A DNA stretch of 64,000 nucleotides from Micromonospora sp. WMMD1128 (GTDB taxonomy: Bacteria; Actinomycetota; Actinomycetes; Mycobacteriales; Micromonosporaceae), in the NCBI RefSeq assembly GCF_027497235.1, contig NZ_CP114902.1, positions 2,307,501 to 2,371,500 on the forward strand. The letters run 5' to 3'. Under the pieces are notes generated by a model. It was not told the origin of the DNA and did not search any database. It was given only the letters and a program-made list of their open reading frames with translations. Shown here in pieces: positions 1 through 64,000 of this stretch. A program made the position numbers and the translations under genes. How positions within the stretch are numbered: position 1 is the first letter of the stretch; each line of letters begins with the position of its first letter.

Positions 1-1
1 C

Positions 2-400
2 GGTGGCGCGCCGGAGATCGCCGCCTCCTGCGGCGAGGTCGTGGTCATCGTCCGGCAGAACCCGCGGACGTTCACCGCGCGGGTCGACTTCGTCACCTCG
101 GTCGGCTACGGATCGGGGCCGGGCGACCGGGAGCGGCTCGGCCTGCGCGGCGGCGGTCCCCGACTGGTGATCACCGACCTCGGCGTCCTCGAACCGGACC
201 CGGTCACCTGCGAGCTGACGCTGACCCGGCTGCATCCGGGCGTGACCGTGGAGCGGGCCCGGGCGGCCACCGGCTGGGACCTGGCCGTCGCCGGGCGGCT
301 GGTCACCGGGGAGCCGCCGACGGCGCGCGAACTCACGGCGCTGCGAGCGCTGGAGGCGACCAGGATCGGCCGCGCCGAGCCGGACGGGAGAGGAACATGA
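2..400 (+). CDS. pcaJ: 3-oxoadipate CoA-transferase subunit B (partial, 5' end outside window)
   Basis: This is the C-terminal 132 residues of the second CoA-transferase subunit, which with PcaI moves CoA from succinyl-CoA to 3-oxoadipate in the cytoplasm, the penultimate step of the beta-ketoadipate pathway. The frame is open from base 2, so the start lies upstream. Family-typical stretches are GGAPEIAASCGEVVVIVRQ near the start, the VDFVTSVGYGSG segment, and LVITDLGVLEPD followed by ELTLTRLHPGVT. It ends 4 bases into pcaH (ATGA), so it is the upstream member of the pca operon. Assignment to PcaJ rather than another subunit-B CoA-transferase rests on the pca genes directly downstream. Confidence 0.85.
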   Translation, partial: GGAPEIAASCGEVVVIVRQNPRTFTARVDFVTSVGYGSGPGDRERLGLRGGGPRLVITDLGVLEPDPVTCELTLTRLHPGVTVERARAATGWDLAVAGRLVTGEPPTARELTALRALEATRIGRAEPDGRGT

Positions 401-1146
401 CCACCCGGGACACCGCCCACCAGGGCGGCCTGGTGCTGCCGCGCTACCGGCGGGACGACGTCGACGCCCATCCGCCCCTGCTCAGCCCCGGCTACGGGTC
501 CACCGTGGCGCGGGCGCCGCAGCAGCCGCTCGCCTACCTGCCGCAGCGCCTGACCGAGGTCACCGGGCCGCTGCTGGGGGAGGGGCGTCTCGGCGCGCTC
601 GACCACGACCTGACCCGCCAGCACGACGGCGAGCCGCAGGGGCAGCGGATCGTCGTGCACGGCCGGGTCCGCGACGGCGACGGCCGTCCGGTGGCCGGCA
701 CGCTCGTGGAGATCTGGCAGGCCAACGCCGCCGGCCGCTACCGCCACGCGTCGGACACCTGGCCGGCGCCGCTCGACCCGCACTTCGAGGGGGTGGGCCG
801 GGCGCTCACCGACGCCCGGGGGCGCTACCGGTTCGTCACCGTGCAGCCCGGCGCCTATCCCTGGCGCAACCACGACAACGCCTGGCGGCCGGCGCACATC
901 CACTTCTCCCTCTTCGGCCGCGCGTTCACCCAGCGGCTGGTGACCCAGATGTACTTCCCGGGCGACCCGCTGTTCTTCCAGGACCCGATCTTCAACGCGG
1001 TCACCGACCCGGCCGCCCGCCAACGGATGGTCGCCCGGTACGACCACGCCACCACGGTGCCGGAGTGGGCCCTGGCGTACGAGTTCGACATCGTGCTGCG
1101 GGGCCGGGAGAGCACTCCCTTCGAGGACGGTGACGACGATGACTGA
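397..1146 (+). CDS. pcaH: Protocatechuate 3,4-dioxygenase beta subunit
   Basis: Intradiol ring-cleavage subunit carrying the non-haem Fe(III); with PcaG it converts protocatechuate to 3-carboxy-cis,cis-muconate. The 249-residue length fits the family. The N-terminal part (about residues 1-75) is the PcaH-specific extension; the dioxygenase core follows. Expected iron ligands are visible: Tyr115 in GRYRH, Tyr154 in PGAYPW, and His167 and His169 in AHIHFS. The C-terminus is very acidic. The start overlaps pcaJ by 4 bases and the end overlaps pcaG, so the two subunits are probably translated in a coupled fashion. Confidence 0.96.
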   Translation: MTTRDTAHQGGLVLPRYRRDDVDAHPPLLSPGYGSTVARAPQQPLAYLPQRLTEVTGPLLGEGRLGALDHDLTRQHDGEPQGQRIVVHGRVRDGDGRPVAGTLVEIWQANAAGRYRHASDTWPAPLDPHFEGVGRALTDARGRYRFVTVQPGAYPWRNHDNAWRPAHIHFSLFGRAFTQRLVTQMYFPGDPLFFQDPIFNAVTDPAARQRMVARYDHATTVPEWALAYEFDIVLRGRESTPFEDGDDDD

Positions 1147-1711
1147 ACGGCTGGGCGTCACGCCCGCGCAGACGGTCGGGCCGTACCTGCACATCGGTCT
1201 GCGCTGGCCCGACGGCCCGTACGTGGTGCCCGAGGGCACGCCTGGCGCGTTCTGGATCCGGGGCCGGATCGTCGACGGCGCCGGAGCGCCGGTGGTCGAC
1301 GCGATGGTGGAGAGCTGGCAGGCCGACCCGGACGGCCGGTTCGACCACCCGGACGACCCGCGCGGGGCCCGGCCGCCCGCGCTCCCGGGTTTCCGGGGGT
1401 TCGGCCGCAGCGAGACCGACGGGCAGGGCTGCTACCGGCTGCTGACCGTCAGGCCCGGCGCGCTGCCCGACCCGGACGGCGGCGTCGAGGCCCCCCACCT
1501 GACCCTGTCGGTGCTGGGACGGGGGCTGCTGCACCGTCTCGTCACCCGGCTCTACTTTCCCGACGAGCCGGCGGCGAACGCCGCCGATCCGGTGCTGCGC
1601 GGCGTCGACGCGGATCGCCGGGACACGCTGCTGGCGAGCGCCGCGCCGGACGGGTTCCGCTTCGACATCCACCTCCAGGGCGACCGTGAGACCGTCTTCT
1701 TCGCCGTCTGA
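1139..1711 (+). CDS. pcaG: Protocatechuate 3,4-dioxygenase alpha subunit
   Basis: Partner subunit of PcaH, structurally related but without the iron ligands, shaping the active-site pocket. It opens with the typical TPAQTVGPYLHIGLRWPDG region, has the SWQADPDGRFDHPDD motif, and keeps a single His in APHLTLSV where PcaH has the two His ligands, as expected for the alpha chain. I chose ATG 1139 because GAGG lies about 12 bases upstream; an in-frame GTG at 1130 would put that site too close. Length is 190 residues, normal for PcaG. It overlaps both neighbours. Confidence 0.94.
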   Translation: MTERLGVTPAQTVGPYLHIGLRWPDGPYVVPEGTPGAFWIRGRIVDGAGAPVVDAMVESWQADPDGRFDHPDDPRGARPPALPGFRGFGRSETDGQGCYRLLTVRPGALPDPDGGVEAPHLTLSVLGRGLLHRLVTRLYFPDEPAANAADPVLRGVDADRRDTLLASAAPDGFRFDIHLQGDRETVFFAV

Positions 1712-3026
1712 CGGCCTGCTCGGCGGTCTCTCCGGCGCCCCGGACGTCGACGCGGAACTCGGCGACGTGTCCCTGCTCCAGGCGATGCTCGACGTGGAGG
1801 CCGCGCTCGCCCAGGCCGCCGCCGACACCGGCATCGTGCCCCCGGCGGTGGCGGAGGCGATCGGCGGCCGGTGCCGCGCCGAGCGGTTCGACCCGGCGGC
1901 GCTCGGCCGGGCCGCCGAGGCCGCCGGCAACCCGGTCGTCCCGCTGGTCCGCGAGTTGACCGCCGCGGTGCCCGAGCACGCCCGGGCCTGGGTGCACGCC
2001 GGCGCGACCAGTCAGGACGTCCTGGACACCGCGCTGGTCCTGGCCACCGTGCGGGCGCTCGGGCCGCTGTCGGGTCACCTCGACGCCGCGGTCGACGCCG
2101 CCGCCGGGCTGGCCGACACCCACCGGGACACCGTGATGGTCGGCCGGACCCTCGGGCAGCAGGCGGCACCCACCACGTTCGGGCTGAAGGCGGCCGGCTG
2201 GTTGACCGGTCTCGTCGAGGCCCGGGACCGGCTGCGGCAGGCGGGCGCCGCGCAACCCGCGCAACTCGGCGGCGCGGTCGGCACCCTGGCCGCGTTCGGC
2301 CCGGCCGGTCCGGACGTCGCCGAGCGGTTCGCGGCGCGCCTGGGCCTGCCCGGGAGCCCGCTGCCCTGGCACACCCGCCGCCAGCCCCGGCTCGACCTGG
2401 CCGCCGCCCTGGGTGGGCTCCTGGTGGCCGCCGGCAAGGTCGCGCTCGACGTCGGGCTGCTCGCCCAGACCGAGATCGGTGAGGTCACCGAGGGCGGCGA
2501 CGGGCGGGGCGGCTCCTCGGCCATGCCGCACAAACGCAACCCGGTGGACTCGATCCTGGTCAGCGCCGCGGCGCGGCGCGGCCCGGGTCTCGTCGCCACC
2601 CTGTTCGCCGCGGCGGCGCAGGAGCACGAGCGGGCCGCCGGCGGCTGGCACGCCGAGTGGGAACCCCTGCTCGACCTGCTGCACGTCGCCGGCGGCGCCG
2701 CCGCCCGCTGCGCCCGGATGCTCACCGGGTTGCGGGTCCACCCGGAGCGGATGCGGGCGAACCTCGACGCGACCGGCGGCGTCGTGCTCGCCGAGGCCGT
2801 CGCCGCGCGGCTGGCCCCCGCCGTCGGCCGCGGCGTCGCGCACGACCTGGTCGCCCGCGCCGCCGCCGCGCCGTCGTTCCGGGCCGCGCTGCTCGCCGAC
2901 CCCGAGATCCGCGCCCACCTGTCCGAGGCGCAGGTCGACGAGGCGCTCGACCCGTACCGCTGGCTCGGCTCGGCCGGTCACTTCGTCGACCGGGCCCTGA
3001 CCGCCGTTCGGGACGTGCCGCGGTGA
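1686..3026 (+). CDS. pcaB: 3-carboxy-cis,cis-muconate cycloisomerase
   Basis: Fumarase/aspartase-superfamily lyase that closes 3-carboxymuconate to 4-carboxymuconolactone. Visible family signatures are HAGATSQDVLDTAL in the N-terminal third, GRTLGQQAAPTTFGLK in the middle and the superfamily signature GGSSAMPHKRNPV at about residues 274-286. At 446 residues it is full length. The GTG start lies 26 bases inside pcaG, and its stop overlaps pcaD (GTGA). The gene order H-G-B-D-C follows the catabolic order. Confidence 0.94.
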   Translation: MRPSSSPSDGLLGGLSGAPDVDAELGDVSLLQAMLDVEAALAQAAADTGIVPPAVAEAIGGRCRAERFDPAALGRAAEAAGNPVVPLVRELTAAVPEHARAWVHAGATSQDVLDTALVLATVRALGPLSGHLDAAVDAAAGLADTHRDTVMVGRTLGQQAAPTTFGLKAAGWLTGLVEARDRLRQAGAAQPAQLGGAVGTLAAFGPAGPDVAERFAARLGLPGSPLPWHTRRQPRLDLAAALGGLLVAAGKVALDVGLLAQTEIGEVTEGGDGRGGSSAMPHKRNPVDSILVSAAARRGPGLVATLFAAAAQEHERAAGGWHAEWEPLLDLLHVAGGAAARCARMLTGLRVHPERMRANLDATGGVVLAEAVAARLAPAVGRGVAHDLVARAAAAPSFRAALLADPEIRAHLSEAQVDEALDPYRWLGSAGHFVDRALTAVRDVPR

Positions 3027-3802
3027 CCGCCCGGCTGCACACCACGTCCGACGGCCCGGCCGGCGCGCCGGTGCTGCTGCTGGGTAGTTCCCTCGGCACC
3101 GCCGGCGCGATGTGGGAACCCCAGGTGACGGCGCTCGCCGCCCGGTTCCGGGTGATCCGGTACGACCACCTGGGCCACGGCCGCTCGGCGGTGCCGCCGG
3201 GGCCGTACTCGCTGGATCTGCTGGGCCGGGAGCTGTTGCGGACGCTCGACGGCCTGGGCGTGCCGTGGGTCCACTACGCGGGGCTGTCGCTCGGTGGCAT
3301 GGTCGGCATGTGGCTGGCCGCGCACGCGCCCGACCGGGTGCGGCGGCTGGCGCTGCTGTGCACGTCGGCGTCGCTCGGCCCGCCGGAGCAGTGGCGGGAG
3401 CGGGCGGCGACGGTCCGGGCCGCCGGCCTGCCGGCGATCGCCGACGCGGTGGTGGCCCGCTGGTTCACCCCGGGCTTCGCCGCGGCCCGGCCGGACGTGG
3501 TCGCCGCGTTCCGCGCCATGCTGACCGCGACGTCCCCCGCCGGGTACGCCGCCTGCTGCGAGGCGATCGCCGCGATGGATCTGCGCCCCGCCCTCGGCCG
3601 GATCTGCGCGCCGACGCTCGTGGTCGCGGGCGCGGACGACGCGGCGACGCCGGTCGGGCATGCCCGCGACATCGCCGGGCGGATCCCCGGGGCCCGGCTC
3701 GCCGTCGTCGGGGAGGCGGCGCACCTGGCGAACGTCGGGCAACCCGAGCGGGTGTGCCGGCTCCTGCTGGACCACTTCGACGAGAGGCCGCATGAACGAT
3801 GA
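3023..3802 (+). CDS. pcaD: 3-oxoadipate enol-lactonase
   Basis: Alpha/beta hydrolase of 259 residues that opens beta-ketoadipate enol-lactone. The nucleophile elbow YAGLSLGGMVGM places the catalytic Ser at residue 89; the histidine is in GEAAHLANVGQPE near the C-terminus and a candidate acid lies in VVAGADDAATP. The reading frame stays open far upstream, but homology begins at GTG 3023, whose GTGA overlaps the pcaB stop. In many actinomycetes this domain is fused to PcaC as PcaL; here it ends in its own stop, overlapping pcaC by 4 bases. Confidence 0.93.
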   Translation: MTARLHTTSDGPAGAPVLLLGSSLGTAGAMWEPQVTALAARFRVIRYDHLGHGRSAVPPGPYSLDLLGRELLRTLDGLGVPWVHYAGLSLGGMVGMWLAAHAPDRVRRLALLCTSASLGPPEQWRERAATVRAAGLPAIADAVVARWFTPGFAAARPDVVAAFRAMLTATSPAGYAACCEAIAAMDLRPALGRICAPTLVVAGADDAATPVGHARDIAGRIPGARLAVVGEAAHLANVGQPERVCRLLLDHFDERPHER

Positions 3803-4179
3803 ACGACCGCGAGCGGCACGAGCAGGGCATGACGGTACGCCGGCAGGTGCTCGGTGACGCGCACGTCGACCGCGCGGTCGCCGGCACGGACGGGTTCACC
3901 GACGGCTTCCAGGACTTCATCACCCGCTACGCCTGGGGCGAGGTGTGGAGCCGGCCGGGTCTCGACCGGCGTACCCGCAGTTGCGTGACCCTCGCCGTGC
4001 TCGCCACCCTGCGCCACGACGAGGAGCTGGCGATGCACGTCCGGGCCGCGCTGCGCAACGGGCTGAGCGAGCAGGAGGTGGCGGAGGTCCTGCTCCAGGT
4101 CGGCGTCTACGCTGGCGTACCGGCGGCGAACCGGGCGTTCACGGTGGCCCGGGAGACGTTGCGGCGGGAGGCCGGGTGA
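3799..4179 (+). CDS. pcaC: 4-carboxymuconolactone decarboxylase
   Basis: Small AhpD/CMD-fold enzyme (126 residues, the usual length) that decarboxylates 4-carboxymuconolactone to the enol-lactone used by PcaD. Family features include DFITRYAWGEVWSRPGLDRR and LRHDEELAMHVRAALRNG with the conserved His pair region and EVAEVLLQVGVYAGVPAANRAF. It starts 4 bases before the pcaD stop and ends 4 bases into the regulator gene. As a stand-alone gene it differs from the pcaL fusion. Confidence 0.95.
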   Translation: MNDRERHEQGMTVRRQVLGDAHVDRAVAGTDGFTDGFQDFITRYAWGEVWSRPGLDRRTRSCVTLAVLATLRHDEELAMHVRAALRNGLSEQEVAEVLLQVGVYAGVPAANRAFTVARETLRREAG

Positions 4180-4997
4180 GCGTGAGCGGCGAGGTGGCGA
4201 GGTCGCCGGAGTTCGTCCAGTCGCTGGAGCGCGGCCTCGCGGTGATCCGGGCGTTCGACGCCGACCATCCGCAGCTCACGCTCAGCGAGGTGGCCCGGCG
4301 GACCGGCCTGACCCGGGCCGCGGCGCGCCGGTTCCTGCTCACCCTGGTCGAGCTGGGCTATGTGCACACCGACGGCCGCCTCTTCTCGCTGCGGGCGCGG
4401 ATCCTCGACCTCGGCTACGCCTACCTGTCCGGCCTGGGCCTGCCCGAGATCGCCCGCCGGCACATGGAGGCGCTCGTCGCGCAGGTGCGCGAGTCCTGCT
4501 CGGTGTCGGTGCTCGACGGCGACGAGGTGGTCTACGTGGCCCGCGTGCCGACCAAGCGGATCATGACGGTGGGGATCAGCGTCGGGACCCGCTTCCCCGC
4601 GTACGCCACGTCCATGGGCCGGGTGCTGCTCGCCGCGCAACCGGCGGACTGGCTCGGCGACTACCTGGCCACCGCGGAGCTGCGTCCGTTGACCCGCCGC
4701 ACCGTCACCGACCCGGTGAAGCTGCGCGCCGTGCTGACGAAGGTCGCCGCCCAGGGGTACGCGATAGTGGACCAGGAGTTGGAGGAGGGGCTGCGGTCGC
4801 TGGCCGCGCCGATCCACGGCGAGGACGGGTCGGTGGTGGCGGCGGTGAACGTCTCCGCGCACGCCACCCGGGGGTCGTTCGAGGTGATCCGGCGGGATCT
4901 GCTCCCGCCGCTGCTGGCCGCCGCGAGGCGGATCGAGGAGGATCTGCGGGCCGGCGCGGGCCGGGCCTCGACGGCGGCCGGTGTCGTCACCGGGTGA
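4176..4997 (+). CDS. pcaR: IclR-family regulator of the pca operon
   Basis: IclR-type transcription factor of 273 residues: N-terminal winged helix (LTLSEVARRTGLTRAAARRF, about residues 30-50) and a C-terminal effector domain (residues 90-260, with VARVPTKRIMTVGISVGTR). PcaR/PcaU-type IclR proteins respond to protocatechuate or beta-ketoadipate, so the position as last gene of the pca operon supports a pathway-specific regulator. GTG 4176 was chosen because it overlaps the pcaC stop; the frame stays open further upstream without homology. Its 3' end overlaps the convergent hydrolase gene by 11 bases. The operon promoter it would act on lies outside the window. Confidence 0.88.
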   Translation: MSVSGEVARSPEFVQSLERGLAVIRAFDADHPQLTLSEVARRTGLTRAAARRFLLTLVELGYVHTDGRLFSLRARILDLGYAYLSGLGLPEIARRHMEALVAQVRESCSVSVLDGDEVVYVARVPTKRIMTVGISVGTRFPAYATSMGRVLLAAQPADWLGDYLATAELRPLTRRTVTDPVKLRAVLTKVAAQGYAIVDQELEEGLRSLAAPIHGEDGSVVAAVNVSAHATRGSFEVIRRDLLPPLLAAARRIEEDLRAGAGRASTAAGVVTG

Positions 4998-5913
4998 CGA
5001 GCCCGGCGGCGGGGTCGTGGCGGACCGGGATCGGGTCGCTGAGCTCGCCGACGAACTCGCCGTCGACGTGGTCGACGAACCCGATCAGGGACCAGCCGCC
5101 GGCGTCCGGGACCAGCCGCGGCGCGTACAGGTGGGGCAGCGTCACCGGCCGGGCCGCCGGCACGTCCCAGGGCCCGCGGACCGTCGGCGCGCTTGCCACC
5201 CAGAGCTGGTGCGCCGGTCCCCGGCCGGCGGCGACCGCGTTGGTGCAGAACAGCAGCAGCGGCTGCCCGTCCACCACGGCGACCTGCGGCACCTCCAGGT
5301 GGCCGAAGCCGGCCGGCGCGGACAGCGGGGGCCGGACGGTCCAGTCGAGCAGGTCCGGTGAGGTGGCGTGGCCGATGACACCCCGCTCCCCGGCGGGGCC
5401 CTGGTTGGCGCGGGCGGTGACGAGCATGTGCCAGCCGTCACCGTCGGGGTCGGGGAAGACCCAGGGGTCGCGCCATGCCTGCTCGTACCACATCTCCCGG
5501 TCGAGCACCTCGTACCAGGCGGGGTCGGCCTCGACGACCGGACCGTCGCCGTGCCGCCGCCAGGTGACCAGGTCGTCGGAGACGGCCAGCCCGATCCGCT
5601 GGACCAGCCCGTCCTCGGCCCGCCCGACGCCGGTGTAGAACAGGTGCCAGCGCCCGTCCGGGCCGCGGACCGTGCAACCGGTCCAGGTGGCCAGGTCGTC
5701 CCAGCCGGGCGCGTCGGCGGGCACGAGCGCGTCCGCGACCAGTCGCCAGGAGCGCAGGTCGGTGGAGACGGCGTGGCCGATCGAGGCGCGCCGGTGACGG
5801 CGGTGCGGGTCGAGCAGGGCCCGGGAGGCACGCAGGAAGAACACGTGCCACGAACCGTCGTCGTCCTGGGCGTACCAGCTGTCCCACACCCAGTGGTCGG
5901 GCAGACGTAACAT
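4987..5913 (-). CDS. Beta-fructosidase-superfamily glycoside hydrolase (GH32/GH68-like)
   Basis: A 308-residue five-bladed beta-propeller hydrolase without a signal peptide, so probably cytoplasmic. Clan-type catalytic blocks are visible: VWDSWYAQDDDG near residue 8 (nucleophile-type Asp), AWRDPWVFPDPDGDG (RDP transition-state motif) and LEVPQVAVVDG (acid/base-type Glu). This set fits the GH32/GH68/GH43 superfamily; the exact family and substrate cannot be settled by eye. It sits 63 bases downstream of the lacI-type gene on the same strand, with that system's operator directly upstream of its ATG, so it probably hydrolyses the oligosaccharide imported by the adjacent ABC system. Confidence 0.75.
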   Translation of the reverse strand: MLRLPDHWVWDSWYAQDDDGSWHVFFLRASRALLDPHRRHRRASIGHAVSTDLRSWRLVADALVPADAPGWDDLATWTGCTVRGPDGRWHLFYTGVGRAEDGLVQRIGLAVSDDLVTWRRHGDGPVVEADPAWYEVLDREMWYEQAWRDPWVFPDPDGDGWHMLVTARANQGPAGERGVIGHATSPDLLDWTVRPPLSAPAGFGHLEVPQVAVVDGQPLLLFCTNAVAAGRGPAHQLWVASAPTVRGPWDVPAARPVTLPHLYAPRLVPDAGGWSLIGFVDHVDGEFVGELSDPIPVRHDPAAGLVTR

Positions 5914-5929
5914 GGCGGGAAAGCTATCA

Positions 5930-5944
5930 GTAAATCGGTTTAGC
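5930..5944. promoter_or_regulatory. LacI-type operator upstream of the fructosidase-like gene
   Basis: GTAAATCGGTTTAGC is an imperfect palindrome around a central CG, lying 17 bases before the start codon of the hydrolase on the minus strand. It matches the site at 7165-7180 in front of the ABC importer almost base for base (TAAATC-RGTTTAGC), which makes both likely targets of the LacI-family gene between them. Confidence 0.6.
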
Positions 5945-5976
5945 GGCTACCGCCCGGGTGGTGAGCCGCCCGGTGC

Positions 5977-7002
5977 TCAGCCGGCCGGCGCGGCGACGGA
6001 GCGGCGGCGGCGCAGCGGCATCGGCACGTACGCCGGCTCGTGCCCGTCGCCGTCGAGCAGCGACTCCACCGCCCGGCGTCCCATCTGCTCGTGCGGCAGC
6101 GCGGCGGTGGTCAGTTTCGGGCGCAGCCAGGTGGCGATCGGATCGTCGTCGAAGGAGATCACCGAGAGGTCGTCCGGGACGCTCAGGCCGGCCTCGCCGA
6201 GCGCCTGGTAGGCGCCGAAGGCGAGCCGGTCGTTCATGCAGATGACGGCGCTCGGCCGGACCGGCTGCCGCAGCAGCGCGCGGGTCGCGGCGTAGCCGTG
6301 CTCCGGTTGCCACTCCGGGCAGAAGCCCTCGGTCAGCAGCGAGACGCCGGCGGCGGCGAGGGCACCCCGGATGCCGCGCAGCCGGGCGGCGGCGGCCAGG
6401 GAGATCTCCGGGTCGCTCTCCTTCTGCCGGTTGCGCCCGATCAGCGCGATCCGGTCCCGGTGGCCGCGCGCGAGCAGGGTCTCCGCGACCGTGGCGCCGG
6501 CCCGTTCGTCGTCCGGCAGCACGCACGGCAGGTGCTCCGCGCTGGTGGCGTTGAGCAGCACCACCCGGCCCCCGAGGATCGCCGGCGGCACCGTCAGCCG
6601 GCGGGTCGCCATGGCCGCGTAGATCACGCCGTCGACCTGGCGGTCGAGGATCGCCTCGATCGCGTACCGCTCGAAGGCCGCGTCGCCCTGGGTCTCGGTG
6701 ATGAGCAGGACGTGGTCGCGCTCGCGGGCCGCGTCCAGCGCGCCCCGGATCAGGCCGCCGGCGAAGCGGGTGGTGGCGACGATGTCGGAGACGAACGCGA
6801 TGGTGGCGGTCTTGCGGGTACGCAGGCTGCGGGCGGCCACGTTGGGCCGGTAGCCGAGTTCCTCGGCCGCCGCGAAGACCCGCTGGTGCGCCTCGGCGGA
6901 GAGTCGGGTGCCCTCCCGGCCGTTGAGCACCATCGACGCGGCGGTCTTGGACAGCCCGGCGCGCTCGGCGACGTCGGCCAGGGTGGCGCGGTTGCGGCCC
7001 AT
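5977..7002 (-). CDS. LacI-family transcriptional regulator
   Basis: Sugar-responsive repressor of 341 residues: N-terminal helix-turn-helix ATLADVAERAGLSKTAAS followed by the hinge helix region YRPNVAARSLRTRKT, then a periplasmic-binding-protein-like core ending in ISFDDDPIATWLRPKLTTA. An in-frame ATG 45 bases upstream exists, but ATG 7002 has GGAGGA four bases before it. It lies between the hydrolase (same strand) and the divergent ABC importer, and a shared operator motif occurs in front of both, so it probably represses both until the imported sugar is present. Confidence 0.92.
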   Translation of the reverse strand: MGRNRATLADVAERAGLSKTAASMVLNGREGTRLSAEAHQRVFAAAEELGYRPNVAARSLRTRKTATIAFVSDIVATTRFAGGLIRGALDAARERDHVLLITETQGDAAFERYAIEAILDRQVDGVIYAAMATRRLTVPPAILGGRVVLLNATSAEHLPCVLPDDERAGATVAETLLARGHRDRIALIGRNRQKESDPEISLAAAARLRGIRGALAAAGVSLLTEGFCPEWQPEHGYAATRALLRQPVRPSAVICMNDRLAFGAYQALGEAGLSVPDDLSVISFDDDPIATWLRPKLTTAALPHEQMGRRAVESLLDGDGHEPAYVPMPLRRRRSVAAPAG

Positions 7003-7133
7003 CAGTCCTCCGATCCCGGCGATCCGTCCGCCGCTGCTGCCCATCATGATGCGTCCGGTCGCGGCCTCCGTCGCCGGTCTCCCGGCGGCCCGATTCGTGA
7101 ACGCGTCGTTTCCGGACCGTTGCCGACTGCTTC

Positions 7134-7180
7134 TTGACAGCCCCAGCTCACCCGCGCATGCTCTGCTAAATCAGTTTAGC
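7134..7180 (+). promoter_or_regulatory. Promoter with LacI operator for the sugar importer
   Basis: A TTGACA box at 7134-7139 is followed by the 16-base near-palindrome GCTAAATCAGTTTAGC at 7165-7180, about where transcription would begin, so bound repressor would block initiation. The region also serves as 5' side of the divergent regulator gene. The -10 element is poorly defined. Confidence 0.6.
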
Positions 7181-7213
7181 GAAGCCGTTCCGCCGCGACA
7201 TAGGAGGCCCGAC

Positions 7214-8569
7214 GTGCCGGAGTTCCCGAGGATGACCCGCCGCCGGTTCGCAGTGCTGGCGCCACTGCTCGCCGTCGGCCTGGCCGCCACCGCCTGCAGC
7301 CCACCCGGCGAGGAGCAGACCACGTCGAACGACGCCGACGCCAAGGTCAGCACCGAGCTGGGGTCGGAGAAGATCACCCTGGAGATGTACGCCGAGACCG
7401 GCTTCCCGCTGGCCAAGGCGCTCGCCGACGAGTTCACCAAGCAGCACCCCAACGTCACGTTCAACGTCCGCGAGGACCAGTTCACCGTCATCGTGGAGAA
7501 CGCGCCCCGGGTCCTCGCCTCGGACAACGCGCCCGACATCATCCGGCTGCCCACCATGGTCGACCTGGTCAAGGACGGGCTGCTGAAGAACATGGACCCC
7601 TACTTCGAGGCGTACGGGTGGGACAAGTTCCCGGCCTCGCAACTGGTTCAGCTGCGGATCGGCGAGGGCGGCGTCCGGGGCGAGGGCTCCCTGTACGGCA
7701 TGGGGCTGGGCTACAGCGTGACTGGCGTGTTCTACCACAAGGACCAGGCCGCGCAGATCGGCATGACCCAGCCGCCGGCCACCATCGCCGAGTTCGAGGA
7801 CCTGCTGGCCAAGGCGAAGGCGGCGAACCTCCAGCCGATCATGCAGTTCAACAAGAACACCGCCGGCATCAACTTCCCGCACCAGGCGCTGCAGAACCAG
7901 TACGGCGACCCGGCCCGGATCGCCGACTGGATCTTCCAGAAGCCGGATGCCACCTTCGACACCCCGGCCGCGTTGAAGGCCACCCAGACCATCCAGAAGT
8001 GGGCGCAGGCGGGCTACTTCCCGAAGGACGCGAACGCCGTCGACTACACCGCGATGATGGGCGAGTTCGGCAAGGGCAACGGCACGTTCATGTTCAACGG
8101 CGACTGGGAGTCGGCGAATCTGGACAAGCAGCTCCCCGGCAAGGTCGGGTTCTTCCTCTTCCCGGGTGAGACCGCCGACGCCAAGCGGGTGGCGATGTCG
8201 GCGCCGAACACCTTCGGGGTCGGCGCGAAGGCCAAGCACCCCGACGCCGCCGCGTTCTTCCTCAACTGGGTGCACACCAACGACAAGGCCCGGGAGATCT
8301 CGGTGAACGTCGGCGGCTCGTCCCCGGGCGGTCCGGCCGAGCTGTCCCTGCCGCCGGTGCAGGAGGGCACCGTGCTGGCCGAGACGCTGAAGGCGTCGCA
8401 GCAGCTCGGGGCCGACAACGGCGCGGTCGACTTCACCGCGAACGCAACCGGCGGCATCTTCGCCGCGGCGATCACGCCCGAGATGCAGAAGCTGATCGCC
8501 GGACAGCAGACGCCCGAGGGGTACGTGAAGGCGGTCCAGGCCGAGTACGAGAAGGAACTGTCCCGGTGA
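7214..8569 (+). CDS. Sugar ABC transporter substrate-binding lipoprotein
   Basis: Family 1 extracellular solute-binding protein of 451 residues. It begins with a twin-Arg-containing signal (MTRRRFAVLAPLLAVGLAAT) and a lipobox ending at the Cys of ATACS, so it is anchored outside the membrane. GTG 7214 is chosen because AGGAGG lies six bases before it; the frame is open further upstream. Downstream genes are the two permeases, overlapping by 4 bases. Ligand probably an oligosaccharide processed by the fructosidase-like enzyme; this is inferred from the shared operator only. Confidence 0.9.
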   Translation: MPEFPRMTRRRFAVLAPLLAVGLAATACSPPGEEQTTSNDADAKVSTELGSEKITLEMYAETGFPLAKALADEFTKQHPNVTFNVREDQFTVIVENAPRVLASDNAPDIIRLPTMVDLVKDGLLKNMDPYFEAYGWDKFPASQLVQLRIGEGGVRGEGSLYGMGLGYSVTGVFYHKDQAAQIGMTQPPATIAEFEDLLAKAKAANLQPIMQFNKNTAGINFPHQALQNQYGDPARIADWIFQKPDATFDTPAALKATQTIQKWAQAGYFPKDANAVDYTAMMGEFGKGNGTFMFNGDWESANLDKQLPGKVGFFLFPGETADAKRVAMSAPNTFGVGAKAKHPDAAAFFLNWVHTNDKAREISVNVGGSSPGGPAELSLPPVQEGTVLAETLKASQQLGADNGAVDFTANATGGIFAAAITPEMQKLIAGQQTPEGYVKAVQAEYEKELSR

Positions 8570-9483
8570 CGACCGTCCTCGGCGCACCCGCGCGGCCCCA
8601 CCGGAAGCGGTGGGGCCGCGCGGCCCGGTGGAGCGGGTGGCTGTGGGTCCTGCCCGCGCTGCTCATGTACGGGTTCTTCGTGTTGCGCCCGCTCCTGCTC
8701 ACCGTGCAGTACTCGTTCTACCGCTGGAACGGCATCGGGGCGGCGACCTGGGCGGGGCTGGACAACTACGTCACCGTCTTCACCGACCGGGACCTGCTGA
8801 AGATCATCGGGAACGCGTTCGTCCTGATCGTCTTCTTCAGCTTCGTCCCGGTGGTGCTGGGCCTGGTGGTGGCCAGCCTGGTCCGCCGGATCGCCACCGG
8901 CCCGGCCGGCGCGATGGTGCGTACCGTGCTCTTCCTGCCCCAGGTGATCCCGCTGGTGGCGGCCGGCATCGCCTGGAGCTGGATGATGTCCTCCAGCGGC
9001 CTGGTCAACCAGGCGCTGCGGGCGGTCGGGCTGGGCTCGGTCACCCGGCCCTGGCTCGGCGAGTTCGACACCGCGCTGCCGGCCGTGGGCGTGATCGGGG
9101 CCTGGGTGATGCTCGGTCTCTGCACCATCCTGCTGGTCACCGGCATGAGCAAGATCGACCCGTCGCTCTACGAGGCGGCCCGGATGGACGGCGCCGGCTC
9201 GATCCGGGAGTTCTTCGCGGTGACCCTGCCCAGCCTGCGCCAGGAGATCGGCATCTGCCTCACGGTGACCGTCATCGCGGCGCTCGCCAGCTTCGACATC
9301 GTCTACATCTCCACCAGCGGCGGCCCGGGCATCGAGACGACCGTGCCGGGCCTGGAGATCTACCGGCTCGCCTTCTCCCAACGCCAGGTCGGGCTCGCCT
9401 CGGCCCTGGGCGTGGTGCTGATGCTGCTGGTCCTGGTGTGCGTGCTGCCGATCCAACGGCTGACCCGGGGAGAGAAACCATGA
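8566..9483 (+). CDS. Sugar ABC transporter permease (MalF type)
   Basis: Inner-membrane permease of 305 residues, six predicted membrane helices after a basic N-terminus. The ATPase-coupling loop is clear: EAARMDGAGSIREFFAVTLP. Partner of the following permease and the preceding lipoprotein; translation is coupled at both ends (GTGA and ATGA overlaps). No ATPase gene is in this operon, as is usual for CUT1 importers of actinobacteria that share a common MsiK-type ATPase encoded elsewhere. Confidence 0.93.
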   Translation: MTTVLGAPARPHRKRWGRAARWSGWLWVLPALLMYGFFVLRPLLLTVQYSFYRWNGIGAATWAGLDNYVTVFTDRDLLKIIGNAFVLIVFFSFVPVVLGLVVASLVRRIATGPAGAMVRTVLFLPQVIPLVAAGIAWSWMMSSSGLVNQALRAVGLGSVTRPWLGEFDTALPAVGVIGAWVMLGLCTILLVTGMSKIDPSLYEAARMDGAGSIREFFAVTLPSLRQEIGICLTVTVIAALASFDIVYISTSGGPGIETTVPGLEIYRLAFSQRQVGLASALGVVLMLLVLVCVLPIQRLTRGEKP

Positions 9484-10307
9484 ACCTGACCGGTCGCGGT
9501 GAGCGACTGACCGGGCGGATCTTCCTGATCGCGCTCGTGGTCGTCACCCTGCTGCCGTTCCTCAGCATGCTGTCCGCGGCCCTGCAACCGCGCGGCACCG
9601 TACCCACCGGCCTGGCCTGGCCCTCGGACCCGCAGTGGGGCAACTTCGCCGACGCCTTCACCGCCGCGAACATGGGCGCCCTGCTGAAGTCCAGCATGCT
9701 GATCGTGGCCGGGGTGGTGCCGTTCGCCGTGCTCATCGCGACCATGGCCGGCTTCGGCCTCGGCCACCTGCGGGTGCCCGGCGGCCACCTCGCCTTCGGG
9801 CTGCTGCTGCTCGGCCTCACGCTGCCCTTCGAGGCCGTGGTCACCCCGCTCTACTACCAGATCCGCGACCTCGGCCTGCTCAACACCCGATGGGCGATCA
9901 TCCTGCCGCTGGTCGGCCTCTACATGCCGTTCGCGGTGTTCTGGATGCGGGCGCACTTCATCAACGTGCCACGGGAGCTGTCCGAGGCGGCCCGGGTCGA
10001 CGGCAGCAACACCTGGCAACTGTTCTGGCGCGTGCACGTGCCGCTGGCCCGCCCGGCCGTCGCGTCGCTGACCATCCTGCTGTTCCTCTGGACCTGGAAC
10101 CAGTTCCTGCTCGCCATCGTCCTGGTGGACGACGCCACCAAGCGGACGATGGCCGGCGCGCTCGGCGCGTTCCAGGGGCAGTGGGGGACCGACCTGGTGT
10201 TGCTCTGCGCCGGCTCGCTGCTCATCATGACCCCGACGCTCATCGTGTTCGTGATCTTCCAGCGTCAGTTCATCAAGGCCCTGCTCCAGGGCTCCGTGAA
10301 GGGATGA
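9480..10307 (+). CDS. Sugar ABC transporter permease (MalG type)
   Basis: Second CUT1 permease, 275 residues, about six membrane helices, with the coupling motif EAARVDGSNTWQLFWRVHVP. ATG 9480 overlaps the end of the first permease gene; the reading frame extends upstream only as a shadow. The C-terminus FIKALLQGSVKG is typical of this family, which nearly always ends in G(A/S)VKG. Forms the membrane channel of the LacI-regulated importer. Confidence 0.93.
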   Translation: MNLTGRGERLTGRIFLIALVVVTLLPFLSMLSAALQPRGTVPTGLAWPSDPQWGNFADAFTAANMGALLKSSMLIVAGVVPFAVLIATMAGFGLGHLRVPGGHLAFGLLLLGLTLPFEAVVTPLYYQIRDLGLLNTRWAIILPLVGLYMPFAVFWMRAHFINVPRELSEAARVDGSNTWQLFWRVHVPLARPAVASLTILLFLWTWNQFLLAIVLVDDATKRTMAGALGAFQGQWGTDLVLLCAGSLLIMTPTLIVFVIFQRQFIKALLQGSVKG

Positions 10308-10311
10308 CGAG

Positions 10312-11457
10312 GTGACCGACCCGCAGATCCACGGGCACGCCGACGACGGCTTCGGTCGGGTCGCCGACGTGTTCCGGGCCAACTTCGCCGACCGGGGCGA
10401 GGTGGGCGCCGCGGTCGCCGTCCACGTCGCCGGCCGCGCGGTCGTCGACCTGTACGGCGGGACGGCCGACCCCCGGTCCGGCCGGCCGTGGACCGCCGAC
10501 ACGCCCGCGGTCGTCTTCTCCGTCACCAAGGGGATCATGGCGATCTGCGCGTACCGGCTGGCGCAGGAGGGCCGGCTCGACCTGGACGCGCCCGTCACCC
10601 GCTACTGGCCCGGGTTCGGCCGGCACGGCAAGGACGAGATCCCGGTCCGCTGGCTGCTCACCCACCAGTCCGGCCTGCCGGCGCTGGACCGGCCCTTCAC
10701 CCTCGACGAGGTGCTCGCCTGGCACCCGGTGATCGAGGCGATCGAGGCGCAGGCCCCGCTGTGGCGACCGGGCACGGCGCACAGCTACCACGCGATGACC
10801 TACGGTTGGCTGATCGGCGAGGTCATCCGCCGGATCACCGGGGAACTCCCGGGCGCCTGGTTCGCCCGCACCATCGGCGAGCCGCTCGGCCTGCGTACCT
10901 GGATCGGCCTGCCGGCGGCCGAGCGCGACACGGTCGCCTGGATGCTGGCCCCGGTCGGTGACCCCGGCCCGGCCGGCGACCCGGTCGCCGAACGCGGCAT
11001 CACCATGGGCGGGGCGTTCGCCTTCCCGGCCGACGACACCGGCCTGGTCAGCTTCAACGACCCGGCCATCCAGGCCGCGCAGGTCCCCGGCGCGGGCGCG
11101 GTCAGCACCGCCGAGAGCCTGGCCCGCCTCTACGCCGCCTGCGTCGCCGGGTCCGCCGCCGGCCCGCGCCTGCTCACCCCCGCGTCCGTCGACGACGCCC
11201 TCGCCGTCCGCGCCGCCGGCCAGCAGGTGTACGGGCTGCCGGACGCCGGCCACCGCTGGGGCACCGGCTTCCTGGTGCACGCGGCGCCGCGCCCGATGCT
11301 CGGGGTACGCAGCTTCGGCCACGACGGCGCCGGCGGGCACCTGGCCTTCGCCGACGACACCCACCAGCTCGGCTTCGGCTACGTGGTGAACCAGATGGGC
11401 GGCATCGACGACGAGCGGGCCAACCTGCTCAGCGCGGCGGTGCGCGACTGCCTGTGA
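10312..11457 (+). CDS. Beta-lactamase-family serine hydrolase
   Basis: Class C beta-lactamase/EstB-fold protein of 381 residues without a signal peptide. The active-site S-x-x-K is in VVFSVTKGIMAI (about residues 62-75) and a tyrosine-containing motif follows in HSYHAMTYGWLIGE. Members are usually esterases or D-amino-acid amidases, rarely true beta-lactamases; the cytoplasmic location argues against antibiotic resistance. It begins 4 bases after the importer permease, so it is co-transcribed with the sugar operon, but its role there is unknown. Confidence 0.85.
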   Translation: MTDPQIHGHADDGFGRVADVFRANFADRGEVGAAVAVHVAGRAVVDLYGGTADPRSGRPWTADTPAVVFSVTKGIMAICAYRLAQEGRLDLDAPVTRYWPGFGRHGKDEIPVRWLLTHQSGLPALDRPFTLDEVLAWHPVIEAIEAQAPLWRPGTAHSYHAMTYGWLIGEVIRRITGELPGAWFARTIGEPLGLRTWIGLPAAERDTVAWMLAPVGDPGPAGDPVAERGITMGGAFAFPADDTGLVSFNDPAIQAAQVPGAGAVSTAESLARLYAACVAGSAAGPRLLTPASVDDALAVRAAGQQVYGLPDAGHRWGTGFLVHAAPRPMLGVRSFGHDGAGGHLAFADDTHQLGFGYVVNQMGGIDDERANLLSAAVRDCL

Positions 11458-11536
11458 CCCGGGTAACCTCTCGCGCAGACGGGAATGGGGCCGGCGGGAC
11501 GGGACCTGAACCCAGGTGTGACTGTCGCACCGAATT

Positions 11537-11566
11537 CCGCCCGGCCGCGTCCTGACCGGGCGGAGG
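11537..11566 (+). other. Leader hairpin touching the ribosome binding site of the efflux gene
   Basis: CCGCCCGG (11537-11544) and CCGGGCGG (11556-11563) form an 8-bp stem with an 11-base loop; the Shine-Dalgarno GGAGG (11562-11566) shares its first two bases with the stem. Folding could restrict access to the site. In G+C-rich DNA such stems also occur by chance. Confidence 0.3.
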
Positions 11567-11574
11567 TCCCCCCG

Positions 11575-12855
11575 ATGACCGATGTCGCCACCGACCGGCG
11601 GCCGACCACCACCTCGACACCCGGGGACCTGATGGGCCGGGGGCAGCGGCTGCGGCTCGTGCTGGTCCTCGGTTCGCTGATCGCGGTGGGTCCGCTGACC
11701 ATCGACATGTACCTGCCCGCGCTGCCCGCGATCGTCGCGGACTTCGCAACCACCTCGGCGGCGGTCCAGCTCACCCTCACCGGCACGCTCGCCGGGCTCG
11801 CGGTCGGCCAGCTGCTGATCGGTCCGCTGTCGGACGCGGTCGGGCGGCGCCGTCCGCTGATCGCCGGCCTCGTGCTGCACGTCATGGCGTCGTCGCTCTG
11901 CGTCGTCGCGCCGAACGTCGCCGTCCTCGGGGTGCTGCGGGTGGTGCAGGGCCTCGGCGTCGCCGCCACCGCGGTGGTCGCGATGGCAGTGGTCCGTGAC
12001 CTGTTCAGCGGCGCGGCGTTCGCCACCCTGCTCTCCCGGCTGCTGCTGGTGATGGGCGCGGCGCCGATCCTCGCCCCGACCCTGGGCGGGGCCGTGCTGC
12101 GCTGGACGGACTGGCCGGGTGTCTTCGTCGTGCTGGCCGTCTTCGGCGTGCTGCTGGCCGTGGTCGCCGCGCTCGGCCTGCCGGAGACGCTCCCGCCCGA
12201 GCGCCGCCGTCGCGGCGGCGTCGTCGGCACCGCCCGCCTCTACGGCTCGCTGCTGCGCGACCGCGTGTTCGTCGGCCTGGTTCTGGTCGCCGGCCTGGCC
12301 ATGGCGGCGCTGTTCGCGTATGTGGCCGGCTCGTCGTTCGTGCTTCAGCAGGGGTACGGGCTCGACGAGCAGGAGTTCGCGCTGGCGTTCGGCGCGGGCG
12401 CGGTGGGCCTGATCGGGGCGACCCAGTACAACGTGCGGTTGCTGCGCCGCTTCCCGCCGCAGCGCATCCTCGTGGTCTCGCTGGGCGTGGGAACGCTGGC
12501 CGGCCTGGCCCTGCTGGGCTTCGCCGCGACGAACGTCGGTGGGCTGCCCGCCCTGCTGGTGTCGTTGTGGGTGGTGCTGGCGGCGGCCGGCCTGGCGATG
12601 CCGAACGCCCCGGCGCTGGCGCTGTCCCGGCACGGCGAGGCGGCCGGCACCGCGTCCGCGCTGCTCGGCGCCGTGCAGTTCGGGGTGGGCGCGGTGGCCG
12701 CACCGCTGGTCGGCGTGCTGGGCACCGGCGCGGTGGCGATGGCCCTGGTGGTGACCGGTGGCATGGTGGCGGCGCTGGCGGTGCTGCTGCTCGTGGTGCG
12801 GCCGTCCCGACTCGCCGACCTGGAGCCCGCCCCGGGGGTCGTGGTCGCGCACTGA
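11575..12855 (+). CDS. Bcr/CflA-type multidrug efflux MFS transporter
   Basis: Major-facilitator protein of 426 residues with about 12 membrane helices. The N-terminal helix MYLPALPAIVADF plus the loop GPLSDAVGRRRPLIAG (motif A) are typical of the Bcr/CflA subfamily, which exports chloramphenicol, bicyclomycin or sulphonamides by proton antiport. ATG 11575 has GGAGG nine bases upstream and follows a 117-base leader. It stands alone between the sugar operon and the convergent CoA-transferase gene. Confidence 0.88.
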   Translation: MTDVATDRRPTTTSTPGDLMGRGQRLRLVLVLGSLIAVGPLTIDMYLPALPAIVADFATTSAAVQLTLTGTLAGLAVGQLLIGPLSDAVGRRRPLIAGLVLHVMASSLCVVAPNVAVLGVLRVVQGLGVAATAVVAMAVVRDLFSGAAFATLLSRLLLVMGAAPILAPTLGGAVLRWTDWPGVFVVLAVFGVLLAVVAALGLPETLPPERRRRGGVVGTARLYGSLLRDRVFVGLVLVAGLAMAALFAYVAGSSFVLQQGYGLDEQEFALAFGAGAVGLIGATQYNVRLLRRFPPQRILVVSLGVGTLAGLALLGFAATNVGGLPALLVSLWVVLAAAGLAMPNAPALALSRHGEAAGTASALLGAVQFGVGAVAAPLVGVLGTGAVAMALVVTGGMVAALAVLLLVVRPSRLADLEPAPGVVVAH

Positions 12856-12880
12856 CGGACCTCGACGCTCTCGACGGGCA

Positions 12881-14086
12881 TCAGATGACCCCGGCCGCTC
12901 GAAGCTCGGCGGTCCGGTCGGCGTCCAGCCCGAGAAGCTTCCCGAACACCTCGTCGTTGTGCTCCCCGAGGTCCGGGCCGGTGTGGCGGACCGCGCCGGG
13001 AGTGCGGCTCAGCCGTGGCATGACGTTCTGCATCGGTACGTCGCCGAGGCCCGGCGCCGCCAGGCGGACGATCGCCTCGCGGGCGGCGAAGTGGGGGTCG
13101 GCGAGCATGTCGGGCGCCGTGTAGATGCGCCCGGCCGGCACCCCGTGGGCGCTGAGGCGGTCGAGCAGCTCGTCGGCGGGCACCGTCGCCGACCACTCGG
13201 CGATGATGCCGTCGATCAGGGACATGTTGCGCCCGCGCGCGTCGTGCGCGCGGAACCGGTCGTCGTCGGCCAGCTCGGTCCGGCCCATGACCTCGGTGAG
13301 CCGGCGGAACACGCTGTCCTGGTTGGCCGCGATGAGCACGCTCTCACCGTCGCTGGTCGGGAAGACGTTGCTGGGGGAGATGTTCGGTAGCACCGCGCCG
13401 GTGCGCTCGCGCTGGTAGCCGGCCAGCGACCACTCCGGCAGCAGTGACTCCATCATGGCCAGGACCGCCTCGTAGATGGCCGCGTCGACGACCTGGCCGC
13501 GGCCGGTACGGAGCCGTTCGTGCAGGGCCACGAGCGTCCCCAGCGCGGCGAAGACGGCGGCGAGGGAGTCGCCGAGGGAGATGCCGGAGCGGGCCGGTGG
13601 CCGGTCGGGGTCGCCGGTGACGTATCGGATGCCGCCCATCGCCTCGCCGATCGAACCGAAGCCGGCGCGGCCGGCGTACGGGCCGGTCTGGCCGTAACCA
13701 CTGACCCGGGTCACGACCAGGCGGGGGTTGAGCTCCCACAGCGCCTCGGGGGACAGTCCCCAGCGTTCGAGCGTGCCGGGACGGAAGTTCTCGACGAGCA
13801 CGTCGGCCTCGGCGAGCAGCCGCCGCACGAGCTCCTGCCCGTCGGCGTCGCGCAGGTTGATGGTGACCGACTTCTTGTTGCGGGCCACGACCGGCCACCA
13901 CAGGGACATGCCGTGCGGCTTCTCGCGGCCCCACTGGCGCATGGGATCCCCGGCCCTGGGGTCTTCGATCTTGATGACCTCGGCGCCGAAGTCGCCGAGG
14001 AGCTGCCCGCAGAACGGACCGGCCAGCAGCTGGCCCATCTCGATCACGCGCAGATCGGCCAGCGGCAGCGCGGTGTTCGTCGCCAT
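12881..14086 (-). CDS. Family III (CaiB/BaiF) CoA-transferase
   Basis: Acyl-CoA:carboxylate CoA-transferase of 401 residues. The N-terminal signature DLRVIEMGQLLAGPFCGQLL and the following DFGAEVIKIEDPRAGDP are family-defining; ENFRPGTLERWGL and the FGSIGEAMGGIRYVTGDPD region follow. ATG 14086 has GGAGG four bases before it; an upstream in-frame start adds 20 unconserved residues. It is divergent from the ABC importer operon and shares with it a promoter region carrying three TGyATGCAA sites, which suggests joint control and a role in activating the imported acid. Confidence 0.9.
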   Translation of the reverse strand: MATNTALPLADLRVIEMGQLLAGPFCGQLLGDFGAEVIKIEDPRAGDPMRQWGREKPHGMSLWWPVVARNKKSVTINLRDADGQELVRRLLAEADVLVENFRPGTLERWGLSPEALWELNPRLVVTRVSGYGQTGPYAGRAGFGSIGEAMGGIRYVTGDPDRPPARSGISLGDSLAAVFAALGTLVALHERLRTGRGQVVDAAIYEAVLAMMESLLPEWSLAGYQRERTGAVLPNISPSNVFPTSDGESVLIAANQDSVFRRLTEVMGRTELADDDRFRAHDARGRNMSLIDGIIAEWSATVPADELLDRLSAHGVPAGRIYTAPDMLADPHFAAREAIVRLAAPGLGDVPMQNVMPRLSRTPGAVRHTGPDLGEHNDEVFGKLLGLDADRTAELRAAGVI

Positions 14087-14110
14087 GCGACCTCCAACGT
14101 CAGACGTAAC

Positions 14111-14382
14111 TGTATGCAATCTAGGGTGCGAGGAGCGATCCGACAACGTCTCACGGCGGAATCGTCTGCGTACCGAAAGTCAAGAGCTGCATGCAACCTC
14201 CCAGGGAGGTAACGGCTTATCTCCTGTTCAGAGGTGATGCTTGACACTGCACGAAACGTCGAACTACCTTCGGCTGTGCACAGGAAGTCGTCACTTCGAG
14301 GTTCCTGAGTCACCGCGGGATGCGGACGACAGGGACCACGAACCGCTCGATGCCAGACCGCCATCACCGCTTTTTGCATACA
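14111..14382. promoter_or_regulatory. Divergent control region with three TGyATGCAA sites
   Basis: The 337-base gap between the CoA-transferase (minus) and importer (plus) genes carries TGTATGCAA at 14111-14119, TGCATGCAA at 14188-14196, and the inverse TTGCATACA at 14374-14382. The sequences resemble half sites of GntR-type catabolic regulators. No gene is seen in the gap and no GntR gene lies in this window, so the regulator would be encoded elsewhere. Confidence 0.5.
14241..14270 (+). promoter_or_regulatory. Putative promoter of the catabolic importer operon
   Basis: TTGACA at 14241-14246 and TACCTT at 14265-14270, 18 bases apart, form a housekeeping-type promoter. It would give a leader of roughly 145 bases before the TTG start at 14424, with the third TGyATGCAA site inside the leader. 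Confidence 0.45.
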
Positions 14383-14423
14383 TTCCCTCGTCCCTCGTGG
14401 GCCGTCTCCTGAGGAGTGGCATC

Positions 14424-15620
14424 TTGTTCACGTTCCCGAGAGCGCTCCGCCGCTCCGCCGCCGCGGCCCTGAGCGCCGCCCTGCTGCTGGGTGCCGCCGC
14501 GTGCGGCGACTCGTCCTCGGGCGGCGACACGCCCGGCCCGGTCGACGACGCCTACACCGCCCAGGCCGCCGAACTGATCAAGGTGGGCACCGGCGGCCTG
14601 CTGTACTTCGAGGGCGCCGAGGCCGACATCACCCTGGACAAGATCAAGGTCTACGAGGACTGGTCCGGCCCGACGCAGTCGGCCAAGCCGGTGGCGGGCG
14701 CGAAGGTCGACATCATCGTGTGCAAGATCGGCACCTCGTGCGAGGAGGTCGGTCGCAAGGCCGCCGCGATCGCCCAGCAGATCGGGTGGACCGCGGAGGT
14801 CATCGACGGCCAGGGCACGCCGGAGGGCTTCCAGAAGGCGCTCGCCACCGCCGCCACCCACAAGCCCAGCGCCGTCATCACCGTCGCGATCCCCGAGAAC
14901 CAGGCCGCCGACGGCATCGCCGAGTTGCAGAAGGCGAAGATCCCGGTGGTCGGCATCTCGGCCGTCAAGGAAGGCGGAACGGTCGGCTTCGACGCCAACG
15001 TCTCCAGCCGGGAGACCTTCCAGTCGGTGCTCCAGGTGACCCAGGCGATCGCCGACAGCAAGGGCACCGCGAAGGCCGTCTTCCTCTGGGACGTCGGCTA
15101 CCCCCACCTGGTGGAGGCGCTGAACACCAGCAAGAAGGTGTTCGCGGCGTGCACCGGGTGCCAGCTGCTCGAGGTACGCGAGCGGACGCTGGCCCAGGCG
15201 GGCGACCCGATCGAGATGCAGAACATCGCCACCTCGTTGATCCAGAAGTACGGCGACGACCTGCAGTACATCTTCACGCCCTACGGCAACGGGGTGGAGT
15301 CCATCATCGCCGCGCTGAAGGCGGCCGGCCGGACCGACGTCAAGGTGCTGTCGAAGAACGCCGAGCCGGAACGCCTGAGCAGCGTGGCCGCGGGCGACCA
15401 GTTCGCCGACTTCGGCGCGGTGCGCGGCTGGAACGCCTACGCCGCGATCGACCAGGTGGTGCGGCTCCTGGCCGGGAAGCCCGCGCTGCCCGACGCCGAG
15501 CAGGGCATCCCGGCGACCATCTTCCGGCAGTCGAACGCCCCCGAGGACGGCAAGGTCGACTGGGACTCGTACGTCGACTTCGCCGAGCGGTACACCCGGA
15601 TGTGGAGCGCCGCGCAGTGA
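14424..15620 (+). CDS. Periplasmic-binding-protein-type substrate-binding lipoprotein
   Basis: Substrate-binding protein of 398 residues with the ribose-binding type I fold (for example VIDGQGTPEGFQKALATA and AIPENQAADGIAELQKAKIP). A basic N-terminus, hydrophobic core and lipobox LLGAAAC indicate a lipoprotein. I chose the TTG at 14424 because AGGAG lies eight bases upstream and the signal peptide starts there; the open frame extends about 180 bases further without such features. It heads the operon with the ATPase and permease. Ligand unknown; neighbouring CoA-dependent enzymes suggest an organic acid rather than a sugar. Confidence 0.86.
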   Translation: MFTFPRALRRSAAAALSAALLLGAAACGDSSSGGDTPGPVDDAYTAQAAELIKVGTGGLLYFEGAEADITLDKIKVYEDWSGPTQSAKPVAGAKVDIIVCKIGTSCEEVGRKAAAIAQQIGWTAEVIDGQGTPEGFQKALATAATHKPSAVITVAIPENQAADGIAELQKAKIPVVGISAVKEGGTVGFDANVSSRETFQSVLQVTQAIADSKGTAKAVFLWDVGYPHLVEALNTSKKVFAACTGCQLLEVRERTLAQAGDPIEMQNIATSLIQKYGDDLQYIFTPYGNGVESIIAALKAAGRTDVKVLSKNAEPERLSSVAAGDQFADFGAVRGWNAYAAIDQVVRLLAGKPALPDAEQGIPATIFRQSNAPEDGKVDWDSYVDFAERYTRMWSAAQ

Positions 15621-16390
15621 CTGACGCACCGGTTCTGGAGGCCGTCGGGATCAGCAAGTCCTACGGTCGGGTGCGGGCGGTGGTGGACGTCTCCTTCGAC
15701 GTGCGGCCGGGCGAGATCCTGGGCATCGTCGGCGACAACGGCGCCGGCAAGTCCACGCTCATGAACGTGGTGAGCGGGGCGATCGCCCCGGACAGCGGGC
15801 ACCTGCGGGTGACGGGACGGCAGCTCACGCCGCACACCATCGGGCAGGCGCGCGCCGCCGGCATCGAGATGATCTACCAGGATCTGGGGTTGAGCGACAA
15901 CCTCAGCGTGGTGGAGAACGTCTTCCTCGGCCGCGAGTGGACCGGCGGCCCCGCGGTGCTGCCGGTTCTGCGGAAGAAGGCCATGCGGGTCCGCACCCAG
16001 GCCGTGCTGGAGAGCCTCGGCATCGACCTGCACGACATGAACGTGCTCGTCGAAGGGCTCTCCGGCGGCCAGCGGCAGATGGTCGCCATCGCCCGGGCGC
16101 TCGTCGCGGCCCACGAGCCCCGGGTGATGGTGATGGACGAACCGACGGCGGCGCTCGGCACGTCGGAGTCCCGCGTCGTCAACGACCTCATCGTCCGGCT
16201 GCGGGACACCGGCTACGCCGTGGTCGTGATCAGCCACCGCATCCCCGAACTGCTGGAACTGGCCGACCGGTTGCTGGTCATGAAGGGCGGCCGGCAGGTC
16301 CACCACGGGCCGACCCGGGATCTCGACGTCGAACGGTGCGTGCAGCTCATCGTCCGCGGCACCGCAGCGCTGGAGAGGAGCGCCGGATAA
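15617..16390 (+). CDS. ABC transporter ATP-binding protein (CUT2-like, single domain)
   Basis: Cytoplasmic ATPase of 257 residues. Walker A GDNGAGKST (39-47), signature LSGGQRQM (about 149-156) and Walker B VMVMDEPTAAL (about 170-180) are intact. Unlike RbsA or XylG, which hold two nucleotide domains, this protein has one, so two copies would serve the importer. GTGA overlap with the binding-protein stop and an ATG overlap with the permease show tight coupling. Confidence 0.93.
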   Translation: MTDAPVLEAVGISKSYGRVRAVVDVSFDVRPGEILGIVGDNGAGKSTLMNVVSGAIAPDSGHLRVTGRQLTPHTIGQARAAGIEMIYQDLGLSDNLSVVENVFLGREWTGGPAVLPVLRKKAMRVRTQAVLESLGIDLHDMNVLVEGLSGGQRQMVAIARALVAAHEPRVMVMDEPTAALGTSESRVVNDLIVRLRDTGYAVVVISHRIPELLELADRLLVMKGGRQVHHGPTRDLDVERCVQLIVRGTAALERSAG

Positions 16391-17484
16391 TGCCCGACAC
16401 CCTGACCACCCCGCCCGTCCTCGTCCGGCAGAGCGCCGACCGGTCCCGGCAGAGCAGGTCCGAGTGGCTCGTCGGGGCGATCGGCAGGTTCGGGCTCATC
16501 GGGCTGCTCGTGCTGGTGATCGCCTCGTTCTCGGCGCTCAGCCCGTCGACGTACTTCACCGTCACCAACTTCCGACTCGTGCTGGTCAACCAGACCGTCA
16601 CCGTCATCGTGGCCCTGGCGGCGACCCTGCCGCTGCTCGCCCACTACCTCGACGCCTCGGTCGGGCCCATGCTGGGCCTGGCCCAGGGGCTCGCGGTGTG
16701 GCTGATCGCGGTCCACGGGACGCCGATCTGGCTCGCCGTGGTGCTGGTGATCGCCGTCGCCGTCGTGGTCGGCGCGCTCAACACCCTGCTGGTGCTGCGC
16801 TTCGGCATGACGTCCATCATCGCGACCCTGGCGACCGGCAGCGTGCTCATGGGCCTGCTCTACCTGGTCACCGGTGGCCGGGTCATCTTCCAGAACGTCC
16901 CGGAGAGCTTCACCGGAATCGCCCGCGGTGATCTCGGCGGCATTCCGCTGCCGCTGCTGTACCTGCTCGTGGTGGTCGTGGTGCTGGAGATCGCCGTGGT
17001 CTGGACGCCCTTCGGGCAGCGGATGTACTCGATGGACGGAAACCTGCGCGGCGCCGCGCGGGCCGGCATCAACGTCAACTCGTACACCCTGCGGGCCTTC
17101 GTCGGCGCCGCGGTGCTGGCCTCGATCGCCGGGCTGCTGCTGGCGTCCCGGATCGGCTCCGGCCAGCCGGCCGTGGGGCAGCAGTTCCTCCTGCCGGCGT
17201 TCGCCGCGGCCTTCCTCGGCGCGGCCGTGCTGCGCCCGGGGCGGGTCAACATGCTCGGCACGCTCATCGCCGCCTACTTCGTGAGCTTCACGATCGCGGG
17301 TCTCCAGCACCTCGGCGCGGCGACCTGGATCGAGAGCGTCTTCAACGGCGTCGCCGTCATCGTCGGCGTCTCCGTCGCCGGCCTGGCGGTGCGTCGCCGC
17401 CGCCGGTTGGCCGTCCGGCACGTCGAGCGGCTCGAGGCCGAACATCCCGATCCACCGCAGGACCAGACCAGCGAGAGGGGCTGA
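16390..17484 (+). CDS. ABC transporter permease (RbsC/BPD_transp_2 family)
   Basis: Inner-membrane permease of 364 residues with about ten hydrophobic segments and the family-specific stretch FGQRMYSMDGNLRGAARAGI, followed by LASRIGSGQPAVGQQF. ATG 16390 touches the ATPase stop. The C-terminus carries a charged tail of about 30 residues. Completes the three-gene importer whose substrate is probably degraded by the enzymes encoded downstream. Confidence 0.92.
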   Translation: MPDTLTTPPVLVRQSADRSRQSRSEWLVGAIGRFGLIGLLVLVIASFSALSPSTYFTVTNFRLVLVNQTVTVIVALAATLPLLAHYLDASVGPMLGLAQGLAVWLIAVHGTPIWLAVVLVIAVAVVVGALNTLLVLRFGMTSIIATLATGSVLMGLLYLVTGGRVIFQNVPESFTGIARGDLGGIPLPLLYLLVVVVVLEIAVVWTPFGQRMYSMDGNLRGAARAGINVNSYTLRAFVGAAVLASIAGLLLASRIGSGQPAVGQQFLLPAFAAAFLGAAVLRPGRVNMLGTLIAAYFVSFTIAGLQHLGAATWIESVFNGVAVIVGVSVAGLAVRRRRRLAVRHVERLEAEHPDPPQDQTSERG

Positions 17485-17486
17485 CC

Positions 17487-18533
17487 GTGAAGGGCAACCA
17501 CTTCATCTTCGACAACGCCATCCACATGTACAAGCTCACCGAGGACAACTACGACGAGACGTACGGCGGTGGCCGCAAGTCGACGAACGCCCTGGTGGAG
17601 TACGCGAAGAAGTACTCGAAGCCGGGTTTCCCCTACGACGACATCTCCGACCGGGAGCTCTCCGTCGAGGACGCCTACCGCCTCATCTTCGAGGAGTCCG
17701 ACACCGACATCGCCATGGCGCAGACGGTGCCGAGCCACGGCGGCTGGAAGCTCGGCTTCTCCCCGGCGGAGAACAACTACAAGCTGAAGGAGGCATATCC
17801 CGACCGGGTGCTCTTCTGCGGCGGCGTCGACCCGATCACGCACGGGCGGTACGGCGCCGTCACCGAGGCGATCCGGCAGATCCGGGAGTGGGGCGCGGTC
17901 AGCTTCAAGTTCTACCAGGCCCACTCCGGCGGCGTGTCCTGGCGCATCGACGACCCCGACGTGGCGTATCCGATCTGGGAGGCGTGCCTGGAGCACGGGG
18001 TGACGAACGTGCAGTTCCACAAGGGGCTGGCGTTCAACACCCAGCACATCGCCGACCTGGCCCCCTACGACCTGGAGCGCGCGGCCCAGGACTTCCCGGA
18101 GATGAACTTCATCGTCCACCACCTCGGCGAGCCGTTCATCGACGAGACCATCAACATCGCCTCGCGCTACGAGAACATCCACCTGGCGCTGACCGCCTGG
18201 ATCAACCAGTACCCGGTCGCGCCCCGCGCGGCGCTGCACGCGATCGGCAAGTGTCTGCTCCACGTCGGCCCGGACCGGCTGCTCTGGGGCTCGGAGGCGT
18301 TCGTCTGGCCCAAGGTGCAGGCGTACATCGACCTGTTCGCGGACATGACGATGCCGGAGGACCTACAGGACGGCTACGGCTACCCCGAGTTGACCGACGA
18401 GGTCAAGGACAAGATCTTCGGTCGCAACTTCGCCCGGCTGATGGGGATCGACATCGAGGCGAAGACCGAGGCCCTGTACGGCGCCGGGGCCGCCACCCCG
18501 GCCCACAAGGCGGTGCGCCGTGGCCGCCGCTGA
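17487..18533 (+). CDS. Amidohydrolase-family (ACMSD-like) protein with unusual metal site
   Basis: A 348-residue TIM-barrel protein of the amidohydrolase-2 group, which includes decarboxylases and lactone hydrolases. The conserved late elements are recognisable: FIVHHLGEPF, LLWGSEAFVW and NFARLMGID at the C-terminus. The early D-x-H-x-H metal motif is replaced by FDNAIHMYK, and the late GSD motif by GSE, so metal binding and reaction may differ from the family norm. GTG 17487 has GAGAGGGG about seven bases upstream. Lower G+C than its neighbours in the first 150 bases reflects Lys/Asn/Tyr-rich sequence. Overlaps the NifU-like gene by 14 bases. Confidence 0.72.
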   Translation: MKGNHFIFDNAIHMYKLTEDNYDETYGGGRKSTNALVEYAKKYSKPGFPYDDISDRELSVEDAYRLIFEESDTDIAMAQTVPSHGGWKLGFSPAENNYKLKEAYPDRVLFCGGVDPITHGRYGAVTEAIRQIREWGAVSFKFYQAHSGGVSWRIDDPDVAYPIWEACLEHGVTNVQFHKGLAFNTQHIADLAPYDLERAAQDFPEMNFIVHHLGEPFIDETINIASRYENIHLALTAWINQYPVAPRAALHAIGKCLLHVGPDRLLWGSEAFVWPKVQAYIDLFADMTMPEDLQDGYGYPELTDEVKDKIFGRNFARLMGIDIEAKTEALYGAGAATPAHKAVRRGRR

Positions 18534-18837
18534 CCTGAGCCGTGCGGCCGACCAGGCGTTGGAGGGGAAGGTCCGGCAGCTCGTCGAGGCGCACGGCGGC
18601 GGCATCACCGTCGCGGTCGACGACGCGGGCGACGCCCGGGTCAGCTTCAAGGGCCGGTGTCGGGCGTGTCCGTCCGCCCCGGTCACCATGGGCGCGCTGG
18701 TGCGCCCGGCGTTGTTGCAGGTCGAGGGCGTCCGCTCGGTGTCCCGGGAGGGCGGCGTGTCCCGCTTCGCCGAGGAGCGGATCGCCCGCATGTTCGGCAT
18801 CAGCAGCCATCGTCCGGACGAGGAGGAGCAGTCATGA
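18520..18837 (+). CDS. NifU C-terminal-domain (Nfu-like) protein
   Basis: A 105-residue protein with the Nfu-type fold: VRQLVEAHGGGITV, then Cys47-x-x-Cys50 in CRACPSAPVTMG, which in relatives holds a 4Fe-4S cluster for delivery to client enzymes. It has no partner scaffold gene nearby. Its place inside a CoA-dependent catabolic operon (14-base overlap upstream, ATGA overlap downstream) suggests it serves or is part of an enzyme of this pathway rather than general cluster assembly; this is inference. Confidence 0.8.
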   Translation: MAAADLSRAADQALEGKVRQLVEAHGGGITVAVDDAGDARVSFKGRCRACPSAPVTMGALVRPALLQVEGVRSVSREGGVSRFAEERIARMFGISSHRPDEEEQS

Positions 18838-19352
18838 GTGGTCGCACCGGTCGGGCCCCGCGCCGCAACGGATATCGCCGGCGGGATCCGTTCCTGCCGT
18901 ACCAGGACGAGGCGCCGACGTCGTCCGTGCCGTCCACCGTGGTCAACCGGCCGACGATCGCGCACGCGGCGGCCCGCGCCGCGCTCGACGCCGCGGTGGC
19001 GCGGGCCGAGTCGATGGGGCTTCCGGTCACGGTCGCGATCTGTGACGAGAGCGGGGTGCTGAAGGCGTACCAGCGGATGGACGGCGCCCCGCTGGTCACC
19101 GTGCAGCTCGCCCAGGACAAGGCGTACACCGCGGTCGGCTTCGGGCTGAGCAGCGACGGATGGTACGACTTCATCAAGGACGACGGGCCGCTCGCCATGG
19201 GGGCGCCCGCCGGCATCGACCGGCTGGTCACGTTCGGCGGCGGTTTCCCGATCCGGGTCGACGGAGCGGTCGTGGGCGCGATCGGGGTCAGCGGCGGCCA
19301 CTACACCCAGGACATGGAGGTCGCCGAGGCCGGTCTGGCGGTGCTCGGGTGA
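18834..19352 (+). CDS. GlcG/HbpS-like (haem-degrading-family) protein
   Basis: A 172-residue protein of the GlcG/HbpS/PduO-C fold (Pfam Haem_degrading). The domain starts around residue 45 (TIAHAAARAALDAAVARAESMG) and shows VAICDESGVLKAYQRMDGAP, QDKAYTAVGFGLS and the glycine-rich GGFPIRVDGAVVGAIGVSGG. The first 40 residues are basic and unstructured with no signal peptide. Such proteins accompany many carboxylate catabolic operons, but a firm role is lacking. ATG 18834 overlaps the NifU-like stop. Confidence 0.82.
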   Translation: MSGRTGRAPRRNGYRRRDPFLPYQDEAPTSSVPSTVVNRPTIAHAAARAALDAAVARAESMGLPVTVAICDESGVLKAYQRMDGAPLVTVQLAQDKAYTAVGFGLSSDGWYDFIKDDGPLAMGAPAGIDRLVTFGGGFPIRVDGAVVGAIGVSGGHYTQDMEVAEAGLAVLG

Positions 19353-20107
19353 CGGCGGCCGTGGACCGGTCCGAGGTCGGCCTGGAGGTCGTCGACGGCG
19401 TCGCGGTCATCACGCTCGACGCGCCGCGGCGTCGCAACGCGCTCACCCTCGCGATGGCGCGTGAGCTGGTGGAGACGGTCGCGCGGGTCGACGCCGACCC
19501 GCGGGTGCGCGCCGCCGTGGTGCGCGGCGGCGGCGGGCACTTCTGCGCCGGAGCGCACCGGGCCCTGCTCGACGACGTGGCGGAGGATCCCGCGGACCCC
19601 CGTCGCTACGCCGACCTCGGCGTCGTCTACGAGTCGTTCCACCGGCTGGGTCGGCTCGGCGTCCCGGTCGTCGCGGCGGTCCGCGGCGCCGCCGTCGGCG
19701 CCGGAGTCAACCTGCTGCTCGCCGCGGACGTCCGGGTCGTGGCCGAGAACGCTCGCATCGTCGCGGGTTTCGGCGCGATCGGGTTGCATCCCGGCGGCGG
19801 GCACCTGCTGCTCGCGGCCACCGCGCTCGGTCGTTCCGGCGCGGCTGCCATGACACTGCTCAACCAGGAGATCGACGGACGGCGCGCGGCGCAGGCCGGA
19901 CTGGCCTGGGAGTGCGTCGCCGACGACGAGGTGGACGCGCGGGCCCTGGCCCTGGCCGCGCAAGCCCCGGCCGACCCGGAGCTGAGCCGCCAGATCACCG
20001 CGTCCTTCCGCCGCTCGGCCGGCCCCGGCGCCGACGCGTGGGAGCAGGCGATGCAGGCGGAGCGGGCCGCGCAGATGTGGTCGCTGCGCCGGCGGGCCGT
20101 GCGGTGA
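19349..20107 (+). CDS. Enoyl-CoA hydratase/isomerase-family protein
   Basis: Crotonase-fold protein of 252 residues that hydrates or isomerises an enoyl-CoA. The oxyanion-hole segments are present: GGGGHFCAGAHRALL (first) and AAVRGAAVGAGVNLLLAADV (second). The usual catalytic Glu positions fall in the FGAIGLHPGGG region, where the canonical acidic residues are not obvious, so it may act as an isomerase or C-C hydrolase rather than a hydratase. GTG 19349 overlaps the preceding stop. Confidence 0.83.
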   Translation: MTAAVDRSEVGLEVVDGVAVITLDAPRRRNALTLAMARELVETVARVDADPRVRAAVVRGGGGHFCAGAHRALLDDVAEDPADPRRYADLGVVYESFHRLGRLGVPVVAAVRGAAVGAGVNLLLAADVRVVAENARIVAGFGAIGLHPGGGHLLLAATALGRSGAAAMTLLNQEIDGRRAAQAGLAWECVADDEVDARALALAAQAPADPELSRQITASFRRSAGPGADAWEQAMQAERAAQMWSLRRRAVR

Positions 20108-21240
20108 GCGGCCCGCTGCACGGCGTACGGGTGCTGGATCTGACCAGTACCTTCTCCGGTCCGTACTGCACCCTCATGCTCGCCGACCTGGGCGCCGACG
20201 TGGTCAAGATCGAGCCACCCGGCGGCGACATCGCCCGGCACCTCGGCGCCAGCACCGTGCCGGGCATGGCAGCGGTGTTCCTGAACATGAACCGGGGCAA
20301 GCGCAGTGTCGTGCTCGACCTCGGGACGCCGGAGGGGCGGGCGGAACTGGCCCGGCTCGTGCCGACCGCCGACGTGCTCGTGCACAACATGCGGCCCGGC
20401 GCGGCCGAGCGCCTCGGCCTGTCCTACCCGGACTGCGCGGGTCTGCACCCCGGGCTGGTCTACTGCGCGATCCCCGGGTTCAGCGGCGACAGCCCGCACG
20501 CCGACCGCCCGGCCTACGACGACATCATCCAGGGCGCCTCCGGCCTGGCCGCGCTCCAGAGCATCAACCAGGACGAGCCCGGGTACGTCGTCACCCCGGT
20601 CGCGGACAAGCTCGCCGGTCTCACCGCCGTCGTCGGGGTGCTCGCCGCGCTGCGCCACCGGGACGAGACCGGTCAGGGACAGCGGGTCGAGGTCCCGATG
20701 TTCGACACCATGTTCGCCTTCGGCCTGCTCGAACAACTCGACGGCTGGACGTTCGAGCCACCCGTCGCGCCGCCGGTCTATCCGCGGACGGCCGCCGCCA
20801 ACCGCCGCCCGTACCGCACCCGTGACGGGCACCTCTGCGTCATGATCTACACCGAGCGTCAGTGGCGGCGGTTCCTCGACCGGGCCGGTCGCGGCGCGGT
20901 GCTTGACGATCCGCGCTTCAACACCGTCGGCAGGCGGATCGCCAATGCCGATGCGCTGTACGGCATCGTCGCCGAGATCATGAGCACCAGATCCACCGAC
21001 GAGTGGCTCGCGATCCTCGACCACCTCGACGTGCCGTGCGCGCCGCTGGCCCGCTACGAGGAGCTGTTACGGGACCCGGATCTCGCCGCCCGTGGTGTCG
21101 TCTCGCTCGTCGACCACCCGGCTGTCGGGACGCTGCGCAGCATCGCCGCACCCATCAACCTGTCCGCCACCCCGCTCGCGCCGTACCGTCCCGCGCCGAT
21201 GCTGGGTGAGCACCAGGCGGACGTTCTGGGTACGCCGTGA
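20104..21240 (+). CDS. Family III (CaiB/BaiF) CoA-transferase
   Basis: Second CoA-transferase of the island, 378 residues, with GVRVLDLTSTFSGPYCTLML, LGADVVKIEPPGGD, and the segment RPAYDDIIQGASGLA that carries the family's catalytic-Asp region. It differs clearly from the copy at 12.9-14.1 kb, so the two probably handle different intermediates or form a heteromer. GTGA overlap with the hydratase gene upstream and with the acyl-CoA dehydrogenase downstream. Confidence 0.9.
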   Translation: MSGPLHGVRVLDLTSTFSGPYCTLMLADLGADVVKIEPPGGDIARHLGASTVPGMAAVFLNMNRGKRSVVLDLGTPEGRAELARLVPTADVLVHNMRPGAAERLGLSYPDCAGLHPGLVYCAIPGFSGDSPHADRPAYDDIIQGASGLAALQSINQDEPGYVVTPVADKLAGLTAVVGVLAALRHRDETGQGQRVEVPMFDTMFAFGLLEQLDGWTFEPPVAPPVYPRTAAANRRPYRTRDGHLCVMIYTERQWRRFLDRAGRGAVLDDPRFNTVGRRIANADALYGIVAEIMSTRSTDEWLAILDHLDVPCAPLARYEELLRDPDLAARGVVSLVDHPAVGTLRSIAAPINLSATPLAPYRPAPMLGEHQADVLGTP

Positions 21241-22340
21241 CGTCCGTCGAACGGGCCGAGATCCGGCACCAGTTGGAGCGGTGGCGGCGCGCGGGCCGCT
21301 TCGAGCCGCGCTGCGACTCGTGGCTGCTCGGGTACGACGAGGAGTTCAGCCGGTTGCTCGCCGCCCACGGCTGGATCGGGCTCACCTGGGAGCCACGGTA
21401 CGGCGGGCACGGTCGTGGCTTCGTCGACCGGTTCGTGCTCACCGAGGAACTGCTGCGGGCCGGCGCCCCGGTCGCCGCGCACTGGATCGCCGACCGGCAG
21501 ATCGGTCCGGCCGTGGCGCGGTGGGGCACCGAGGAGCTGAAGGCGGACGTCCTGCCCCGGATCGCCGCCGGCGAGGCGCGGTTCTGCCTCGGCATGAGCG
21601 AACCCGAGGCGGGCTCCGACCTCGCCGCCGTGCGTACCCGCGCCGAGCGGGTCCCCGGCGGTTGGGCGCTGACCGGGCAGAAGGTGTGGTCCAGTCACGC
21701 CCACCGGGCCACCCATGCCTACGTCCTGGCCCGCACCGGTGGCACACCGACCGGTCCGGCCCGGCACGAGGGGCTGACCGAGTTCGTCCTCGACCTCGAC
21801 CAGCCGGGCGTCACCGTCCGGCCGATCCCGGATCTGCGCGGTCCGGGTCACTTCTGCGAGGTCTTCCTCGACGGTGCCGTCGTGCCCGACGCCTGGGTGC
21901 TCGGCGTCGTCGGCAACGGCTGGTCCCAGGTGACCGACCAGCTCTCGTTCGAGCGGGGCGGGCCCGAGCGCGTCCTGAGCACGTACCCCCTGCTGCGCCT
22001 GATGCTCGCCGCCGCCGGCAACGGGGGGTGCGGCGAACTCGTCGCCCGGCTCACCGCGCTGCGGGCCCTCGGCCGGCAGGTGGCGGCGCGGATGGACGCG
22101 GGGGAGGCGCCGGTCGCCGCCGCCGCGACGCTCAAGCTGCTCGGCAACCGGTTCGAGGCCGACGTCATCGAGGCGGCTCGCGGACTGACCCGTGCCGAGG
22201 TGGGCGCGGCGGCATGGCCCCGGTTCGTCGCGATGCTCGCGGACGCGCAGCTGTCCGCGCCCGGTTTCACGCTGCGCGGCGGCACGACGGAGGTGCTCGG
22301 AGTGCTCGTCGCCCGGGCCGCCCTGAAGGAGGCGCGATGA
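21237..22340 (+). CDS. Acyl-CoA dehydrogenase (large partner)
   Basis: FAD-dependent dehydrogenase of 367 residues oxidising an acyl-CoA to the enoyl-CoA. The flavin-contacting FCLGMSEPEAGSDLAAVRTR and VWSSHAHRATHAYVLART blocks are present, as is the C-terminal LRGGTTEVLGVLVAR. It overlaps by 4 bases the next gene, a shorter acyl-CoA dehydrogenase; adjacent unlike pairs in actinobacteria form alpha2-beta2 heterotetramers with FAD bound between subunits. Confidence 0.9.
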   Translation: MTSVERAEIRHQLERWRRAGRFEPRCDSWLLGYDEEFSRLLAAHGWIGLTWEPRYGGHGRGFVDRFVLTEELLRAGAPVAAHWIADRQIGPAVARWGTEELKADVLPRIAAGEARFCLGMSEPEAGSDLAAVRTRAERVPGGWALTGQKVWSSHAHRATHAYVLARTGGTPTGPARHEGLTEFVLDLDQPGVTVRPIPDLRGPGHFCEVFLDGAVVPDAWVLGVVGNGWSQVTDQLSFERGGPERVLSTYPLLRLMLAAAGNGGCGELVARLTALRALGRQVAARMDAGEAPVAAAATLKLLGNRFEADVIEAARGLTRAEVGAAAWPRFVAMLADAQLSAPGFTLRGGTTEVLGVLVARAALKEAR

Positions 22341-23215
22341 CGTCGACGGCCGATCCGGTGGCGGACGCCGCGGTGGCGCGGCTGCGCACCGCCGTGGACA
22401 TGGCCGCGGTGTGGCGCATCACCCGGGAGGAACAGTGGCACCTGCTGGCCGTGGCCGAGACCGACGGTGGGTACGGGGGATCGCTCGCCGACCTCGCCGC
22501 TGTCGTACGGGCCATCGCCGCCGCCGGGCTGTCGGCCCCGGTGCCGGAGCTGTACGCCGGGGCGCTGGGCGGCGCCGTCGGGGTGGCACTGCCGATCGGG
22601 CCGGGGGAGGCGCTGACGCCGTGGGGGCGCTGGTGCGCCGATGTGCTCGTGCTCGACGGAAGCGACGCCGTGGTGCCGGTTCGGGACCTGCGGGAGGGGC
22701 GGAACATCGCGGGGGAGCCGGTCGACGAGATGGCCGTACCTGCCTCGGGTCAGGCGGGCGGGTCGGTGCTGGCGCGTTGGCGGGTGTTGCACACCGCACG
22801 GCTGGCCGGGGCGATCGAGGCGGCGGTGGGGCGTACCGCCTCCTACGCGGAGACCCGGGTGCAGTTCGGCCGACCGATCGCCCGCTTCCAGGCCGTGGCG
22901 TCACTCGTGGCCGAGGCGCACGCCCAGTCGGTGCTCACGGCGGCCGTGCTCGACCGTGCGCTGACCGAGACGGATGACCCGGCCTCGGTGCTGAGCGCGC
23001 ACGCGGTCGCGGCGCGGGCCGCCGGTGTCGTCGCGCGGATCGCGCACCAGGTGCACGGGGCGATCGGCGTGACGCAGGAACTGGGGCTGGAGCGGCTGAC
23101 CCGGCGACTGTGGGCGTGGCGGGACCTGTGGCAGCCCGAGTTCGCGGTCGAGCGCGTCCTCACGGCCGGCGTGGCCGCGCGCGGGGAAGACTACTTCTGG
23201 AGTGCTGATGGATGA
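22337..23215 (+). CDS. Acyl-CoA dehydrogenase (small partner)
   Basis: A 292-residue acyl-CoA-dehydrogenase-fold protein, shorter than the 360-400 residues of single-subunit enzymes. The C-terminal domain is clear: ETRVQFGRPIARFQAV and HQVHGAIGVTQELGLERLTR. The N-terminal part is reduced and lacks the flavin-binding block seen in its neighbour, which fits a heteromeric enzyme in which the two subunits complete each other's active site. ATG 22337 overlaps the partner's stop. Confidence 0.88.
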   Translation: MTSTADPVADAAVARLRTAVDMAAVWRITREEQWHLLAVAETDGGYGGSLADLAAVVRAIAAAGLSAPVPELYAGALGGAVGVALPIGPGEALTPWGRWCADVLVLDGSDAVVPVRDLREGRNIAGEPVDEMAVPASGQAGGSVLARWRVLHTARLAGAIEAAVGRTASYAETRVQFGRPIARFQAVASLVAEAHAQSVLTAAVLDRALTETDDPASVLSAHAVAARAAGVVARIAHQVHGAIGVTQELGLERLTRRLWAWRDLWQPEFAVERVLTAGVAARGEDYFWSADG

Positions 23216-23981
23216 CTCGTTGACCGGCCGGACGGCCGTCGTGACCGGAGCCGGTTCCGGTATCGGCCTCGAGATCGCGCAGAGGTTCGCCGGCGAGGGC
23301 TGTCACCTCGTGGTCGCCGACCTGGACCCGTCCGCGTGTGAGCGGTTACCCGGCGTCACGGTGGTTGCCGCCGACCTGGGTACGGCGGAGGGCGTGCGAC
23401 GTGTCACCGACGCCGCCGCCACCGCCTTCACCGGAGTCGACATCCTGGTGAACAACGTGGCCGTGGCACCGTATCGCGACTCGTTCACCGCTATCGACGA
23501 CGCGGCGTGGCAGCGCACGTGGGAGATCAACGTGATGTCGTGCGTACGCCTCTGCCGAGCGATCGTCCCGAGGATGGCCGAGCGCGGCGGCGGCAGCGTC
23601 GTGAACATCGGCTCCGAGGCCGCCCGGCACCCCAAGCCGTACCTGGTCGACTACGCGGTGAGCAAGGCCGCGCTGCTGGCCCTGGCCAAGGCGCTGTCGA
23701 TGGAGTACGGCCCGGCGGGGGTCCGGGTCAACACGGTGGCGCCGGGTCCGACCCGCACGTCGACCATGGAGGTCTTCCTCGCCTCGCTCGCACAGCGGCT
23801 CGGCATCGACACCGAGGCGGCGGCGGACCACTTCGTGCACGAGATGCGCCGGCTGGCGCTGGGCCGGATGAACGAGCCGGCGGACGTCGCCGCCGTGGTG
23901 CGTTTCCTCGCCGGCCCGGCCTCCCGCCAGGTGACCGGCGCCGAGTACTCCGTCAACGCGGGCTCGACGGCGTCGATCTAG
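23208..23981 (+). CDS. SDR-family oxidoreductase
   Basis: Short-chain dehydrogenase of 257 residues. NAD(P)-binding VTGAGSGIG lies near residue 11, the NNVAV motif replaces the common NNAG, and the catalytic Ser and Tyr-x-x-x-Lys are in NIGSEAARHPKPYLVDYAVSK. The acidic residue after strand 2 (VVADLD) favours NAD. ATG 23208 has GGAG seven bases upstream and overlaps the dehydrogenase stop by 8 bases. Probably the 3-hydroxyacyl-CoA or ring-alcohol dehydrogenase of the island; it is the last gene before a strong terminator. Confidence 0.88.
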   Translation: MDDSLTGRTAVVTGAGSGIGLEIAQRFAGEGCHLVVADLDPSACERLPGVTVVAADLGTAEGVRRVTDAAATAFTGVDILVNNVAVAPYRDSFTAIDDAAWQRTWEINVMSCVRLCRAIVPRMAERGGGSVVNIGSEAARHPKPYLVDYAVSKAALLALAKALSMEYGPAGVRVNTVAPGPTRTSTMEVFLASLAQRLGIDTEAAADHFVHEMRRLALGRMNEPADVAAVVRFLAGPASRQVTGAEYSVNAGSTASI

Positions 23982-23986
23982 GGCCT

Positions 23987-24019
23987 GGCGCGACGGGGGC
24001 CGCCGGCCCCCGTCGCGCC
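23987..24019. terminator. Bidirectional hairpin terminator
   Basis: GGCGCGACGGGGGCC and its exact complement form a 15-bp stem with a GCC loop, six bases after the SDR stop and eleven before the stop of the convergent glucanase gene. No U-tract, as common in actinobacteria. It closes the catabolic operon on the left and the glucanase gene on the right. Confidence 0.85.
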
Positions 24020-24029
24020 TGCCGTCGGG

Positions 24030-25616
24030 TCAGCCCTTGCGCCACTTCTGGCCGGTGGTGCCGTTGCAGTCCCACAACTGGAGCCGGGCCCCGTCGGCGG
24101 TGTTGCGGTCCTTGATGTCGACGCACCTGTTGGCCTGGGGGTTGACCAGGTCACCGGCGGCGGTGAGGGTGAACTGCTGGGCGCCGGTGCCGTTGCAGGC
24201 GTAGAGCTGGACGGTCGCGCCGTTGGCGGTCGAGCCGCCGTCGACGTCCATGCACTTGCCGTTCTGGCTGCGCAGCGCCGAACCGCTGAACGTCCACTTC
24301 TGCGCGTTGGTGTTGTTGCAGTTCCACATCTGCAGCGGGGCGCGGTCGACGAAGTTCGAGCTGGGCACGTCGACGCACTTGTTGTTGAGGCTGCTGACAA
24401 GCGCGGTCGCGGTGCTCGTCGAGCCGCCGCCGAACGGGCTGAGGATCAGCCCGGCGGAGCGGGGGTCGCCGTCGTGCACGAGCGACTCGAACGCGCCGAC
24501 GTCGTCGAAGGCGAACGCGTACGCCTTGCCGTCGGCCATGTTGGCGTGGATCAGCCGGGCGTACTGGTTGGTGGGGGAGTTGCGGTAGAAGGCGGCGGCG
24601 TCGGTGCTGGGCTGGGTGTCGACGGTGCCGAGCGTGCCGCGGTTCAGCGCCGCGCAGAGCGTACGCGAGATCGGGCCGACCACCTGGTCGTTCGGCGCGG
24701 GCAGGTCGCCGTCGCAGCCCCACACGCTCGCCGACGAGGGCCGCTTGAACGAGGCGACCACCTGACCGCTGCCGTTGGTGAAGGTCATGGTGGTGCCCGA
24801 GGTGCGGCCGTAGTAGCGGACGGACGGCTGGTCGGCGAAGGGCGCCACGGTGAGCGTCTTCGTGGTGTACGCGTTCCAGGCGGCGGCGATGTAGGAGTCG
24901 AGGTAGGTGGCGCTGAGCAGGCCGGCGCCGGCCGCCTTGCCCGGGGCGAGCACCCGCAACACGGTGCCGTCCGAGCGGGTCTGGACCGTGTTGGCCCAGC
25001 CGGACTGGGCCCGGATCCCGTCGATGACCGCGTTGCGCCCGTTCGCCACCACGTCGCCGGTCCGCCGGGTGACGCCGTTGGATCCGGTCACGGTCACCGC
25101 GTGCGGCACCGCGAACATGTCGACCTGCGAGCTGTTCAGCCACAGGCCCGAGTCGTTGTAGGTGAACTCGCTCCAGTCGAAGAGGATGTCGCGGTTGGCG
25201 TCGCCGGCCGCCCACGGCGCGGGCTGCACGAGGCCGTCGGGCGTGAGGAGGAACTTCAGCTTCTGCCCGAGCGCGAAGTAGACGCGGCCGGAGAAGCCGC
25301 GCGGGAACTGGAGGGTGGTGCTGCCGCCGTTGCCGGGGCCGGGGATGGAGGCGTCCGGCGCCGGCGACGGCGGGATCTGCCCGCCGGTCCAGGCCACGAA
25401 CGCGCCGGACGCGGTCACGTAGCCGAGCCGGCCGGTGGACAGTTGGGTGCCGATGACGTACAGGTGCACGGCGTCGGCGCGGCCGGTGGTGTTGGTGACG
25501 GTGACGGGCAGCAGGCTCGGGCCGATCGCCTGCGCGGGCGCGGCGAGGGGCGGGCCGCTGCCAAGTGCGACGAGCAGGGTTGACGCGGCGGCGAGCAGCC
25601 GTTTCCGAAGACGCAT
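24030..25616 (-). CDS. Secreted GH64 beta-1,3-glucanase with C-terminal ricin-type lectin domain
   Basis: A 528-residue secreted enzyme: signal peptide MRLRKRLLAAASTLLVALGS ending at APAQA, then a GH64 laminaripentaose-producing beta-1,3-glucanase domain (about residues 32-395, starting LLPVTVTNTTGRADAVHLYV and containing IFDWSEF-like ILFDWSEFTYND), and a C-terminal beta-trefoil (about 400-528) with QxW-type repeats ending NAQKWTF, AQQFTL and GQKWRKG. It would attack fungal or algal 1,3-glucan. A CebR-like operator lies 30 bases upstream of the start. Transcribed convergently with the catabolic island. Confidence 0.9.
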   Translation of the reverse strand: MRLRKRLLAAASTLLVALGSGPPLAAPAQAIGPSLLPVTVTNTTGRADAVHLYVIGTQLSTGRLGYVTASGAFVAWTGGQIPPSPAPDASIPGPGNGGSTTLQFPRGFSGRVYFALGQKLKFLLTPDGLVQPAPWAAGDANRDILFDWSEFTYNDSGLWLNSSQVDMFAVPHAVTVTGSNGVTRRTGDVVANGRNAVIDGIRAQSGWANTVQTRSDGTVLRVLAPGKAAGAGLLSATYLDSYIAAAWNAYTTKTLTVAPFADQPSVRYYGRTSGTTMTFTNGSGQVVASFKRPSSASVWGCDGDLPAPNDQVVGPISRTLCAALNRGTLGTVDTQPSTDAAAFYRNSPTNQYARLIHANMADGKAYAFAFDDVGAFESLVHDGDPRSAGLILSPFGGGSTSTATALVSSLNNKCVDVPSSNFVDRAPLQMWNCNNTNAQKWTFSGSALRSQNGKCMDVDGGSTANGATVQLYACNGTGAQQFTLTAAGDLVNPQANRCVDIKDRNTADGARLQLWDCNGTTGQKWRKG

Positions 25617-25646
25617 GGGACACCTCGTTGGTGGCGGAGAGCGGCG

Positions 25647-25658
25647 GAGAGCGCTCTC
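25647..25658. promoter_or_regulatory. CebR-like operator of the glucanase gene
   Basis: GAGAGCGCTCTC is a perfect 12-bp palindrome 31 bases before the GH64 start. It resembles the GAGCGCTC core of sites bound by CebR-type LacI repressors of Streptomyces, which sense cello- or laminari-oligosaccharides. An inverted GGAAAC...GTTTCC pair follows at 25672-25698 near the presumed promoter. Confidence 0.55.
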
Positions 25659-25685
25659 TCAGCGTCTATCTGGAAACAAAGTTTG

Positions 25686-27749
25686 TCAATACGTTTCCGG
25701 CGAATTGTCCGGCCGGTGCCGGGCGAAGGCGTCCATCCGGCCCCAGCGGCCGGGCACGTTCAGCAGGGCGATGTGCTCGAACGTCGGCGGCAGCGCCGGG
25801 ATCGTGGCGAGATGGTCCTCGTGCGGATCGAGGCCGAGCAGGGTGCGCAGCAGCAGCAGCGGAGCCCCGCTGGACCAGGCCTGCGGGCTGCCGGCGGTCG
25901 GGTAGCGGACCGGGTAGCGGGTGGTCCGGCGGTCGAAGCCGCCGAACGCCTCCGGCAGGCGTCCCTCGAAGTAGGCGGCGGCGGAGATGATGGCCTCGGC
26001 GATCCGGCCGGCCTCGTCGGTGAAGCCGTAGCGCCGCAGCCCCCAGGCGATGAAGGAGTTGTCGAACGGCCACACGGTGCCGGTGTGGTAACCCAGCGGG
26101 TTGTAGCGGCCCTGCCCCTCGGCCAGCGTGCGGACGCCCCAGCCGGAGAACAGGGCCGGGCTCATCAGATGCTCGGCCACCCGGGCGGCCCGCTCCGGTG
26201 GCACGATGCCGCTCCACAACAGGTGCCCGATGTTGGAGGTCAGGCTGTCCACCGGGGTGCCGTCCGGGTCGAGGGCCACCGCGTACCAACCGCGATCCTC
26301 CAGCCAGAAGTCGCGGTTGAAGCGCTCGTACAACGCCGCCGCCTCCCGTTCGAGCCGGTCGGCGAAGGCCGCGTCGTGCCAGATCTCGCGCGCCAGCCGG
26401 GCCGCGCGGATCTTCGCGTCGTAGGCGTACCCCTGGGCCTCGCACGTCGACCGGGGGAAGCCCGGCAACCGGCCGTCGGCGTAGGAGATGCTGTCGCAGG
26501 AGTCCTTCCAGCACTGGTTTTCCAGCCCCGTCTCCACGTTGCGTCGCTGGTAGGAGAGGTAGCCCGCGCCGGTGAGGTCGGCGGGACCAGCCATCCAGGT
26601 CAGCGCCGCGCGTGTCTCCGGTTCGAGTTCCCGGACCAACGCGGTGTCCCCGCTCCACCGTTCGTACTCGTCGAGCAGCACCACGAACAGCGGGGTCGCG
26701 TCGACCGTCCCGTAGTACGGCGAGTGGGGTTGCTCCTCGAACGCCGCGGACTCGCCGTAACGCAGTTCGTGCAGGATCCGCCCGGGGTCCTCCTCCAGCA
26801 CGTCGTCGTTCCGCGCGCCCTGGAGCGAGGCGAGGATGCGCAACGTCGGCGGGGTCAGCGCCGGCGTGAACGGGAGCGTCTGGAGGCAGGTGAGCAGGCT
26901 GTCGCGGCCGAACAGCGTCATGAACCAGGGCAGGCCGGCGGCCGGCACGGTGGCGCCGCCGAGCGAGAGCGGCGCGAAGCGGAGCGCGGCCAGGTCCACC
27001 AGGCTGCGGTGGTACACCTGCCGCAGGGTGGCGCTGTCGGTGTCCAGCGTCGGCGCCGCGGCCACCCAGGCCCGCACGCTCTCGGGCAGGACTGACGCGT
27101 CCGACCGCAGGGAGCGGGGCCCGGCCCGCAGGTCGACGCCGTCGGGCCGCCACGCCCGCATCTCCGCCCGCAGCTCGACCGACCAGTCGGCGCCGGGCTC
27201 CAGCCGGACCGTGAACCGGATGTCGTCGGGGGTGAACGTGGCCGGCCGGTCGGCGGTGATGGAAACCTCCCGGTGGAAGGTGTCGCGGCGGTAGCCCAGC
27301 CGCAACCCGTCCGGCGCGACCTCGGTGTACAGCTCGCCGGTCTTGACGCCGACGTCGAACTTGATCTCGAAGATGTCGGCGAAGTCGGCCGCCACCTCCA
27401 GCCGGACGTCCACCTCCCGCGGTTGCTCGCCGAAGTTGAAAACGGTGATCGACTCGGTCAGGTCGGCGTCGATGCGCCGTCGCCGGATGGCCGACACGTC
27501 CGCCTGCACGTAGTCCATCTGACCGCCGGGGACCAGGAAGAACGCCGCCTCGAAGTAGTGGCTGTCGTCCACCGACAGGGCCGTCATCCGCTCACCGTCC
27601 ACCGTGAGCACCCAGCGCGACAGGTATCGGCTGTCGACGGTGAACAGGCCGACCGGTGCCGCCGTCGAGGACTCGATGTCGCCGGAGCTGTCCGACACGA
27701 TGAACGTGTTGCCGTCGATGCACGACACCGTGCCCGGCACGTCCTTCAT
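25686..27749 (-). CDS. Amylo-alpha-1,6-glucosidase/glycogen-debranching-family protein
   Basis: Cytoplasmic protein of 687 residues. The N-terminal beta-sandwich (about 1-200, starting DGNTFIVSDSSGDI) matches the N-terminal domain of bacterial debranching-type enzymes; the C-terminal (alpha/alpha)6 barrel contains PWFMTLFGRDSLLTCLQTLP, the acidic YGTVDATPLFVVLLDEY and GTVWPFDNSFIAWGL. This family removes side glucose or acts on storage glucans; some members have other substrates. ATGA overlap with the upstream SCP2 gene shows co-transcription. Confidence 0.82.
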   Translation of the reverse strand: MKDVPGTVSCIDGNTFIVSDSSGDIESSTAAPVGLFTVDSRYLSRWVLTVDGERMTALSVDDSHYFEAAFFLVPGGQMDYVQADVSAIRRRRIDADLTESITVFNFGEQPREVDVRLEVAADFADIFEIKFDVGVKTGELYTEVAPDGLRLGYRRDTFHREVSITADRPATFTPDDIRFTVRLEPGADWSVELRAEMRAWRPDGVDLRAGPRSLRSDASVLPESVRAWVAAAPTLDTDSATLRQVYHRSLVDLAALRFAPLSLGGATVPAAGLPWFMTLFGRDSLLTCLQTLPFTPALTPPTLRILASLQGARNDDVLEEDPGRILHELRYGESAAFEEQPHSPYYGTVDATPLFVVLLDEYERWSGDTALVRELEPETRAALTWMAGPADLTGAGYLSYQRRNVETGLENQCWKDSCDSISYADGRLPGFPRSTCEAQGYAYDAKIRAARLAREIWHDAAFADRLEREAAALYERFNRDFWLEDRGWYAVALDPDGTPVDSLTSNIGHLLWSGIVPPERAARVAEHLMSPALFSGWGVRTLAEGQGRYNPLGYHTGTVWPFDNSFIAWGLRRYGFTDEAGRIAEAIISAAAYFEGRLPEAFGGFDRRTTRYPVRYPTAGSPQAWSSGAPLLLLRTLLGLDPHEDHLATIPALPPTFEHIALLNVPGRWGRMDAFARHRPDNSPETY

Positions 27750-28114
27750 CCGACACCGCCGTCGGGCCCGCCCGGCCGGGCGCCCGCCTCCGCCCGCGAC
27801 GGGAAGAGCCGCCCGATCCGCAGGGCCAGGCCGAGATCCCCGTCGACCAGGATCTCGCCCCGGCTGATCGCGGCCAGCCCGTTCATCCCGCCCGCCGCCA
27901 TCGCCTCGGCGGTCCGCTCCGAGGTGGTGATGACCGTCGAGGCGGGGCCGGCGTCGTGACTGACGCGAAGGTGTCCCCGGTCGATGTCGAGTCGCCAGTG
28001 CCGCAGTCCGCCGTCGCCGCGGATGTCGATCCGGACGCTGCCGCAGACCTTGCCGAGCCGGGCGTCGTACCCCATCGCCGACAACTGGTCGAAGAAGGCG
28101 TCGGCAGACGTCAT
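27746..28114 (-). CDS. SCP2 sterol-binding-domain protein
   Basis: Small cytoplasmic protein of 122 residues with an SCP2-like lipid-binding fold (DAGPASTVITTSERTAEAM, ISRGEILVDGDLGLALRIGR). ATG 28114 has GGAGG a few bases before it; the frame continues upstream without support. Stand-alone SCP2 proteins bind hydrophobic ligands, but their task in actinobacteria is unclear. Linked by a 4-base overlap to the debranching-family gene, so a function in storage metabolism is possible but unproven. Confidence 0.7.
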   Translation of the reverse strand: MTSADAFFDQLSAMGYDARLGKVCGSVRIDIRGDGGLRHWRLDIDRGHLRVSHDAGPASTVITTSERTAEAMAAGGMNGLAAISRGEILVDGDLGLALRIGRLFPSRAEAGARPGGPDGGVG

Positions 28115-28221
28115 CTGGCCTCCTCGGGAGCGGCTGCCGGAGCGCTCGGCGCGTACCCCCTGCGCCGGCACGCTAACCTGCTCGTCGAGCGACGCCGGCG
28201 ATCTCGTCCGATAATGGGTCG

Positions 28222-28392
28222 ATGACGAATCCCGACCTCGACCCCGAGGTGTACCCGCCGTTGGACCCGCGCGAGGACGTGCCGGACGATCCGGGGGAAC
28301 TCCTCCCGGAGACGCCCGACGAGCTGCCGGAGGCGCCGGTCGAGCCGATGCCCGACGACGGCGAGCCCGGAGGCGTCCCCGAACCGGCCTGA
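28222..28392 (+). CDS. Small acidic proline-rich protein, probably leaderless
   Basis: A 56-residue frame rich in Pro, Glu and Asp with no Lys and a single Arg, with repeated PxDxP and ELPE blocks; predicted unfolded and strongly negative. A GATAAT box at 28210-28215 ends six bases before the ATG, the spacing expected for leaderless transcription, and no Shine-Dalgarno is seen. Similar short acidic frames are annotated as hypothetical in actinobacteria. Function unknown; expression not certain. Confidence 0.45.
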   Translation: MTNPDLDPEVYPPLDPREDVPDDPGELLPETPDELPEAPVEPMPDDGEPGGVPEPA

Positions 28393-28433
28393 CCCGCGGC
28401 CGGCGGGCCGCCCCGGTCCGCCGAACACGCCCG

Positions 28434-29984
28434 CTACGCCGACGGGCGCTGCTCGAACCAGTCGAACGCGGCGGTGCCGGCCGTCACGTACATGCCGATG
28501 ACCCGTCCGGTGAAGCCGGCCGCGACCTCGGTGGACAGGTAACGGCCGTCGAGTTCGGCAAGCAGGTGGGTGCCGTCGGCGGTGGCCACCTCGAACGTGA
28601 CCATGTCGCAGCCGGCGGGCCGTACGCCGAGGGGCGCGGCGCCGGCCGCCGGCTCGGCGGCCGAGGTCACGGTCGGCGGGCGGAGGTCGTGGGTCCGGGT
28701 GGCGACGGTCAGGACGAGCGGACCGCCGTCGACCGCGAGGGTGGCGAAGACCTGGTGGAACGGCCCGACCCGGCCGACGACCCGCACGGTGCCGTCGCGG
28801 ACCTCCAGGTCGTAGTGGTGTGCCTCGTCGATCCGGATGGTGAGCCCGGCGGTGCCGCCACCCGGGTCCAGGCGTGCGCTGGCGCGGCAGTCGTGGTGCC
28901 GCTGGCGCATCCCCACGATCGTCGCGCCGGCGCGGTCAAGGGTCGTCCCGGTGGCGTGCAGGGTCAGCCATCCGGGCCGGGCGGTGAGCGACCAGGCCGC
29001 GTCGGGCCGGGCGCGGGGCGAGATCCACTCTGGTGCGAGGACGGCCGAGTCGAAGTCGTCGCGGTGCGGAGCGGTCTCGACCTGGATCGCGCCGGCCGGG
29101 GCGGTGCTGGCGGGCGCGGGGGTGACCTCCCGGACGGGGTCGACGACCGGCCAGCCGTCCACCCAGCGCACCGGCGCGAGGAAGGTCTCCCGGCCGAGGA
29201 CGTGGTAGGGCGGCCACTGCCCCCGGGCCCGGATGCCGAGCAGGAGCATCCACCAACTGCCGTCGGCGGCCTGGACCAGGTCGGCGTGCCCGGTGGCCTG
29301 CACCGGCAGGTCGGTGCTCCGGTGGGTGAGGATCGGGTTGGCCGGCGCCGGCTCAAAGGGACCGCGAGGGCTGCGCGACCGGGCGACCGAGACGGCGTGC
29401 CCGGTGTGCGTGCCGCCCTCGGAGAGCAGCAGGTACCACCAACCGTCGATCGGGTAGAGATGCGGGGCCTCCGGATACTGGCCGCCGGTGCCCGACCACA
29501 GGTGGATCGGGCCCTCCAGGACCCGGCCCCGTTCCGGGTCGATCCGGTAGAGGTCCACGCCGGAGGTGGTCAGCCAGCAGTTGCCCTCGTCGTCCCAGGC
29601 CAGCGACGGGTCGACGTGCGGCAGGTCGAACCAGACCGGCTCGGACCATGGGCCGGTGGGATCCGGGGCGGAGACGATGAGGTGCCGGCCCACGCTGACG
29701 TTCGTGGTGACCACCCAGAACCGGCCGTCGTGGTGGCGGATGGTGGGCGCGAAGATGCCCTGGGACGCCACGGTGTCCGGCGGGAGCGGTAGCTGGCTCG
29801 GCCGGTCCAGGACGTTGCCGATCTGCCGCCAGTTGACCAGATCCCGGCTGTGCAGGAGCGGCACCCCCGGGACGTACTCGAAGCTGGAGCAGACCAGATA
29901 GTAGTCCGCCCCGACCCGGCAGACGCTCGGGTCGGGGTGGAAGCCGGGCACGACCGGATTGCGGTAGGACGAGCCTGCGGACAC
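28434..29984 (-). CDS. GH43 beta-xylosidase/alpha-arabinofuranosidase
   Basis: Cytoplasmic enzyme of 516 residues. The five-bladed propeller (1-305) shows the catalytic Asp18 in GFHPDPSVC, HVDPSLAWDD with the pKa-modulating Asp, and QYPEAPHLYPIDGWW with the acid Glu; the C-terminal beta-sandwich (about 320-516) is the DUF1349-like domain of xylosidases. It releases xylose or arabinose from imported oligosaccharides. The GTG start lacks a good Shine-Dalgarno. A LacI-type site lies 21 bases upstream, like the perfect one in front of the divergent alpha-galactosidase. Confidence 0.9.
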   Translation of the reverse strand: MSAGSSYRNPVVPGFHPDPSVCRVGADYYLVCSSFEYVPGVPLLHSRDLVNWRQIGNVLDRPSQLPLPPDTVASQGIFAPTIRHHDGRFWVVTTNVSVGRHLIVSAPDPTGPWSEPVWFDLPHVDPSLAWDDEGNCWLTTSGVDLYRIDPERGRVLEGPIHLWSGTGGQYPEAPHLYPIDGWWYLLLSEGGTHTGHAVSVARSRSPRGPFEPAPANPILTHRSTDLPVQATGHADLVQAADGSWWMLLLGIRARGQWPPYHVLGRETFLAPVRWVDGWPVVDPVREVTPAPASTAPAGAIQVETAPHRDDFDSAVLAPEWISPRARPDAAWSLTARPGWLTLHATGTTLDRAGATIVGMRQRHHDCRASARLDPGGGTAGLTIRIDEAHHYDLEVRDGTVRVVGRVGPFHQVFATLAVDGGPLVLTVATRTHDLRPPTVTSAAEPAAGAAPLGVRPAGCDMVTFEVATADGTHLLAELDGRYLSTEVAAGFTGRVIGMYVTAGTAAFDWFEQRPSA

Positions 29985-30004
29985 GAGCGACCACCCCCGA
30001 CAAA

Positions 30005-30020
30005 ATGTTCACGATAACGT
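30005..30020. promoter_or_regulatory. Imperfect LacI-type operator before the GH43 gene
   Basis: ATGTTCACGATAACGT keeps the GTTnnCGnnAAC pattern of the perfect operator 137 bases away and lies 21 bases upstream of the GH43 start. Together the two sites cover the divergent promoters of the GH43 and GH27 genes. Confidence 0.5.
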
Positions 30021-30141
30021 CAGACGTCTTGACGCCGCTGACCCATCCACGAAACCCTATGGATCTGAGGCGGCAACCGCCGGGAGTCCGGTGGCCGACC
30101 CCATGCGGGACATCAACGTTCATGGTGCGGACGGGCGGCAC

Positions 30142-30157
30142 CTGTTAGCGCTAACAG
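30142..30157. promoter_or_regulatory. Perfect LacI-type operator before the GH27 gene
   Basis: CTGTTAGCGCTAACAG is a perfect 16-bp palindrome with the CG centre typical of LacI-family sites, 79 bases before the alpha-galactosidase start. The regulator is not encoded nearby. Confidence 0.7.
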
Positions 30158-30235
30158 CGAACGCGCTCGCGCGCCGCGTCGCCCCCGTGCGTCTCGGCGA
30201 GCGGTGCGCCACCTGCTCCGAAAGGGATGGTAGGC

Positions 30236-31894
30236 ATGAGGATGCTCGCTCGCGGTCGCCGGACGGCCACCGCGTTGGCGGCCGGACTGCTGCTGGTGAC
30301 GGCCGGAGCCGCCACCGTGCTGCGGACACCCGAGGCGCTCGCCCTCGCCAACGGTGCGGCTCGTACGCCGCCGATGGGGTGGAACAGTTGGAACACGTTT
30401 GGTTGCAATATCAGTGAGTCGTTGATCCGGCAGATGGCGGACGCGATGGTGAGTTCTGGTATGCGGGATGCCGGGTATGAGTATGTGGTGGTGGATGACT
30501 GTTGGATGAACCCGAATCGGGATTCGGCGGGGAATCTGCAGGGGGATCCGGGTCGGTTTCCGTCGGGGATGAAGGCCCTGGGTGACTACATTCATGCGCG
30601 GGGGTTGAAGTTCGGGATCTATCAGGGTCCGTTGACGAAGACGTGTGCGCAGTATTTCAACAGTTATCCGGGGTCGACGGGGGCGCAGGGGCATGAGGTG
30701 CAGGACGCGCGTCAGTTCGCGTCCTGGGGGGTGGACTATCTGAAGTACGACTGGTGTTCGCCGTCTGGGTCGATCGATGAGCAGGTGCGGGTGTTCAACC
30801 TGATGCGTGATGCCCTGGCGGGGACGGGTCGGCCGATCGTGTACAGCATCAACTCCAACAGTGTGCATTCGAAGACGGGTCCGCAGCGGGACTGGGGTGA
30901 TGTGGCGAACATGTGGCGGACCACCGAGGACATCACGAACACGTGGAACTCGGGGCAGACCAACGGGTATCCGATGGGGATCCAGAACATTGTGGACGTG
31001 ACGGTGCCGCTTGCGGGGCGGGCGAGGCCGGGGGCGTTCAACGACATGGACATGTTGGAGGTGGGTCGGGGTGGGATGACCGACACGGAGATGCGGAGTC
31101 ATTTCGCGTTGTGGGCGGTGTTGGCGTCGCCGTTGATCGCGGGTAACGATCTGCGGAACATGAACGCGGCGACGCAGACGATTCTGAAGAATCCGACGTT
31201 GATCGGGATCAGTCAGGATGCGTTGGCGTTGCAGGCGGCGCAGGTGTCGTTCGACGGTACCCGCCGGGTGTTGGCGAAGCGGTTGGCCAACGGTGATGTG
31301 GCGGTGGCGTTGTTCAACCAGGGCAGTGGCACCACCACGATCTCCACCACCGCGGCGGCCGTCGGGCTGTCGGGCAGCAACTTCACGCTACGCGACGCGT
31401 GGACCAACACCACCTCCAGCAGCACCGGCGCGATCTCGGCGAGCGTGCCCGGCCACGGCACCGTCGTCTACCGGGTCAGCGGGGGGACCGGCACTCCCAC
31501 CCCCACGCCGACCGTCACGCCGACCGTCAGCCCGTCGCCCACCGTCCCGCCGACCACCCCGCCGCCGTCCACCGGCGCCTGCCAGGTCACGTACGCGATC
31601 ACCGGCCAGTGGCCGGACGGGTTCCAGGGCGACGTGACGGTCCGCAACACCGGGACCACAGCGGTCAACGGATGGACCCTGCGGTGGTCCTTCGCCAACG
31701 GCCAGCAGATCAACCAGGCGTGGGGCGCGACCTACACCCAGAGCGGCGCGCAGGTCACCGCCACGAACGTCGCCTACAACGGCGCCATCAGCCCGGGCGG
31801 CACCGCGACCTTCGGCTTCCTCGCCGGCTGGTCCGGCGGCAACACCAGACCGACCGCGTTCACCCTCAACGGCCAGAGCTGCGACGTCGCCTGA
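30236..31894 (+). CDS. Secreted GH27 alpha-galactosidase with C-terminal CBM2
   Basis: A 552-residue secreted enzyme: signal peptide (1 to about 37, basic start, core LAAGLLLVTAGAA), GH27 barrel starting RTPPMGWNSWNTFGCNISE, nucleophile Asp172 in YLKYDWCSPSG, acid/base region FNDMDMLEVG, then a Thr/Pro linker (about 417-447) and a CBM2 cellulose-binding module with one Cys at each end (GACQVTYAI to GQSCDVA). It removes alpha-galactose from galactomannan or similar. ATG 30236 has AAAGGGA eight bases before it. From about 30360 to 31325 codons ending in T or G (GGT, TTG, GAT, CGG) replace the C-ending codons of both flanks, so the catalytic domain looks imported from another genome. Confidence 0.92.
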   Translation: MRMLARGRRTATALAAGLLLVTAGAATVLRTPEALALANGAARTPPMGWNSWNTFGCNISESLIRQMADAMVSSGMRDAGYEYVVVDDCWMNPNRDSAGNLQGDPGRFPSGMKALGDYIHARGLKFGIYQGPLTKTCAQYFNSYPGSTGAQGHEVQDARQFASWGVDYLKYDWCSPSGSIDEQVRVFNLMRDALAGTGRPIVYSINSNSVHSKTGPQRDWGDVANMWRTTEDITNTWNSGQTNGYPMGIQNIVDVTVPLAGRARPGAFNDMDMLEVGRGGMTDTEMRSHFALWAVLASPLIAGNDLRNMNAATQTILKNPTLIGISQDALALQAAQVSFDGTRRVLAKRLANGDVAVALFNQGSGTTTISTTAAAVGLSGSNFTLRDAWTNTTSSSTGAISASVPGHGTVVYRVSGGTGTPTPTPTVTPTVSPSPTVPPTTPPPSTGACQVTYAITGQWPDGFQGDVTVRNTGTTAVNGWTLRWSFANGQQINQAWGATYTQSGAQVTATNVAYNGAISPGGTATFGFLAGWSGGNTRPTAFTLNGQSCDVA

Positions 31895-31902
31895 CCCGAT
31901 GC

Positions 31903-31949
31903 GGCCGGGGAGCCGGTCGCGGCGCAGCGCCACGACCGGCCCCCCGGCC
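31903..31949 (+). terminator. Hairpin terminator after the alpha-galactosidase
   Basis: An inverted repeat beginning nine bases after the stop pairs GGCCGGGG, GCCGGTCG and GGCG with their complements around a CAG loop, interrupted by two single mismatches (20 paired bases). It separates the GH27 gene from the mannonate dehydratase gene. Confidence 0.75.
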
Positions 31950-31988
31950 CGAATCGACCTTGACCGATAACTGAGGGATGATGCACGG

Positions 31989-33197
31989 ATGAGGATCGTC
32001 GACGCACGGGTGATCGTGTCCTGCCCCGGCCGCAACTTCGTGACCCTGAAGATCCTCACCGACGACGGGGTCACCGGCGTCGGTGACGCCACCCTCAACG
32101 GCCGGGAACTGGCCGTCGCGTCCTACCTGCGCGACCACGTCGTGCCGCTGCTGGTCGGGCGCGACCCGGCCCGGATCGAGGACACCTGGCAATACCTGTA
32201 CCAGGGGTCGTACTGGCGGCGCGGGCCGGTCACCATGAGCGCCATCGCGGCGGTCGACACCGCGCTGTGGGACATCAAGGGCAAGGTCGCCGGGCTGCCC
32301 GTCTACCAGCTCCTCGGCGGCCGGTCCCGGGAGGGCGTGACCGTCTACGGCCACGCCAACGGGGAGACCGTCGACGAGGTGCTCACCGAGGTCGCCCGCT
32401 TCGTCGACCTCGGCTACCGCGCGGTGCGCGTGCAGTGCGGCGTGCCCGGCCTGCCCCGGACGTACGGCGTCAGCGCCGACAAGATGTTCTACGAGCCGGC
32501 CGACGCCGCGCTGCCGACGGAGACGACCTGGTCCACCGAGGCGTACCTGGCGCACGTGCCGACGGTGTTCGCCCGGGTCCGCGACGAGTTCGGCCCCACC
32601 CTCCGGCTGCTGCACGACGTGCACCACCGGCTCACCCCGATCGAGGCGGCCCGGCTCGGCAAGAGCCTGGAACCGTTCGCGTTGACCTGGATGGAGGATC
32701 CGGTCCCGGCGGACCTGCCGGAGGGCTTCCGGCTCATCCGGCAGCACACCACCACGCCGATCGCCGTCGGCGAGGTCTTCAACAGCGTCTGGGACACCGC
32801 CCAGCTCATCCGGGAACAGCTCATCGACTACGTCCGGACGACCGTGGTCCACGCCGGCGGTCTCACCCACCTGCGCCGCATCTTCGACCTCGCCGCGCTG
32901 CACCACGTCCGCAGCGGCTCGCACGGCGCCACCGACCTCTCCCCGGTCTGCATGGCCGCCGCGCTGCACCTGGACCTCGCCATCCCCAACTTCGGCCTTC
33001 AGGAATACATGCGGCACACCGCGCTCACCGACGAGGTCTTCCCGCACGGCTACCACTTCGACGACGGCTACCTGCATCCCGCCGAGACCCCCGGCCTCGG
33101 CGTGGACATCGACGAGGAGGCCGCGGCCCGCTACCCGTACGCGCCGGCCTACCTGCCGGTGAACCGGTTGACCGACGGCACCGTCCACCCCTGGTGA
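31989..33197 (+). CDS. manD: D-mannonate dehydratase (enolase superfamily)
   Basis: Enolase-superfamily dehydratase of 402 residues converting D-mannonate (some members D-altronate or gluconate) to 2-keto-3-deoxygluconate in hexuronate breakdown. Visible: the capping domain start [39 protein letters not shown], metal-binding [11 protein letters not shown] and [20 protein letters not shown], and the active-site [15 protein letters not shown]. RspA/ManD proteins range from efficient to nearly inactive; the context of an adjacent alpha-glucuronidase supports a role in glucuronate use. Convergent with the GH67 gene, 12 bases apart. Confidence 0.85.
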
Positions 33198-33209
33198 GCG
33201 CGTCCGGGG

Positions 33210-35312
33210 TCAGTGGATGCGGCGACCGTGGGCGTCCGGCACCCCCGACTTGCGGAAGAAGTACGTGTTGACCTGGTCCCGCCACTCGACGGCGCTGCGG
33301 AACTGCTCGTCGAGGCGTTCGGCCACCCGCTCGTACACCGCCGGCGCGACCGCCCCGGCGAGCGCCTGCCACCGCCGGCGCATCACCGCCACCTCCTCGA
33401 CACCGGCGAAGTGCGTGTCGTAGATGTGCTGGATCACGGTGCGCCCGCTGTGCAGGACGTGCCGGTAGGGGACGTGGTGGAAGAAGAGCAGCAGCTCGTC
33501 CGGGCACCGCTGGAGTGACTCGTACACCTCCGACCACGGCTTCGGATACTGGCCGGTGAAGCCGGTCCCGGTCGCCCGGGTGCGGTCCACCCCGACACCG
33601 TCGCGGTCGGCGAAGTGGTAGGTGCCCCACGCGGTGTACTCGTACCCGTCCACGTCCGGCCCGTAGTGGTGGCCGGGCCGCACCATGAAGCCGACGCCGA
33701 GCGGCGCGGTGTAGCGCTCGTAGGTGCGCCAGGAGTCATCCATGATCGCGTGCAGCGTCCGGCGTACCAACTCCGGATCGCCCGTGGTCGTCGGCAGCCA
33801 GGTCAGCTCGATCCACTCGTCGAGGATCGCGTCCGGGTCCAGCCGGGGATCCCAGGCGAGCCGGCCGAAGGCGTACAGATTCGCCTGGGCCAGCGGATGC
33901 CCGGTCCAGAACGGGTCGTCGCCCACGTTTGCCACCGCGACCAGGCCGCCACCGGCGTCCCCGGCGACCACGTCGGCGACCGTTGCGCCGCCCTCGCCCC
34001 ACGGCGGGAACCGCAACACCTCGGCCCACCACGGCCCGAGGTGGCAGACGTGCCGCTGCTGGCCCGTGTACTCCTGCGTCACCTGCAACTCCACCGCCAC
34101 CCGGGTGGCCGGCATGGCGGCGATCACCGGCGACACCGGCTCGCGCACCTGGAAGTCCAGCGGACCGAACTTCACCTGGAGGATCACGTTGTCCCGGAAC
34201 CGCCCGTCGAGCGGGGTGAAGTGGTCGTGGGCGGCCCGGGCCCGGTCCGTCGACCGGTCCCGCCAGTCCTGGTGGTGGTCGTAGACGAACGCCCGCCAGC
34301 GCACCACGCCGCCGTGCGGGGCGAGCGCGTCGGCGAGCAGGTTCGCCCCCTCGGCGTGGTCGCGCCCGTAGGTGAACGGGCCCGGACGGCCCTCGGAGTC
34401 GGCCTTCACCAGATAGCCGCCGAAGTCGGGGATCCGCTGGTAGACCCGCTGGGTGGCGGCGACCCACCAGGCCCGTACCCGGTCGTCCAGCGGATCGGCG
34501 GTGGGCAGGCCGCCGAGGACCACCGGGGCGGCGAAGGTCACCGCCAGATGCACCCGGACGCCGTACGGGCGGAGCACGTCCGCGATCTCGGCCACGTCGT
34601 CGAGCCGGTCGGTCAGCAGCCGCGCCTCGGTGTCGTGCACGTTGACGTTGTTCACCGAGATCGCGTTGACACCACAGGCGGCGAGCAGACGCCCGTAGTC
34701 ACGCAGCCGGGTCAGGTCGCGCCGGGCGGCGCCGTCGTGCCAGAAGATCGAACCGCCGGCGTAGCCGCGCTCGATCTGCCCCGACACCTGGTGCACGGCG
34801 ACGTTGTCCCAGTGGTCGAGCATCCGCCGGGCCAGGGCGGGCTGGTGCCGCCGTGCGGGACGGTCGTCGTCGAAGGCCGCCGCGCCGAGCCGGACCACGT
34901 GGAACAGCCCGTACAGCAGGCCGGCCGGCGCGTCGGCCAGCACCACCGTCACGCCGTTCACCCGGGCCAGCAGGAAGCCCTCGTCGCCGAGGGACCCGTC
35001 GCCGACACCGTCCACGGCCGGCGTGGCGCGGAGCCGTGCCGCCTCCGCCGCCGCGTTCGCGACCGGACCGTCGTCGCGCGAGGCGAGCACCAGGTCGGCG
35101 TCCACGTCCCAGGGCGGGGAGTGCCAGACCCGGCCGCCGTACCTGGCGCAGGCCCGCGTCACCTCGTCGAGGACGGTGTCGACGAGCGGACCGTCGCCGT
35201 GCACCAGCACGTCCCGGGAACCGAGGGCCCGGAACGCCTCCGGCGGCAGCCAGGCGGCGTGCCAGGTCACCTCGCCGGGGTGGGCGGTGGCCTGGCCAGT
35301 GGGCACGCTCAC
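33210..35312 (-). CDS. aguA: GH67 alpha-glucuronidase
   Basis: Cytoplasmic enzyme of 700 residues that splits 4-O-methyl-glucuronic acid from the non-reducing end of aldouronates. The acid Glu is in YLVKADSEGRPGPFTYGRDH and the Asp/Glu base pair region is in KFGPLDFQVREPVSP; VTQEYTGQQRHVCHLGPWW is GH67-specific. GTG 35312 has GGAGGGA nine bases upstream and overlaps the DUF624 stop (GTGA); the frame extends further upstream only as a shadow. Last gene of the aldouronate operon (permeases, binding protein, GH39, DUF624, GH67). Confidence 0.93.
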   Translation of the reverse strand: MSVPTGQATAHPGEVTWHAAWLPPEAFRALGSRDVLVHGDGPLVDTVLDEVTRACARYGGRVWHSPPWDVDADLVLASRDDGPVANAAAEAARLRATPAVDGVGDGSLGDEGFLLARVNGVTVVLADAPAGLLYGLFHVVRLGAAAFDDDRPARRHQPALARRMLDHWDNVAVHQVSGQIERGYAGGSIFWHDGAARRDLTRLRDYGRLLAACGVNAISVNNVNVHDTEARLLTDRLDDVAEIADVLRPYGVRVHLAVTFAAPVVLGGLPTADPLDDRVRAWWVAATQRVYQRIPDFGGYLVKADSEGRPGPFTYGRDHAEGANLLADALAPHGGVVRWRAFVYDHHQDWRDRSTDRARAAHDHFTPLDGRFRDNVILQVKFGPLDFQVREPVSPVIAAMPATRVAVELQVTQEYTGQQRHVCHLGPWWAEVLRFPPWGEGGATVADVVAGDAGGGLVAVANVGDDPFWTGHPLAQANLYAFGRLAWDPRLDPDAILDEWIELTWLPTTTGDPELVRRTLHAIMDDSWRTYERYTAPLGVGFMVRPGHHYGPDVDGYEYTAWGTYHFADRDGVGVDRTRATGTGFTGQYPKPWSEVYESLQRCPDELLLFFHHVPYRHVLHSGRTVIQHIYDTHFAGVEEVAVMRRRWQALAGAVAPAVYERVAERLDEQFRSAVEWRDQVNTYFFRKSGVPDAHGRRIH

Positions 35313-35998
35313 GAGGTGAACTCCCTCCGGACGTCGTCGATCATCGGCTCGTTGATCCGCAGGAGCGCCAGTACGACGAGCGCGGCGAGCAACGCGAGCG
35401 TCGCCTCGGACAGGACCGCGGTGACGCCGGCGACCGCGGCCAGCAGCACGGCGTTGCCGAACGTGACGCCCGGCCGGCGGACCAGGAAGTACAGGGCCAG
35501 CCGGACCGCGTCGCGGGTGCGGAAGTCGAACAGCGAGACGATCACCAGGGCGTTGACCCCGGCCAGGAGCACCCCCGCCCCGACCAGCGCCAGCGGCGCC
35601 GCCCACCAACCCGGTACGGCCGCGGCGGGCAGGTGGGCGAGGTTCACCGCGATGACGGCCAGCCACAGCAGCGTCGGGGCCCAGACCCGCAGCACGCCCG
35701 GCAGGTTGGCCCGGTAGGCCCGGCGGAACGCGGCGGCGGGGCGCAGGTCGGTCAGGTCGGGCCGCTGGTGGCGCAGGGTGTGCAGGGCGGCGGAGACGGC
35801 CGGGCCGACCGGCAGCAGCGCGACCGCGACCAGCGGGAGGTTGCTGGCGTCGCGGTCGAGCAGCACCAGCGCGACCAGCCCGGGCAGCACGCCGAGCAGT
35901 AGCCACAGCTCCACCGCGAGCAGCGTGTAGACGACCGCGGCGGCCCGCGACAACGGCCCGTCGCCGAACTCCCGCCGGCTGCCCGCCGCGTCGCTCAC
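35309..35998 (-). CDS. DUF624 (YesL-type) membrane protein
   Basis: Integral membrane protein of 229 residues with about five or six hydrophobic helices (for example AAAVVYTLLAVELWLLLGVL and FGNAVLLAAVAGVTAVL). DUF624 proteins are found beside LplA-type binding proteins and oligosaccharide permeases in plant-polysaccharide operons; function is not known, probably assistance to transport. GTG 35998 overlaps the GH39 stop by 4 bases and its own stop overlaps the GH67 start. The upstream part of its frame is a shadow of GH39. Confidence 0.8.
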   Translation of the reverse strand: MSDAAGSRREFGDGPLSRAAAVVYTLLAVELWLLLGVLPGLVALVLLDRDASNLPLVAVALLPVGPAVSAALHTLRHQRPDLTDLRPAAAFRRAYRANLPGVLRVWAPTLLWLAVIAVNLAHLPAAAVPGWWAAPLALVGAGVLLAGVNALVIVSLFDFRTRDAVRLALYFLVRRPGVTFGNAVLLAAVAGVTAVLSEATLALLAALVVLALLRINEPMIDDVRREFTS

Positions 35999-37557
35999 GG
36001 CCGCACCTCGGGCCCCGGGCCGGCCGGCGGGTCGTCGGTCGGGTCGTCGGTGGGGTCGAGCAGCCGGTCGTCCCACCACGGCGGGGTCTCGTCCACCACC
36101 GGGGTCAGCTCGACGAGGGTCACCTCGTGCCGGCCGAGGGTCAGGTCGAGGTCGACCCGCCCGGCGGTGACCGGCAGGGCCCGGTGGCTGCGGGCCGGCT
36201 CGGCGGTCTCCCGCAACACGTCGAGCTGCCGGGGACGGGGCGACTGCGGGCTGCCCAGCTCCCGCCAGGCCGCCCAGGCGTTGCCGGCGTCCTCGCTCAC
36301 CGACGACCGGAGCTGGAACGCCGACGCGGTGCCCGGCGGACCGAGCGGGACCGACAACGCGAGGGTGTGCCGCTCGGGCGCCGGCTCCCGGCCGGTGACG
36401 TCCACCGGCGCCCAGGCCAGCACCGCGACCCGGCCGTCCGGGTGGCGGGTGACGAGATGGTCCGGCCCGCGCGCCAGCACCGCGTCGCCGAGCCGGGCCA
36501 TGAAGGCGTACAGGTGGTAGGTGGGTTTCTTGACCTGCCGGTGGGTGAGCAGGCCGAAGCCGCCGTGCATCAGCGCGGTGGGGACGCCCGCCTCCTCGAA
36601 CACGTCGCTGAAGGTCCAGTACGAGAAGGAGTCGACCAGGTCCCCGCCGCCGGCCAGCACCGGCGCGAGGTAGGCGGCGTGGAAGGCGGTGTCGTGGATC
36701 GGGTTGTCCGGCCGGTAGGAGGAGTTGAACTCGGTGATGTGCACCGGGAGGTCGGCGAGCGCCGTCCCGGCCAGGTGCCGGCGGGGCGCGGCGAACTGGT
36801 CGAGCAACTCCGCCGCCGGGGCCAACGCCTGCCGGGTGCCGAACGGCACGTGCCGCGCCGGGCCGGAGGTGTAGGCGTGCCGGCTGACGAAGTCGACGGG
36901 CACCCCGCGGTCGGTGACGAACTCGGCGAACGGTTCCCACCACTCGTCGGCCCCGGGGGAGATGGCCGGGCCGCCGACCTGGAGCGCCGCGTCGACGTCC
37001 TTGACCGCGTGCGCCGACACCTCGTACAGGCGGTGGTAGGCGGCCCGGTCGGCGTCCTGCCAGAAGTCGGTCAGGTTGGGCTCGTTCCACACCTCGATCG
37101 GCCAGCCGCGTACCTCGTCGAGGCCGTACCTGTCGACCAGGTGGGCCACCGTGGCCCGGACCAGCTCGCCCCACTCGGTGAGGCTGCGCGGTGGCGTGAC
37201 GTTGCCCCGCCACCAGAACACCGTCTGCTCGCCGGAGGCGAGCGTCGAGGGCATGAAGCCCAGCTCCACGAAGGGCCGGATGCCCAGGTCGAGGTACGCG
37301 TCGACGACCTGGTCGAGGTACGTGAAGGCGTGCCGGACCCGGCGTTCGCCCCGGTGCTCGTACGGGCGGTGCACACCGACGCCGTCGCTGAGCAGGCCGT
37401 GCCCGCGGATGTGCCGGAAGCCGATCTCCCGCTGCACGAGGGCCAGCGAGTCCTGATAGTCGCGCCGAAGGGCCAGGTCGAACCGCCCGGTGCCGACGCA
37501 CGCGCGCCAGGCACCGGGCAGCCGGCCGGTGGGCCGCTCGGGAACGGTGACGCGCAT
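35995..37557 (-). CDS. GH39 beta-xylosidase
   Basis: Cytoplasmic glycosidase of 520 residues with the GH39 arrangement: FRHIRGHGLLSDGVGV at the N-terminus, acid/base Glu159 in WPIEVWNEPNLTDFW, nucleophile Glu276 in PVHITEFNSSYRP, and FSYWTFSDVFEEAG. A beta-sandwich C-terminus follows. It would shorten xylo-oligosaccharides from the non-reducing end. ATG 37557 overlaps the binding-protein stop by one base; an upstream in-frame start would add 33 residues that belong to the shadow of that gene. Confidence 0.9.
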   Translation of the reverse strand: MRVTVPERPTGRLPGAWRACVGTGRFDLALRRDYQDSLALVQREIGFRHIRGHGLLSDGVGVHRPYEHRGERRVRHAFTYLDQVVDAYLDLGIRPFVELGFMPSTLASGEQTVFWWRGNVTPPRSLTEWGELVRATVAHLVDRYGLDEVRGWPIEVWNEPNLTDFWQDADRAAYHRLYEVSAHAVKDVDAALQVGGPAISPGADEWWEPFAEFVTDRGVPVDFVSRHAYTSGPARHVPFGTRQALAPAAELLDQFAAPRRHLAGTALADLPVHITEFNSSYRPDNPIHDTAFHAAYLAPVLAGGGDLVDSFSYWTFSDVFEEAGVPTALMHGGFGLLTHRQVKKPTYHLYAFMARLGDAVLARGPDHLVTRHPDGRVAVLAWAPVDVTGREPAPERHTLALSVPLGPPGTASAFQLRSSVSEDAGNAWAAWRELGSPQSPRPRQLDVLRETAEPARSHRALPVTAGRVDLDLTLGRHEVTLVELTPVVDETPPWWDDRLLDPTDDPTDDPPAGPGPEVRP

Positions 37558-39200
37558 CAGCCGTGGTTCTTGCGGTACCGCTCGTACGCCTTGTTGACCA
37601 ACTCGGTGTACGCCTCCGCGTTCTTGCCCTTCAGCTCGGCGACGTAGGCGTCCCATTCACTCAGCGGCCGTTGGCCGAGGGCGAACTTCAGCGTGTTCGC
37701 GGTGACGTGGTCCTTCAGCGCGGTGGCCCACAGCGTGGTCTGCTCCTGCTCCTCGTCGCTGAGCGGCGCGGGCGGCGGGGTCACCCAGGGCGCGGGCTTG
37801 CGGGCGTTCATCTCCTTCTGGAACTCCAACTCCTCGGGGGAGAAGAACGACTGCACCAGGTCGAGCTTGCCGCCGTAGGCGAAGACGCCGTTGTAGAAGC
37901 CGAAGTCCTTCTGGAGGTGCTTGCTGCCGCTGGGGTTGAGCCCGAGCACGTCGACGTCCGGCGCGAGGGTGCGCTTGCCCGAGGCGTCCCGGGAGTACGT
38001 GGTGCCCTCGACGCCCCACTTGGCGAACTCCTCGCCGGCCTCGGAATACCAGAGCCAGTCGATGAACTGCATCATGGCCACGAAGTTCTTGCTGTCCCGG
38101 GCCTTGCTGGAGATCATCACGCCGTTCTCCAGCCGGCCCGCCGGATTGACCGGGCCGGCCGGACCGATCGGGAACATGATCTTTTTGAAGCGGGCGTTCG
38201 GGTTGAGCTTCGCGCTGTCCGGGCGGTAGTCGTTGACGATGGACTGCGCGTTGGCGCTGATCACGAACGACTTGCCGCTCGCGAGCTTCTGCCGGGCCTG
38301 GTCGTCGGTCTGGGTGAACGTCTCCGGGTCGAGCAATCCTTCGGCGACCAGTTTGTGGAGATACTCCACCACCTGACGCCACCGGTCCGAGCCGCCGGTG
38401 AAGACGTACTTCCCGGCGCTCTCGTCCCAGCTCGTCGGCTGGTAGTTCCAGCCGCCGCCCTGGAGGCCGTACGCGAGGGCGAGCATGTTCAGCAGGTTAC
38501 CGGCCGGGTTGGGCTTGCCGAACCGGTCGGAGAAGGGATAGAGGTCCGGGTGGGCCGCCTTCATCGCCTTGAGCATCGTGTAGACCTCGTCCCACGAGGT
38601 CGGCGCCGGGATGTTCAGCTGCTCCAGGACATCGGTGCGGACCGCGAGCGTGTAGTCCTGCCACGGCTTCTCGTGCAGGCCGGGCAGCAGGTAGAACTTG
38701 CCGTCCTCCTGCCGCAGCGTGTCCATCTCCGGCTGGAGGTTCCACTTCTCCAGCTTCTCCTTGAAGTGCGGCATCAGGTCGAGGTAGTCGCTGACCGGCA
38801 GGATGGCGCCGGAGGAGACGTACTGGTTCTCCTGCGGGTGGTAGGTCTTCGGGATGATGAGCGGGGCGTCGCCGGAGCCGACGAGCACGCTGCGCTTCTG
38901 CTCGTAGTCGCTGAGCGGGACCGCCACCGGGTCCAGCTTGACGTTCGTGCGCTTGGCCAGCTCGCTCCAGAACAACCAGTCGGTCTTGAGCGGATAGTTC
39001 GGGTGGTTGTTGTAGAGGATCGAGAAGGTGAGCGGCTCGGTGGCCGTGAACTGGTCCCCGACGCCGTACTTGTCCATCGCGCCCGCGCGGTTGCGGTCGA
39101 GGTCCTTCTTCTCGGGGGTGTCGTCGCCGCAACCGGCCAGGGAGACGACGGCGGCTGCGCCGGTGGCGAACAGCACCTGGCGTCGGGACAGCTGGACCAT
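37557..39200 (-). CDS. Oligosaccharide-binding lipoprotein (LplA-type)
   Basis: Large solute-binding protein of 547 residues, the size typical of LplA/AguE rather than of 430-residue sugar-binding proteins. Signal MVQLSRRQVLFATGAAAVVS has two arginines and ends in lipobox SLAGC. Body segments SYWTF are absent but LTFSILYNNHPNYPLKTDWLF and LPGLHEKPWQDYTLAVRTD are typical. Lower codon bias extremes (many Lys/Asn) reflect secretion rather than transfer. In this operon it probably binds methyl-glucuronoyl-xylo-oligosaccharides. Confidence 0.9.
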   Translation of the reverse strand: MVQLSRRQVLFATGAAAVVSLAGCGDDTPEKKDLDRNRAGAMDKYGVGDQFTATEPLTFSILYNNHPNYPLKTDWLFWSELAKRTNVKLDPVAVPLSDYEQKRSVLVGSGDAPLIIPKTYHPQENQYVSSGAILPVSDYLDLMPHFKEKLEKWNLQPEMDTLRQEDGKFYLLPGLHEKPWQDYTLAVRTDVLEQLNIPAPTSWDEVYTMLKAMKAAHPDLYPFSDRFGKPNPAGNLLNMLALAYGLQGGGWNYQPTSWDESAGKYVFTGGSDRWRQVVEYLHKLVAEGLLDPETFTQTDDQARQKLASGKSFVISANAQSIVNDYRPDSAKLNPNARFKKIMFPIGPAGPVNPAGRLENGVMISSKARDSKNFVAMMQFIDWLWYSEAGEEFAKWGVEGTTYSRDASGKRTLAPDVDVLGLNPSGSKHLQKDFGFYNGVFAYGGKLDLVQSFFSPEELEFQKEMNARKPAPWVTPPPAPLSDEEQEQTTLWATALKDHVTANTLKFALGQRPLSEWDAYVAELKGKNAEAYTELVNKAYERYRKNHG

Positions 39201-39236
39201 GGTGTTCCTTCCAGTGGTGGGCTGGTGCGTGCGCGG

Positions 39237-40163
39237 CTATCCCTTGACGGCGCCGAGCATGATTCCGGAGACGAAATAGCGCTGGATGAACGGATAGACC
39301 GCGAGGATCGGCAGGACCGTCAGCACGATGGTCACGGACTGGATGGTGGCGGCGGACTGCACGACGTCGCTGGCGCTGCCGAGGCCGCCGCCGGTCTGCG
39401 TGGCGTCGGTCGCGCCGGCCAGGAGGTTGCGGAGATAGACGGTCACCGGGAGCAGGTCCTGCCGGTCCATGTAGAGGAACGCGGCGAACCACGAGTTCCA
39501 GAACGAGACGGCGTAGAACAGGACCATGGTGGCGACCATCGCCTTGGACAGGGGCAGGACGATCCGCAGCAGCGTGCCGTACGTGTTCAGCCCGTCGACC
39601 GCGGCGGCCTCCTCCAACTCGACCGGCAGGCTCTCGAAGAACGCCTTCATCACCAGCAGGTTGAACACGTTGATGGCGTTCGGCAGCGCGATCGCCCAGA
39701 CGGTGTTCTTCAGCCCGAGGCTGGTGACCAGGACGTAGTTGGGGATCAGGCCGCCGGTGAAGAACATGGTGAACACGGCGATCCCGACCAGCGCGGTCCG
39801 GCCCCGCAGGTGCTTCTTCGACAGCACGTACGCGTAGCAGGTGGTCAGCACGACGGAGATGAGCGTGGCGACCACGGTGTAGAAGACGGTGTTGCGGTAG
39901 CTGACCCAGAACGTCGGGTCGGACATCACCACCCGGTAGGCGGTGAGGTTGAAGCCGCGCGGCACCAGATTGACCTCACCCGCGACGATGTACGCGTTGT
40001 CGCTGAGCGACCGGGCCACGATGGTGAGGAACGGATACAGGGTGATCACCACGACGCCGGTCAGGACGACGGCGTTGACCGCCTGGAAGATCCGGTAGCC
40101 CCGGGTGGGCCGGGGACCCCGCGGCCGGCTCGCCCGCCCCCGTGCGCGGGCGGCCGTGGTCAC
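39237..40163 (-). CDS. ABC transporter permease (LplC-type)
   Basis: Membrane permease of 308 residues with six helices, coupling loop EAAAVDGLNTYGTLLRIVLP and the family ending YFVSGIMLGAVKG. GTG 40163 overlaps the stop of the upstream permease (GTGA); a second GTG lies one codon earlier. With the LplB-type permease it forms the channel for aldouronates; the energising ATPase is not in the operon. Confidence 0.9.
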   Translation of the reverse strand: MTTAARARGRASRPRGPRPTRGYRIFQAVNAVVLTGVVVITLYPFLTIVARSLSDNAYIVAGEVNLVPRGFNLTAYRVVMSDPTFWVSYRNTVFYTVVATLISVVLTTCYAYVLSKKHLRGRTALVGIAVFTMFFTGGLIPNYVLVTSLGLKNTVWAIALPNAINVFNLLVMKAFFESLPVELEEAAAVDGLNTYGTLLRIVLPLSKAMVATMVLFYAVSFWNSWFAAFLYMDRQDLLPVTVYLRNLLAGATDATQTGGGLGSASDVVQSAATIQSVTIVLTVLPILAVYPFIQRYFVSGIMLGAVKG

Positions 40164-41149
40164 CACAGGCTCGTCCCCACCGTGCGTCGCGAGATCGCGT
40201 TCGCGGACAGCACGAGCGTCAGCCCGATCACGGCCTCGAACAGGCCGATCGCGGCGGCGTAGCTCAGGTTGCCGGAGACGATGCCCACCCGGTAGAGGTA
40301 CGTGGAGATCACGTCCGCGGTCGGGTAGGTGAGCGGGTTGTAGAGCAACAGGATCTTCTCGAAGCCGACCGCCATGAACGTGCCGATGTTGAGGATGAGC
40401 AGCGTCATCATCGTCGGCCGGATGCCGGGCAGCGTGACGTGCCAGGTCTGCCGCCACCGGTTGGCGCCGTCTATCCGGGCCGCTTCGTAGAGGTCGCCGT
40501 CGATGGTGGTGAGCGCGGCGAGGTAGAGGATGGTGCCCCAACCCACGGTCTGCCAGACCTCGGACGACACGTAGATCGTGCGGAACCAGTCGGCCTGCTG
40601 GAGGAACTGGACCGGTTTCCCGCCCACGGCGCCGACCATCTGGTTGACCGTGCCGTCCACCGACAGCAACTGCATGACCATGGCGGCCACGATCACGATC
40701 GACAGGAAGTGCGGCAGGTAGGACACCGACTGGACGAATCGCTTGAGGACGCGGCTGCGGACCTCGTTGAGCAGCAGCGCGAGCACGATCGGCAGCGGGA
40801 AGCAGAACAGCAGGGTCAGCGCGCCCAGCACGAGTGTGTTGGTGAAGACGTTCCAGAACGTGGGGTCGGTGAAGAACAGCCGGAAGTAGCGCAGGCCGGT
40901 CCAGTATTCGCCGAACAGGCTGCCGCCGGGCTGGAAGCGCCGGAAGGCGATCACGTTGCCGAGCATCGGCAGGTAGCGGAAGGTCAGGAAGAACAGCAGC
41001 GGCCCGACCGCCAGCGAGTAGAGCTGCCAGTCCCGGCGCAGGGCCCGCCGCCAGGGCGGACGCCCGGGCCGGCGGCCGGGGGCGCGCGTCGTCCGGGGCG
41101 ACGTGCCGGGCCGCGCCTCGGGCGACGGCCGCACGGTTTCGGACAACAC
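40160..41149 (-). CDS. ABC transporter permease (LplB-type)
   Basis: First gene of the aldouronate operon, 329 residues: a Pro/Arg-rich cytoplasmic N-terminus of about 40 residues, then six membrane helices and the coupling loop EAARIDGANRWRQTWHVTLP. Two GTG codons are possible; the one at 41149 has GGAGG six bases before it, while the outer one (41155) would overlap that site. Divergent from the acetyl xylan esterase gene, with which it shares a short A+T-richer promoter region. Confidence 0.88.
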   Translation of the reverse strand: MLSETVRPSPEARPGTSPRTTRAPGRRPGRPPWRRALRRDWQLYSLAVGPLLFFLTFRYLPMLGNVIAFRRFQPGGSLFGEYWTGLRYFRLFFTDPTFWNVFTNTLVLGALTLLFCFPLPIVLALLLNEVRSRVLKRFVQSVSYLPHFLSIVIVAAMVMQLLSVDGTVNQMVGAVGGKPVQFLQQADWFRTIYVSSEVWQTVGWGTILYLAALTTIDGDLYEAARIDGANRWRQTWHVTLPGIRPTMMTLLILNIGTFMAVGFEKILLLYNPLTYPTADVISTYLYRVGIVSGNLSYAAAIGLFEAVIGLTLVLSANAISRRTVGTSLW

Positions 41150-41182
41150 CCGCACCCTCCTGACCGGAGCGCGCGACCGATA

Positions 41183-41229
41183 CTTTCCGGTAATGCCCCG
41201 TAAGCCTTTCGGAAATTTATGGGTATCGT
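41183..41229. promoter_or_regulatory. Divergent promoter region of xylan genes
   Basis: This A+T-richer stretch between the LplB-type permease and the esterase holds CTTTCCGG (41183-41190) and CTTTCGGAA (41206-41214), similar to the GAAA/TTTC sites of xylan regulons in actinomycetes. TATCGT at 41224-41229 ends seven bases before GTG 41237, fitting a leaderless esterase transcript. Confidence 0.4.
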
Positions 41230-41236
41230 CGTCAGC

Positions 41237-42256
41237 GTGTCAAGAGCGTCGATCGATCTCTCCCCGGACCAACTCCGGCGCGACCCGCCGACGGTCGCCG
41301 AGCCCGCCGACTTCGACCGGTTCTGGCAAGCCGCCCTCGCCGACGCGGCGGCCACGCCGGTCCTCGTCGACGTCCGGCCGGAGCCCACCGACCTGCGGCT
41401 GGTCGACGTGTGGGACGTGACGTTCGCCGGCTTCGCGGGCGAACCGGTCCGGGCCTGGTACACCCGTCCCGCGGGCGTGCCCGCGCCACTGGCGACGGTG
41501 GTCGAGTACGCCGGCTACGGCCGTGGCCGGGGCCTGCCGGGCGAGCGGCTGACCTGGCCGGTGGCCGGATACGCCCACCTGCTCGTGGACAACCGTGGAC
41601 AGGCCGGCCTGTACGCCTCCGGGGACACCCCGGATCCGCACGCCGCGCCCGGCGGTCCCACCATCGCCACCCGGGGCATCCTGACCCCGGAGGACTACCA
41701 CTACCGCCGCCTGATCACGGACGCGGTCCGCGCGGTCGACGCGGCCCGCGCCCTGCCCGGCGTCGACCCGACCCGCGTCGTCGCGGTCGGCAACAGCCAG
41801 GGCGGCGGGCTCGCGCTCGCGGTGGCGGGTCTCGTCGGCGGCCTGGCCGCGCTGCTTGTCACCGCCCCGTTCCTGTGCGACATCCAGCGGGCCATCGAGC
41901 TGACCGACGCCTCGCCCTACGGTGAGATCGGCCGGTATCTCGCCGTGCACCGCGAGGCGGAGGAGGCGGTGCGGCGCACCCTGTCCTACGTCGAGGGCGT
42001 CACCTTCGCCCGGCGGGCCACCGCGCCGGCGCACTTCGGGATCGGTCTGCGGGACACCGTCTGCCCGCCGAGCGGCGGTCTCGCGGCGTACGACCAGTAC
42101 GGCGTGTCCGCCGGGGGAGCGGACCGACCGGCCCGGGAGCTGCACACCTACCCGTTCAACGGCCACGAGGGCGGGGAGGCCGTGCATGTCCGGCGCCAAC
42201 TGCGCTGGCTCGGCGCGGTGCTCCGGTCCCCGGTCGGAGCGGTGTCCGCCGGCTGA
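41237..42256 (+). CDS. CE7 acetyl xylan esterase/cephalosporin deacetylase
   Basis: Cytoplasmic CE7 esterase of 339 residues removing acetyl groups from imported xylo-oligosaccharides. Catalytic Ser187 is in VVAVGNSQGGGLAL; the family's RGQ motif is in LLVDNRGQAG; Asp lies in GIGLRDTVCPPS and His in YPFNGHEGGEA. I chose GTG 41237 because a TATCGT box ends seven bases before it and no Shine-Dalgarno is visible; an ATG six codons upstream (41219) is the alternative. Divergent from the aldouronate operon and probably co-regulated with it. Confidence 0.9.
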   Translation: MSRASIDLSPDQLRRDPPTVAEPADFDRFWQAALADAAATPVLVDVRPEPTDLRLVDVWDVTFAGFAGEPVRAWYTRPAGVPAPLATVVEYAGYGRGRGLPGERLTWPVAGYAHLLVDNRGQAGLYASGDTPDPHAAPGGPTIATRGILTPEDYHYRRLITDAVRAVDAARALPGVDPTRVVAVGNSQGGGLALAVAGLVGGLAALLVTAPFLCDIQRAIELTDASPYGEIGRYLAVHREAEEAVRRTLSYVEGVTFARRATAPAHFGIGLRDTVCPPSGGLAAYDQYGVSAGGADRPARELHTYPFNGHEGGEAVHVRRQLRWLGAVLRSPVGAVSAG

Positions 42257-42260
42257 CGTG

Positions 42261-42306
42261 CCACGCCGGCCCCGACCGCGCGGGGGAGCGGTCGGGGCCG
42301 GCGTGG
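42261..42306. terminator. Bidirectional hairpin terminator
   Basis: CCACGCCGGCCCCGACCG (42261-42278) pairs perfectly over 18 bases with 42289-42306 around a 10-base loop, four bases after the esterase stop. It lies between convergent genes and should end both transcripts. Confidence 0.9.
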
Positions 42307-42329
42307 TGGTGCGGGTCAGGCGTGGGGGG

Positions 42330-43631
42330 TCACTGGGCCAGCAGCCAGCGCAGGATGGTGCGGTCCTCGTAGGTGGGCGCGGCGGCGAGGTGGTGATCCG
42401 GCTCGTAGAACGCCGAGTCGGCGTACTCGGTGTACTTGACCAGGGCGTTGGCCTGGGCCGGGGTCTTGCCCAGGGCGATGTACGCGTTCCAGATCCGGTT
42501 GTAGGAGGCCTGCCCGGTGGTGACCACGTTGAGCAGGTGGTCGTGCGTGCCGTGGGTGACCCAGACCGGTGTGGCCGAGGCGGCGATGGCGGTGGCCTGC
42601 GCCTCGCTGGCACCGAAGCCGCCGGTGATCAGCGCGCCGTCGAAGAGCCCGGGGTGGGTGGCGAGCGCCGACCAGGCGAGGGTCGAGCCGTACGACACCG
42701 TGGACGCGTAGATCCGGTCCTGGTCCACCGCGAACTGCCCGGTGAAGGCGGTGAGCAGCTCGACCATGACCTCCGCCTGGGCGGCGGCGGTGCCGACCCG
42801 CTGGTTCTGCGGCGCCAGCACGATGACGTCCTCGGTGCTGCCGGTCCACTCCTCCTGGAGCCAGGCGGTGGCGGGAATGTCCGCGGCGACCTGGACGCCC
42901 TCGTTGCTTCCGTTGAAGCCCATGCCCTGCCCGGGCAGGATCACCACGACCGGATACCGCTTGGCCGGGTCGTAGCCCTTGGGCAGGTGGTAGGCGTAGG
43001 GGATCATCGTGCCGCCGGTGGTGGTGAACCGCTTGTAGACGAAGTCGTCGGCGAGCAGGTTGACGGCGGGTCGGGTGGGTCCGTGGGCCTTGGTGGAGCC
43101 GGCGGCCAGGCGGGGGCCGTTCCCCTTGCCCTTGCCTGGCTGGGCGTGGACGTCCTTCTTCTGCGTGACCCGCGTCTGGAGGTCCTTGTTGATCGTCACG
43201 AAGTTGCCGGTCGCCATGACGGTGTTCCCGCCCGGGTCCCGCTTGTCGAGTTCGATGACGACGAACCTGCCGCGGTCGGACTGCCGGTCCCCGTTCAGGC
43301 TCGGCGTGTCGTTGGTGTAGACGGCGGTGATGGTGCGGTCCGCTCGCTTGGCCGGGTCGGTGAGGTCCGCGACCGGGTTGAAGCGGAAGTTGTAGAGGCT
43401 GTCCGAGACGGTGTAGGTGTCCTCGTCCAGGGTCCGCGGGTTCACCGTCGCCGAGTACTCGACGGCGACGGCCGTGACCTTCTGACCGTAGGACAGGATC
43501 TGCGTGATCGGGATGACGTTCCGGATTCCGTCGCCGTGCCCGCCGGGCGGCTTGGCGACGGCGCTGCCGGGGGCGATCAGGGCCACGCCGGCGATGACGG
43601 CCGCCCCGCTCAGGAATGCTCGCTTCGACAC
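42330..43631 (-). CDS. Secreted alpha/beta-hydrolase esterase
   Basis: A 433-residue exported protein: signal peptide (MSKRAFLSGAAVIAGVALI to GSAVA), an N-terminal beta-rich region (about 30-200), then an alpha/beta hydrolase domain with PVVVILPGQGMGFNGSNEG, nucleophile region RIYASTVSYGSTLAWS and late GTHDHLL and DHHLAAAP. The elbow reads T-V-S-Y-G-S instead of G-x-S-x-G. It resembles secreted polyhydroxybutyrate-depolymerase-like or feruloyl-type esterases; substrate not assigned. GTG 43631 has GGAGGGA six bases upstream. Neighbour of xylan genes, so an esterase for plant cell wall is plausible. Confidence 0.75.
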   Translation of the reverse strand: MSKRAFLSGAAVIAGVALIAPGSAVAKPPGGHGDGIRNVIPITQILSYGQKVTAVAVEYSATVNPRTLDEDTYTVSDSLYNFRFNPVADLTDPAKRADRTITAVYTNDTPSLNGDRQSDRGRFVVIELDKRDPGGNTVMATGNFVTINKDLQTRVTQKKDVHAQPGKGKGNGPRLAAGSTKAHGPTRPAVNLLADDFVYKRFTTTGGTMIPYAYHLPKGYDPAKRYPVVVILPGQGMGFNGSNEGVQVAADIPATAWLQEEWTGSTEDVIVLAPQNQRVGTAAAQAEVMVELLTAFTGQFAVDQDRIYASTVSYGSTLAWSALATHPGLFDGALITGGFGASEAQATAIAASATPVWVTHGTHDHLLNVVTTGQASYNRIWNAYIALGKTPAQANALVKYTEYADSAFYEPDHHLAAAPTYEDRTILRWLLAQ

Positions 43632-43745
43632 TGCTGGTCCCTCCGATCGGTGCGCGCCGCTTCGGGAAGGGGGCGCCCTGGCAGGGACGGTACGCAACAC
43701 CCCAGAAACAATCAATAGACGAAAAGGGCCTGGTCAGGCCGCTTT

Positions 43746-43769
43746 ATTTACGACGAAGTTGTCGTAAAT
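43746..43769. promoter_or_regulatory. Inverted-repeat operator before the ROK gene
   Basis: Perfect 9-bp arms ATTTACGAC and GTCGTAAAT are separated by GAAGTT, 48 bases before the ROK start and in an A+T-rich patch unusual for this genome. It probably binds the ROK protein itself and may also control the divergent esterase. A short GGCCTG-GT-CAGGCC palindrome sits just before it (43727-43740). Confidence 0.6.
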
Positions 43770-43817
43770 GGAGGCTGGCGATAGCGCCATTCCGGTGGAG
43801 CAGCTATAAATGCGGCT

Positions 43818-44999
43818 GTGGCCCTGACCTCCGACGCGGACCTCGACAGCGGTGCCACGGGCACCGCGCGAGCGGTCCTGCGGGCGCTGTCCGACGGCCG
43901 ACGACGCACCGTCGCCGAGCTCTGCGCCGAGCTGCCGGCGGCACGCAGCAGCGCCGTGCACGCGTTGCGCCGCCTGCGGGTGGCCGGCCTGGTGGTGGAA
44001 CATCCGGTCCAGCGGGCGACGCGCGGGCGGCCCGCGCGGGCGTGGTCGCTCGCCACGTCACCCGGCCTGCTCGCCGTCGTCGTGGCCTCGGCCCACGGCT
44101 TCCTCGGCGGGGTCGTGCGGCCCGACGGCGAGGTCCTGGCGGCCGTGCCCGGCCCGGCCGACTCCGCCCCGCCCGGTGCTGCCCTGCGCCTGCTCGATCA
44201 GGCCCTCGCCGACGCCGGGGTGACGGCCCGCGACATCGCGCTCGCGGTTCTCGGCCTCCCCGGCCCGTCCCCGCTCGCCGCGCCGCCCGGCGCGGACCCG
44301 CTCGGCGGGTCACACCTGCGGCGCTTCCGCGAGTGGGGCGGGCGGCCCGCCGTGGAGGTCCTCGCCGAACACCTCGGCCGGCCCGTCTTCGGCGAGAACG
44401 ACGCCAACCTGGCCGCGCTCGGCGAGGCCGTCCACGGGGACAGCGCCGGCGCGCACACCGTGCTGCACATCTCCCTGACCAACGGCACCGGCGCCGGCCT
44501 GGTCATCGGCGGCCGGCTGCACCGGGGCGGCTCCCGCCTGGCCGGCGAGATCGGGCACCTCCACGCCGACGACGGCGGACAGCTCTGCGAGTGCGGGGCC
44601 CGGGGCTGCTTCTGGCAGAGCACGAGCATCCCGGCGCTGCTCGGCGAACTGGCCACCGCGCACGGCCGCACCTTCACCGTGGGTGACCTCGACGCGGCGG
44701 CCGCCGCCGGAGAACTCGGGATCATGCGGGCGCTACGCGGGTTCGGCCGCGCCCTGGGCCGTCGCGTGGCCGACTTCGTGGTGTTCGTCGACCCCCAGGC
44801 CGTCGTCGTGGACGCCGCGCTGGGCGCCGCCTCGCACATCATCGCCGCGGGCATCCGGGAGGCGGTCGACCAGTACACCCCGCCGATGATGGCCGCCTCG
44901 GTCCGGATCTCCTCCGGTTCCCTGGGCGCGTCCGCGCACCTGCTGGGGGCCGCGGCCCTGGCCCGGACGGAGAACCTCCTCGACGCCGCCCGGCCCTGA
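43818..44999 (+). CDS. ROK-family transcriptional repressor
   Basis: XylR/NagC-type regulator of 393 residues: N-terminal winged helix (about 15-75, GRRRTVAELCAELPAARSSA) and a ROK sugar-kinase-like domain with GENDANLAALGEAV, SLTNGTGAGLVIGGRLHRG and the zinc motif CECGARGCF. Proteins with an HTH of this kind sense xylose or other sugars without acting as kinases. Placement beside xylan genes and an inverted-repeat operator directly upstream suggest autoregulation and control of nearby hydrolase genes. Confidence 0.88.
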   Translation: MALTSDADLDSGATGTARAVLRALSDGRRRTVAELCAELPAARSSAVHALRRLRVAGLVVEHPVQRATRGRPARAWSLATSPGLLAVVVASAHGFLGGVVRPDGEVLAAVPGPADSAPPGAALRLLDQALADAGVTARDIALAVLGLPGPSPLAAPPGADPLGGSHLRRFREWGGRPAVEVLAEHLGRPVFGENDANLAALGEAVHGDSAGAHTVLHISLTNGTGAGLVIGGRLHRGGSRLAGEIGHLHADDGGQLCECGARGCFWQSTSIPALLGELATAHGRTFTVGDLDAAAAAGELGIMRALRGFGRALGRRVADFVVFVDPQAVVVDAALGAASHIIAAGIREAVDQYTPPMMAASVRISSGSLGASAHLLGAAALARTENLLDAARP

Positions 45000-45060
45000 T
45001 CCGCGCATCACGTGGCCCCGGCCCGCCGGGCGCGGCGCCGGCGTCGGTAGGGTCGTCGGC

Positions 45061-46002
45061 GTGGATTCCGAGGACACCGCCGTCCGGCTCGGGGTGCCGG
45101 TCGAGGAGGTCGACCGGGTGCGCCGGCTCGCCGCCGACCGGCCGTCGGCCCCGCTGCCCGCCCGCGCCGACGCGCCCGCGCTCCTGCGCCGGCTCGGGGT
45201 GCCGCCGGACGACGCCGACGAGATCATGGCCGGCTGGCCGGAGCCCGACTCTCCGCTGTGGACCCCGGAGCTGCGCTGGCTGCTCGACCGCTCGACCGCC
45301 CTGGTCCGCGCCGACCTCGGGGGCCACGAGTGGCTGCCGCCCGGCCCGGCGCTGCCACGCGAGCGCGGTCCCGCCTGGCGGCACCTCTACGTGTACGCGT
45401 ACCTGGCCCTGGTCGACGTCGTCCGGGCCTACCACCGCGACCACGGCGTCCCGGACGCGGTGTCCTGGGCGACGCTCGCGGACCTGGGCCGCAACCTCGC
45501 CGTCGACCGGCGGATGGGCGGTACGGGCTGGCCGGTCATGCAGAGCTGGCTGACGCTGCACCTGCGCGGCGGCCTCTACGAGCTGGGCCGGTTGCAGCAC
45601 CAGCGCGGCGACACCATCGGCCTGCACATCCCCGAGGCGGGGCCGTTGACCCCCGAGGCGATCGACGCGTCGCTCGACGAGGCCCGCGCGTTCTTCCCGC
45701 GCCACTTTCCCGACGAGTCGCACACCGAGTTCTCCTGCGGCTCCTGGCTGCTCGACCCGCAGCTGCGCGAATACCTGCCGGCGGACTCCAACATCGTCCG
45801 GTTCCAGCGGCGCTTCACGCTGGATCCCTACGAGAAGCCGGAGGGCATCGACGCCGACGTCGAGGTGGTGCGGTTCGTGTTCCGCACCCTGGACACGCCG
45901 CTGCACCGGCTGCCCCGCCACACCGCGCTCCAACGCGCGGTGGTCGACCACCTGACCGCCGGCCGGCACTGGCGCTGGTGCACCGGCCGGTTCCCGATCT
46001 GA
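45061..46002 (+). CDS. Two-domain GNAT-like acyltransferase-family protein (NAT_N/GNAT_C type)
   Basis: A 313-residue cytoplasmic protein resembling the family annotated as acyltransferase-domain proteins with an N-terminal helical NAT_N part (about 1-135) and a GNAT-like C-terminal domain (about 150-310, with MQSWLTLHLRGGLYELGRLQHQR, GLHIPEAGPLTPEA and SCGSWLLDPQLREYLP). Relatives often sit beside glycoside hydrolases; acceptor unknown. A TAGGGT box ends eight bases before the GTG, so the mRNA may be leaderless. It follows the ROK gene by 61 bases and may belong to its regulon. Confidence 0.65.
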   Translation: MDSEDTAVRLGVPVEEVDRVRRLAADRPSAPLPARADAPALLRRLGVPPDDADEIMAGWPEPDSPLWTPELRWLLDRSTALVRADLGGHEWLPPGPALPRERGPAWRHLYVYAYLALVDVVRAYHRDHGVPDAVSWATLADLGRNLAVDRRMGGTGWPVMQSWLTLHLRGGLYELGRLQHQRGDTIGLHIPEAGPLTPEAIDASLDEARAFFPRHFPDESHTEFSCGSWLLDPQLREYLPADSNIVRFQRRFTLDPYEKPEGIDADVEVVRFVFRTLDTPLHRLPRHTALQRAVVDHLTAGRHWRWCTGRFPI

Positions 46003-46009
46003 CCGTCGG

Positions 46010-46228
46010 TCACCGGTGGCGGCGGTGGTGCACGATCAGCGCCGCCGCGCAGAGCATCGCCACCAGGCCGAACCCGGAGCCCACCCACGGGGTGTCCAGG
46101 GCGGTGGTCAGCACCGCGTTGGCCGCCGCGCTGACGAAGAGCGCGAGCCACAGCAGCGGGCGCAGCCGGGCGCCCGGCCTCCCCGGCGCGGCGGCCGGAG
46201 CCTCGGTGATGCGATACGGATCAGTCAT
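46010..46228 (-). CDS. Small two-helix membrane protein
   Basis: A 72-residue protein with a Pro/Arg-rich cytoplasmic start and two hydrophobic helices (LLWLALFVSAAANAVLTTAL and FGLVAMLCAAALIVHH) ending in RRHR. ATG 46228 has GGAGG five bases upstream, which supports translation. Convergent with the acyltransferase gene. No known domain recognised. Confidence 0.65.
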   Translation of the reverse strand: MTDPYRITEAPAAAPGRPGARLRPLLWLALFVSAAANAVLTTALDTPWVGSGFGLVAMLCAAALIVHHRRHR

Positions 46229-46425
46229 GGTGGCCTCCCTCGGGGATGTCCGGACGACACCGTCGACGCTAGGCCGGCCGCGCGGCGCGGACGATCCCGC
46301 AGGCACGACAGTCGGCGGTAGCGCAGGCTGTACCAGCTCGCGGGATCGTGATCGGACCGCCGTCTCCCTAGCGATCCTGGTGTGTTCTCGCCCCACCGGC
46401 GAGGACACGGAGAGAGGCCACCAGG

Positions 46426-46526
46426 ATGTTGACCGCAAGTCCGATGACGACCACCGACACGGCCGTCCGGCTCCGGCAAGAGCACGCTGTTGCAGACCGC
46501 CGCCGGTCCCGCCCACCGGCCCCGGG
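46426..46526 (+). pseudogene. Remnant of an ABC-transporter ATPase gene
   Basis: An ATG (46444) begins MTTTDTAVRL, like the N-terminus of MacB/LolD-type ATPases, but after eight codons the other frame takes over: 46466-46507 encodes SGSGKSTLLQTAAG, a Walker A motif with its usual C-terminal neighbours. The 30-40 codons normally between these parts are missing and the frame is shifted, and the homology stops at the 3' end of the neighbouring minus-strand gene. This looks like an internal and 3' deletion of a former efflux ATPase gene. Confidence 0.6.
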
Positions 46527-46868
46527 TCAGCTCCGGGCCCGGCCCCGGCTGGTCCGGCGGCGGGTCTCCTCGTCACCGCCGGCGAGCCGGGTGTAGGTGA
46601 GCACGTTCGCCACCGCGACGCCGATGACCGCGAAGCCGACCTGGAGCGCGAGCACGATCCAGTCCCAGCGCAGCACCCAGAGCCGCACCGGGGCGTCGTC
46701 GGCGACGCCGGCCCAGCGGGCGACGACGGTGCCGAGCACCGCCGCGCCGACGCCGATGACGAACGTGGCGAAGACGCCGATGCGCTGCCGCCCGGGCAGC
46801 ACCAGCCGGCCGAGCAGGCCCATGAGGGCGCCGATGAGCACCGCGCCCAGATATCCACTCACGATCAC
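46527..46868 (-). CDS. YeaQ/YmgE (transglycosylase-associated) family membrane protein
   Basis: A 113-residue membrane protein with three hydrophobic segments; VSGYLGAVLIGALMGLLGRL and the following FATFVIGVGAAVLGTVVARW match the GlsB/YeaQ/YmgE stress-response family, usually about 85 residues. Here a third helix and a basic tail (RRRTSRGRARS) are added. GTG 46868 has GGAGGA nine bases upstream; the frame continues far upstream as a shadow. Confidence 0.65.
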   Translation of the reverse strand: MIVSGYLGAVLIGALMGLLGRLVLPGRQRIGVFATFVIGVGAAVLGTVVARWAGVADDAPVRLWVLRWDWIVLALQVGFAVIGVAVANVLTYTRLAGGDEETRRRTSRGRARS

Positions 46869-46949
46869 TGCCGTCACTCCTCCCACCGGTACGGCATTCA
46901 TGCCCGCGCGGCGCACCCTCGGAAACCACCGTGGGCCGGCAGTAGGATC

Positions 46950-47825
46950 ATGGGCATCCCACCGATGCCCGCCGGAGCCCCGCAGCCCGCCACCCGCGCC
47001 CCCCGGCGCATCCGCCGGGCGTTTGCCGTCGTGTGCCTGCTCGTCGTGGCCGGCCTGCCCGCCGGGTCGTCGACGGCCGGCGCCACCGGCCCGGGGACGC
47101 TCCGGGTGCTCCAGATGAACCTCTGCAACAGCGGACGTGCGGGCTGTTGGACCGGTCGGGCCGTGTCCCGGGCCGGCGAGGTGATCGCCGCCGAACGGCC
47201 CGACGTGGTCACCCTCAACGAGATCTGCCGGGACGACGTGGGCGCGCTGGAACGGTCGCTCGCCGCCGTCCACCGTGGCGGTACGGTCGTGTCCGCGTTC
47301 CAGGCGGCCGGCGACCGGCCCAGCGGCGCCGCCACCCGTTGCCACAACGGGCAGCCGTACGGGATCGGCGTGCTGGTCCGCCTCGACACCGGCGGGGCCC
47401 GGCCGGTGGTGCGTCGCGGCACCTACCCGACGCAGGACCGCGCCGACCCGGAGGAGCGGGTGTGGCTCTGCGTCGGGTCCGCCGGACTGCTGCACGCCTG
47501 TACCACCCACCTGGCGAACACCAGCGGGGCGGTCGCGCTGGCCCAGTGCGGGCACCTGCTCGACGCGGTGGTCCCGGCGGTCCGCCACGACGCCGGTCCC
47601 GCGCCGACCGTGCTCGGTGGCGACCTCAACCTGCGGGCCGGCGGCGAGCCGGACGTGCGGGCGTGCGTGCCGCCGGACTACCGGCGGATCGACGACGGTG
47701 CGCGGCAGCATCTGCTGACCACGACCGGCGTGACGATCTGCTGCCGCCGGTCGGTGGACATGCGCGGGTCGACCGACCATCCGGCGTTGCTGGCCACCCT
47801 GACGATCGGCCGGCCGCCGCGCTGA
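46950..47825 (+). CDS. Secreted endonuclease/exonuclease/phosphatase-family protein
   Basis: A 291-residue protein with a signal peptide (RRAFAVVCLLVVAGLPAGSS) and an EEP fold: LRVLQMNLCNSG, metal Glu in VVTLNEICRDD, catalytic GGDLNLRAGG and the terminal STDHPALLATL. Eight or more cysteines fit disulphide bonds outside the cell. Activity could be nuclease or phosphodiesterase. Start uncertain: ATG 46950 gives a longer lead; ATG 46965 is an alternative, and a TAGGAT box lies at 46943-46948. Confidence 0.8.
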   Translation: MGIPPMPAGAPQPATRAPRRIRRAFAVVCLLVVAGLPAGSSTAGATGPGTLRVLQMNLCNSGRAGCWTGRAVSRAGEVIAAERPDVVTLNEICRDDVGALERSLAAVHRGGTVVSAFQAAGDRPSGAATRCHNGQPYGIGVLVRLDTGGARPVVRRGTYPTQDRADPEERVWLCVGSAGLLHACTTHLANTSGAVALAQCGHLLDAVVPAVRHDAGPAPTVLGGDLNLRAGGEPDVRACVPPDYRRIDDGARQHLLTTTGVTICCRRSVDMRGSTDHPALLATLTIGRPPR

Positions 47826-47932
47826 CCGATCCAGGATCGGGCGGGCCACGGGACCGATCGTGGGACCCCGTGGACACATCGGTGTCGGTGACTCTAGGGT
47901 CACGGCACGTCGGTGCCTCACGAGGAGCGGCC

Positions 47933-49207
47933 ATGGGTGTCTCCATCTCCCTCGACGACCTGCTCGGCGAGGAGGTGCGGCGCGACCCCTACCCGTTCTA
48001 CGCCCGGCTGCACGACCTGGGTGAGGCGGTCGCGCTGCGGCCCGACGACCCGCACGCCCTTGTCGTGCACGGCTACCGGGCGGTCAACCGGGTGCTGCGG
48101 GATCCGGTCTTCCGGGTGCTCGGCGGCGACTACCTGGACCGGGCCGGCATCCGCTGGCGCGCGCACCCGGCGATCCGGATCCTCCAGACGTCGATGCTGA
48201 ACGCCGCGCCGGGCGACCACCTCCGGGTCCGGCAACTGTTCAGCCAGGCGTTGACCCCGCGCCGGGTGGTCGCGCTGGAGCCGGCGATCGAGCGGATCGC
48301 CGACGGACTGCTCGACGGGCTCGACGCGGCGGGCGCGGCCGGCCGGCCGGTCGACTTCATGGAGGCGTTCGCGCTGCGCCTGCCGAGTGACGTGGTCGGG
48401 GAGCTGCTCGGTGTGCCGGAGCGGGACCGGGCGTGGTTCCCGGCCCGGGTCCGGACGTTCGACGCGGTGCTGGAGATCGGCCGCCGCTCGATGCGGGAGG
48501 TGCGGGCCGCGAACGTCGCGGCGACGGAGCTGACCGCGTACTTCACCGGGTTGCTGGCCGAGCGCCGGGCGCGCCCGCGCGAGGATCTCGTCTCGGCCCT
48601 GGTGGGGATCCGCGACCGCGACCCCGACCAGCTCTCCGCCGACGAGCTGCTGGCCAACCTGATCATCATGTACAACGCCGGGTTCCGCACCACCGCGAAC
48701 CTGCTCGGCAGCGGCCTGGTGCTGCTGCTGGAGCGTCCGGACACGGTGGCCGCGCTGCGCGCCGACCCGTCGCTCGCCGCGTCCTGTGTGGAGGAGATCC
48801 TGCGGTACGAGCCGCCGGTGCACTTCGCGCTCCGGTACGCCGCCGCCGACACCGAGGTCGCCGGCCTGCCGGTGCCGGCCGGCGCGACGGTGGTGGTGCT
48901 GACCGGCGCCGCCAACCGGGATCCGCGCCGGTTTCCCGATCCCGACTCGTTCGACCCGTCCCGGCCGGACAACCGGCACCTGGCGTTCAGCGCCGGGCCG
49001 CACCACTGCTTCGGCGCGGCCCTGGCCCGGGCGGAGGGCCGGCTGGTCCTGCCCCGCCTGCTCGACCGCTTCCCGGCGCTGGCGCTTGCCGCCGAGCCCG
49101 GCGAGCGACGCCAGCTCATGCTGCGCGGGTACGACCGCCTGCCGGTGCGACTGACCGCGCCGGCCCGGCACCGGCCGATCGGCGCCTTGCCAAACCATGC
49201 CGATTGA
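47933..49207 (+). CDS. Cytochrome P450 with unusual I-helix
   Basis: Soluble bacterial P450 of 424 residues. The haem loop FSAGPHHCFGAALAR and the K-helix EEILRYEPPVHF are intact. In the I-helix the usual A-G-x-(D/E)-T reads NAGFRTTANLL, with Arg where the proton-relay acid should be, so oxygen activation or the reaction type may be altered. GAGGAG precedes ATG 47933. First gene of the biosynthetic cluster, followed by a carrier protein and ketosynthase on the same strand; the substrate could be an ACP-bound acyl chain or the terpenoid. Confidence 0.92.
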   Translation: MGVSISLDDLLGEEVRRDPYPFYARLHDLGEAVALRPDDPHALVVHGYRAVNRVLRDPVFRVLGGDYLDRAGIRWRAHPAIRILQTSMLNAAPGDHLRVRQLFSQALTPRRVVALEPAIERIADGLLDGLDAAGAAGRPVDFMEAFALRLPSDVVGELLGVPERDRAWFPARVRTFDAVLEIGRRSMREVRAANVAATELTAYFTGLLAERRARPREDLVSALVGIRDRDPDQLSADELLANLIIMYNAGFRTTANLLGSGLVLLLERPDTVAALRADPSLAASCVEEILRYEPPVHFALRYAAADTEVAGLPVPAGATVVVLTGAANRDPRRFPDPDSFDPSRPDNRHLAFSAGPHHCFGAALARAEGRLVLPRLLDRFPALALAAEPGERRQLMLRGYDRLPVRLTAPARHRPIGALPNHAD

Positions 49208-49246
49208 GTAAGGTCAATTTCACGCTGTGGAAAGGACACACCGGCC

Positions 49247-49507
49247 ATGACCGATGAGATCCGCGCGTTCCTGCTCGCCGCTCTGACCGAGATGAAATAC
49301 GACGTCAGTGACGTCGACGACGACACCGTGTTCGGCCCGGCCGGCCTCGACGTGGACTCCCTCGGCCTGGCCGAGCTGGCGGTGCGGGTGGAGGACCGGT
49401 TCGGGGTGGCGTTCGACGACGACGAGGCGGAGATGCTCGCGATGATGACCCTCGCCGAGTTCTGCCGGGCGGTGGACCAGCGCATCCAACCGGCGTCGGC
49501 GCACTGA
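49247..49507 (+). CDS. Acyl carrier protein
   Basis: Stand-alone ACP of 86 residues; Ser38 in GLDVDSLGLAEL is the phosphopantetheine site, and the four-helix pattern and acidic surface (FDDDEAEMLAMM) are typical. It lies 40 bases after the P450 and 15 bases before the ketosynthase with AAAGGA as ribosome site. Probably carries the acyl unit extended by that ketosynthase. Confidence 0.92.
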   Translation: MTDEIRAFLLAALTEMKYDVSDVDDDTVFGPAGLDVDSLGLAELAVRVEDRFGVAFDDDEAEMLAMMTLAEFCRAVDQRIQPASAH

Positions 49508-49521
49508 CCGGGCGTCGCGGC

Positions 49522-50766
49522 GTGCGCGAGCCCGTGACGGTCACCGGCATCGGGCTGGTGAGCCCGGTCGGCGCGACCTCGGGCGAGGTGTTCGACGCGG
49601 TGTGCGACGGGCGGTCCGGGCTGTCCCGGCCGCCGGCCGACCACCCGGTCCACGGGGTGGTCGACGTCGCCGCGTTCGCCCCGCCGATCGACCCGGCGAG
49701 CGTGCTGCCCGGCCCGGAGTCCCGTGTCGTGGACCGCTCGATCGTCATGGCGTTGCGCGCGGCCGGCGACGCGCTCGCCGACGCGGGACTGCGCATCGGC
49801 CGGGACGTGGACCCCTACCGGGCGGCGGTCATCGTCTCCGGCGTCGGCGGCCTGTCCACCCTGGCCGACCAGGTGCTCCAGCGAGCCGGGCGGGGCCGGT
49901 TCGGGGTCAGCCCGTACATGCTGCCCGGGACGCTGCCGAACATGGGTGCGGCACGCATCGCCATCACGTACGGCATCCGCGGCTACACCTCGTCCATCGG
50001 TACGGCGTGCGCGGCCGGCGCCCAGTCCGTCGGCGAGGCCCTGCGGATCCTGCGCGCCGACGAGGCGGACGTGGTCCTCTGTGGATGCGCGGAGGCGCCG
50101 CTGTTCCCGGCGTTCGCCGACGCGTTCGGCAACGCCCGGGCGCTTGCTCGCGGCTGGGCCGACCCGACGGTCGCGAGCCGGCCGTTCGACCGCCGCCGCA
50201 ACGGCCTCGTCCTCGGTGAGGGCGCCGGGGTGCTGGTGCTGGAACGCGCCGCGCACGCCGCCGCGCGGGGTGCCCGCCGCCACGCCGACGTGCTCGGCTG
50301 GGGCGCGACGAACGACGCGTACCATCCGACCACGCCGCGGCCCGACGGCGCGGGCGCGGCGCACTGCATGCGGATGGCCGTCCGCGACGCCGGCCTGCGT
50401 CCCGACGACATCGGATACGTCAACGCGCACGGCACCAGCACCAAGGCCGGCGACGCGGCCGAGTTGGCCGCGCTCGCCGACGTGTACGGCGCGCACTCGC
50501 CGCCGCTCAGCTCGACGAAGGGCGTGACCGGGCACATGCTCGGCGTCTCCGGCGTGATCGAGGCGGCCATCGGCGTCGAGGCGCTGCGGCGGGGCCTGCT
50601 GCCGCCGACGCACAACCTGGACGACCCGGACCCGGCCGGCGACGTCGACCACATCCGCGGCAAGCCCCGGGAGGCCGCGGTGGACGCCGTCCTGTCCAAC
50701 TCGTTCGGCTTCGGCGGCCACAACGTGAGCCTCGTCCTGGGCCACCCGGCGTCGTCGCCCGGCTGA
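49522..50766 (+). CDS. Beta-ketoacyl-ACP synthase (KAS II type)
   Basis: Ketosynthase of 414 residues. Catalytic Cys163 is in SSIGTACAAGAQSVG, the histidines in VNAHGTSTKAGD and KGVTGHMLGVSG, and the C-terminal NSFGFGGHNVSLV is complete, so it should be active for decarboxylative condensation. It is alone, with no chain-length partner, ketoreductase or acyltransferase nearby, so it probably performs one or few extensions, borrowing other activities from fatty acid synthesis. Confidence 0.92.
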   Translation: MREPVTVTGIGLVSPVGATSGEVFDAVCDGRSGLSRPPADHPVHGVVDVAAFAPPIDPASVLPGPESRVVDRSIVMALRAAGDALADAGLRIGRDVDPYRAAVIVSGVGGLSTLADQVLQRAGRGRFGVSPYMLPGTLPNMGAARIAITYGIRGYTSSIGTACAAGAQSVGEALRILRADEADVVLCGCAEAPLFPAFADAFGNARALARGWADPTVASRPFDRRRNGLVLGEGAGVLVLERAAHAAARGARRHADVLGWGATNDAYHPTTPRPDGAGAAHCMRMAVRDAGLRPDDIGYVNAHGTSTKAGDAAELAALADVYGAHSPPLSSTKGVTGHMLGVSGVIEAAIGVEALRRGLLPPTHNLDDPDPAGDVDHIRGKPREAAVDAVLSNSFGFGGHNVSLVLGHPASSPG

Positions 50767-50779
50767 ACCCCCGGCCGGG

Positions 50780-52090
50780 TCAGCGGAGGGTGAGGACGGT
50801 GGCGGTGGGGTGGGTGGTTGCGGTGAGCGTGAAGTGGGGGGTCAGCATGTCGACCACGTAGTCGAGGTCGGCGACGAACGGCACCGGCAGCAGCGCCCGC
50901 TGGTCGAGGTCGCTGTGGGTGGCGACCAGCTCGATCCGGTCGGCCTTGAGCAGCCCCCGGGTCAGGAACGCCGGCAGGTCCTCGGGGAGCAGGCACCGCC
51001 ACAGGTCCACGTTGACGATCAGGTCCAGCGAGCCGGTCTTGAACTGTTGCAGGACGGTGCCGAGCAGGTGGGAGTTGGTGTCGTCGGGCGGCGCCGCGTG
51101 GTCGAACGTGTGCGAGCCCGCGCCGAGCGTCAGCGTGGACACGCCGTTGCCGACGACCAGTGCCCGGGCGGTCGCCAGCTCGTCGCGGACCGCGGCGGGC
51201 AGCGCCGCCGGTCGCCCCAGCCCACCCCGGCGGTACGCGTCGATCGCGTCGCCGTAGAGGCGGATGCGGCCCAGGTGCCGGCCGAACGTGTTGATCGCGT
51301 AGAGCACCTCGACGTCGTAGCGCAGGTGTTTGCGCAGCAGGTATTTCATGTTGTCCATCGAGGCCAGCCCGTTTGTGGTCCGGCGGAAGTGCGGGAGATG
51401 GTAGGAGAGGGCGTCGACGTCGAGCCGGAACAGCTCGGGCGGGGCGCCGTGCAGGTGGAAGACCCGGTAGAAGAACTCCAGGTCCTCGAAGCCCCACTTG
51501 ACCATGGCCTCGTCGAAGCCGCCGACCCGGCGGAACGACTCGTGGTCGACGGAGGCGTTGTGCGTCAACCCGAGCACCCAGGGCGCGCTCGGGAAGTCCC
51601 GCATCCGCTGCGGGTGGGAGGTGTCCTCCAGGCGCGGGTCGCCGCGTTCGGCGTCCAGCATCGCCGGCTCGACCGGCTCGCCCCGGCGCAGCGCGTCCGC
51701 GCCCGCCCAGTCCAGGTCGTGGCGGGCCCCGAGCAGGACCCCGGGCCGGCCGGCGCGTGCGGCGTGGAAGTCCCGGTGCCGTTCCAGCAGCCGGGGGTGG
51801 GCCACCGTGTCGGCGTCCAGGAACATCAGCGTGTCGGCGCGGGCGCGGGCCGCCGCCGCGTTGCGGTTGGCGCTGCGCCCCCGGTTGTGCTCGCTGCGGA
51901 CGTAGTCGACGGTGAGCCGGTCGGCGTACTTCTCGACGATCGGGCGCAGCGGCACGGCGGAGCCGTCGTCGCCGACGACGACCTCGAAGTCGTCGCGCGG
52001 CAGGGTCTGCCGGGTGAGCGAGTCGAGGGTGGCGTCGAGGGCGGCGCCGTTCTCGTGCGCGGGCACCACCACGCTCAGGCTGGTGGGCAT
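50780..52090 (-). CDS. Family 2 glycosyltransferase with an additional C-terminal domain
   Basis: A 436-residue protein: GT-A domain (1 to about 245) with LSVVVPAHENGAAL, VVVGDDGSAVPLRP, FLDADTVAHPRL (DxD) and the acceptor-side WGFEDLEFFYRVF. The remaining 180 residues are not part of the GT2 core; ALVVGNGVSTLTLG followed by LDLIVNVDLWRCLLPED resembles a decayed Rossmann-type methyltransferase. It overlaps nothing and starts two bases after the ACP stop, in an operon with ACP and phosphopantetheinyl transferase. Confidence 0.82.
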   Translation of the reverse strand: MPTSLSVVVPAHENGAALDATLDSLTRQTLPRDDFEVVVGDDGSAVPLRPIVEKYADRLTVDYVRSEHNRGRSANRNAAAARARADTLMFLDADTVAHPRLLERHRDFHAARAGRPGVLLGARHDLDWAGADALRRGEPVEPAMLDAERGDPRLEDTSHPQRMRDFPSAPWVLGLTHNASVDHESFRRVGGFDEAMVKWGFEDLEFFYRVFHLHGAPPELFRLDVDALSYHLPHFRRTTNGLASMDNMKYLLRKHLRYDVEVLYAINTFGRHLGRIRLYGDAIDAYRRGGLGRPAALPAAVRDELATARALVVGNGVSTLTLGAGSHTFDHAAPPDDTNSHLLGTVLQQFKTGSLDLIVNVDLWRCLLPEDLPAFLTRGLLKADRIELVATHSDLDQRALLPVPFVADLDYVVDMLTPHFTLTATTHPTATVLTLR

Positions 52091-52092
52091 GC

Positions 52093-52374
52093 TCAACGCG
52101 GGGTGGAGTTGGCGACGATGTGGTCGGCCAGGTCGGCGAGCGTGGCCATCTGGTCCTCGTCCAGATCCTCCACGTCGATCTGGATCTCCAGCTCGTCCTC
52201 CAGCTCGAGCAGCAGCTCCAGCGCCAGCGAGGAGCTGAGGCCCAGCTCGTCCATCAACTGGGTCCGCTCGGTGACCGGGGTGGCTGGCCTGAGCATGCGG
52301 GTCAGCAACGCCGTCAGGCAGGCGACGATCCGCTCGCGCGACGGGGACGTGGTCGACGTGTCGTGCCCTAGCAC
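52093..52374 (-). CDS. Acyl carrier protein with atypical attachment motif
   Basis: Carrier protein of 93 residues with acidic helix II-III region (LLLELEDELEIQIDVEDLDEDQM). The D-S-L motif is replaced by S-S-S (Ser47-Ser48-Ser49); by alignment with helix II, Ser48 would take the phosphopantetheine. GTG 52374 lies seven bases inside the 3' end of the phosphopantetheinyl transferase gene, so translation is coupled to the enzyme that would activate it. Confidence 0.8.
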   Translation of the reverse strand: MLGHDTSTTSPSRERIVACLTALLTRMLRPATPVTERTQLMDELGLSSSLALELLLELEDELEIQIDVEDLDEDQMATLADLADHIVANSTPR

Positions 52375-53105
52375 CGATGGCCCCGCGGGTCGCGCGTGCG
52401 CTCCAACATGGAGTCATCAGAGCAAAGAAGATCGGTGAGTGTCAACGGGTGGAACTCGACCGCGTACGCGGCGTCACCGGCGAGCGCCACCGCCGCCCGG
52501 TACGCGGCCGGCGTGGCCAGGTCGGTCAGGCGCTGCCGGGCGGGCACGTCGACGCAGGTGACCATGTCGTCCGGGTGCACCGGCACCGCCAGATTGGGCC
52601 AGAGGCGGCCCCCGGCGGCCTTGACCGCCGCCTCCTTGCGGACCCACAGCCGGGTGAACCGGTGCGCCCGCTCGGCGGCGTCGGCCCCGCCGGCCACGTG
52701 TTGCGCCTCCCCGGGGTGGAAGAAGCGCGCGGCCAGGGGCACCGGGTCCCGACCGGCGGGCGGGTGCTGGAGGTCCACCCCGACCGGGCGGTCGGCGCTG
52801 ACCGCCACCGCGACGAGGTCGCCGGAGTAGGACAGGCTGGTGTGCGCGCCGGCCCACGGCCCGGTCAGTGCCGGCTTGCCGTGCCGGCCGGGCCGCCAGG
52901 TGAGCGCCTCCGGCGGCGCGCCCACGGTCCGGGCGGCGAGCAGCCGCAGCGCGCCGTGCGCGACCGCGAACCGGTCCCGCAGCGCCTCGTCGCCGAGCGC
53001 GGCGCCACGTGCCTTCTCGGCCGGGTCGAGCACCGCCCGGCACCGGGCCAGCTCGGCGGGCGACGCCGCGACCGGAAGGATCCAGACCCGTACGGCGTCC
53101 CGCAT
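52368..53105 (-). CDS. 4'-phosphopantetheinyl transferase (Sfp type)
   Basis: A 245-residue Sfp-type enzyme that attaches the phosphopantetheine arm to carrier proteins. Motifs are WRPGRHGKPAL and SLSYSGDLVAVAV, the Mg-binding VGVDLQ, and FTRLWVRKEAAVKAAGG, in which the common W-x-x-KEA is complete. ATG 53105 was chosen as the first start with homology. It heads the minus-strand trio (transferase, ACP, GT2) and is divergent from the condensation-domain gene. It supports local activation of both cluster ACPs. Confidence 0.9.
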   Translation of the reverse strand: MRDAVRVWILPVAASPAELARCRAVLDPAEKARGAALGDEALRDRFAVAHGALRLLAARTVGAPPEALTWRPGRHGKPALTGPWAGAHTSLSYSGDLVAVAVSADRPVGVDLQHPPAGRDPVPLAARFFHPGEAQHVAGGADAAERAHRFTRLWVRKEAAVKAAGGRLWPNLAVPVHPDDMVTCVDVPARQRLTDLATPAAYRAAVALAGDAAYAVEFHPLTLTDLLCSDDSMLERTRDPRGHRC

Positions 53106-53135
53106 GGACGGCAGCGTAACGGCTCCGATCGGACG

Positions 53136-53167
53136 TTGACATCGGCCGATACGCGTTGCTCTGATAG
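53136..53167 (+). promoter_or_regulatory. Putative promoter of the condensation-domain gene
   Basis: TTGACA at 53136-53141 and CTGATA at 53161-53166 (19-base spacing) end six bases before ATG 53172, which would give a very short leader or a leaderless mRNA. The 10-bp palindrome ATCGGCCGAT overlaps the -35 box (53141-53150). Confidence 0.4.
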
Positions 53168-53171
53168 GCCG

Positions 53172-54581
53172 ATGATCGCGCAGACGGCCGAGGCGCAGGT
53201 CCCCGTTCCGTTCGCCGGTGCGGGCGCCGGCGCCGCGCCCCTGACCTGGGGACAGAAGGCGATCATGCAGGACATGCGGGAGACCGGGTGGACGCACAAC
53301 GTCTCCGGCGCGCACCCCCTGCCGGCGGGCGTCACGGTCGAGCAGATGGCGGCGGAGCTGGCCGACCTGATGGCCCGGCACCCGGCGCTGCGGATGCGGC
53401 TCGGCGTCGACGACCGGGGCGGGCCGTGCCAGGTCGTGTCGGGCTCCGGCGAGACGGTCCTGGACGTGGTGGACGTCCCGGACGACGCCGACCCGGCCGA
53501 CGTGGCCGCGTTCGCCTACCAGCTCGGTCACGCCCGCCTGCTGGCCCCGTACGACCTCTACCGGGACTGGTCGGTGCGGATGGCGGTGGTCCGGCACCGG
53601 GGCGCGCTCGTGCACCGGGTGCTGACGTTCGACCATCTCGTGGTGGACGGCACCGCCACCTCGCTGCTCCTGGCCGACCTCGGGCTGGCCATGCCGGCGG
53701 TCCGTCGCGCCCGCGACCCGCGTACCGTGCAGATCCTCGACCTGGGGCGGCGGGAGGCGACCCCGCCGTTGCGGCGGGTGAGCGACCGCGCGGTCCGGCA
53801 CTGGGCGTCGCACCTGCGGTCCATCGCGCCGCTGACGTTCGGCGAGCCCACCGCGGGCGGCCGGCAGGGGCACCGGTACTGGCACGGCCGGTTCAGCTCG
53901 CCCGCGGCGTACCTGGCGGTGCGGGCCATCGCACGACGGACCCGGACGGACACCTCGCGCGTCCTGCTGGCGGTCATCGCCGTGGCGATCGGCCGGGCCA
54001 CCGGGGTCAGCCCGCTCACCGCGAAACTCATCGTGGGCAACCGGTTCCGGCCGGGCTTCGCCGAGGCGATCGCGCCGCTGAGTCAGAACGGCGTGCTGAC
54101 CGTCGACACCGCCGGCGCCACGGTGGACGAGGTGGTGGCCCGGGCCCGCCGGGCCTCGGTGACCGCCGGCATGTACGCCTACTACGACCCGGTGGGGCTC
54201 ACCGACCTGGAGGCCGGGCTGGACACCGAGCGCGGCTATCCGGCGCGGGTGACCTGCCGGATCAACGACCGGCGGGTGACCACCCGCGCGGCGGCCGACG
54301 GTGGCGTCCGGGACGAGCCGGTGACCGTGGAGGCGGTCCGGCGTAAGGCGGACGAGACGTTCCTGGTCTGGGACGGCCCGCTGGACCACCTCCACGAGCA
54401 GGTGTTCCTGACCGTCGAGGACCAGCCGGACACGGTGTTCCTCCAGGTGATCTTCGACTTCGCGTGTTTCACCGAGGCGCAGGCGGAGCGGCTGCTGCGC
54501 GGCGTGGAGGAGGTGGCCGTGGAGGCGGCCTTCGACGCCGGCGCGCCGACCCGGGTCACCCCCGGGTCGACCGGCGACTGA
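53172..54581 (+). CDS. Stand-alone condensation-domain protein (PapA-like acyltransferase)
   Basis: A 469-residue protein with the two-lobed fold of NRPS condensation domains and polyketide-associated (PapA) acyltransferases. The catalytic motif reads FDHLVVDGTATS, so the second His and the Asp-Gly are kept and the first His is Asp, as in many free-standing ester-forming members. The C-terminal lobe carries LIVGNRFRPGFAEAI and LSQNGVL. No adenylation domain lies nearby, so it probably transfers an acyl group from a cluster ACP to a hydroxyl group of the terpenoid or sugar. Confidence 0.85.
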   Translation: MIAQTAEAQVPVPFAGAGAGAAPLTWGQKAIMQDMRETGWTHNVSGAHPLPAGVTVEQMAAELADLMARHPALRMRLGVDDRGGPCQVVSGSGETVLDVVDVPDDADPADVAAFAYQLGHARLLAPYDLYRDWSVRMAVVRHRGALVHRVLTFDHLVVDGTATSLLLADLGLAMPAVRRARDPRTVQILDLGRREATPPLRRVSDRAVRHWASHLRSIAPLTFGEPTAGGRQGHRYWHGRFSSPAAYLAVRAIARRTRTDTSRVLLAVIAVAIGRATGVSPLTAKLIVGNRFRPGFAEAIAPLSQNGVLTVDTAGATVDEVVARARRASVTAGMYAYYDPVGLTDLEAGLDTERGYPARVTCRINDRRVTTRAAADGGVRDEPVTVEAVRRKADETFLVWDGPLDHLHEQVFLTVEDQPDTVFLQVIFDFACFTEAQAERLLRGVEEVAVEAAFDAGAPTRVTPGSTGD

Positions 54582-54614
54582 CCGGCCGGTCGGCGCTGAC
54601 CGCCGGTCGGCCAC

Positions 54615-55817
54615 TCACCTGTCGTCCCAGGTCACCGGCAGCGACTCCAGGCTGCGTACCACCAGGCCGGGCCGGAACCGCAGCTCCGCCTCGTCGACCG
54701 CGAGCCGCAGGCCGGGCAGCCGGCGCAGCAGGGCGCCCAGCGCCTCCTGCAACTCCATCCGGGCCAGCGCCGCGCCGAGGCAGTGGTGCGGGCCGGCGCC
54801 GAACGCCAGGTGCGGGTTGTGCGCGCGGTCCAGGTCGAGCGTGTCCGCGCCGGGGAACACCGTCGTGTCCCGGTTGGCCGAGGCGATCGCCGGCATCACC
54901 GCCGACCCGGCCGGCAGGCGTACGCCGCCGAGCTCCACCTCCTCGGTGGTCACCCGGGGCAGCAGCACGCCGTTGTCGCCGAGTTGGATGAAGCGGGACA
55001 GCTCCTCGACCGCGCGGGCTACCGCGACCGGGTCGTCGCCGCGCAGCCCGGCCAACTGCTCGGGGTGGCGGGCCAGCACGAGCAGGAACAGGTTGAGCTG
55101 GTTGGTGGTGGTCTCGTGCCCGCCGACGAAGATGCCGGCGGTGACCGACACCAGCTCCCGTTCGGTGAGGTCGTCGTGCTCGTCCCAGGCGGCGATGAGC
55201 GCGCTCATCAGGTCGTCGCCGGGCCGGCGGCGGCGCTCGACGATCATCTCGCGGAAGGCGTCGAGCGCGGCCTGCGGCGCGGCCGGGTCGGCGTCCCAGT
55301 CGCCGACGAGCGCGTCGGACCACTCCCGCACCCGCTCCTGGTCCGCCTCCGGGATGCCGAACAGCTTGCTGATCACGTAGATCGGCAGCGGCGCGGACAG
55401 GTGGGTGATCAGGTCGGCCGGGCGTCCCGCCGCCTCCATCCGGTCGATCATCGCGTCCACGAGCGCGGCCACCGTGGGGCGCAGCTCCTCCACCCGGCGG
55501 ACGGTGAAGGCGTGCGACACCGCCCGGCGCATCGTGGTGTGCCGGGGCGGGTCCATGCCGATGAGCGAGTCCTCGGCGAGCGAGCCGAGTTCCCGGGTCG
55601 GCCGGTTGGGTCCGGCCGCGGCGGCCCGGCTGAACCGCTGGTCGGTGAAGACCCGCCGCACGTCGGCGTGCCGGGTGGCGAGATAGGCCGACGCCCCGTC
55701 GGGCAGCTCGACGCGGGCCACCGGGCAGGTCTCGCGCAGCCGGGTGTAGTCAGGTGACGGGTGGTAGATGGTGGGAGCCGGAGCGAGCGGGTACGGGACA
55801 GGCTGCTGCTGCGTCAT
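54615..55817 (-). CDS. Cytochrome P450
   Basis: Typical soluble actinobacterial P450 of 400 residues (CYP105/107-like): I-helix FVGGHETTTNQL with intact Glu-Thr, K-helix VEELSRFIQLGDNG and haem loop FGAGPHHCLGAALARMEL. Probably hydroxylates the cluster scaffold. It is co-directional with the glycosyltransferase gene upstream (20-base gap) and convergent with the condensation-domain gene. Confidence 0.93.
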   Translation of the reverse strand: MTQQQPVPYPLAPAPTIYHPSPDYTRLRETCPVARVELPDGASAYLATRHADVRRVFTDQRFSRAAAAGPNRPTRELGSLAEDSLIGMDPPRHTTMRRAVSHAFTVRRVEELRPTVAALVDAMIDRMEAAGRPADLITHLSAPLPIYVISKLFGIPEADQERVREWSDALVGDWDADPAAPQAALDAFREMIVERRRRPGDDLMSALIAAWDEHDDLTERELVSVTAGIFVGGHETTTNQLNLFLLVLARHPEQLAGLRGDDPVAVARAVEELSRFIQLGDNGVLLPRVTTEEVELGGVRLPAGSAVMPAIASANRDTTVFPGADTLDLDRAHNPHLAFGAGPHHCLGAALARMELQEALGALLRRLPGLRLAVDEAELRFRPGLVVRSLESLPVTWDDR

Positions 55818-55837
55818 CTGCGACTCCTTTGTGGTGG

Positions 55838-57013
55838 TCAGGTCGGGGTGCGCTCGGCGAGGGCGGCCAGCGCCGGCACCACGTCGGCGGGGCTGGGCAG
55901 CGCGGCGATCCGGTCCCGCATCAGCGTCGCCGCCGTCCGGGCGGGCCCGTCGCCGAGCAGGTCCCCGACGGCGTCCCGCAGCACGGCGTCACCGGCGTTC
56001 GCGGGCGGCAGGCAGGCGCCGGCGCCGGTGACCGTCAGCCGTTCGCCGTTGAAGTGGTGGTCGGTCACCTGCGGCAGGATGAGCTGCGGCACGCCGTACG
56101 CGAGCGCCGTCATGGTGGTGCCGGCGCCGCCCTGTTGCACGAGCGCGGCGCAGGTCGGCAGCACCAGCCGCAACGCCAGCGGCGCGTCGGCCAGCCGCAC
56201 GTTGGCCGGCAGCGGTCCCAGGCCGCGTTGCTGGCGGGGCTCGACCACCACCACGACCTCGACGTCCAGCTCGGCGACGGACCGGACGACCCGGGCCAGG
56301 TCGAGCCGGTCGTGCAGCCCGACGCCGGCCATCATGGTGCCGGCGGTGACGCAGACCCGGGGCCGGTCCGCCGGGCGGCGCAGCCAGGGCGGCACCACGG
56401 CCGTCCCGTTGTACGGCACGAAGCGCACCGGTCGGCCCGGGCGGGTCATCGGCACCTGCAGCGGCGGCGGCGCCGGGTCGAGCGTCAGGGCGCCGTTCAG
56501 CGCCACGTCGCCGGCGGCGAGGCCGAACCGGGCGGCGAGCGGCCCGATCACCGACTCCGGGTCGAGCCGGAGCGTCACCGAGGAGTCCGGCCCCCACAGG
56601 TGCAGCACGCCGGGTACGCCGAGCGCGGCGGCGGCCACCGGGGCGGCCAGGTTGAACGGCTCCCAGACCAGCAGGTCCGGCTGCCAGGCCCGGCCGAACT
56701 CGACGAGCTCGTCGAGGAGGGCGTCGGCGAACCGGACCACGCCGCCGTCGGCGGTGATCTCCGGCTCGACGTGGCCCGGCGGTGCGGCCCGGTCCAGCGG
56801 GCCCACCGCGCCGATCCGGCCGGCGAACGCCTCGGCGAAGTCGACGTCGGCGCCCAACGGCACGGCGGCCAGCCCGGCCGCGGTGATCGTGGCGGCCATC
56901 GAGGGATGGCTGGCCACCCGCACCTCGTGCCCGGCGGCCTGGAGCGCCCACCCGAGCGGGGCCAGGCCGTAGAAATGCGACCGCCAGCCCCACGTCGACA
57001 TCAGAATTCGCAT
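55838..57013 (-). CDS. GT1-family (MGT) glycosyltransferase
   Basis: Natural-product glycosyltransferase of 391 residues. The N-terminal GT-B half starts MRILMSTWGWRSHFYGLAPL and includes VRVASHPSM; the C-terminal donor site contains VCVTAGTMMAGVG, VQQGGAGTTMTALAYGVPQL and PQVTDHHFNGERL. It fits the erythromycin CIII-like group that uses activated deoxysugars or glucose. No sugar-nucleotide genes lie in the window, so a common sugar donor or genes further right are needed. ATG 57013 chosen over an upstream TTG. Confidence 0.9.
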   Translation of the reverse strand: MRILMSTWGWRSHFYGLAPLGWALQAAGHEVRVASHPSMAATITAAGLAAVPLGADVDFAEAFAGRIGAVGPLDRAAPPGHVEPEITADGGVVRFADALLDELVEFGRAWQPDLLVWEPFNLAAPVAAAALGVPGVLHLWGPDSSVTLRLDPESVIGPLAARFGLAAGDVALNGALTLDPAPPPLQVPMTRPGRPVRFVPYNGTAVVPPWLRRPADRPRVCVTAGTMMAGVGLHDRLDLARVVRSVAELDVEVVVVVEPRQQRGLGPLPANVRLADAPLALRLVLPTCAALVQQGGAGTTMTALAYGVPQLILPQVTDHHFNGERLTVTGAGACLPPANAGDAVLRDAVGDLLGDGPARTAATLMRDRIAALPSPADVVPALAALAERTPT

Positions 57014-57108
57014 GGCCGCAGTCAAATGCCACCAATCCGCGCGCGAAACGGCAGTCCTGGACCACAGATGCTAGGCGATCGGAGTCCGTCCGCGGAAGGT
57101 CGTCGCGT

Positions 57109-57126
57109 CGTCAATAGATATTGACG
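57109..57126. promoter_or_regulatory. Inverted-repeat operator between divergent cluster genes
   Basis: CGTCAATAGATATTGACG has 8-bp arms around GA and lies 13 bases before the P450 start and 96 before the glycosyltransferase start. Its A+T content stands out. A regulator binding here could govern both halves of the cluster. Confidence 0.55.
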
Positions 57127-57138
57127 CCGGACTAACGG

Positions 57139-58329
57139 GTGGTGGAGTCTTACCCGGTGCCGGTCAATTCCGCGCTGCGCCCCTATCCGTTCGCGCCGTT
57201 CACCGGCGACCTCCCCGCCGACCTGCTCGACATGGTCGTCGCCGACCCGGTCAGTCGGGTGCGGCTGCCCGACGGGCGGCCGGCCTGGCTGGTGCTCAGC
57301 TACGAGCACTGCTGCACGGTCCTGGCCGATCCCCGGTTCTCCCGCCTCCCGCCGGGCGCCACCTCGGCGCCGGGCGCCGCCGGCCCCCGGGAGTTGAACA
57401 TGGACGGTCCGGCGCACGCGGCGGTGCGCCGCGTCGCCGGCCGCGCGTTCACCGCGCGCCGCATCTCCACCTTCCGTCCCCGGGTACGGCGGATCGTGGA
57501 CGGGCTCGTCGACGCCATGCTCGCCGGTCCCCGCCCGGCCGACGTGGTGGCCGGGCTGGTGGCGCCGCTGCCGGTGTTCGTGGTGTGCGACGTGCTCGGC
57601 GTGCCGGCCGCCGACCGGCCCCGGTTCTACGCCTGGATCTCCGGCCTGAACTCGGTCACCGCGTACGGCTCGGACGGCGCGGCGCGGGCGCAGGCGGAGC
57701 TGCGGGCCTACCTGGCGGGGCAGCTGACGCGCAAGCGGGCGGAGCCCGGCGACGATCTGCTCTCGGCGTGGGTGCACGGTCAGGACGCGCACGAACTCGT
57801 CGACGCCGAGTTGGTCGAGCTGGCCATGGGCGTGCTGCTCGGCGGCCTGGAGATCAACTCCACGAGCGCCGGCCTGCGCGCGTTGTTCCAGCACCCGGAG
57901 CAGTTGGCGAAGCTGCGCGCGGCCCCGGAGAAGCTCGCCTCGGCGACCGACGAGATCCTGCGTTACACGTCGGTGAGCGCCATGTTCCGGGTCCAGGTGG
58001 TGCGGGAGGACCTGGTCCTCGGCGGCGTCGCGATGCGGGCCGGCGACTGCGTGATGGCGGTCCCGTGGGCCGGCAACCGCGATCCCCGCCAGTTTCCCGA
58101 GCCGCACGTCTTCGACATCGACCGGACGCCCACCGTCCCGCACCTGACGTTCGGCTTCGGGCCGCACTTCTGCCTGGGCACGGCGCTGGGCCGGATGCAG
58201 GTGGAGCTGTCGCTCGGCGCGTTGCTGGCCCGGATGCCGGGGCTGGCGCCGGCGGTGCCGATCGACGAGATCCCGTGGCGGCACGACCGGATGAACGGCG
58301 GCATCGAGTGGTTCCCGGTCACCTGGTGA
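57139..58329 (+). CDS. Cytochrome P450 with E-I-N I-helix variant
   Basis: P450 of 396 residues with haem loop FGFGPHFCLGTALGRMQ and K-helix DEILRYTSVSAMFR. The I-helix reads GVLLGGLEINSTSAGL: the acid is kept but the conserved Thr is replaced by Ile followed by Asn. Such changes occur in P450s that act on unusual substrates or perform reactions other than simple hydroxylation. The GTG start has no clear ribosome site; other starts exist a few codons downstream. Confidence 0.9.
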   Translation: MVESYPVPVNSALRPYPFAPFTGDLPADLLDMVVADPVSRVRLPDGRPAWLVLSYEHCCTVLADPRFSRLPPGATSAPGAAGPRELNMDGPAHAAVRRVAGRAFTARRISTFRPRVRRIVDGLVDAMLAGPRPADVVAGLVAPLPVFVVCDVLGVPAADRPRFYAWISGLNSVTAYGSDGAARAQAELRAYLAGQLTRKRAEPGDDLLSAWVHGQDAHELVDAELVELAMGVLLGGLEINSTSAGLRALFQHPEQLAKLRAAPEKLASATDEILRYTSVSAMFRVQVVREDLVLGGVAMRAGDCVMAVPWAGNRDPRQFPEPHVFDIDRTPTVPHLTFGFGPHFCLGTALGRMQVELSLGALLARMPGLAPAVPIDEIPWRHDRMNGGIEWFPVTW

Positions 58330-58338
58330 CCGGCGCGC

Positions 58339-59202
58339 TCAGTAGCTCTCCACCGCGTTGACCCGGTCCGGCCAGTAGCGCTGGCCGGGCGCCGGGACGT
58401 GGTGCTCCCACCGGGGCGGGTCGCCGGTCGGGTGGTCGCCGAGCACGGTGATGCGCTGCCCGCGCCGGATGCCGTCGTAGTCGTTCACCGCGTAGTGCTG
58501 GGTGACCCGGTTGTCCCACACCGCGACGTCACCCGCCTGCCAGCGGTACCGGCAGGTGAACTGCGGGCTCTCGGAGAACCCGAACAGGTATTCCAGCAGC
58601 GCGTCGCTCTCGTTGCGGGTGAGCTGCGGGATGTGCGAGGTGAACAGGCGGTTGACGTAGAGCGAGCGGCGTCCGGTCTCGGGGTGCACGCGCACCACCG
58701 GATGCTCCGCCCGGCTGGTGAACTCGGTGCCGATCCGGATGACGTGGATGGCGGTCAGCCCGTCGAGCAGGTCCCGCAGCGGCGCGGAGAGCGCCTCGTA
58801 GACCCGGTGCTGGTTGGTCCACATGGTGTCGCCGCCGACCTCCGGCAACTGGATCAGGTGCAGCACCGAGGCGATCGGCGGGCTCTGGTGGAACGTCATG
58901 TCGGTGTGCCACACGTCTACCTTCCCGCCGTCCTCGGAGTCGATCACCACGATCTCCGGGTGCCCGTCGAGCCGGGGCAGGTAGGGGTGCAGCTCCACCT
59001 CGCCGAAGCGGCGACCGAACGCGACGTGCGCCTCCGGGGTCAGTCCGGCCTGGCCGGCGAGGAAGACCACGTGGTGCTTCAGCAGGAGGTCGTGGACGTG
59101 CGCGAAGCCCTCGTCGGTGAGCGTGTTCAAATCGAGGCCGCGCACCTGGACGCCGAGCGCGCCGGTCACGGGCCGGACGTCGACGGCGGTGGAAGTGGTC
59201 AT
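58339..59202 (-). CDS. TauD/TfdA-family Fe(II)/2-oxoglutarate dioxygenase
   Basis: Non-haem oxygenase of 287 residues. Iron ligands are His and Asp in [10 protein letters not shown] and the distal His in [15 protein letters not shown]; the 2-oxoglutarate Arg is in [13 protein letters not shown]. Length and the [12 protein letters not shown] start match taurine dioxygenase relatives. In this setting it is more likely a scaffold hydroxylase, desaturase or ring-modifying enzyme than a sulphur-scavenging one, since no sulphonate transporter is near. Convergent with the P450, 9 bases apart. Confidence 0.88.
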
Positions 59203-59248
59203 CGATGATCCTCCGGTCTGCGCGCGACGGCCCGTCCGCGCATTGTTC

Positions 59249-59258
59249 CACGATCGTG
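59249..59258. promoter_or_regulatory. Short palindrome between dioxygenase and methyltransferase genes
   Basis: CACGATCGTG is a perfect 10-bp palindrome in the 138-base gap between the divergent genes. It may be a regulator site; the length allows chance occurrence. Confidence 0.3.
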
Positions 59259-59340
59259 AATGTCCTCACCACCGTCGGCGTTGACGTGCCGGCCGCGAAC
59301 TTGGGATCATTCGGGGCCGGTGGACCGGGGGAGGAAACTG

Positions 59341-60351
59341 GTGGCGATCGACGGGGACGCGGCGGCACGGCTCGACCGGCTCACCGACCTGGCGACCCCG
59401 TTCGCCGTGCGTACCGCGGTGACGCTGCGGGTGCCGGACCGGATCGCGGCCGGCGTCACCGGCCTGACCGAGCTGGCCGCGGCGTGCGACGCCGACCCGG
59501 CCGCGCTGGGTCGCCTGCTGCGCTACCTGACCCACCGGGGCGTGTTCGCCGAGGTGTCGCCGGACGTCTTCGGGTTGACCGACGTCGGCGCGCTGCTGTG
59601 CGACCGGGACGGCGGCGGCCACGGCGCCGACCTGGACCTGGGTGGTCTCGGCGCCCGGATGGACCTGGCCTTCGCGGGGCTGCCGCACGCGATCCGCACC
59701 GGCGGCCCCGGCTACGCGGCGGTCCACGGCCGCGACTTCTGGGCCGACCTCGACGCGCACCCGGAGCAGCGCGCCTACTTCGACGCGGTGATGCTCAGCC
59801 AGCAGCGGATCACCGCCCCGGAGGTGGCCGCGTGCTATCCCTGGGCCGAGGTGACGCACGTGGTCGACGTCGCCGGCGGCTCCGGTGGGTTGCTGCGGGA
59901 GCTGCTGTGCGCGCACCCGCACCTGCGGGGCACGCTGGTGGACCGCGACGAGCCGGTGGCGACCGCCGCCGCGACGTTCGCCGAGCACGGCCTCACCGGC
60001 CGGGTCGACGCCGTGGTCGGTGACTTCTTCGCCGCGCTGCCGACCGGCGGCGACGTGTACGTGGTGTCCCGCGCGCTCACCGACTGGAGCGACACCCACG
60101 CGACGGCGATCCTGCGCCGCTGCGCCGAGGCGGCCGGCGACACCGGTCGGGTGCTCGTCATCGAGGTGCTGCCCACCATGCCGCACGTGCCGCACCTGTC
60201 CCCGTACGACCTGCGGATGCTGGTGCTTGTCGGTGGCCGGGAGCGCGGGGTGGCCGAGCACGCCGCGCTGGCCGCCGCCGCGGGGCTGGCGCCCCGGCGC
60301 ACCTTCCACGGCTCCGGCGGGCTCACCCTGATGGAGTTCGCCGCGGCCTGA
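59341..60351 (+). CDS. SAM-dependent methyltransferase (O-methyltransferase family 2)
   Basis: A 336-residue enzyme with an N-terminal dimerisation domain (about 1-95, DLATPFAVRTAVTLRVPDRI) and a Rossmann core with motif I VVDVAGGSGGLLRELL, the acidic VDRDEP, and VYVVSRALTDWSD. Relatives methylate phenol or carboxyl oxygens, some act on non-aromatic hydroxyls. GTG 59341 has GGAGG six bases upstream; an in-frame ATG further left has no ribosome site. Confidence 0.88.
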   Translation: MAIDGDAAARLDRLTDLATPFAVRTAVTLRVPDRIAAGVTGLTELAAACDADPAALGRLLRYLTHRGVFAEVSPDVFGLTDVGALLCDRDGGGHGADLDLGGLGARMDLAFAGLPHAIRTGGPGYAAVHGRDFWADLDAHPEQRAYFDAVMLSQQRITAPEVAACYPWAEVTHVVDVAGGSGGLLRELLCAHPHLRGTLVDRDEPVATAAATFAEHGLTGRVDAVVGDFFAALPTGGDVYVVSRALTDWSDTHATAILRRCAEAAGDTGRVLVIEVLPTMPHVPHLSPYDLRMLVLVGGRERGVAEHAALAAAAGLAPRRTFHGSGGLTLMEFAAA

Positions 60352-60404
60352 GCCGCGCCGCGACGGGACGTCCCATACCCACCGGTGCGCGCGGCCATTG
60401 AGGC

Positions 60405-60474
60405 ATTTGGCGGCGCATCGGCCAATTTGGCGAAGATTATCGTCATCGCATTCACCGCCGCCGACGGATTGGCG
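60405..60474 (+). promoter_or_regulatory. Repeated ATTTGGCG boxes upstream of the prenyl synthase operon
   Basis: ATTTGGCG occurs at 60405-60412 and 60425-60432, exactly 20 bases apart (about two helical turns), and ATTGGCG again at 60468-60474. The second lies within the palindrome GCCAATTTGGC (60421-60431). The 210-base gap is richer in A+T than the genes. This arrangement suits an activator that binds same-face direct repeats in front of the terpenoid genes. Confidence 0.5.
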
Positions 60475-60561
60475 CATTTATCGATGGTTGTTCACCGGAG
60501 TTCCGGCCGGTAACGTCTCGCGTGGCGACTAGCCGAGCCTTCGTGAAAGGGTCGACGCGTC

Positions 60562-61581
60562 ATGACCGTTGCTGGATTTACGCGATATCCGCCCTTCATC
60601 GACGACCTGGCCCGAAGCGAATCCGGGCGACTGCTGCACGCCGAACTCGGCCGCCGCTGGCCGGAGACGACCGACCAGCTCGTGACGATCGCCCGGTACG
60701 CGCTGCTGCCGCCGGGCAAGCTGCTGCGCCCGATGATGACGCTGCACGCGGCGGAGGCGGTGGGCGGATCACCCCGGGACGTGCTCGCCGCCGCGCTCGG
60801 CACCGAATACCTCCACGTCGCGACGCTCGTGCACGACGACATCATCGACGCCGACACGATGCGCCGGGGCCGCCCGGCCGTCCCGGTCGCGTTCGGCATC
60901 CCGAACGCCATCGTCGCCGGTGACCACCTCATCTTCTCCTCGTTCCGGGCCATCGTGGACGGTGGCGGCGCGGTCCCGCCGGGCCAGGTCGTCGCCGCGC
61001 TCACCGCGCTCGCCGAGGCGGGGCAGGACCTGTGCCGGGGGCAGGCGATCGAGGCGCAGCTCGTCGGCGACCTGGACGCGGGCGCCAGGTGGTATCCGGA
61101 GATGATCCGCCTGAAGACCGGTTCGCTGTTCCGCGCGGTGTGCCACATCGGCGCGCTCCTCGGCGGCGCGGAACCGGCCGTGGCGTCCGCGCTCGCCCGC
61201 TACGGCGAGCACCTCGGCATCGCGTTCCAGATCCGCGACGACCTGCTGTCCTACGTGGCCACGCCGGAGCAGACCGGCAAGCCGGCGACGAGTGACCTCA
61301 ACAACGGCCGGCCGACGCTGCCGCTGCTGCTGGCGTACGACGCGGCCACCGACACGGCCCGGGTCGAGCTGATGGCGGTGCTGCACCGGCGCGGCGCCGG
61401 ACCCGGCGACGTCGAGTGGGTCACCGCGCTGCTGCGCGAGGTCGACGCGGTGGCGCGGGCGCGCCGGCGGATGGTGGAGCACGCCGAACGCGCCCGCGCC
61501 GAACTGGCCGTGCTCGCGCCGTCGGCGAGCGCGGACGTGCTCGCCGGCATCGCGGCCTGGATGACGAGCGAGACGCGGTGA
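60562..61581 (+). CDS. Polyprenyl diphosphate synthase
   Basis: Trans-prenyl synthase of 339 residues. The first Asp-rich motif is in LVHDDIIDADTMRRGRP and GKLLRPMMTL holds the IPP-binding basic residues. The second motif reads QIRDDLLSY: the third Asp is Ser. Residues four and five before the first motif are small (Thr, Ala), which in this family permits products of C20 or longer. It starts the operon with the UbiA and cyclase-like genes (GTGA and ATGA overlaps) and presumably supplies their substrate. Confidence 0.92.
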   Translation: MTVAGFTRYPPFIDDLARSESGRLLHAELGRRWPETTDQLVTIARYALLPPGKLLRPMMTLHAAEAVGGSPRDVLAAALGTEYLHVATLVHDDIIDADTMRRGRPAVPVAFGIPNAIVAGDHLIFSSFRAIVDGGGAVPPGQVVAALTALAEAGQDLCRGQAIEAQLVGDLDAGARWYPEMIRLKTGSLFRAVCHIGALLGGAEPAVASALARYGEHLGIAFQIRDDLLSYVATPEQTGKPATSDLNNGRPTLPLLLAYDAATDTARVELMAVLHRRGAGPGDVEWVTALLREVDAVARARRRMVEHAERARAELAVLAPSASADVLAGIAAWMTSETR

Positions 61582-62606
61582 GCGTCGCCCGGGCACTGCG
61601 GGCGCACGTCGAGACCTGGCGGCCCTACACGCTCTGGTACGTCGGGCTGGTCGGCCTCGGTGGCGCGGCGGTGGCCGCCGGCCCGCACCACCCGTGGCGG
61701 CTGCTGTCGGCCTGGGCGGCGCCCACCGCCGGCTGGCTCGGCGGCCACTACCTCGGTGACTGGTTCGACCGTGAGCTGGACGCCGGCAGCAAACCGCACC
61801 GGCCGATCCCGTCGAGCCGGTTGGGCGCGCGGACGGCACTGGCGTGCGGCTGCGCCTGCTTCGCCGTCCTCGCGGCGCTGGCCGTCGCGGGCGGCTGGGG
61901 CACCACGGCGGCGGCGCTGCTGGCCGGGGGCGGGATCGTCGCGTACAGCCGCTGGTTGAAGGCGCGGGGGATCGCCGGGAACCTGGTCCGGGGCGCGCTC
62001 GGCGCGGTCGCGCTCCTCTACGGCGCGCTCGCCGTCGGCCTGCCGGCCGACCCGTTCCCGGCGCTGCCCGTCCTGCTGGCGCTGATCGTCGCCTTCTGGT
62101 CGCACGACGCGATGTCCAACTTGGTCGGGGCGCTGCGCGACATCGACGGCGACCGCGCGGGCGGCTACGAGACGCTGCCGGTGCGCCGGGGCGTACCGTT
62201 CGCGGTCCGGACCGTGGTGGCGTTGCACGCCGTCGCCATCGGCGCGGCGCTCACCGCCGGCCTGCTGGCCGACCGCGACGCGCGGCCCGCCTACCTGGCC
62301 ACGCTGCTCGTCGTCGTGGTCGTGGGCGTCGCCGCGTGGACGCCGCTTGTCGCCCGGGGCGCCGGGATGCCCGTCCTGGTGGCGTTGCGCGCCCACTCCG
62401 TCCTGGTCGTCGAACGGGTCGTGCTGGCCTCGGCCGTGGTCGGGCTCGGCCTCGGCGTCGCCGTGCAGCTCCTGCTGGCGCTGCCGATGCTCGCGTTCAC
62501 CTGGTGGGCGCAGCGCGGGATGCGCGTCCGGCACGAACTCGGCCCGCCGACCGCCGGCCTGGCCCTGGCCGCCCACCGTCGAGTGCCCCTGGAGGACGCG
62601 ACATGA
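61578..62606 (+). CDS. UbiA-superfamily membrane prenyltransferase or terpene cyclase
   Basis: Integral membrane protein of 342 residues with eight or nine helices. The two Asp-rich motifs are GDWFDRELDAGSKPHRPIPS and DIDGDRAGGYETLPVRRG, matching UbiA enzymes that ionise a prenyl diphosphate with Mg. Members either attach the chain to an aromatic or sugar acceptor or, in some actinobacterial clusters, cyclise it. No aromatic acceptor gene is visible here, so a cyclase role is as likely as a transferase role. Overlaps both neighbours by 4 bases. Confidence 0.88.
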   Translation: MSVARALRAHVETWRPYTLWYVGLVGLGGAAVAAGPHHPWRLLSAWAAPTAGWLGGHYLGDWFDRELDAGSKPHRPIPSSRLGARTALACGCACFAVLAALAVAGGWGTTAAALLAGGGIVAYSRWLKARGIAGNLVRGALGAVALLYGALAVGLPADPFPALPVLLALIVAFWSHDAMSNLVGALRDIDGDRAGGYETLPVRRGVPFAVRTVVALHAVAIGAALTAGLLADRDARPAYLATLLVVVVVGVAAWTPLVARGAGMPVLVALRAHSVLVVERVVLASAVVGLGLGVAVQLLLALPMLAFTWWAQRGMRVRHELGPPTAGLALAAHRRVPLEDAT

Positions 62607-64000
62607 CCGAGGTGACCGCCGAGGCCGTCGGCAAGGCGATCGCCGCCGGCGCCGAGGCGCTGCTGCGTCGCCAACGCCCCGACGGCGCCTTCGGCGACGA
62701 CCCGCCGGCGTCGGTGCTGGGCACCGCGGGCGCGGTGGCCGCGCTGCACGCGGCCGACCCGACCGGCAGCGCCGACCTCGTCGACGCCGGCGCCGCGTGG
62801 CTGCGTCGGCAGCAGCACGACGACGGCGGCTGGGGCGGCGTGGTCGGCGCGGACAGCGAGGTGGTGCCCACCGCCGTCGCGGTCGCGGCGCTCGCGCTCG
62901 GCGCGCCGGCCGCGAGCGTCGAGGCGATCGCCGCCGGCCGGGCCCGGCTGGCCGCCCTCGGCGGCGTCGACGCCGTCACCGACCGGGCCATCTCGCTGCT
63001 CTGCCGGCAACTGCTCACCATGGCCGGGATGACCGCCGAGGCCGGCCCGCTGCGCCGGCTGCCGCTGGAGATCGTCCTGTTCGACCGGGTCCGTCGCCGG
63101 CGGCTGTCGTTCCGCACCGCGCCCTTCGTCGGCCTCGCCCTGATGCAGGCGGACCTGCTGCCCGCCGGCCGGCTGCGCCGCGCCACGCTGCGCCGGGCCC
63201 GGCCGGTGGCGGTCGGCCTGCTGCGCTCCATCTTCGACCACGAGGGCCGCACCGGCGCGCTGAGCGAGGACCCGTGGCCCGCCGCCCTGGTGCTGCTCGG
63301 CCTGGCCCGCAGCGGCGAGGCGCCGGACATCGCGCGGGCCGTCGTCGGCTGGCTGCGACGGGCGGTACGCCCCGACGGCGCCTGGGACGCGGTGGCGAAC
63401 CTGGACCTGACCCGCTCCGGCTACGCGGTGACCGGGCTGGTCGCCGCCGGGTACGCCGCCGACCCACGCCTGCGTGCCACCCGCGACTTCCTGCACGCCA
63501 CCCAGAAGCCGACCGCGTTCGACGTGCTGGACGTGCCGCCGGGCGGGTGGAGCTACTCCAACGTGGGCGGCTGGCCGGTGACGCTGGAGTCGGCCGAGAT
63601 CCTGTCCGCGCTCGCCGGCCTCCCCGACGCCGACACCGACCCGGTCCTGCGTACCGGCCTGTCCTGGCTCGTCGACCGCCAGGACAGCCGCGGCTCGTGG
63701 AGCCTGTGGGTACGCGACACCCAACTCGCCAACGACGGCCCCTGCCCGGCCATCACCAGCCAGGCCGTCCTCGCGCTGCACGACGCCGGGCACCCGGACG
63801 ACCACCCGGCGATCGCGCGCGCCGCGGCCTGGCTGCTGACCCGGGCGGCGCCCGACGGCACGTTCGAGAACCTCTGGTACCGCGACCACACCTCCGGCAC
63901 GGCAGTGGTGGTGGGCGCGTTGTCGCGCGTCGGCCACGCCCGGCACGAGGTGGTCCGCCGCGCGGTCCGCTGGCTGCGCGACACCCAGTTGCCGGACGGC
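62603..64000 (+). CDS. Squalene-cyclase-fold (class II terpene cyclase-like) protein, partial at right edge
   Basis: The frame is open from ATG 62603 to the window end, giving 466 residues of an (alpha/alpha)-barrel protein with prenyltransferase/squalene-cyclase repeats: QQHDDGGWGG (about 70-79), RQDSRGSWSLW and RDTQLPDG at the edge. In class II cyclases a D-x-D-D-T motif protonates the substrate; the corresponding place here reads N266-L-D-L-T270, so only one Asp remains. It may be a cyclase using another acid or a non-catalytic relative. Translation is coupled to UbiA by ATGA. Confidence 0.82.
   Translation, partial: MTEVTAEAVGKAIAAGAEALLRRQRPDGAFGDDPPASVLGTAGAVAALHAADPTGSADLVDAGAAWLRRQQHDDGGWGGVVGADSEVVPTAVAVAALALGAPAASVEAIAAGRARLAALGGVDAVTDRAISLLCRQLLTMAGMTAEAGPLRRLPLEIVLFDRVRRRRLSFRTAPFVGLALMQADLLPAGRLRRATLRRARPVAVGLLRSIFDHEGRTGALSEDPWPAALVLLGLARSGEAPDIARAVVGWLRRAVRPDGAWDAVANLDLTRSGYAVTGLVAAGYAADPRLRATRDFLHATQKPTAFDVLDVPPGGWSYSNVGGWPVTLESAEILSALAGLPDADTDPVLRTGLSWLVDRQDSRGSWSLWVRDTQLANDGPCPAITSQAVLALHDAGHPDDHPAIARAAAWLLTRAAPDGTFENLWYRDHTSGTAVVVGALSRVGHARHEVVRRAVRWLRDTQLPDG

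Follow-up and report, generated by a model that had tools for sequence, protein, structure and literature searches.

We describe a gene cluster in Micromonospora sp. WMMD1128 that, with a probability of roughly 60%, makes a glycosylated diterpenoid amino acid of the brasilicardin type that receives an acyl group from a carrier protein. The cluster lies in a window of 64,000 nt (positions 2,307,501-2,371,500 of the forward strand of NZ_CP114902.1, assembly GCF_027497235.1; all coordinates below follow window numbering), begins at 47.93 kb and extends beyond the window's end at 64,000. By protein comparison the genome is closest to Micromonospora. Genes were called in the left 47 kb of the window as well, and the study took in four of these that adjoin the cluster. 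The new part would be the acid group, which appears to be built and attached by a different route, while the terpenoid half is probably of the already known brasilicardin kind. More tentatively, at a little under even odds, we suggest that a self-contained, portable acylation cassette has been plugged into a brasilicardin-type pathway, where an acyl group built up on separate carrier proteins takes the place of brasilicardin's aromatic ester.

Genes were assigned to families with Pfam cut-offs and with NCBIfam profiles at their own cut-offs, and folds were predicted by combining AF2 models with Foldseek searches. All of the enzymes named in an earlier note on this DNA were recovered at their positions by Pfam matches above the cut-offs. 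Motif counts given below refer to the 11 same-genus genomes that carry the cyclase. The conserved block opens with a cytochrome P450 (P450a, 47933..49207, + strand; PF00067; FSAGPHHCFG-type heme-Cys motif, 11/11), followed by an acyl carrier protein (ACP1, 49247..49507, +; PF00550; DVDSL-type site, 11/11), a stand-alone FabF/KASII-like ketosynthase (KS, 49522..50766, +; PF00109/PF02801; NF005589 above cut-off; Cys-His-His patterns, 11/11), a family-2 glycosyltransferase (GT2, 50780..52090, −; PF00535), a second carrier protein (ACP2, 52093..52374, −; PF00550; GLSSS-type site, 11/11), a 4′-phosphopantetheinyl transferase (PPTase, 52368..53105, −; PF01648) and a free-standing condensation enzyme (C, 53172..54581, +; PF00668; DHLVVDG-type pattern, 11/11), the proposed ACP-to-glycoside acyl transferase. 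Two further P450s (P450b, 54615..55817, −; P450c, 57139..58329, +; both PF00067) flank an EryCIII-like glycosyltransferase (55838..57025, −; PF21036, PF06722), and beyond them lie a TauD-family 2-oxoglutarate dioxygenase (58339..59202, −; PF02668) and an O-methyltransferase (OMT, 59260..60351, +; PF00891, PF08100), the putative counterparts by role of Bra0 and Bra11. Next come a polyprenyl diphosphate synthase (60562..61581, +; PF00348), probably making GGPP (we infer the chain length, because NCBIfam cut-offs were not reached), a UbiA-family membrane prenyltransferase (61578..62606, +; PF01040; both Asp motifs, 11/11) and a squalene-cyclase-fold (SHC, type II) terpene cyclase (62603..64303, +, past the window from 64000; PF13243, PF13249), whose full length required bases past the window. 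P450-derived glycosyltransferase activators have lost the heme Cys; that residue is kept in P450a in 11/11 genomes, and its TIGR04515 score is 170 bits against a cut-off of 343, so we rejected such a heme-less activator role for it.

Extending the contig to the right, as the earlier note had proposed, added two directly adjoining genes, for a UbiH/squalene-epoxidase-like FAD oxygenase (64300-65568) and a HisC-like aminotransferase (65575-66591), and, after an intervening stretch, six more: g79, a thiolase-fold partner without Cys (3′ end at 85089), a KASIII-like enzyme (86014-86952), a third glycosyltransferase (GT3, 87003-88175), two genes of a DrrA-like ABC transporter (88236-89213 and 89267-89980) and an AMP ligase of the ANL family (90101-91753). 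These genes rule out a cluster end at the window edge. We saw no NDP-sugar genes in this block.

The 17 genes from P450a to the aminotransferase keep their order and strand in all 11 same-genus genomes with the cyclase; the flanks of the block differ among these carriers, except for a few genes in common with two of them (G064 or G072). The right-hand block, from g79 to the AMP ligase, is found in the same 11 genomes: it directly adjoins in eight, with a gap of ~2.4 kb in G064, ~10 kb in G072 and 18.5 kb in the window genome, a distance that makes joint expression of the two blocks in this strain uncertain. Catalytic patterns are kept in 11/11 carriers for most of the enzymes. The P450c pattern is found in 10/11, the remaining genome's extracted P450c being a 15-residue fragment, and some narrower patterns are not universal (TauD HYAVND, 5/11; aminotransferase NPNNP, 8/11; ligase loop, 8/11). 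The shared occurrence and order of the genes far exceeds chance.

The terpenoid half appears to fit the gene roles published for brasilicardin, and likewise the order of the genes in a relative from Nocardia (G474); the likeness is drawn from these two sources and not from the N. terpenica bra sequences themselves. The brasilicardin cluster (bra0-bra12, Nocardia terpenica) is MIBiG entry BGC0000632 (PMC9802219). In the published accounts, bra1-6 provide the core, bra0 and bra11 methoxylation, bra7-9 presumably 3-hydroxybenzoate and bra10 rhamnose (PMC7837296; for Bra0 and bra11 also PMC12185567), and antiSMASH matches to brasilicardin A in Micromonospora are given as 23% and 38% in two papers. 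Aminotransferase, GGPP synthase, UbiA, SHC-fold cyclase, FAD oxygenase and P450 are all present in one block; equating these six families with bra1-6 is our own step, as the accounts give roles rather than families. TauD and OMT are also present, as the methoxylation pair needs, and the TauD protein is 58-81% identical to eight homologues adjoining the same core. In G474, a TauD gene is divergent from a row of aminotransferase, GGPP synthase, UbiA, SHC, FAD and P450 genes, which continues with a PapA5-like acyltransferase, a rhamnosyltransferase-like gene (below cut-off) and an OMT; five core genes of the window are 46-50% identical to those of G474, and the P450 is 35% identical. A TauD search of 150 Nocardia genomes gave hits at E 1e-60 or better in 34; G451 and G474 alone passed 1e-140, and the hit ranked after them had 5e-75. 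The earlier note's reading of a glycosylated, oxidised terpenoid is supported. Its suggestion that no described cluster has this set is not supported for the terpenoid half, in view of the brasilicardin roles (PMC7837296, PMC12185567), and 'unrecognised type' survives for the acyl half only. The cyclase carries a PVTLESAE-type motif in 11/11 same-genus carriers, and D.DD is absent from all 11. Platensimycin-type logic, in which a DxDD cyclase acts first and UbiA then serves as the diterpene cyclase, was set aside on that absence and on the presence of the FAD oxygenase.

We define the acylation cassette as the KASIII-like enzyme with its Cys-less thiolase-fold partner, the two ACPs, the PPTase, the stand-alone KS, the ANL ligase and the free condensation enzyme. 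An acyl group made on the spot, bound to a carrier and handled by a free condensation enzyme had been proposed in the earlier note, and the predicted fold of that enzyme agrees: its AF2 model (pLDDT 86.4) matched condensation domains in Foldseek, with SgcC5 and the enacyloxin chain-release C domain within the top ten rows, and the catalytic His and DG of a stand-alone C fold are present. By sequence, its PDB search was weak (best E 5e-4). When free-standing condensation was searched together with terpene terms in the literature, the phrase was absent among the matches listed. The KASIII-like protein shows weak kinship to FabH-type enzymes, CerJ and ChlB3. Its partner g79 matches no profile of Pfam or NCBIfam. 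An AF2 model of it (mean pLDDT 80.7) resembles thiolase-fold enzymes, with ChlB3 and AbyA1 the nearest (best ChlB3, E 1.1e-9, TM 0.57, rmsd 11.2 over a gapped alignment), a match on which we rejected an unknown fold. None of 14 g79 rows has a Cys directly after DQG, the position of the nucleophile as judged by visual comparison with the KASIII-like protein. Other actinobacterial clusters contain large parts of the same cassette, which would make it, if our reading is true, a portable unit for acylation rather than an isolated case.

In the pathway that we propose, the prenyl synthase would make GGPP, which UbiA would attach to a small head group of three carbons; the UbiH/squalene-epoxidase-like FAD enzyme would epoxidise the chain end, and the cyclase, with a Glu at the DxDD place, would close the rings. 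The HisC-like aminotransferase would then turn the head into an amino acid, TauD and the O-methyltransferase would introduce a methoxy group, as is reported of Bra0 and Bra11, the P450s would oxidise the scaffold, and the EryCIII-like enzyme and GT2, and also GT3, would attach sugars. Alongside these steps, the AMP ligase, the KASIII-like pair, the KS and the two phosphopantetheinylated ACPs may prepare an acyl thioester, from which the free condensation enzyme would pass the acyl group to an amine or to a hydroxyl, the latter probably on a sugar. The DrrA-like ABC transporter is the likely exporter of the product.

That the acyl and terpenoid genes are two independent clusters merely side by side is very improbable, even though each half is found without the other elsewhere and, in three genomes of one family (f2; draft assemblies), acyl genes and cyclase core lie on different contigs. 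The f2 acyl contigs also hold TauD, OMT and P450 genes of the terpenoid kind, and in all 11 same-genus carriers acyl and terpenoid-type genes are interleaved in a kept order, which bears out the single hybrid cluster of the earlier note. The condensation enzyme and the cyclase are carried by the same 11 same-genus genomes among 397 genomes of the order, and the same-genus genomes drawn comprise 11 with both halves and none with one half only. Protein distances of acyl and terpenoid members correlate (C with SHC, r=0.91), as vertical descent alone could produce. The cyclases from clusters with acyl genes fall into a single clade (15 of 70 rows, support 100/100), which the acyl half marks in Micromonospora, Saccharothrix and Labedaea; elsewhere the halves occur separately. 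Among named relatives, KS and C stand beside the core in ten Micromonospora, Labedaea rhizosphaerae and two Saccharothrix, and two further loci have C beside the core and no KS in the stretch covered. Among 57 core loci whose 10-kb flanks are complete, 43 show neither KS nor C of the window's kind, and the acyl cassette occurs in one genome that lacks the cyclase. In M. echinofusca, whose cyclase is 66% alike, the 12 kb covered of a 19-kb contig contain neither KS nor C; further Micromonospora cyclases are 61-65% alike. Separation of the halves in related genomes, which the earlier note had regarded as evidence against its proposal, is thus seen outside the window's clade but not in the same-genus genomes drawn.

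If the core instead led to a phenalinolactone/tiancilactone-type gamma-butyrolactone diterpenoid, and not to an amino acid, the closest parallel would be the locus of the tiancilactone producer Streptomyces sp. CB03234, which carries GGPPS-UbiA-SHC-FAD-TauD at 43-64% identity and shares with our cluster a cyclase without DxDD and a P450. That locus and five like it, however, have no aminotransferase within 10 kb and an LD cyclase motif (these criteria were read off the six loci themselves, not off a paper), the LD rows form a clade of their own (100/100), and the tiancilactone locus has no KS or condensation gene of the window's kind in the 20.8 kb covered. LE, the motif of clusters with an aminotransferase, is the one found in the window along with an aminotransferase, and we give a lactone product little credence. 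It is less far-fetched, if still unlikely, that the acyl cassette builds a part other than a glycoside ester: it could, for example, form an amide at the amino-acid head, the KASIII pair could make a C-C bond, or the ligase could act as a nitrite-dependent diazotase and yield an N-N unit. Such roles are suggested by the ligase's best NCBIfam match, 3-aminoavenalumate diazotase (nearly full length, 436.6 bits, below the cut-off of 975), and by the structural and sequence kinships of the KASIII pair. Against them, no nitrous-acid genes were recognised among the block's families, ANL-family homology leaves the ligase substrate unfixed, and KASIII-like enzymes such as ChlB3 can also shuttle acyl groups between carriers.

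Brasilicardin A, a potent immunosuppressant, comes from a biosafety-level-2 Nocardia with low titre (PMC5159576), and the gene attaching its GlcNAc is described as still missing (PMC7837296). A conserved relative across Micromonospora, Saccharothrix and Labedaea would offer non-Nocardia sources and extra glycosyltransferases. The LE/LD motif, paired with the presence or absence of an aminotransferase, is a candidate for a simple predictor of the head-group type throughout the family, and with the acyl cassette it becomes possible to test whether a free condensation enzyme transfers carrier-bound acyl groups to a diterpenoid.

SgcC5 and the enacyloxin chain-release C domain form esters or amides. 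Our condensation enzyme shares with them the C fold, the stand-alone state, the DHxxxDG pattern and separate carrier proteins nearby, but it is 18% identical to them in structure alignments and sits in a diterpenoid cluster. With highly reducing type II PKS systems (avenalumate and p-coumarate, as outlined in PMC10777205, and cispentacin by NCBIfam matches), the window cluster has in common a stand-alone KS, two ACPs and an ANL ligase. In contrast to their KS-CLF pair and reductive enzymes, the window cluster has a single KS, no reductases accompany it in the block, and no CLF, ketoreductase (KR) or dehydratase (DH) was recognised among the block's families; the equivalog cut-offs of AmcB, AmcF and AvaA6 were not reached. 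To brasilicardin, by published roles, the likeness extends to a diterpenoid core, a dioxygenase plus a methoxylation gene, a glycosyltransferase and acyl attachment, and the sugar genes lie outside the cluster in both, bra also being without NDP-sugar genes (PMC7837296). The bra7-9 genes for 3-hydroxybenzoate biosynthesis and attachment have no counterparts among the families in the block; in their place the window cluster has its ACP/KS/PPTase/KASIII-pair/AMP-ligase/condensation cassette, together with EryCIII-like and GT2 glycosyltransferases and ABC transporter genes.

Pfam searches recovered all of the enzymes named in the earlier note, counting the SHC-fold cyclase that crosses the edge of the window (bases 2,307,501–2,371,500 of a 6.81-Mb single-contig genome). 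The closest named relatives of this cyclase are proteins of Micromonospora. We extended the window rightward by 38.5 kb, continuing its numbering, and called genes with a simple codon-composition script, which gives approximate gene starts. The cluster continues there with a FAD-binding monooxygenase of the UbiH/squalene-epoxidase kind (64300–65568) and a HisC/CobD-like aminotransferase (65575–66591). The aminotransferase, which sits beyond the window edge, alters the likely chemistry. Adjacent to the cluster on the left is an acyltransferase-type gene (45061–46002; NAT_N and GNAT_C domains), which, of the 11 same-genus carriers described next, the window strain shares with G064 alone.

Searching 151 genomes (the strain's own and 150 relatives) with the cyclase gave 13 carriers, of which 11, the strain itself included, share its genus and two belong to another family. 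The 17 genes from the first P450 (47933) to the aminotransferase (66591) keep their order and strand in all 11 same-genus carriers, at 59–96% identity to the window strain in the 10 others, and the flanks of this block are unlike between carriers, save for a few genes common to G064 or G072. The KASIII-like gene at 86 kb matches at 79–88% in the 10 other same-genus carriers, at 69% in the two carriers from another family, and at no more than 56% at all remaining places among the matches listed (30 matching genomes). It belongs to a block of g79 (a thiolase-fold KASIII partner without the Cys), KASIII, glycosyltransferase GT3, two ABC genes and an AMP ligase, the members of which are present in 11/11 same-genus carriers and which immediately follows the aminotransferase in eight. 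The gap before it is about 2.4 kb in G064, about 10 kb in G072 and 18.5 kb in the window strain, where we infer an insertion partly common to G072. By Pfam, this 18.5-kb spacer (66.6–85.1 kb) carries RibD_C and an AEC-type transporter and, by eye, a two-component pair, ABC genes and LysR/TetR-like regulators; its RibD (82%) and g78 (94%) genes also occur in G072.

Within a set of 397 genomes from the order, the cyclase and the free condensation protein C (at least 81%) are carried by one and the same group of 11 same-genus genomes, none having only one of the two. Counting against a fixed unit, the more distant cyclase (66%) of M. echinofusca (L100) has neither KS nor C nearby in the 12 kb examined of its 19-kb contig; Micromonospora cyclases at 61–65% lie outside the neighbourhood comparison. 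Pairwise protein distances, taken without a housekeeping control, correlate at r=0.91 for C versus the cyclase and most weakly with the cyclase for GT3 (0.71), as expected from common inheritance.

With the cyclase as alignment query, 27 of the 397 order genomes gave a match, and we compared neighbourhoods at 14 loci from 13 of them. Eight loci (G308, G407, G391, G295, G418, G425a, G169 and G316) hold the aminotransferase, GGPPS, UbiA, cyclase, FAD enzyme, OMT and TauD, with rearranged order in G169 and G316, and in none of these eight does a match to KS or C exceed 63 bits. The surroundings differ for four distant cyclases (34–44%; G319, G425b, G240 and G245), the G248 locus is a short contig, and the G434 locus has both KS and C. 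The named TauD scan matched 225 stretches, of which 190 were confirmed and the best 80 analysed: 68 of these have the cyclase and 65 the cyclase plus UbiA, the latter accompanied by the FAD enzyme in 63, the aminotransferase in 56 (at the threshold used) and the OMT in 44. The 12 with TauD and no cyclase include some short contigs.

KS and C both stand beside the core at 13 of these best 80 loci (10 Micromonospora, Labedaea L095, Saccharothrix L097, L099), and C only, within the stretch examined, at L096 and L098. C was also found in the genomes of L095, L096, L097 and L099; the L123 and L124 genomes gave no match, and the L101 genome only a weak one at 29%. For the 57 core loci with full flanks, KS or C is present in 14 and neither in 43, the flanks being 10 kb, so that farther genes would escape. 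In the stretches examined, PPTase and GT2 matches are limited to the 10 Micromonospora loci, where ACP2 matches at 72–83% (47–48% in L097 and L098).

Acyl genes also occur away from the core. G356, which is not among the cyclase carriers of the 397-genome search, has KS (73%), C (52%), KASIII (65%), AMP ligase (78%), ACP2 and g79. In three genomes of another family (G143, G149 and G248), the acyl genes are on contigs apart from the cyclase core and share them with TauD, OMT and a P450c-like gene (over two contigs in G143). More distant loci in G104, G213 and G143:C1 add a two-subunit E1-like pair to C, KASIII, ACP, g79 and PPTase, and on a short contig of G098 only this pair, KASIII and two C genes are seen; the E1-type label was Pfam-checked for one subunit only, in L215. 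Much of the acyl cassette is thus portable.

Sets of KASIII-like, g79, ACP and PPTase genes that come with condensation genes and an E1-like pair of two subunits recur in other actinobacterial loci (L249, L252 and L253, and only in part L248). The strain's own genome has a second locus (L257; 2,712,001–2,732,000) with cluster-like KS (63%), ACP1 (54%) and AMP ligase (59%). Further ketosynthase-like genes lie next to these, and inspection by eye adds a biotin-carboxylase-like gene and another two-subunit E1-like pair. A third, near 6.74 Mb (L247:9661–16869), has KASIII-like (53%), g79-like (34%) and PPTase (49%) genes and, by eye, small carrier-protein-like genes.

When 69 cyclases were aligned (68 loci plus the window; two gapped at the motif), DxDD proved absent from all those read. 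Six loci have LD at this position (L112, L113, L116, L119, L124 and L159) and the others read have LE, apart from L132 (ME) and L145 and L156 (both VE); one distant cyclase found in the order-wide search (G319, L067) has ETDDTA there, nearer the classical motif. Of the 57 full-flank core loci, exactly six lack a recognised aminotransferase, and these coincide with the six LD loci; three more without it (L100, L118 and, despite a weak match, L125) are all short stretches. Among L086–L165, LE versus LD tracks aminotransferase presence versus absence at the core loci with full flanks. Tiancilactones were discovered in the strain of L124, according to PMC10301674, and L124 is probably the tiancilactone locus itself. 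A cyclase tree of 70 rows (49 unlabelled; Bra cyclase not included; a long branch for G474) places the LD rows in a single clade and the 15 rows marked as having KS or C in another, each at 100/100 with one change; this is consistent with one event joining the cassette to the latter cyclase clade.

Published work on brasilicardin describes bra1-6 as essential for the core, bra0 and bra11 as responsible for methoxylation, bra7-9 as presumably making and attaching 3-hydroxybenzoate and bra10 as attaching rhamnose, with bra0 divergent from bra1-11 (PMC7837296); PMC12185567 identifies Bra0 as the dioxygenase behind the methoxy group at C16. TauD matched at E 1e-60 or better in 34 of 150 Nocardia genomes, strongly only in G451 (N. 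albiluteola; 1e-152) and G474 (4e-145), the following match being 5e-75. In G474, TauD is divergent from six genes (aminotransferase, GGPPS, UbiA, cyclase, FAD enzyme and P450), after which come a PapA5-like acyltransferase, a rhamnosyltransferase-like gene (under the cut-off) and an OMT. If bra1-6 are those six families, this layout would be the published bra plan minus two genes. We therefore file the cluster's terpenoid half as brasilicardin-type, judged by the published gene plan rather than by bra sequences.

Micromonospora antiSMASH regions similar to brasilicardin A, which may or may not be this cluster, appear at 23% (PMC8146288, Table 5) and 38% (PMC11965639). The accessible parts of these papers and of PMC10301674 and PMC12187853, all touching on brasilicardin and Micromonospora, describe no acyl cassette or product, and we found no description of a diterpenoid core combined with the cassette in the open-access literature searched, most subscription papers falling outside that search. 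The hybrid cluster that the earlier note called of unrecognised type is real, conserved and larger than noted, and half of it is known: it joins brasilicardin-type diterpenoid genes, so assigned by gene plan, to a different and partly portable acylation cassette.
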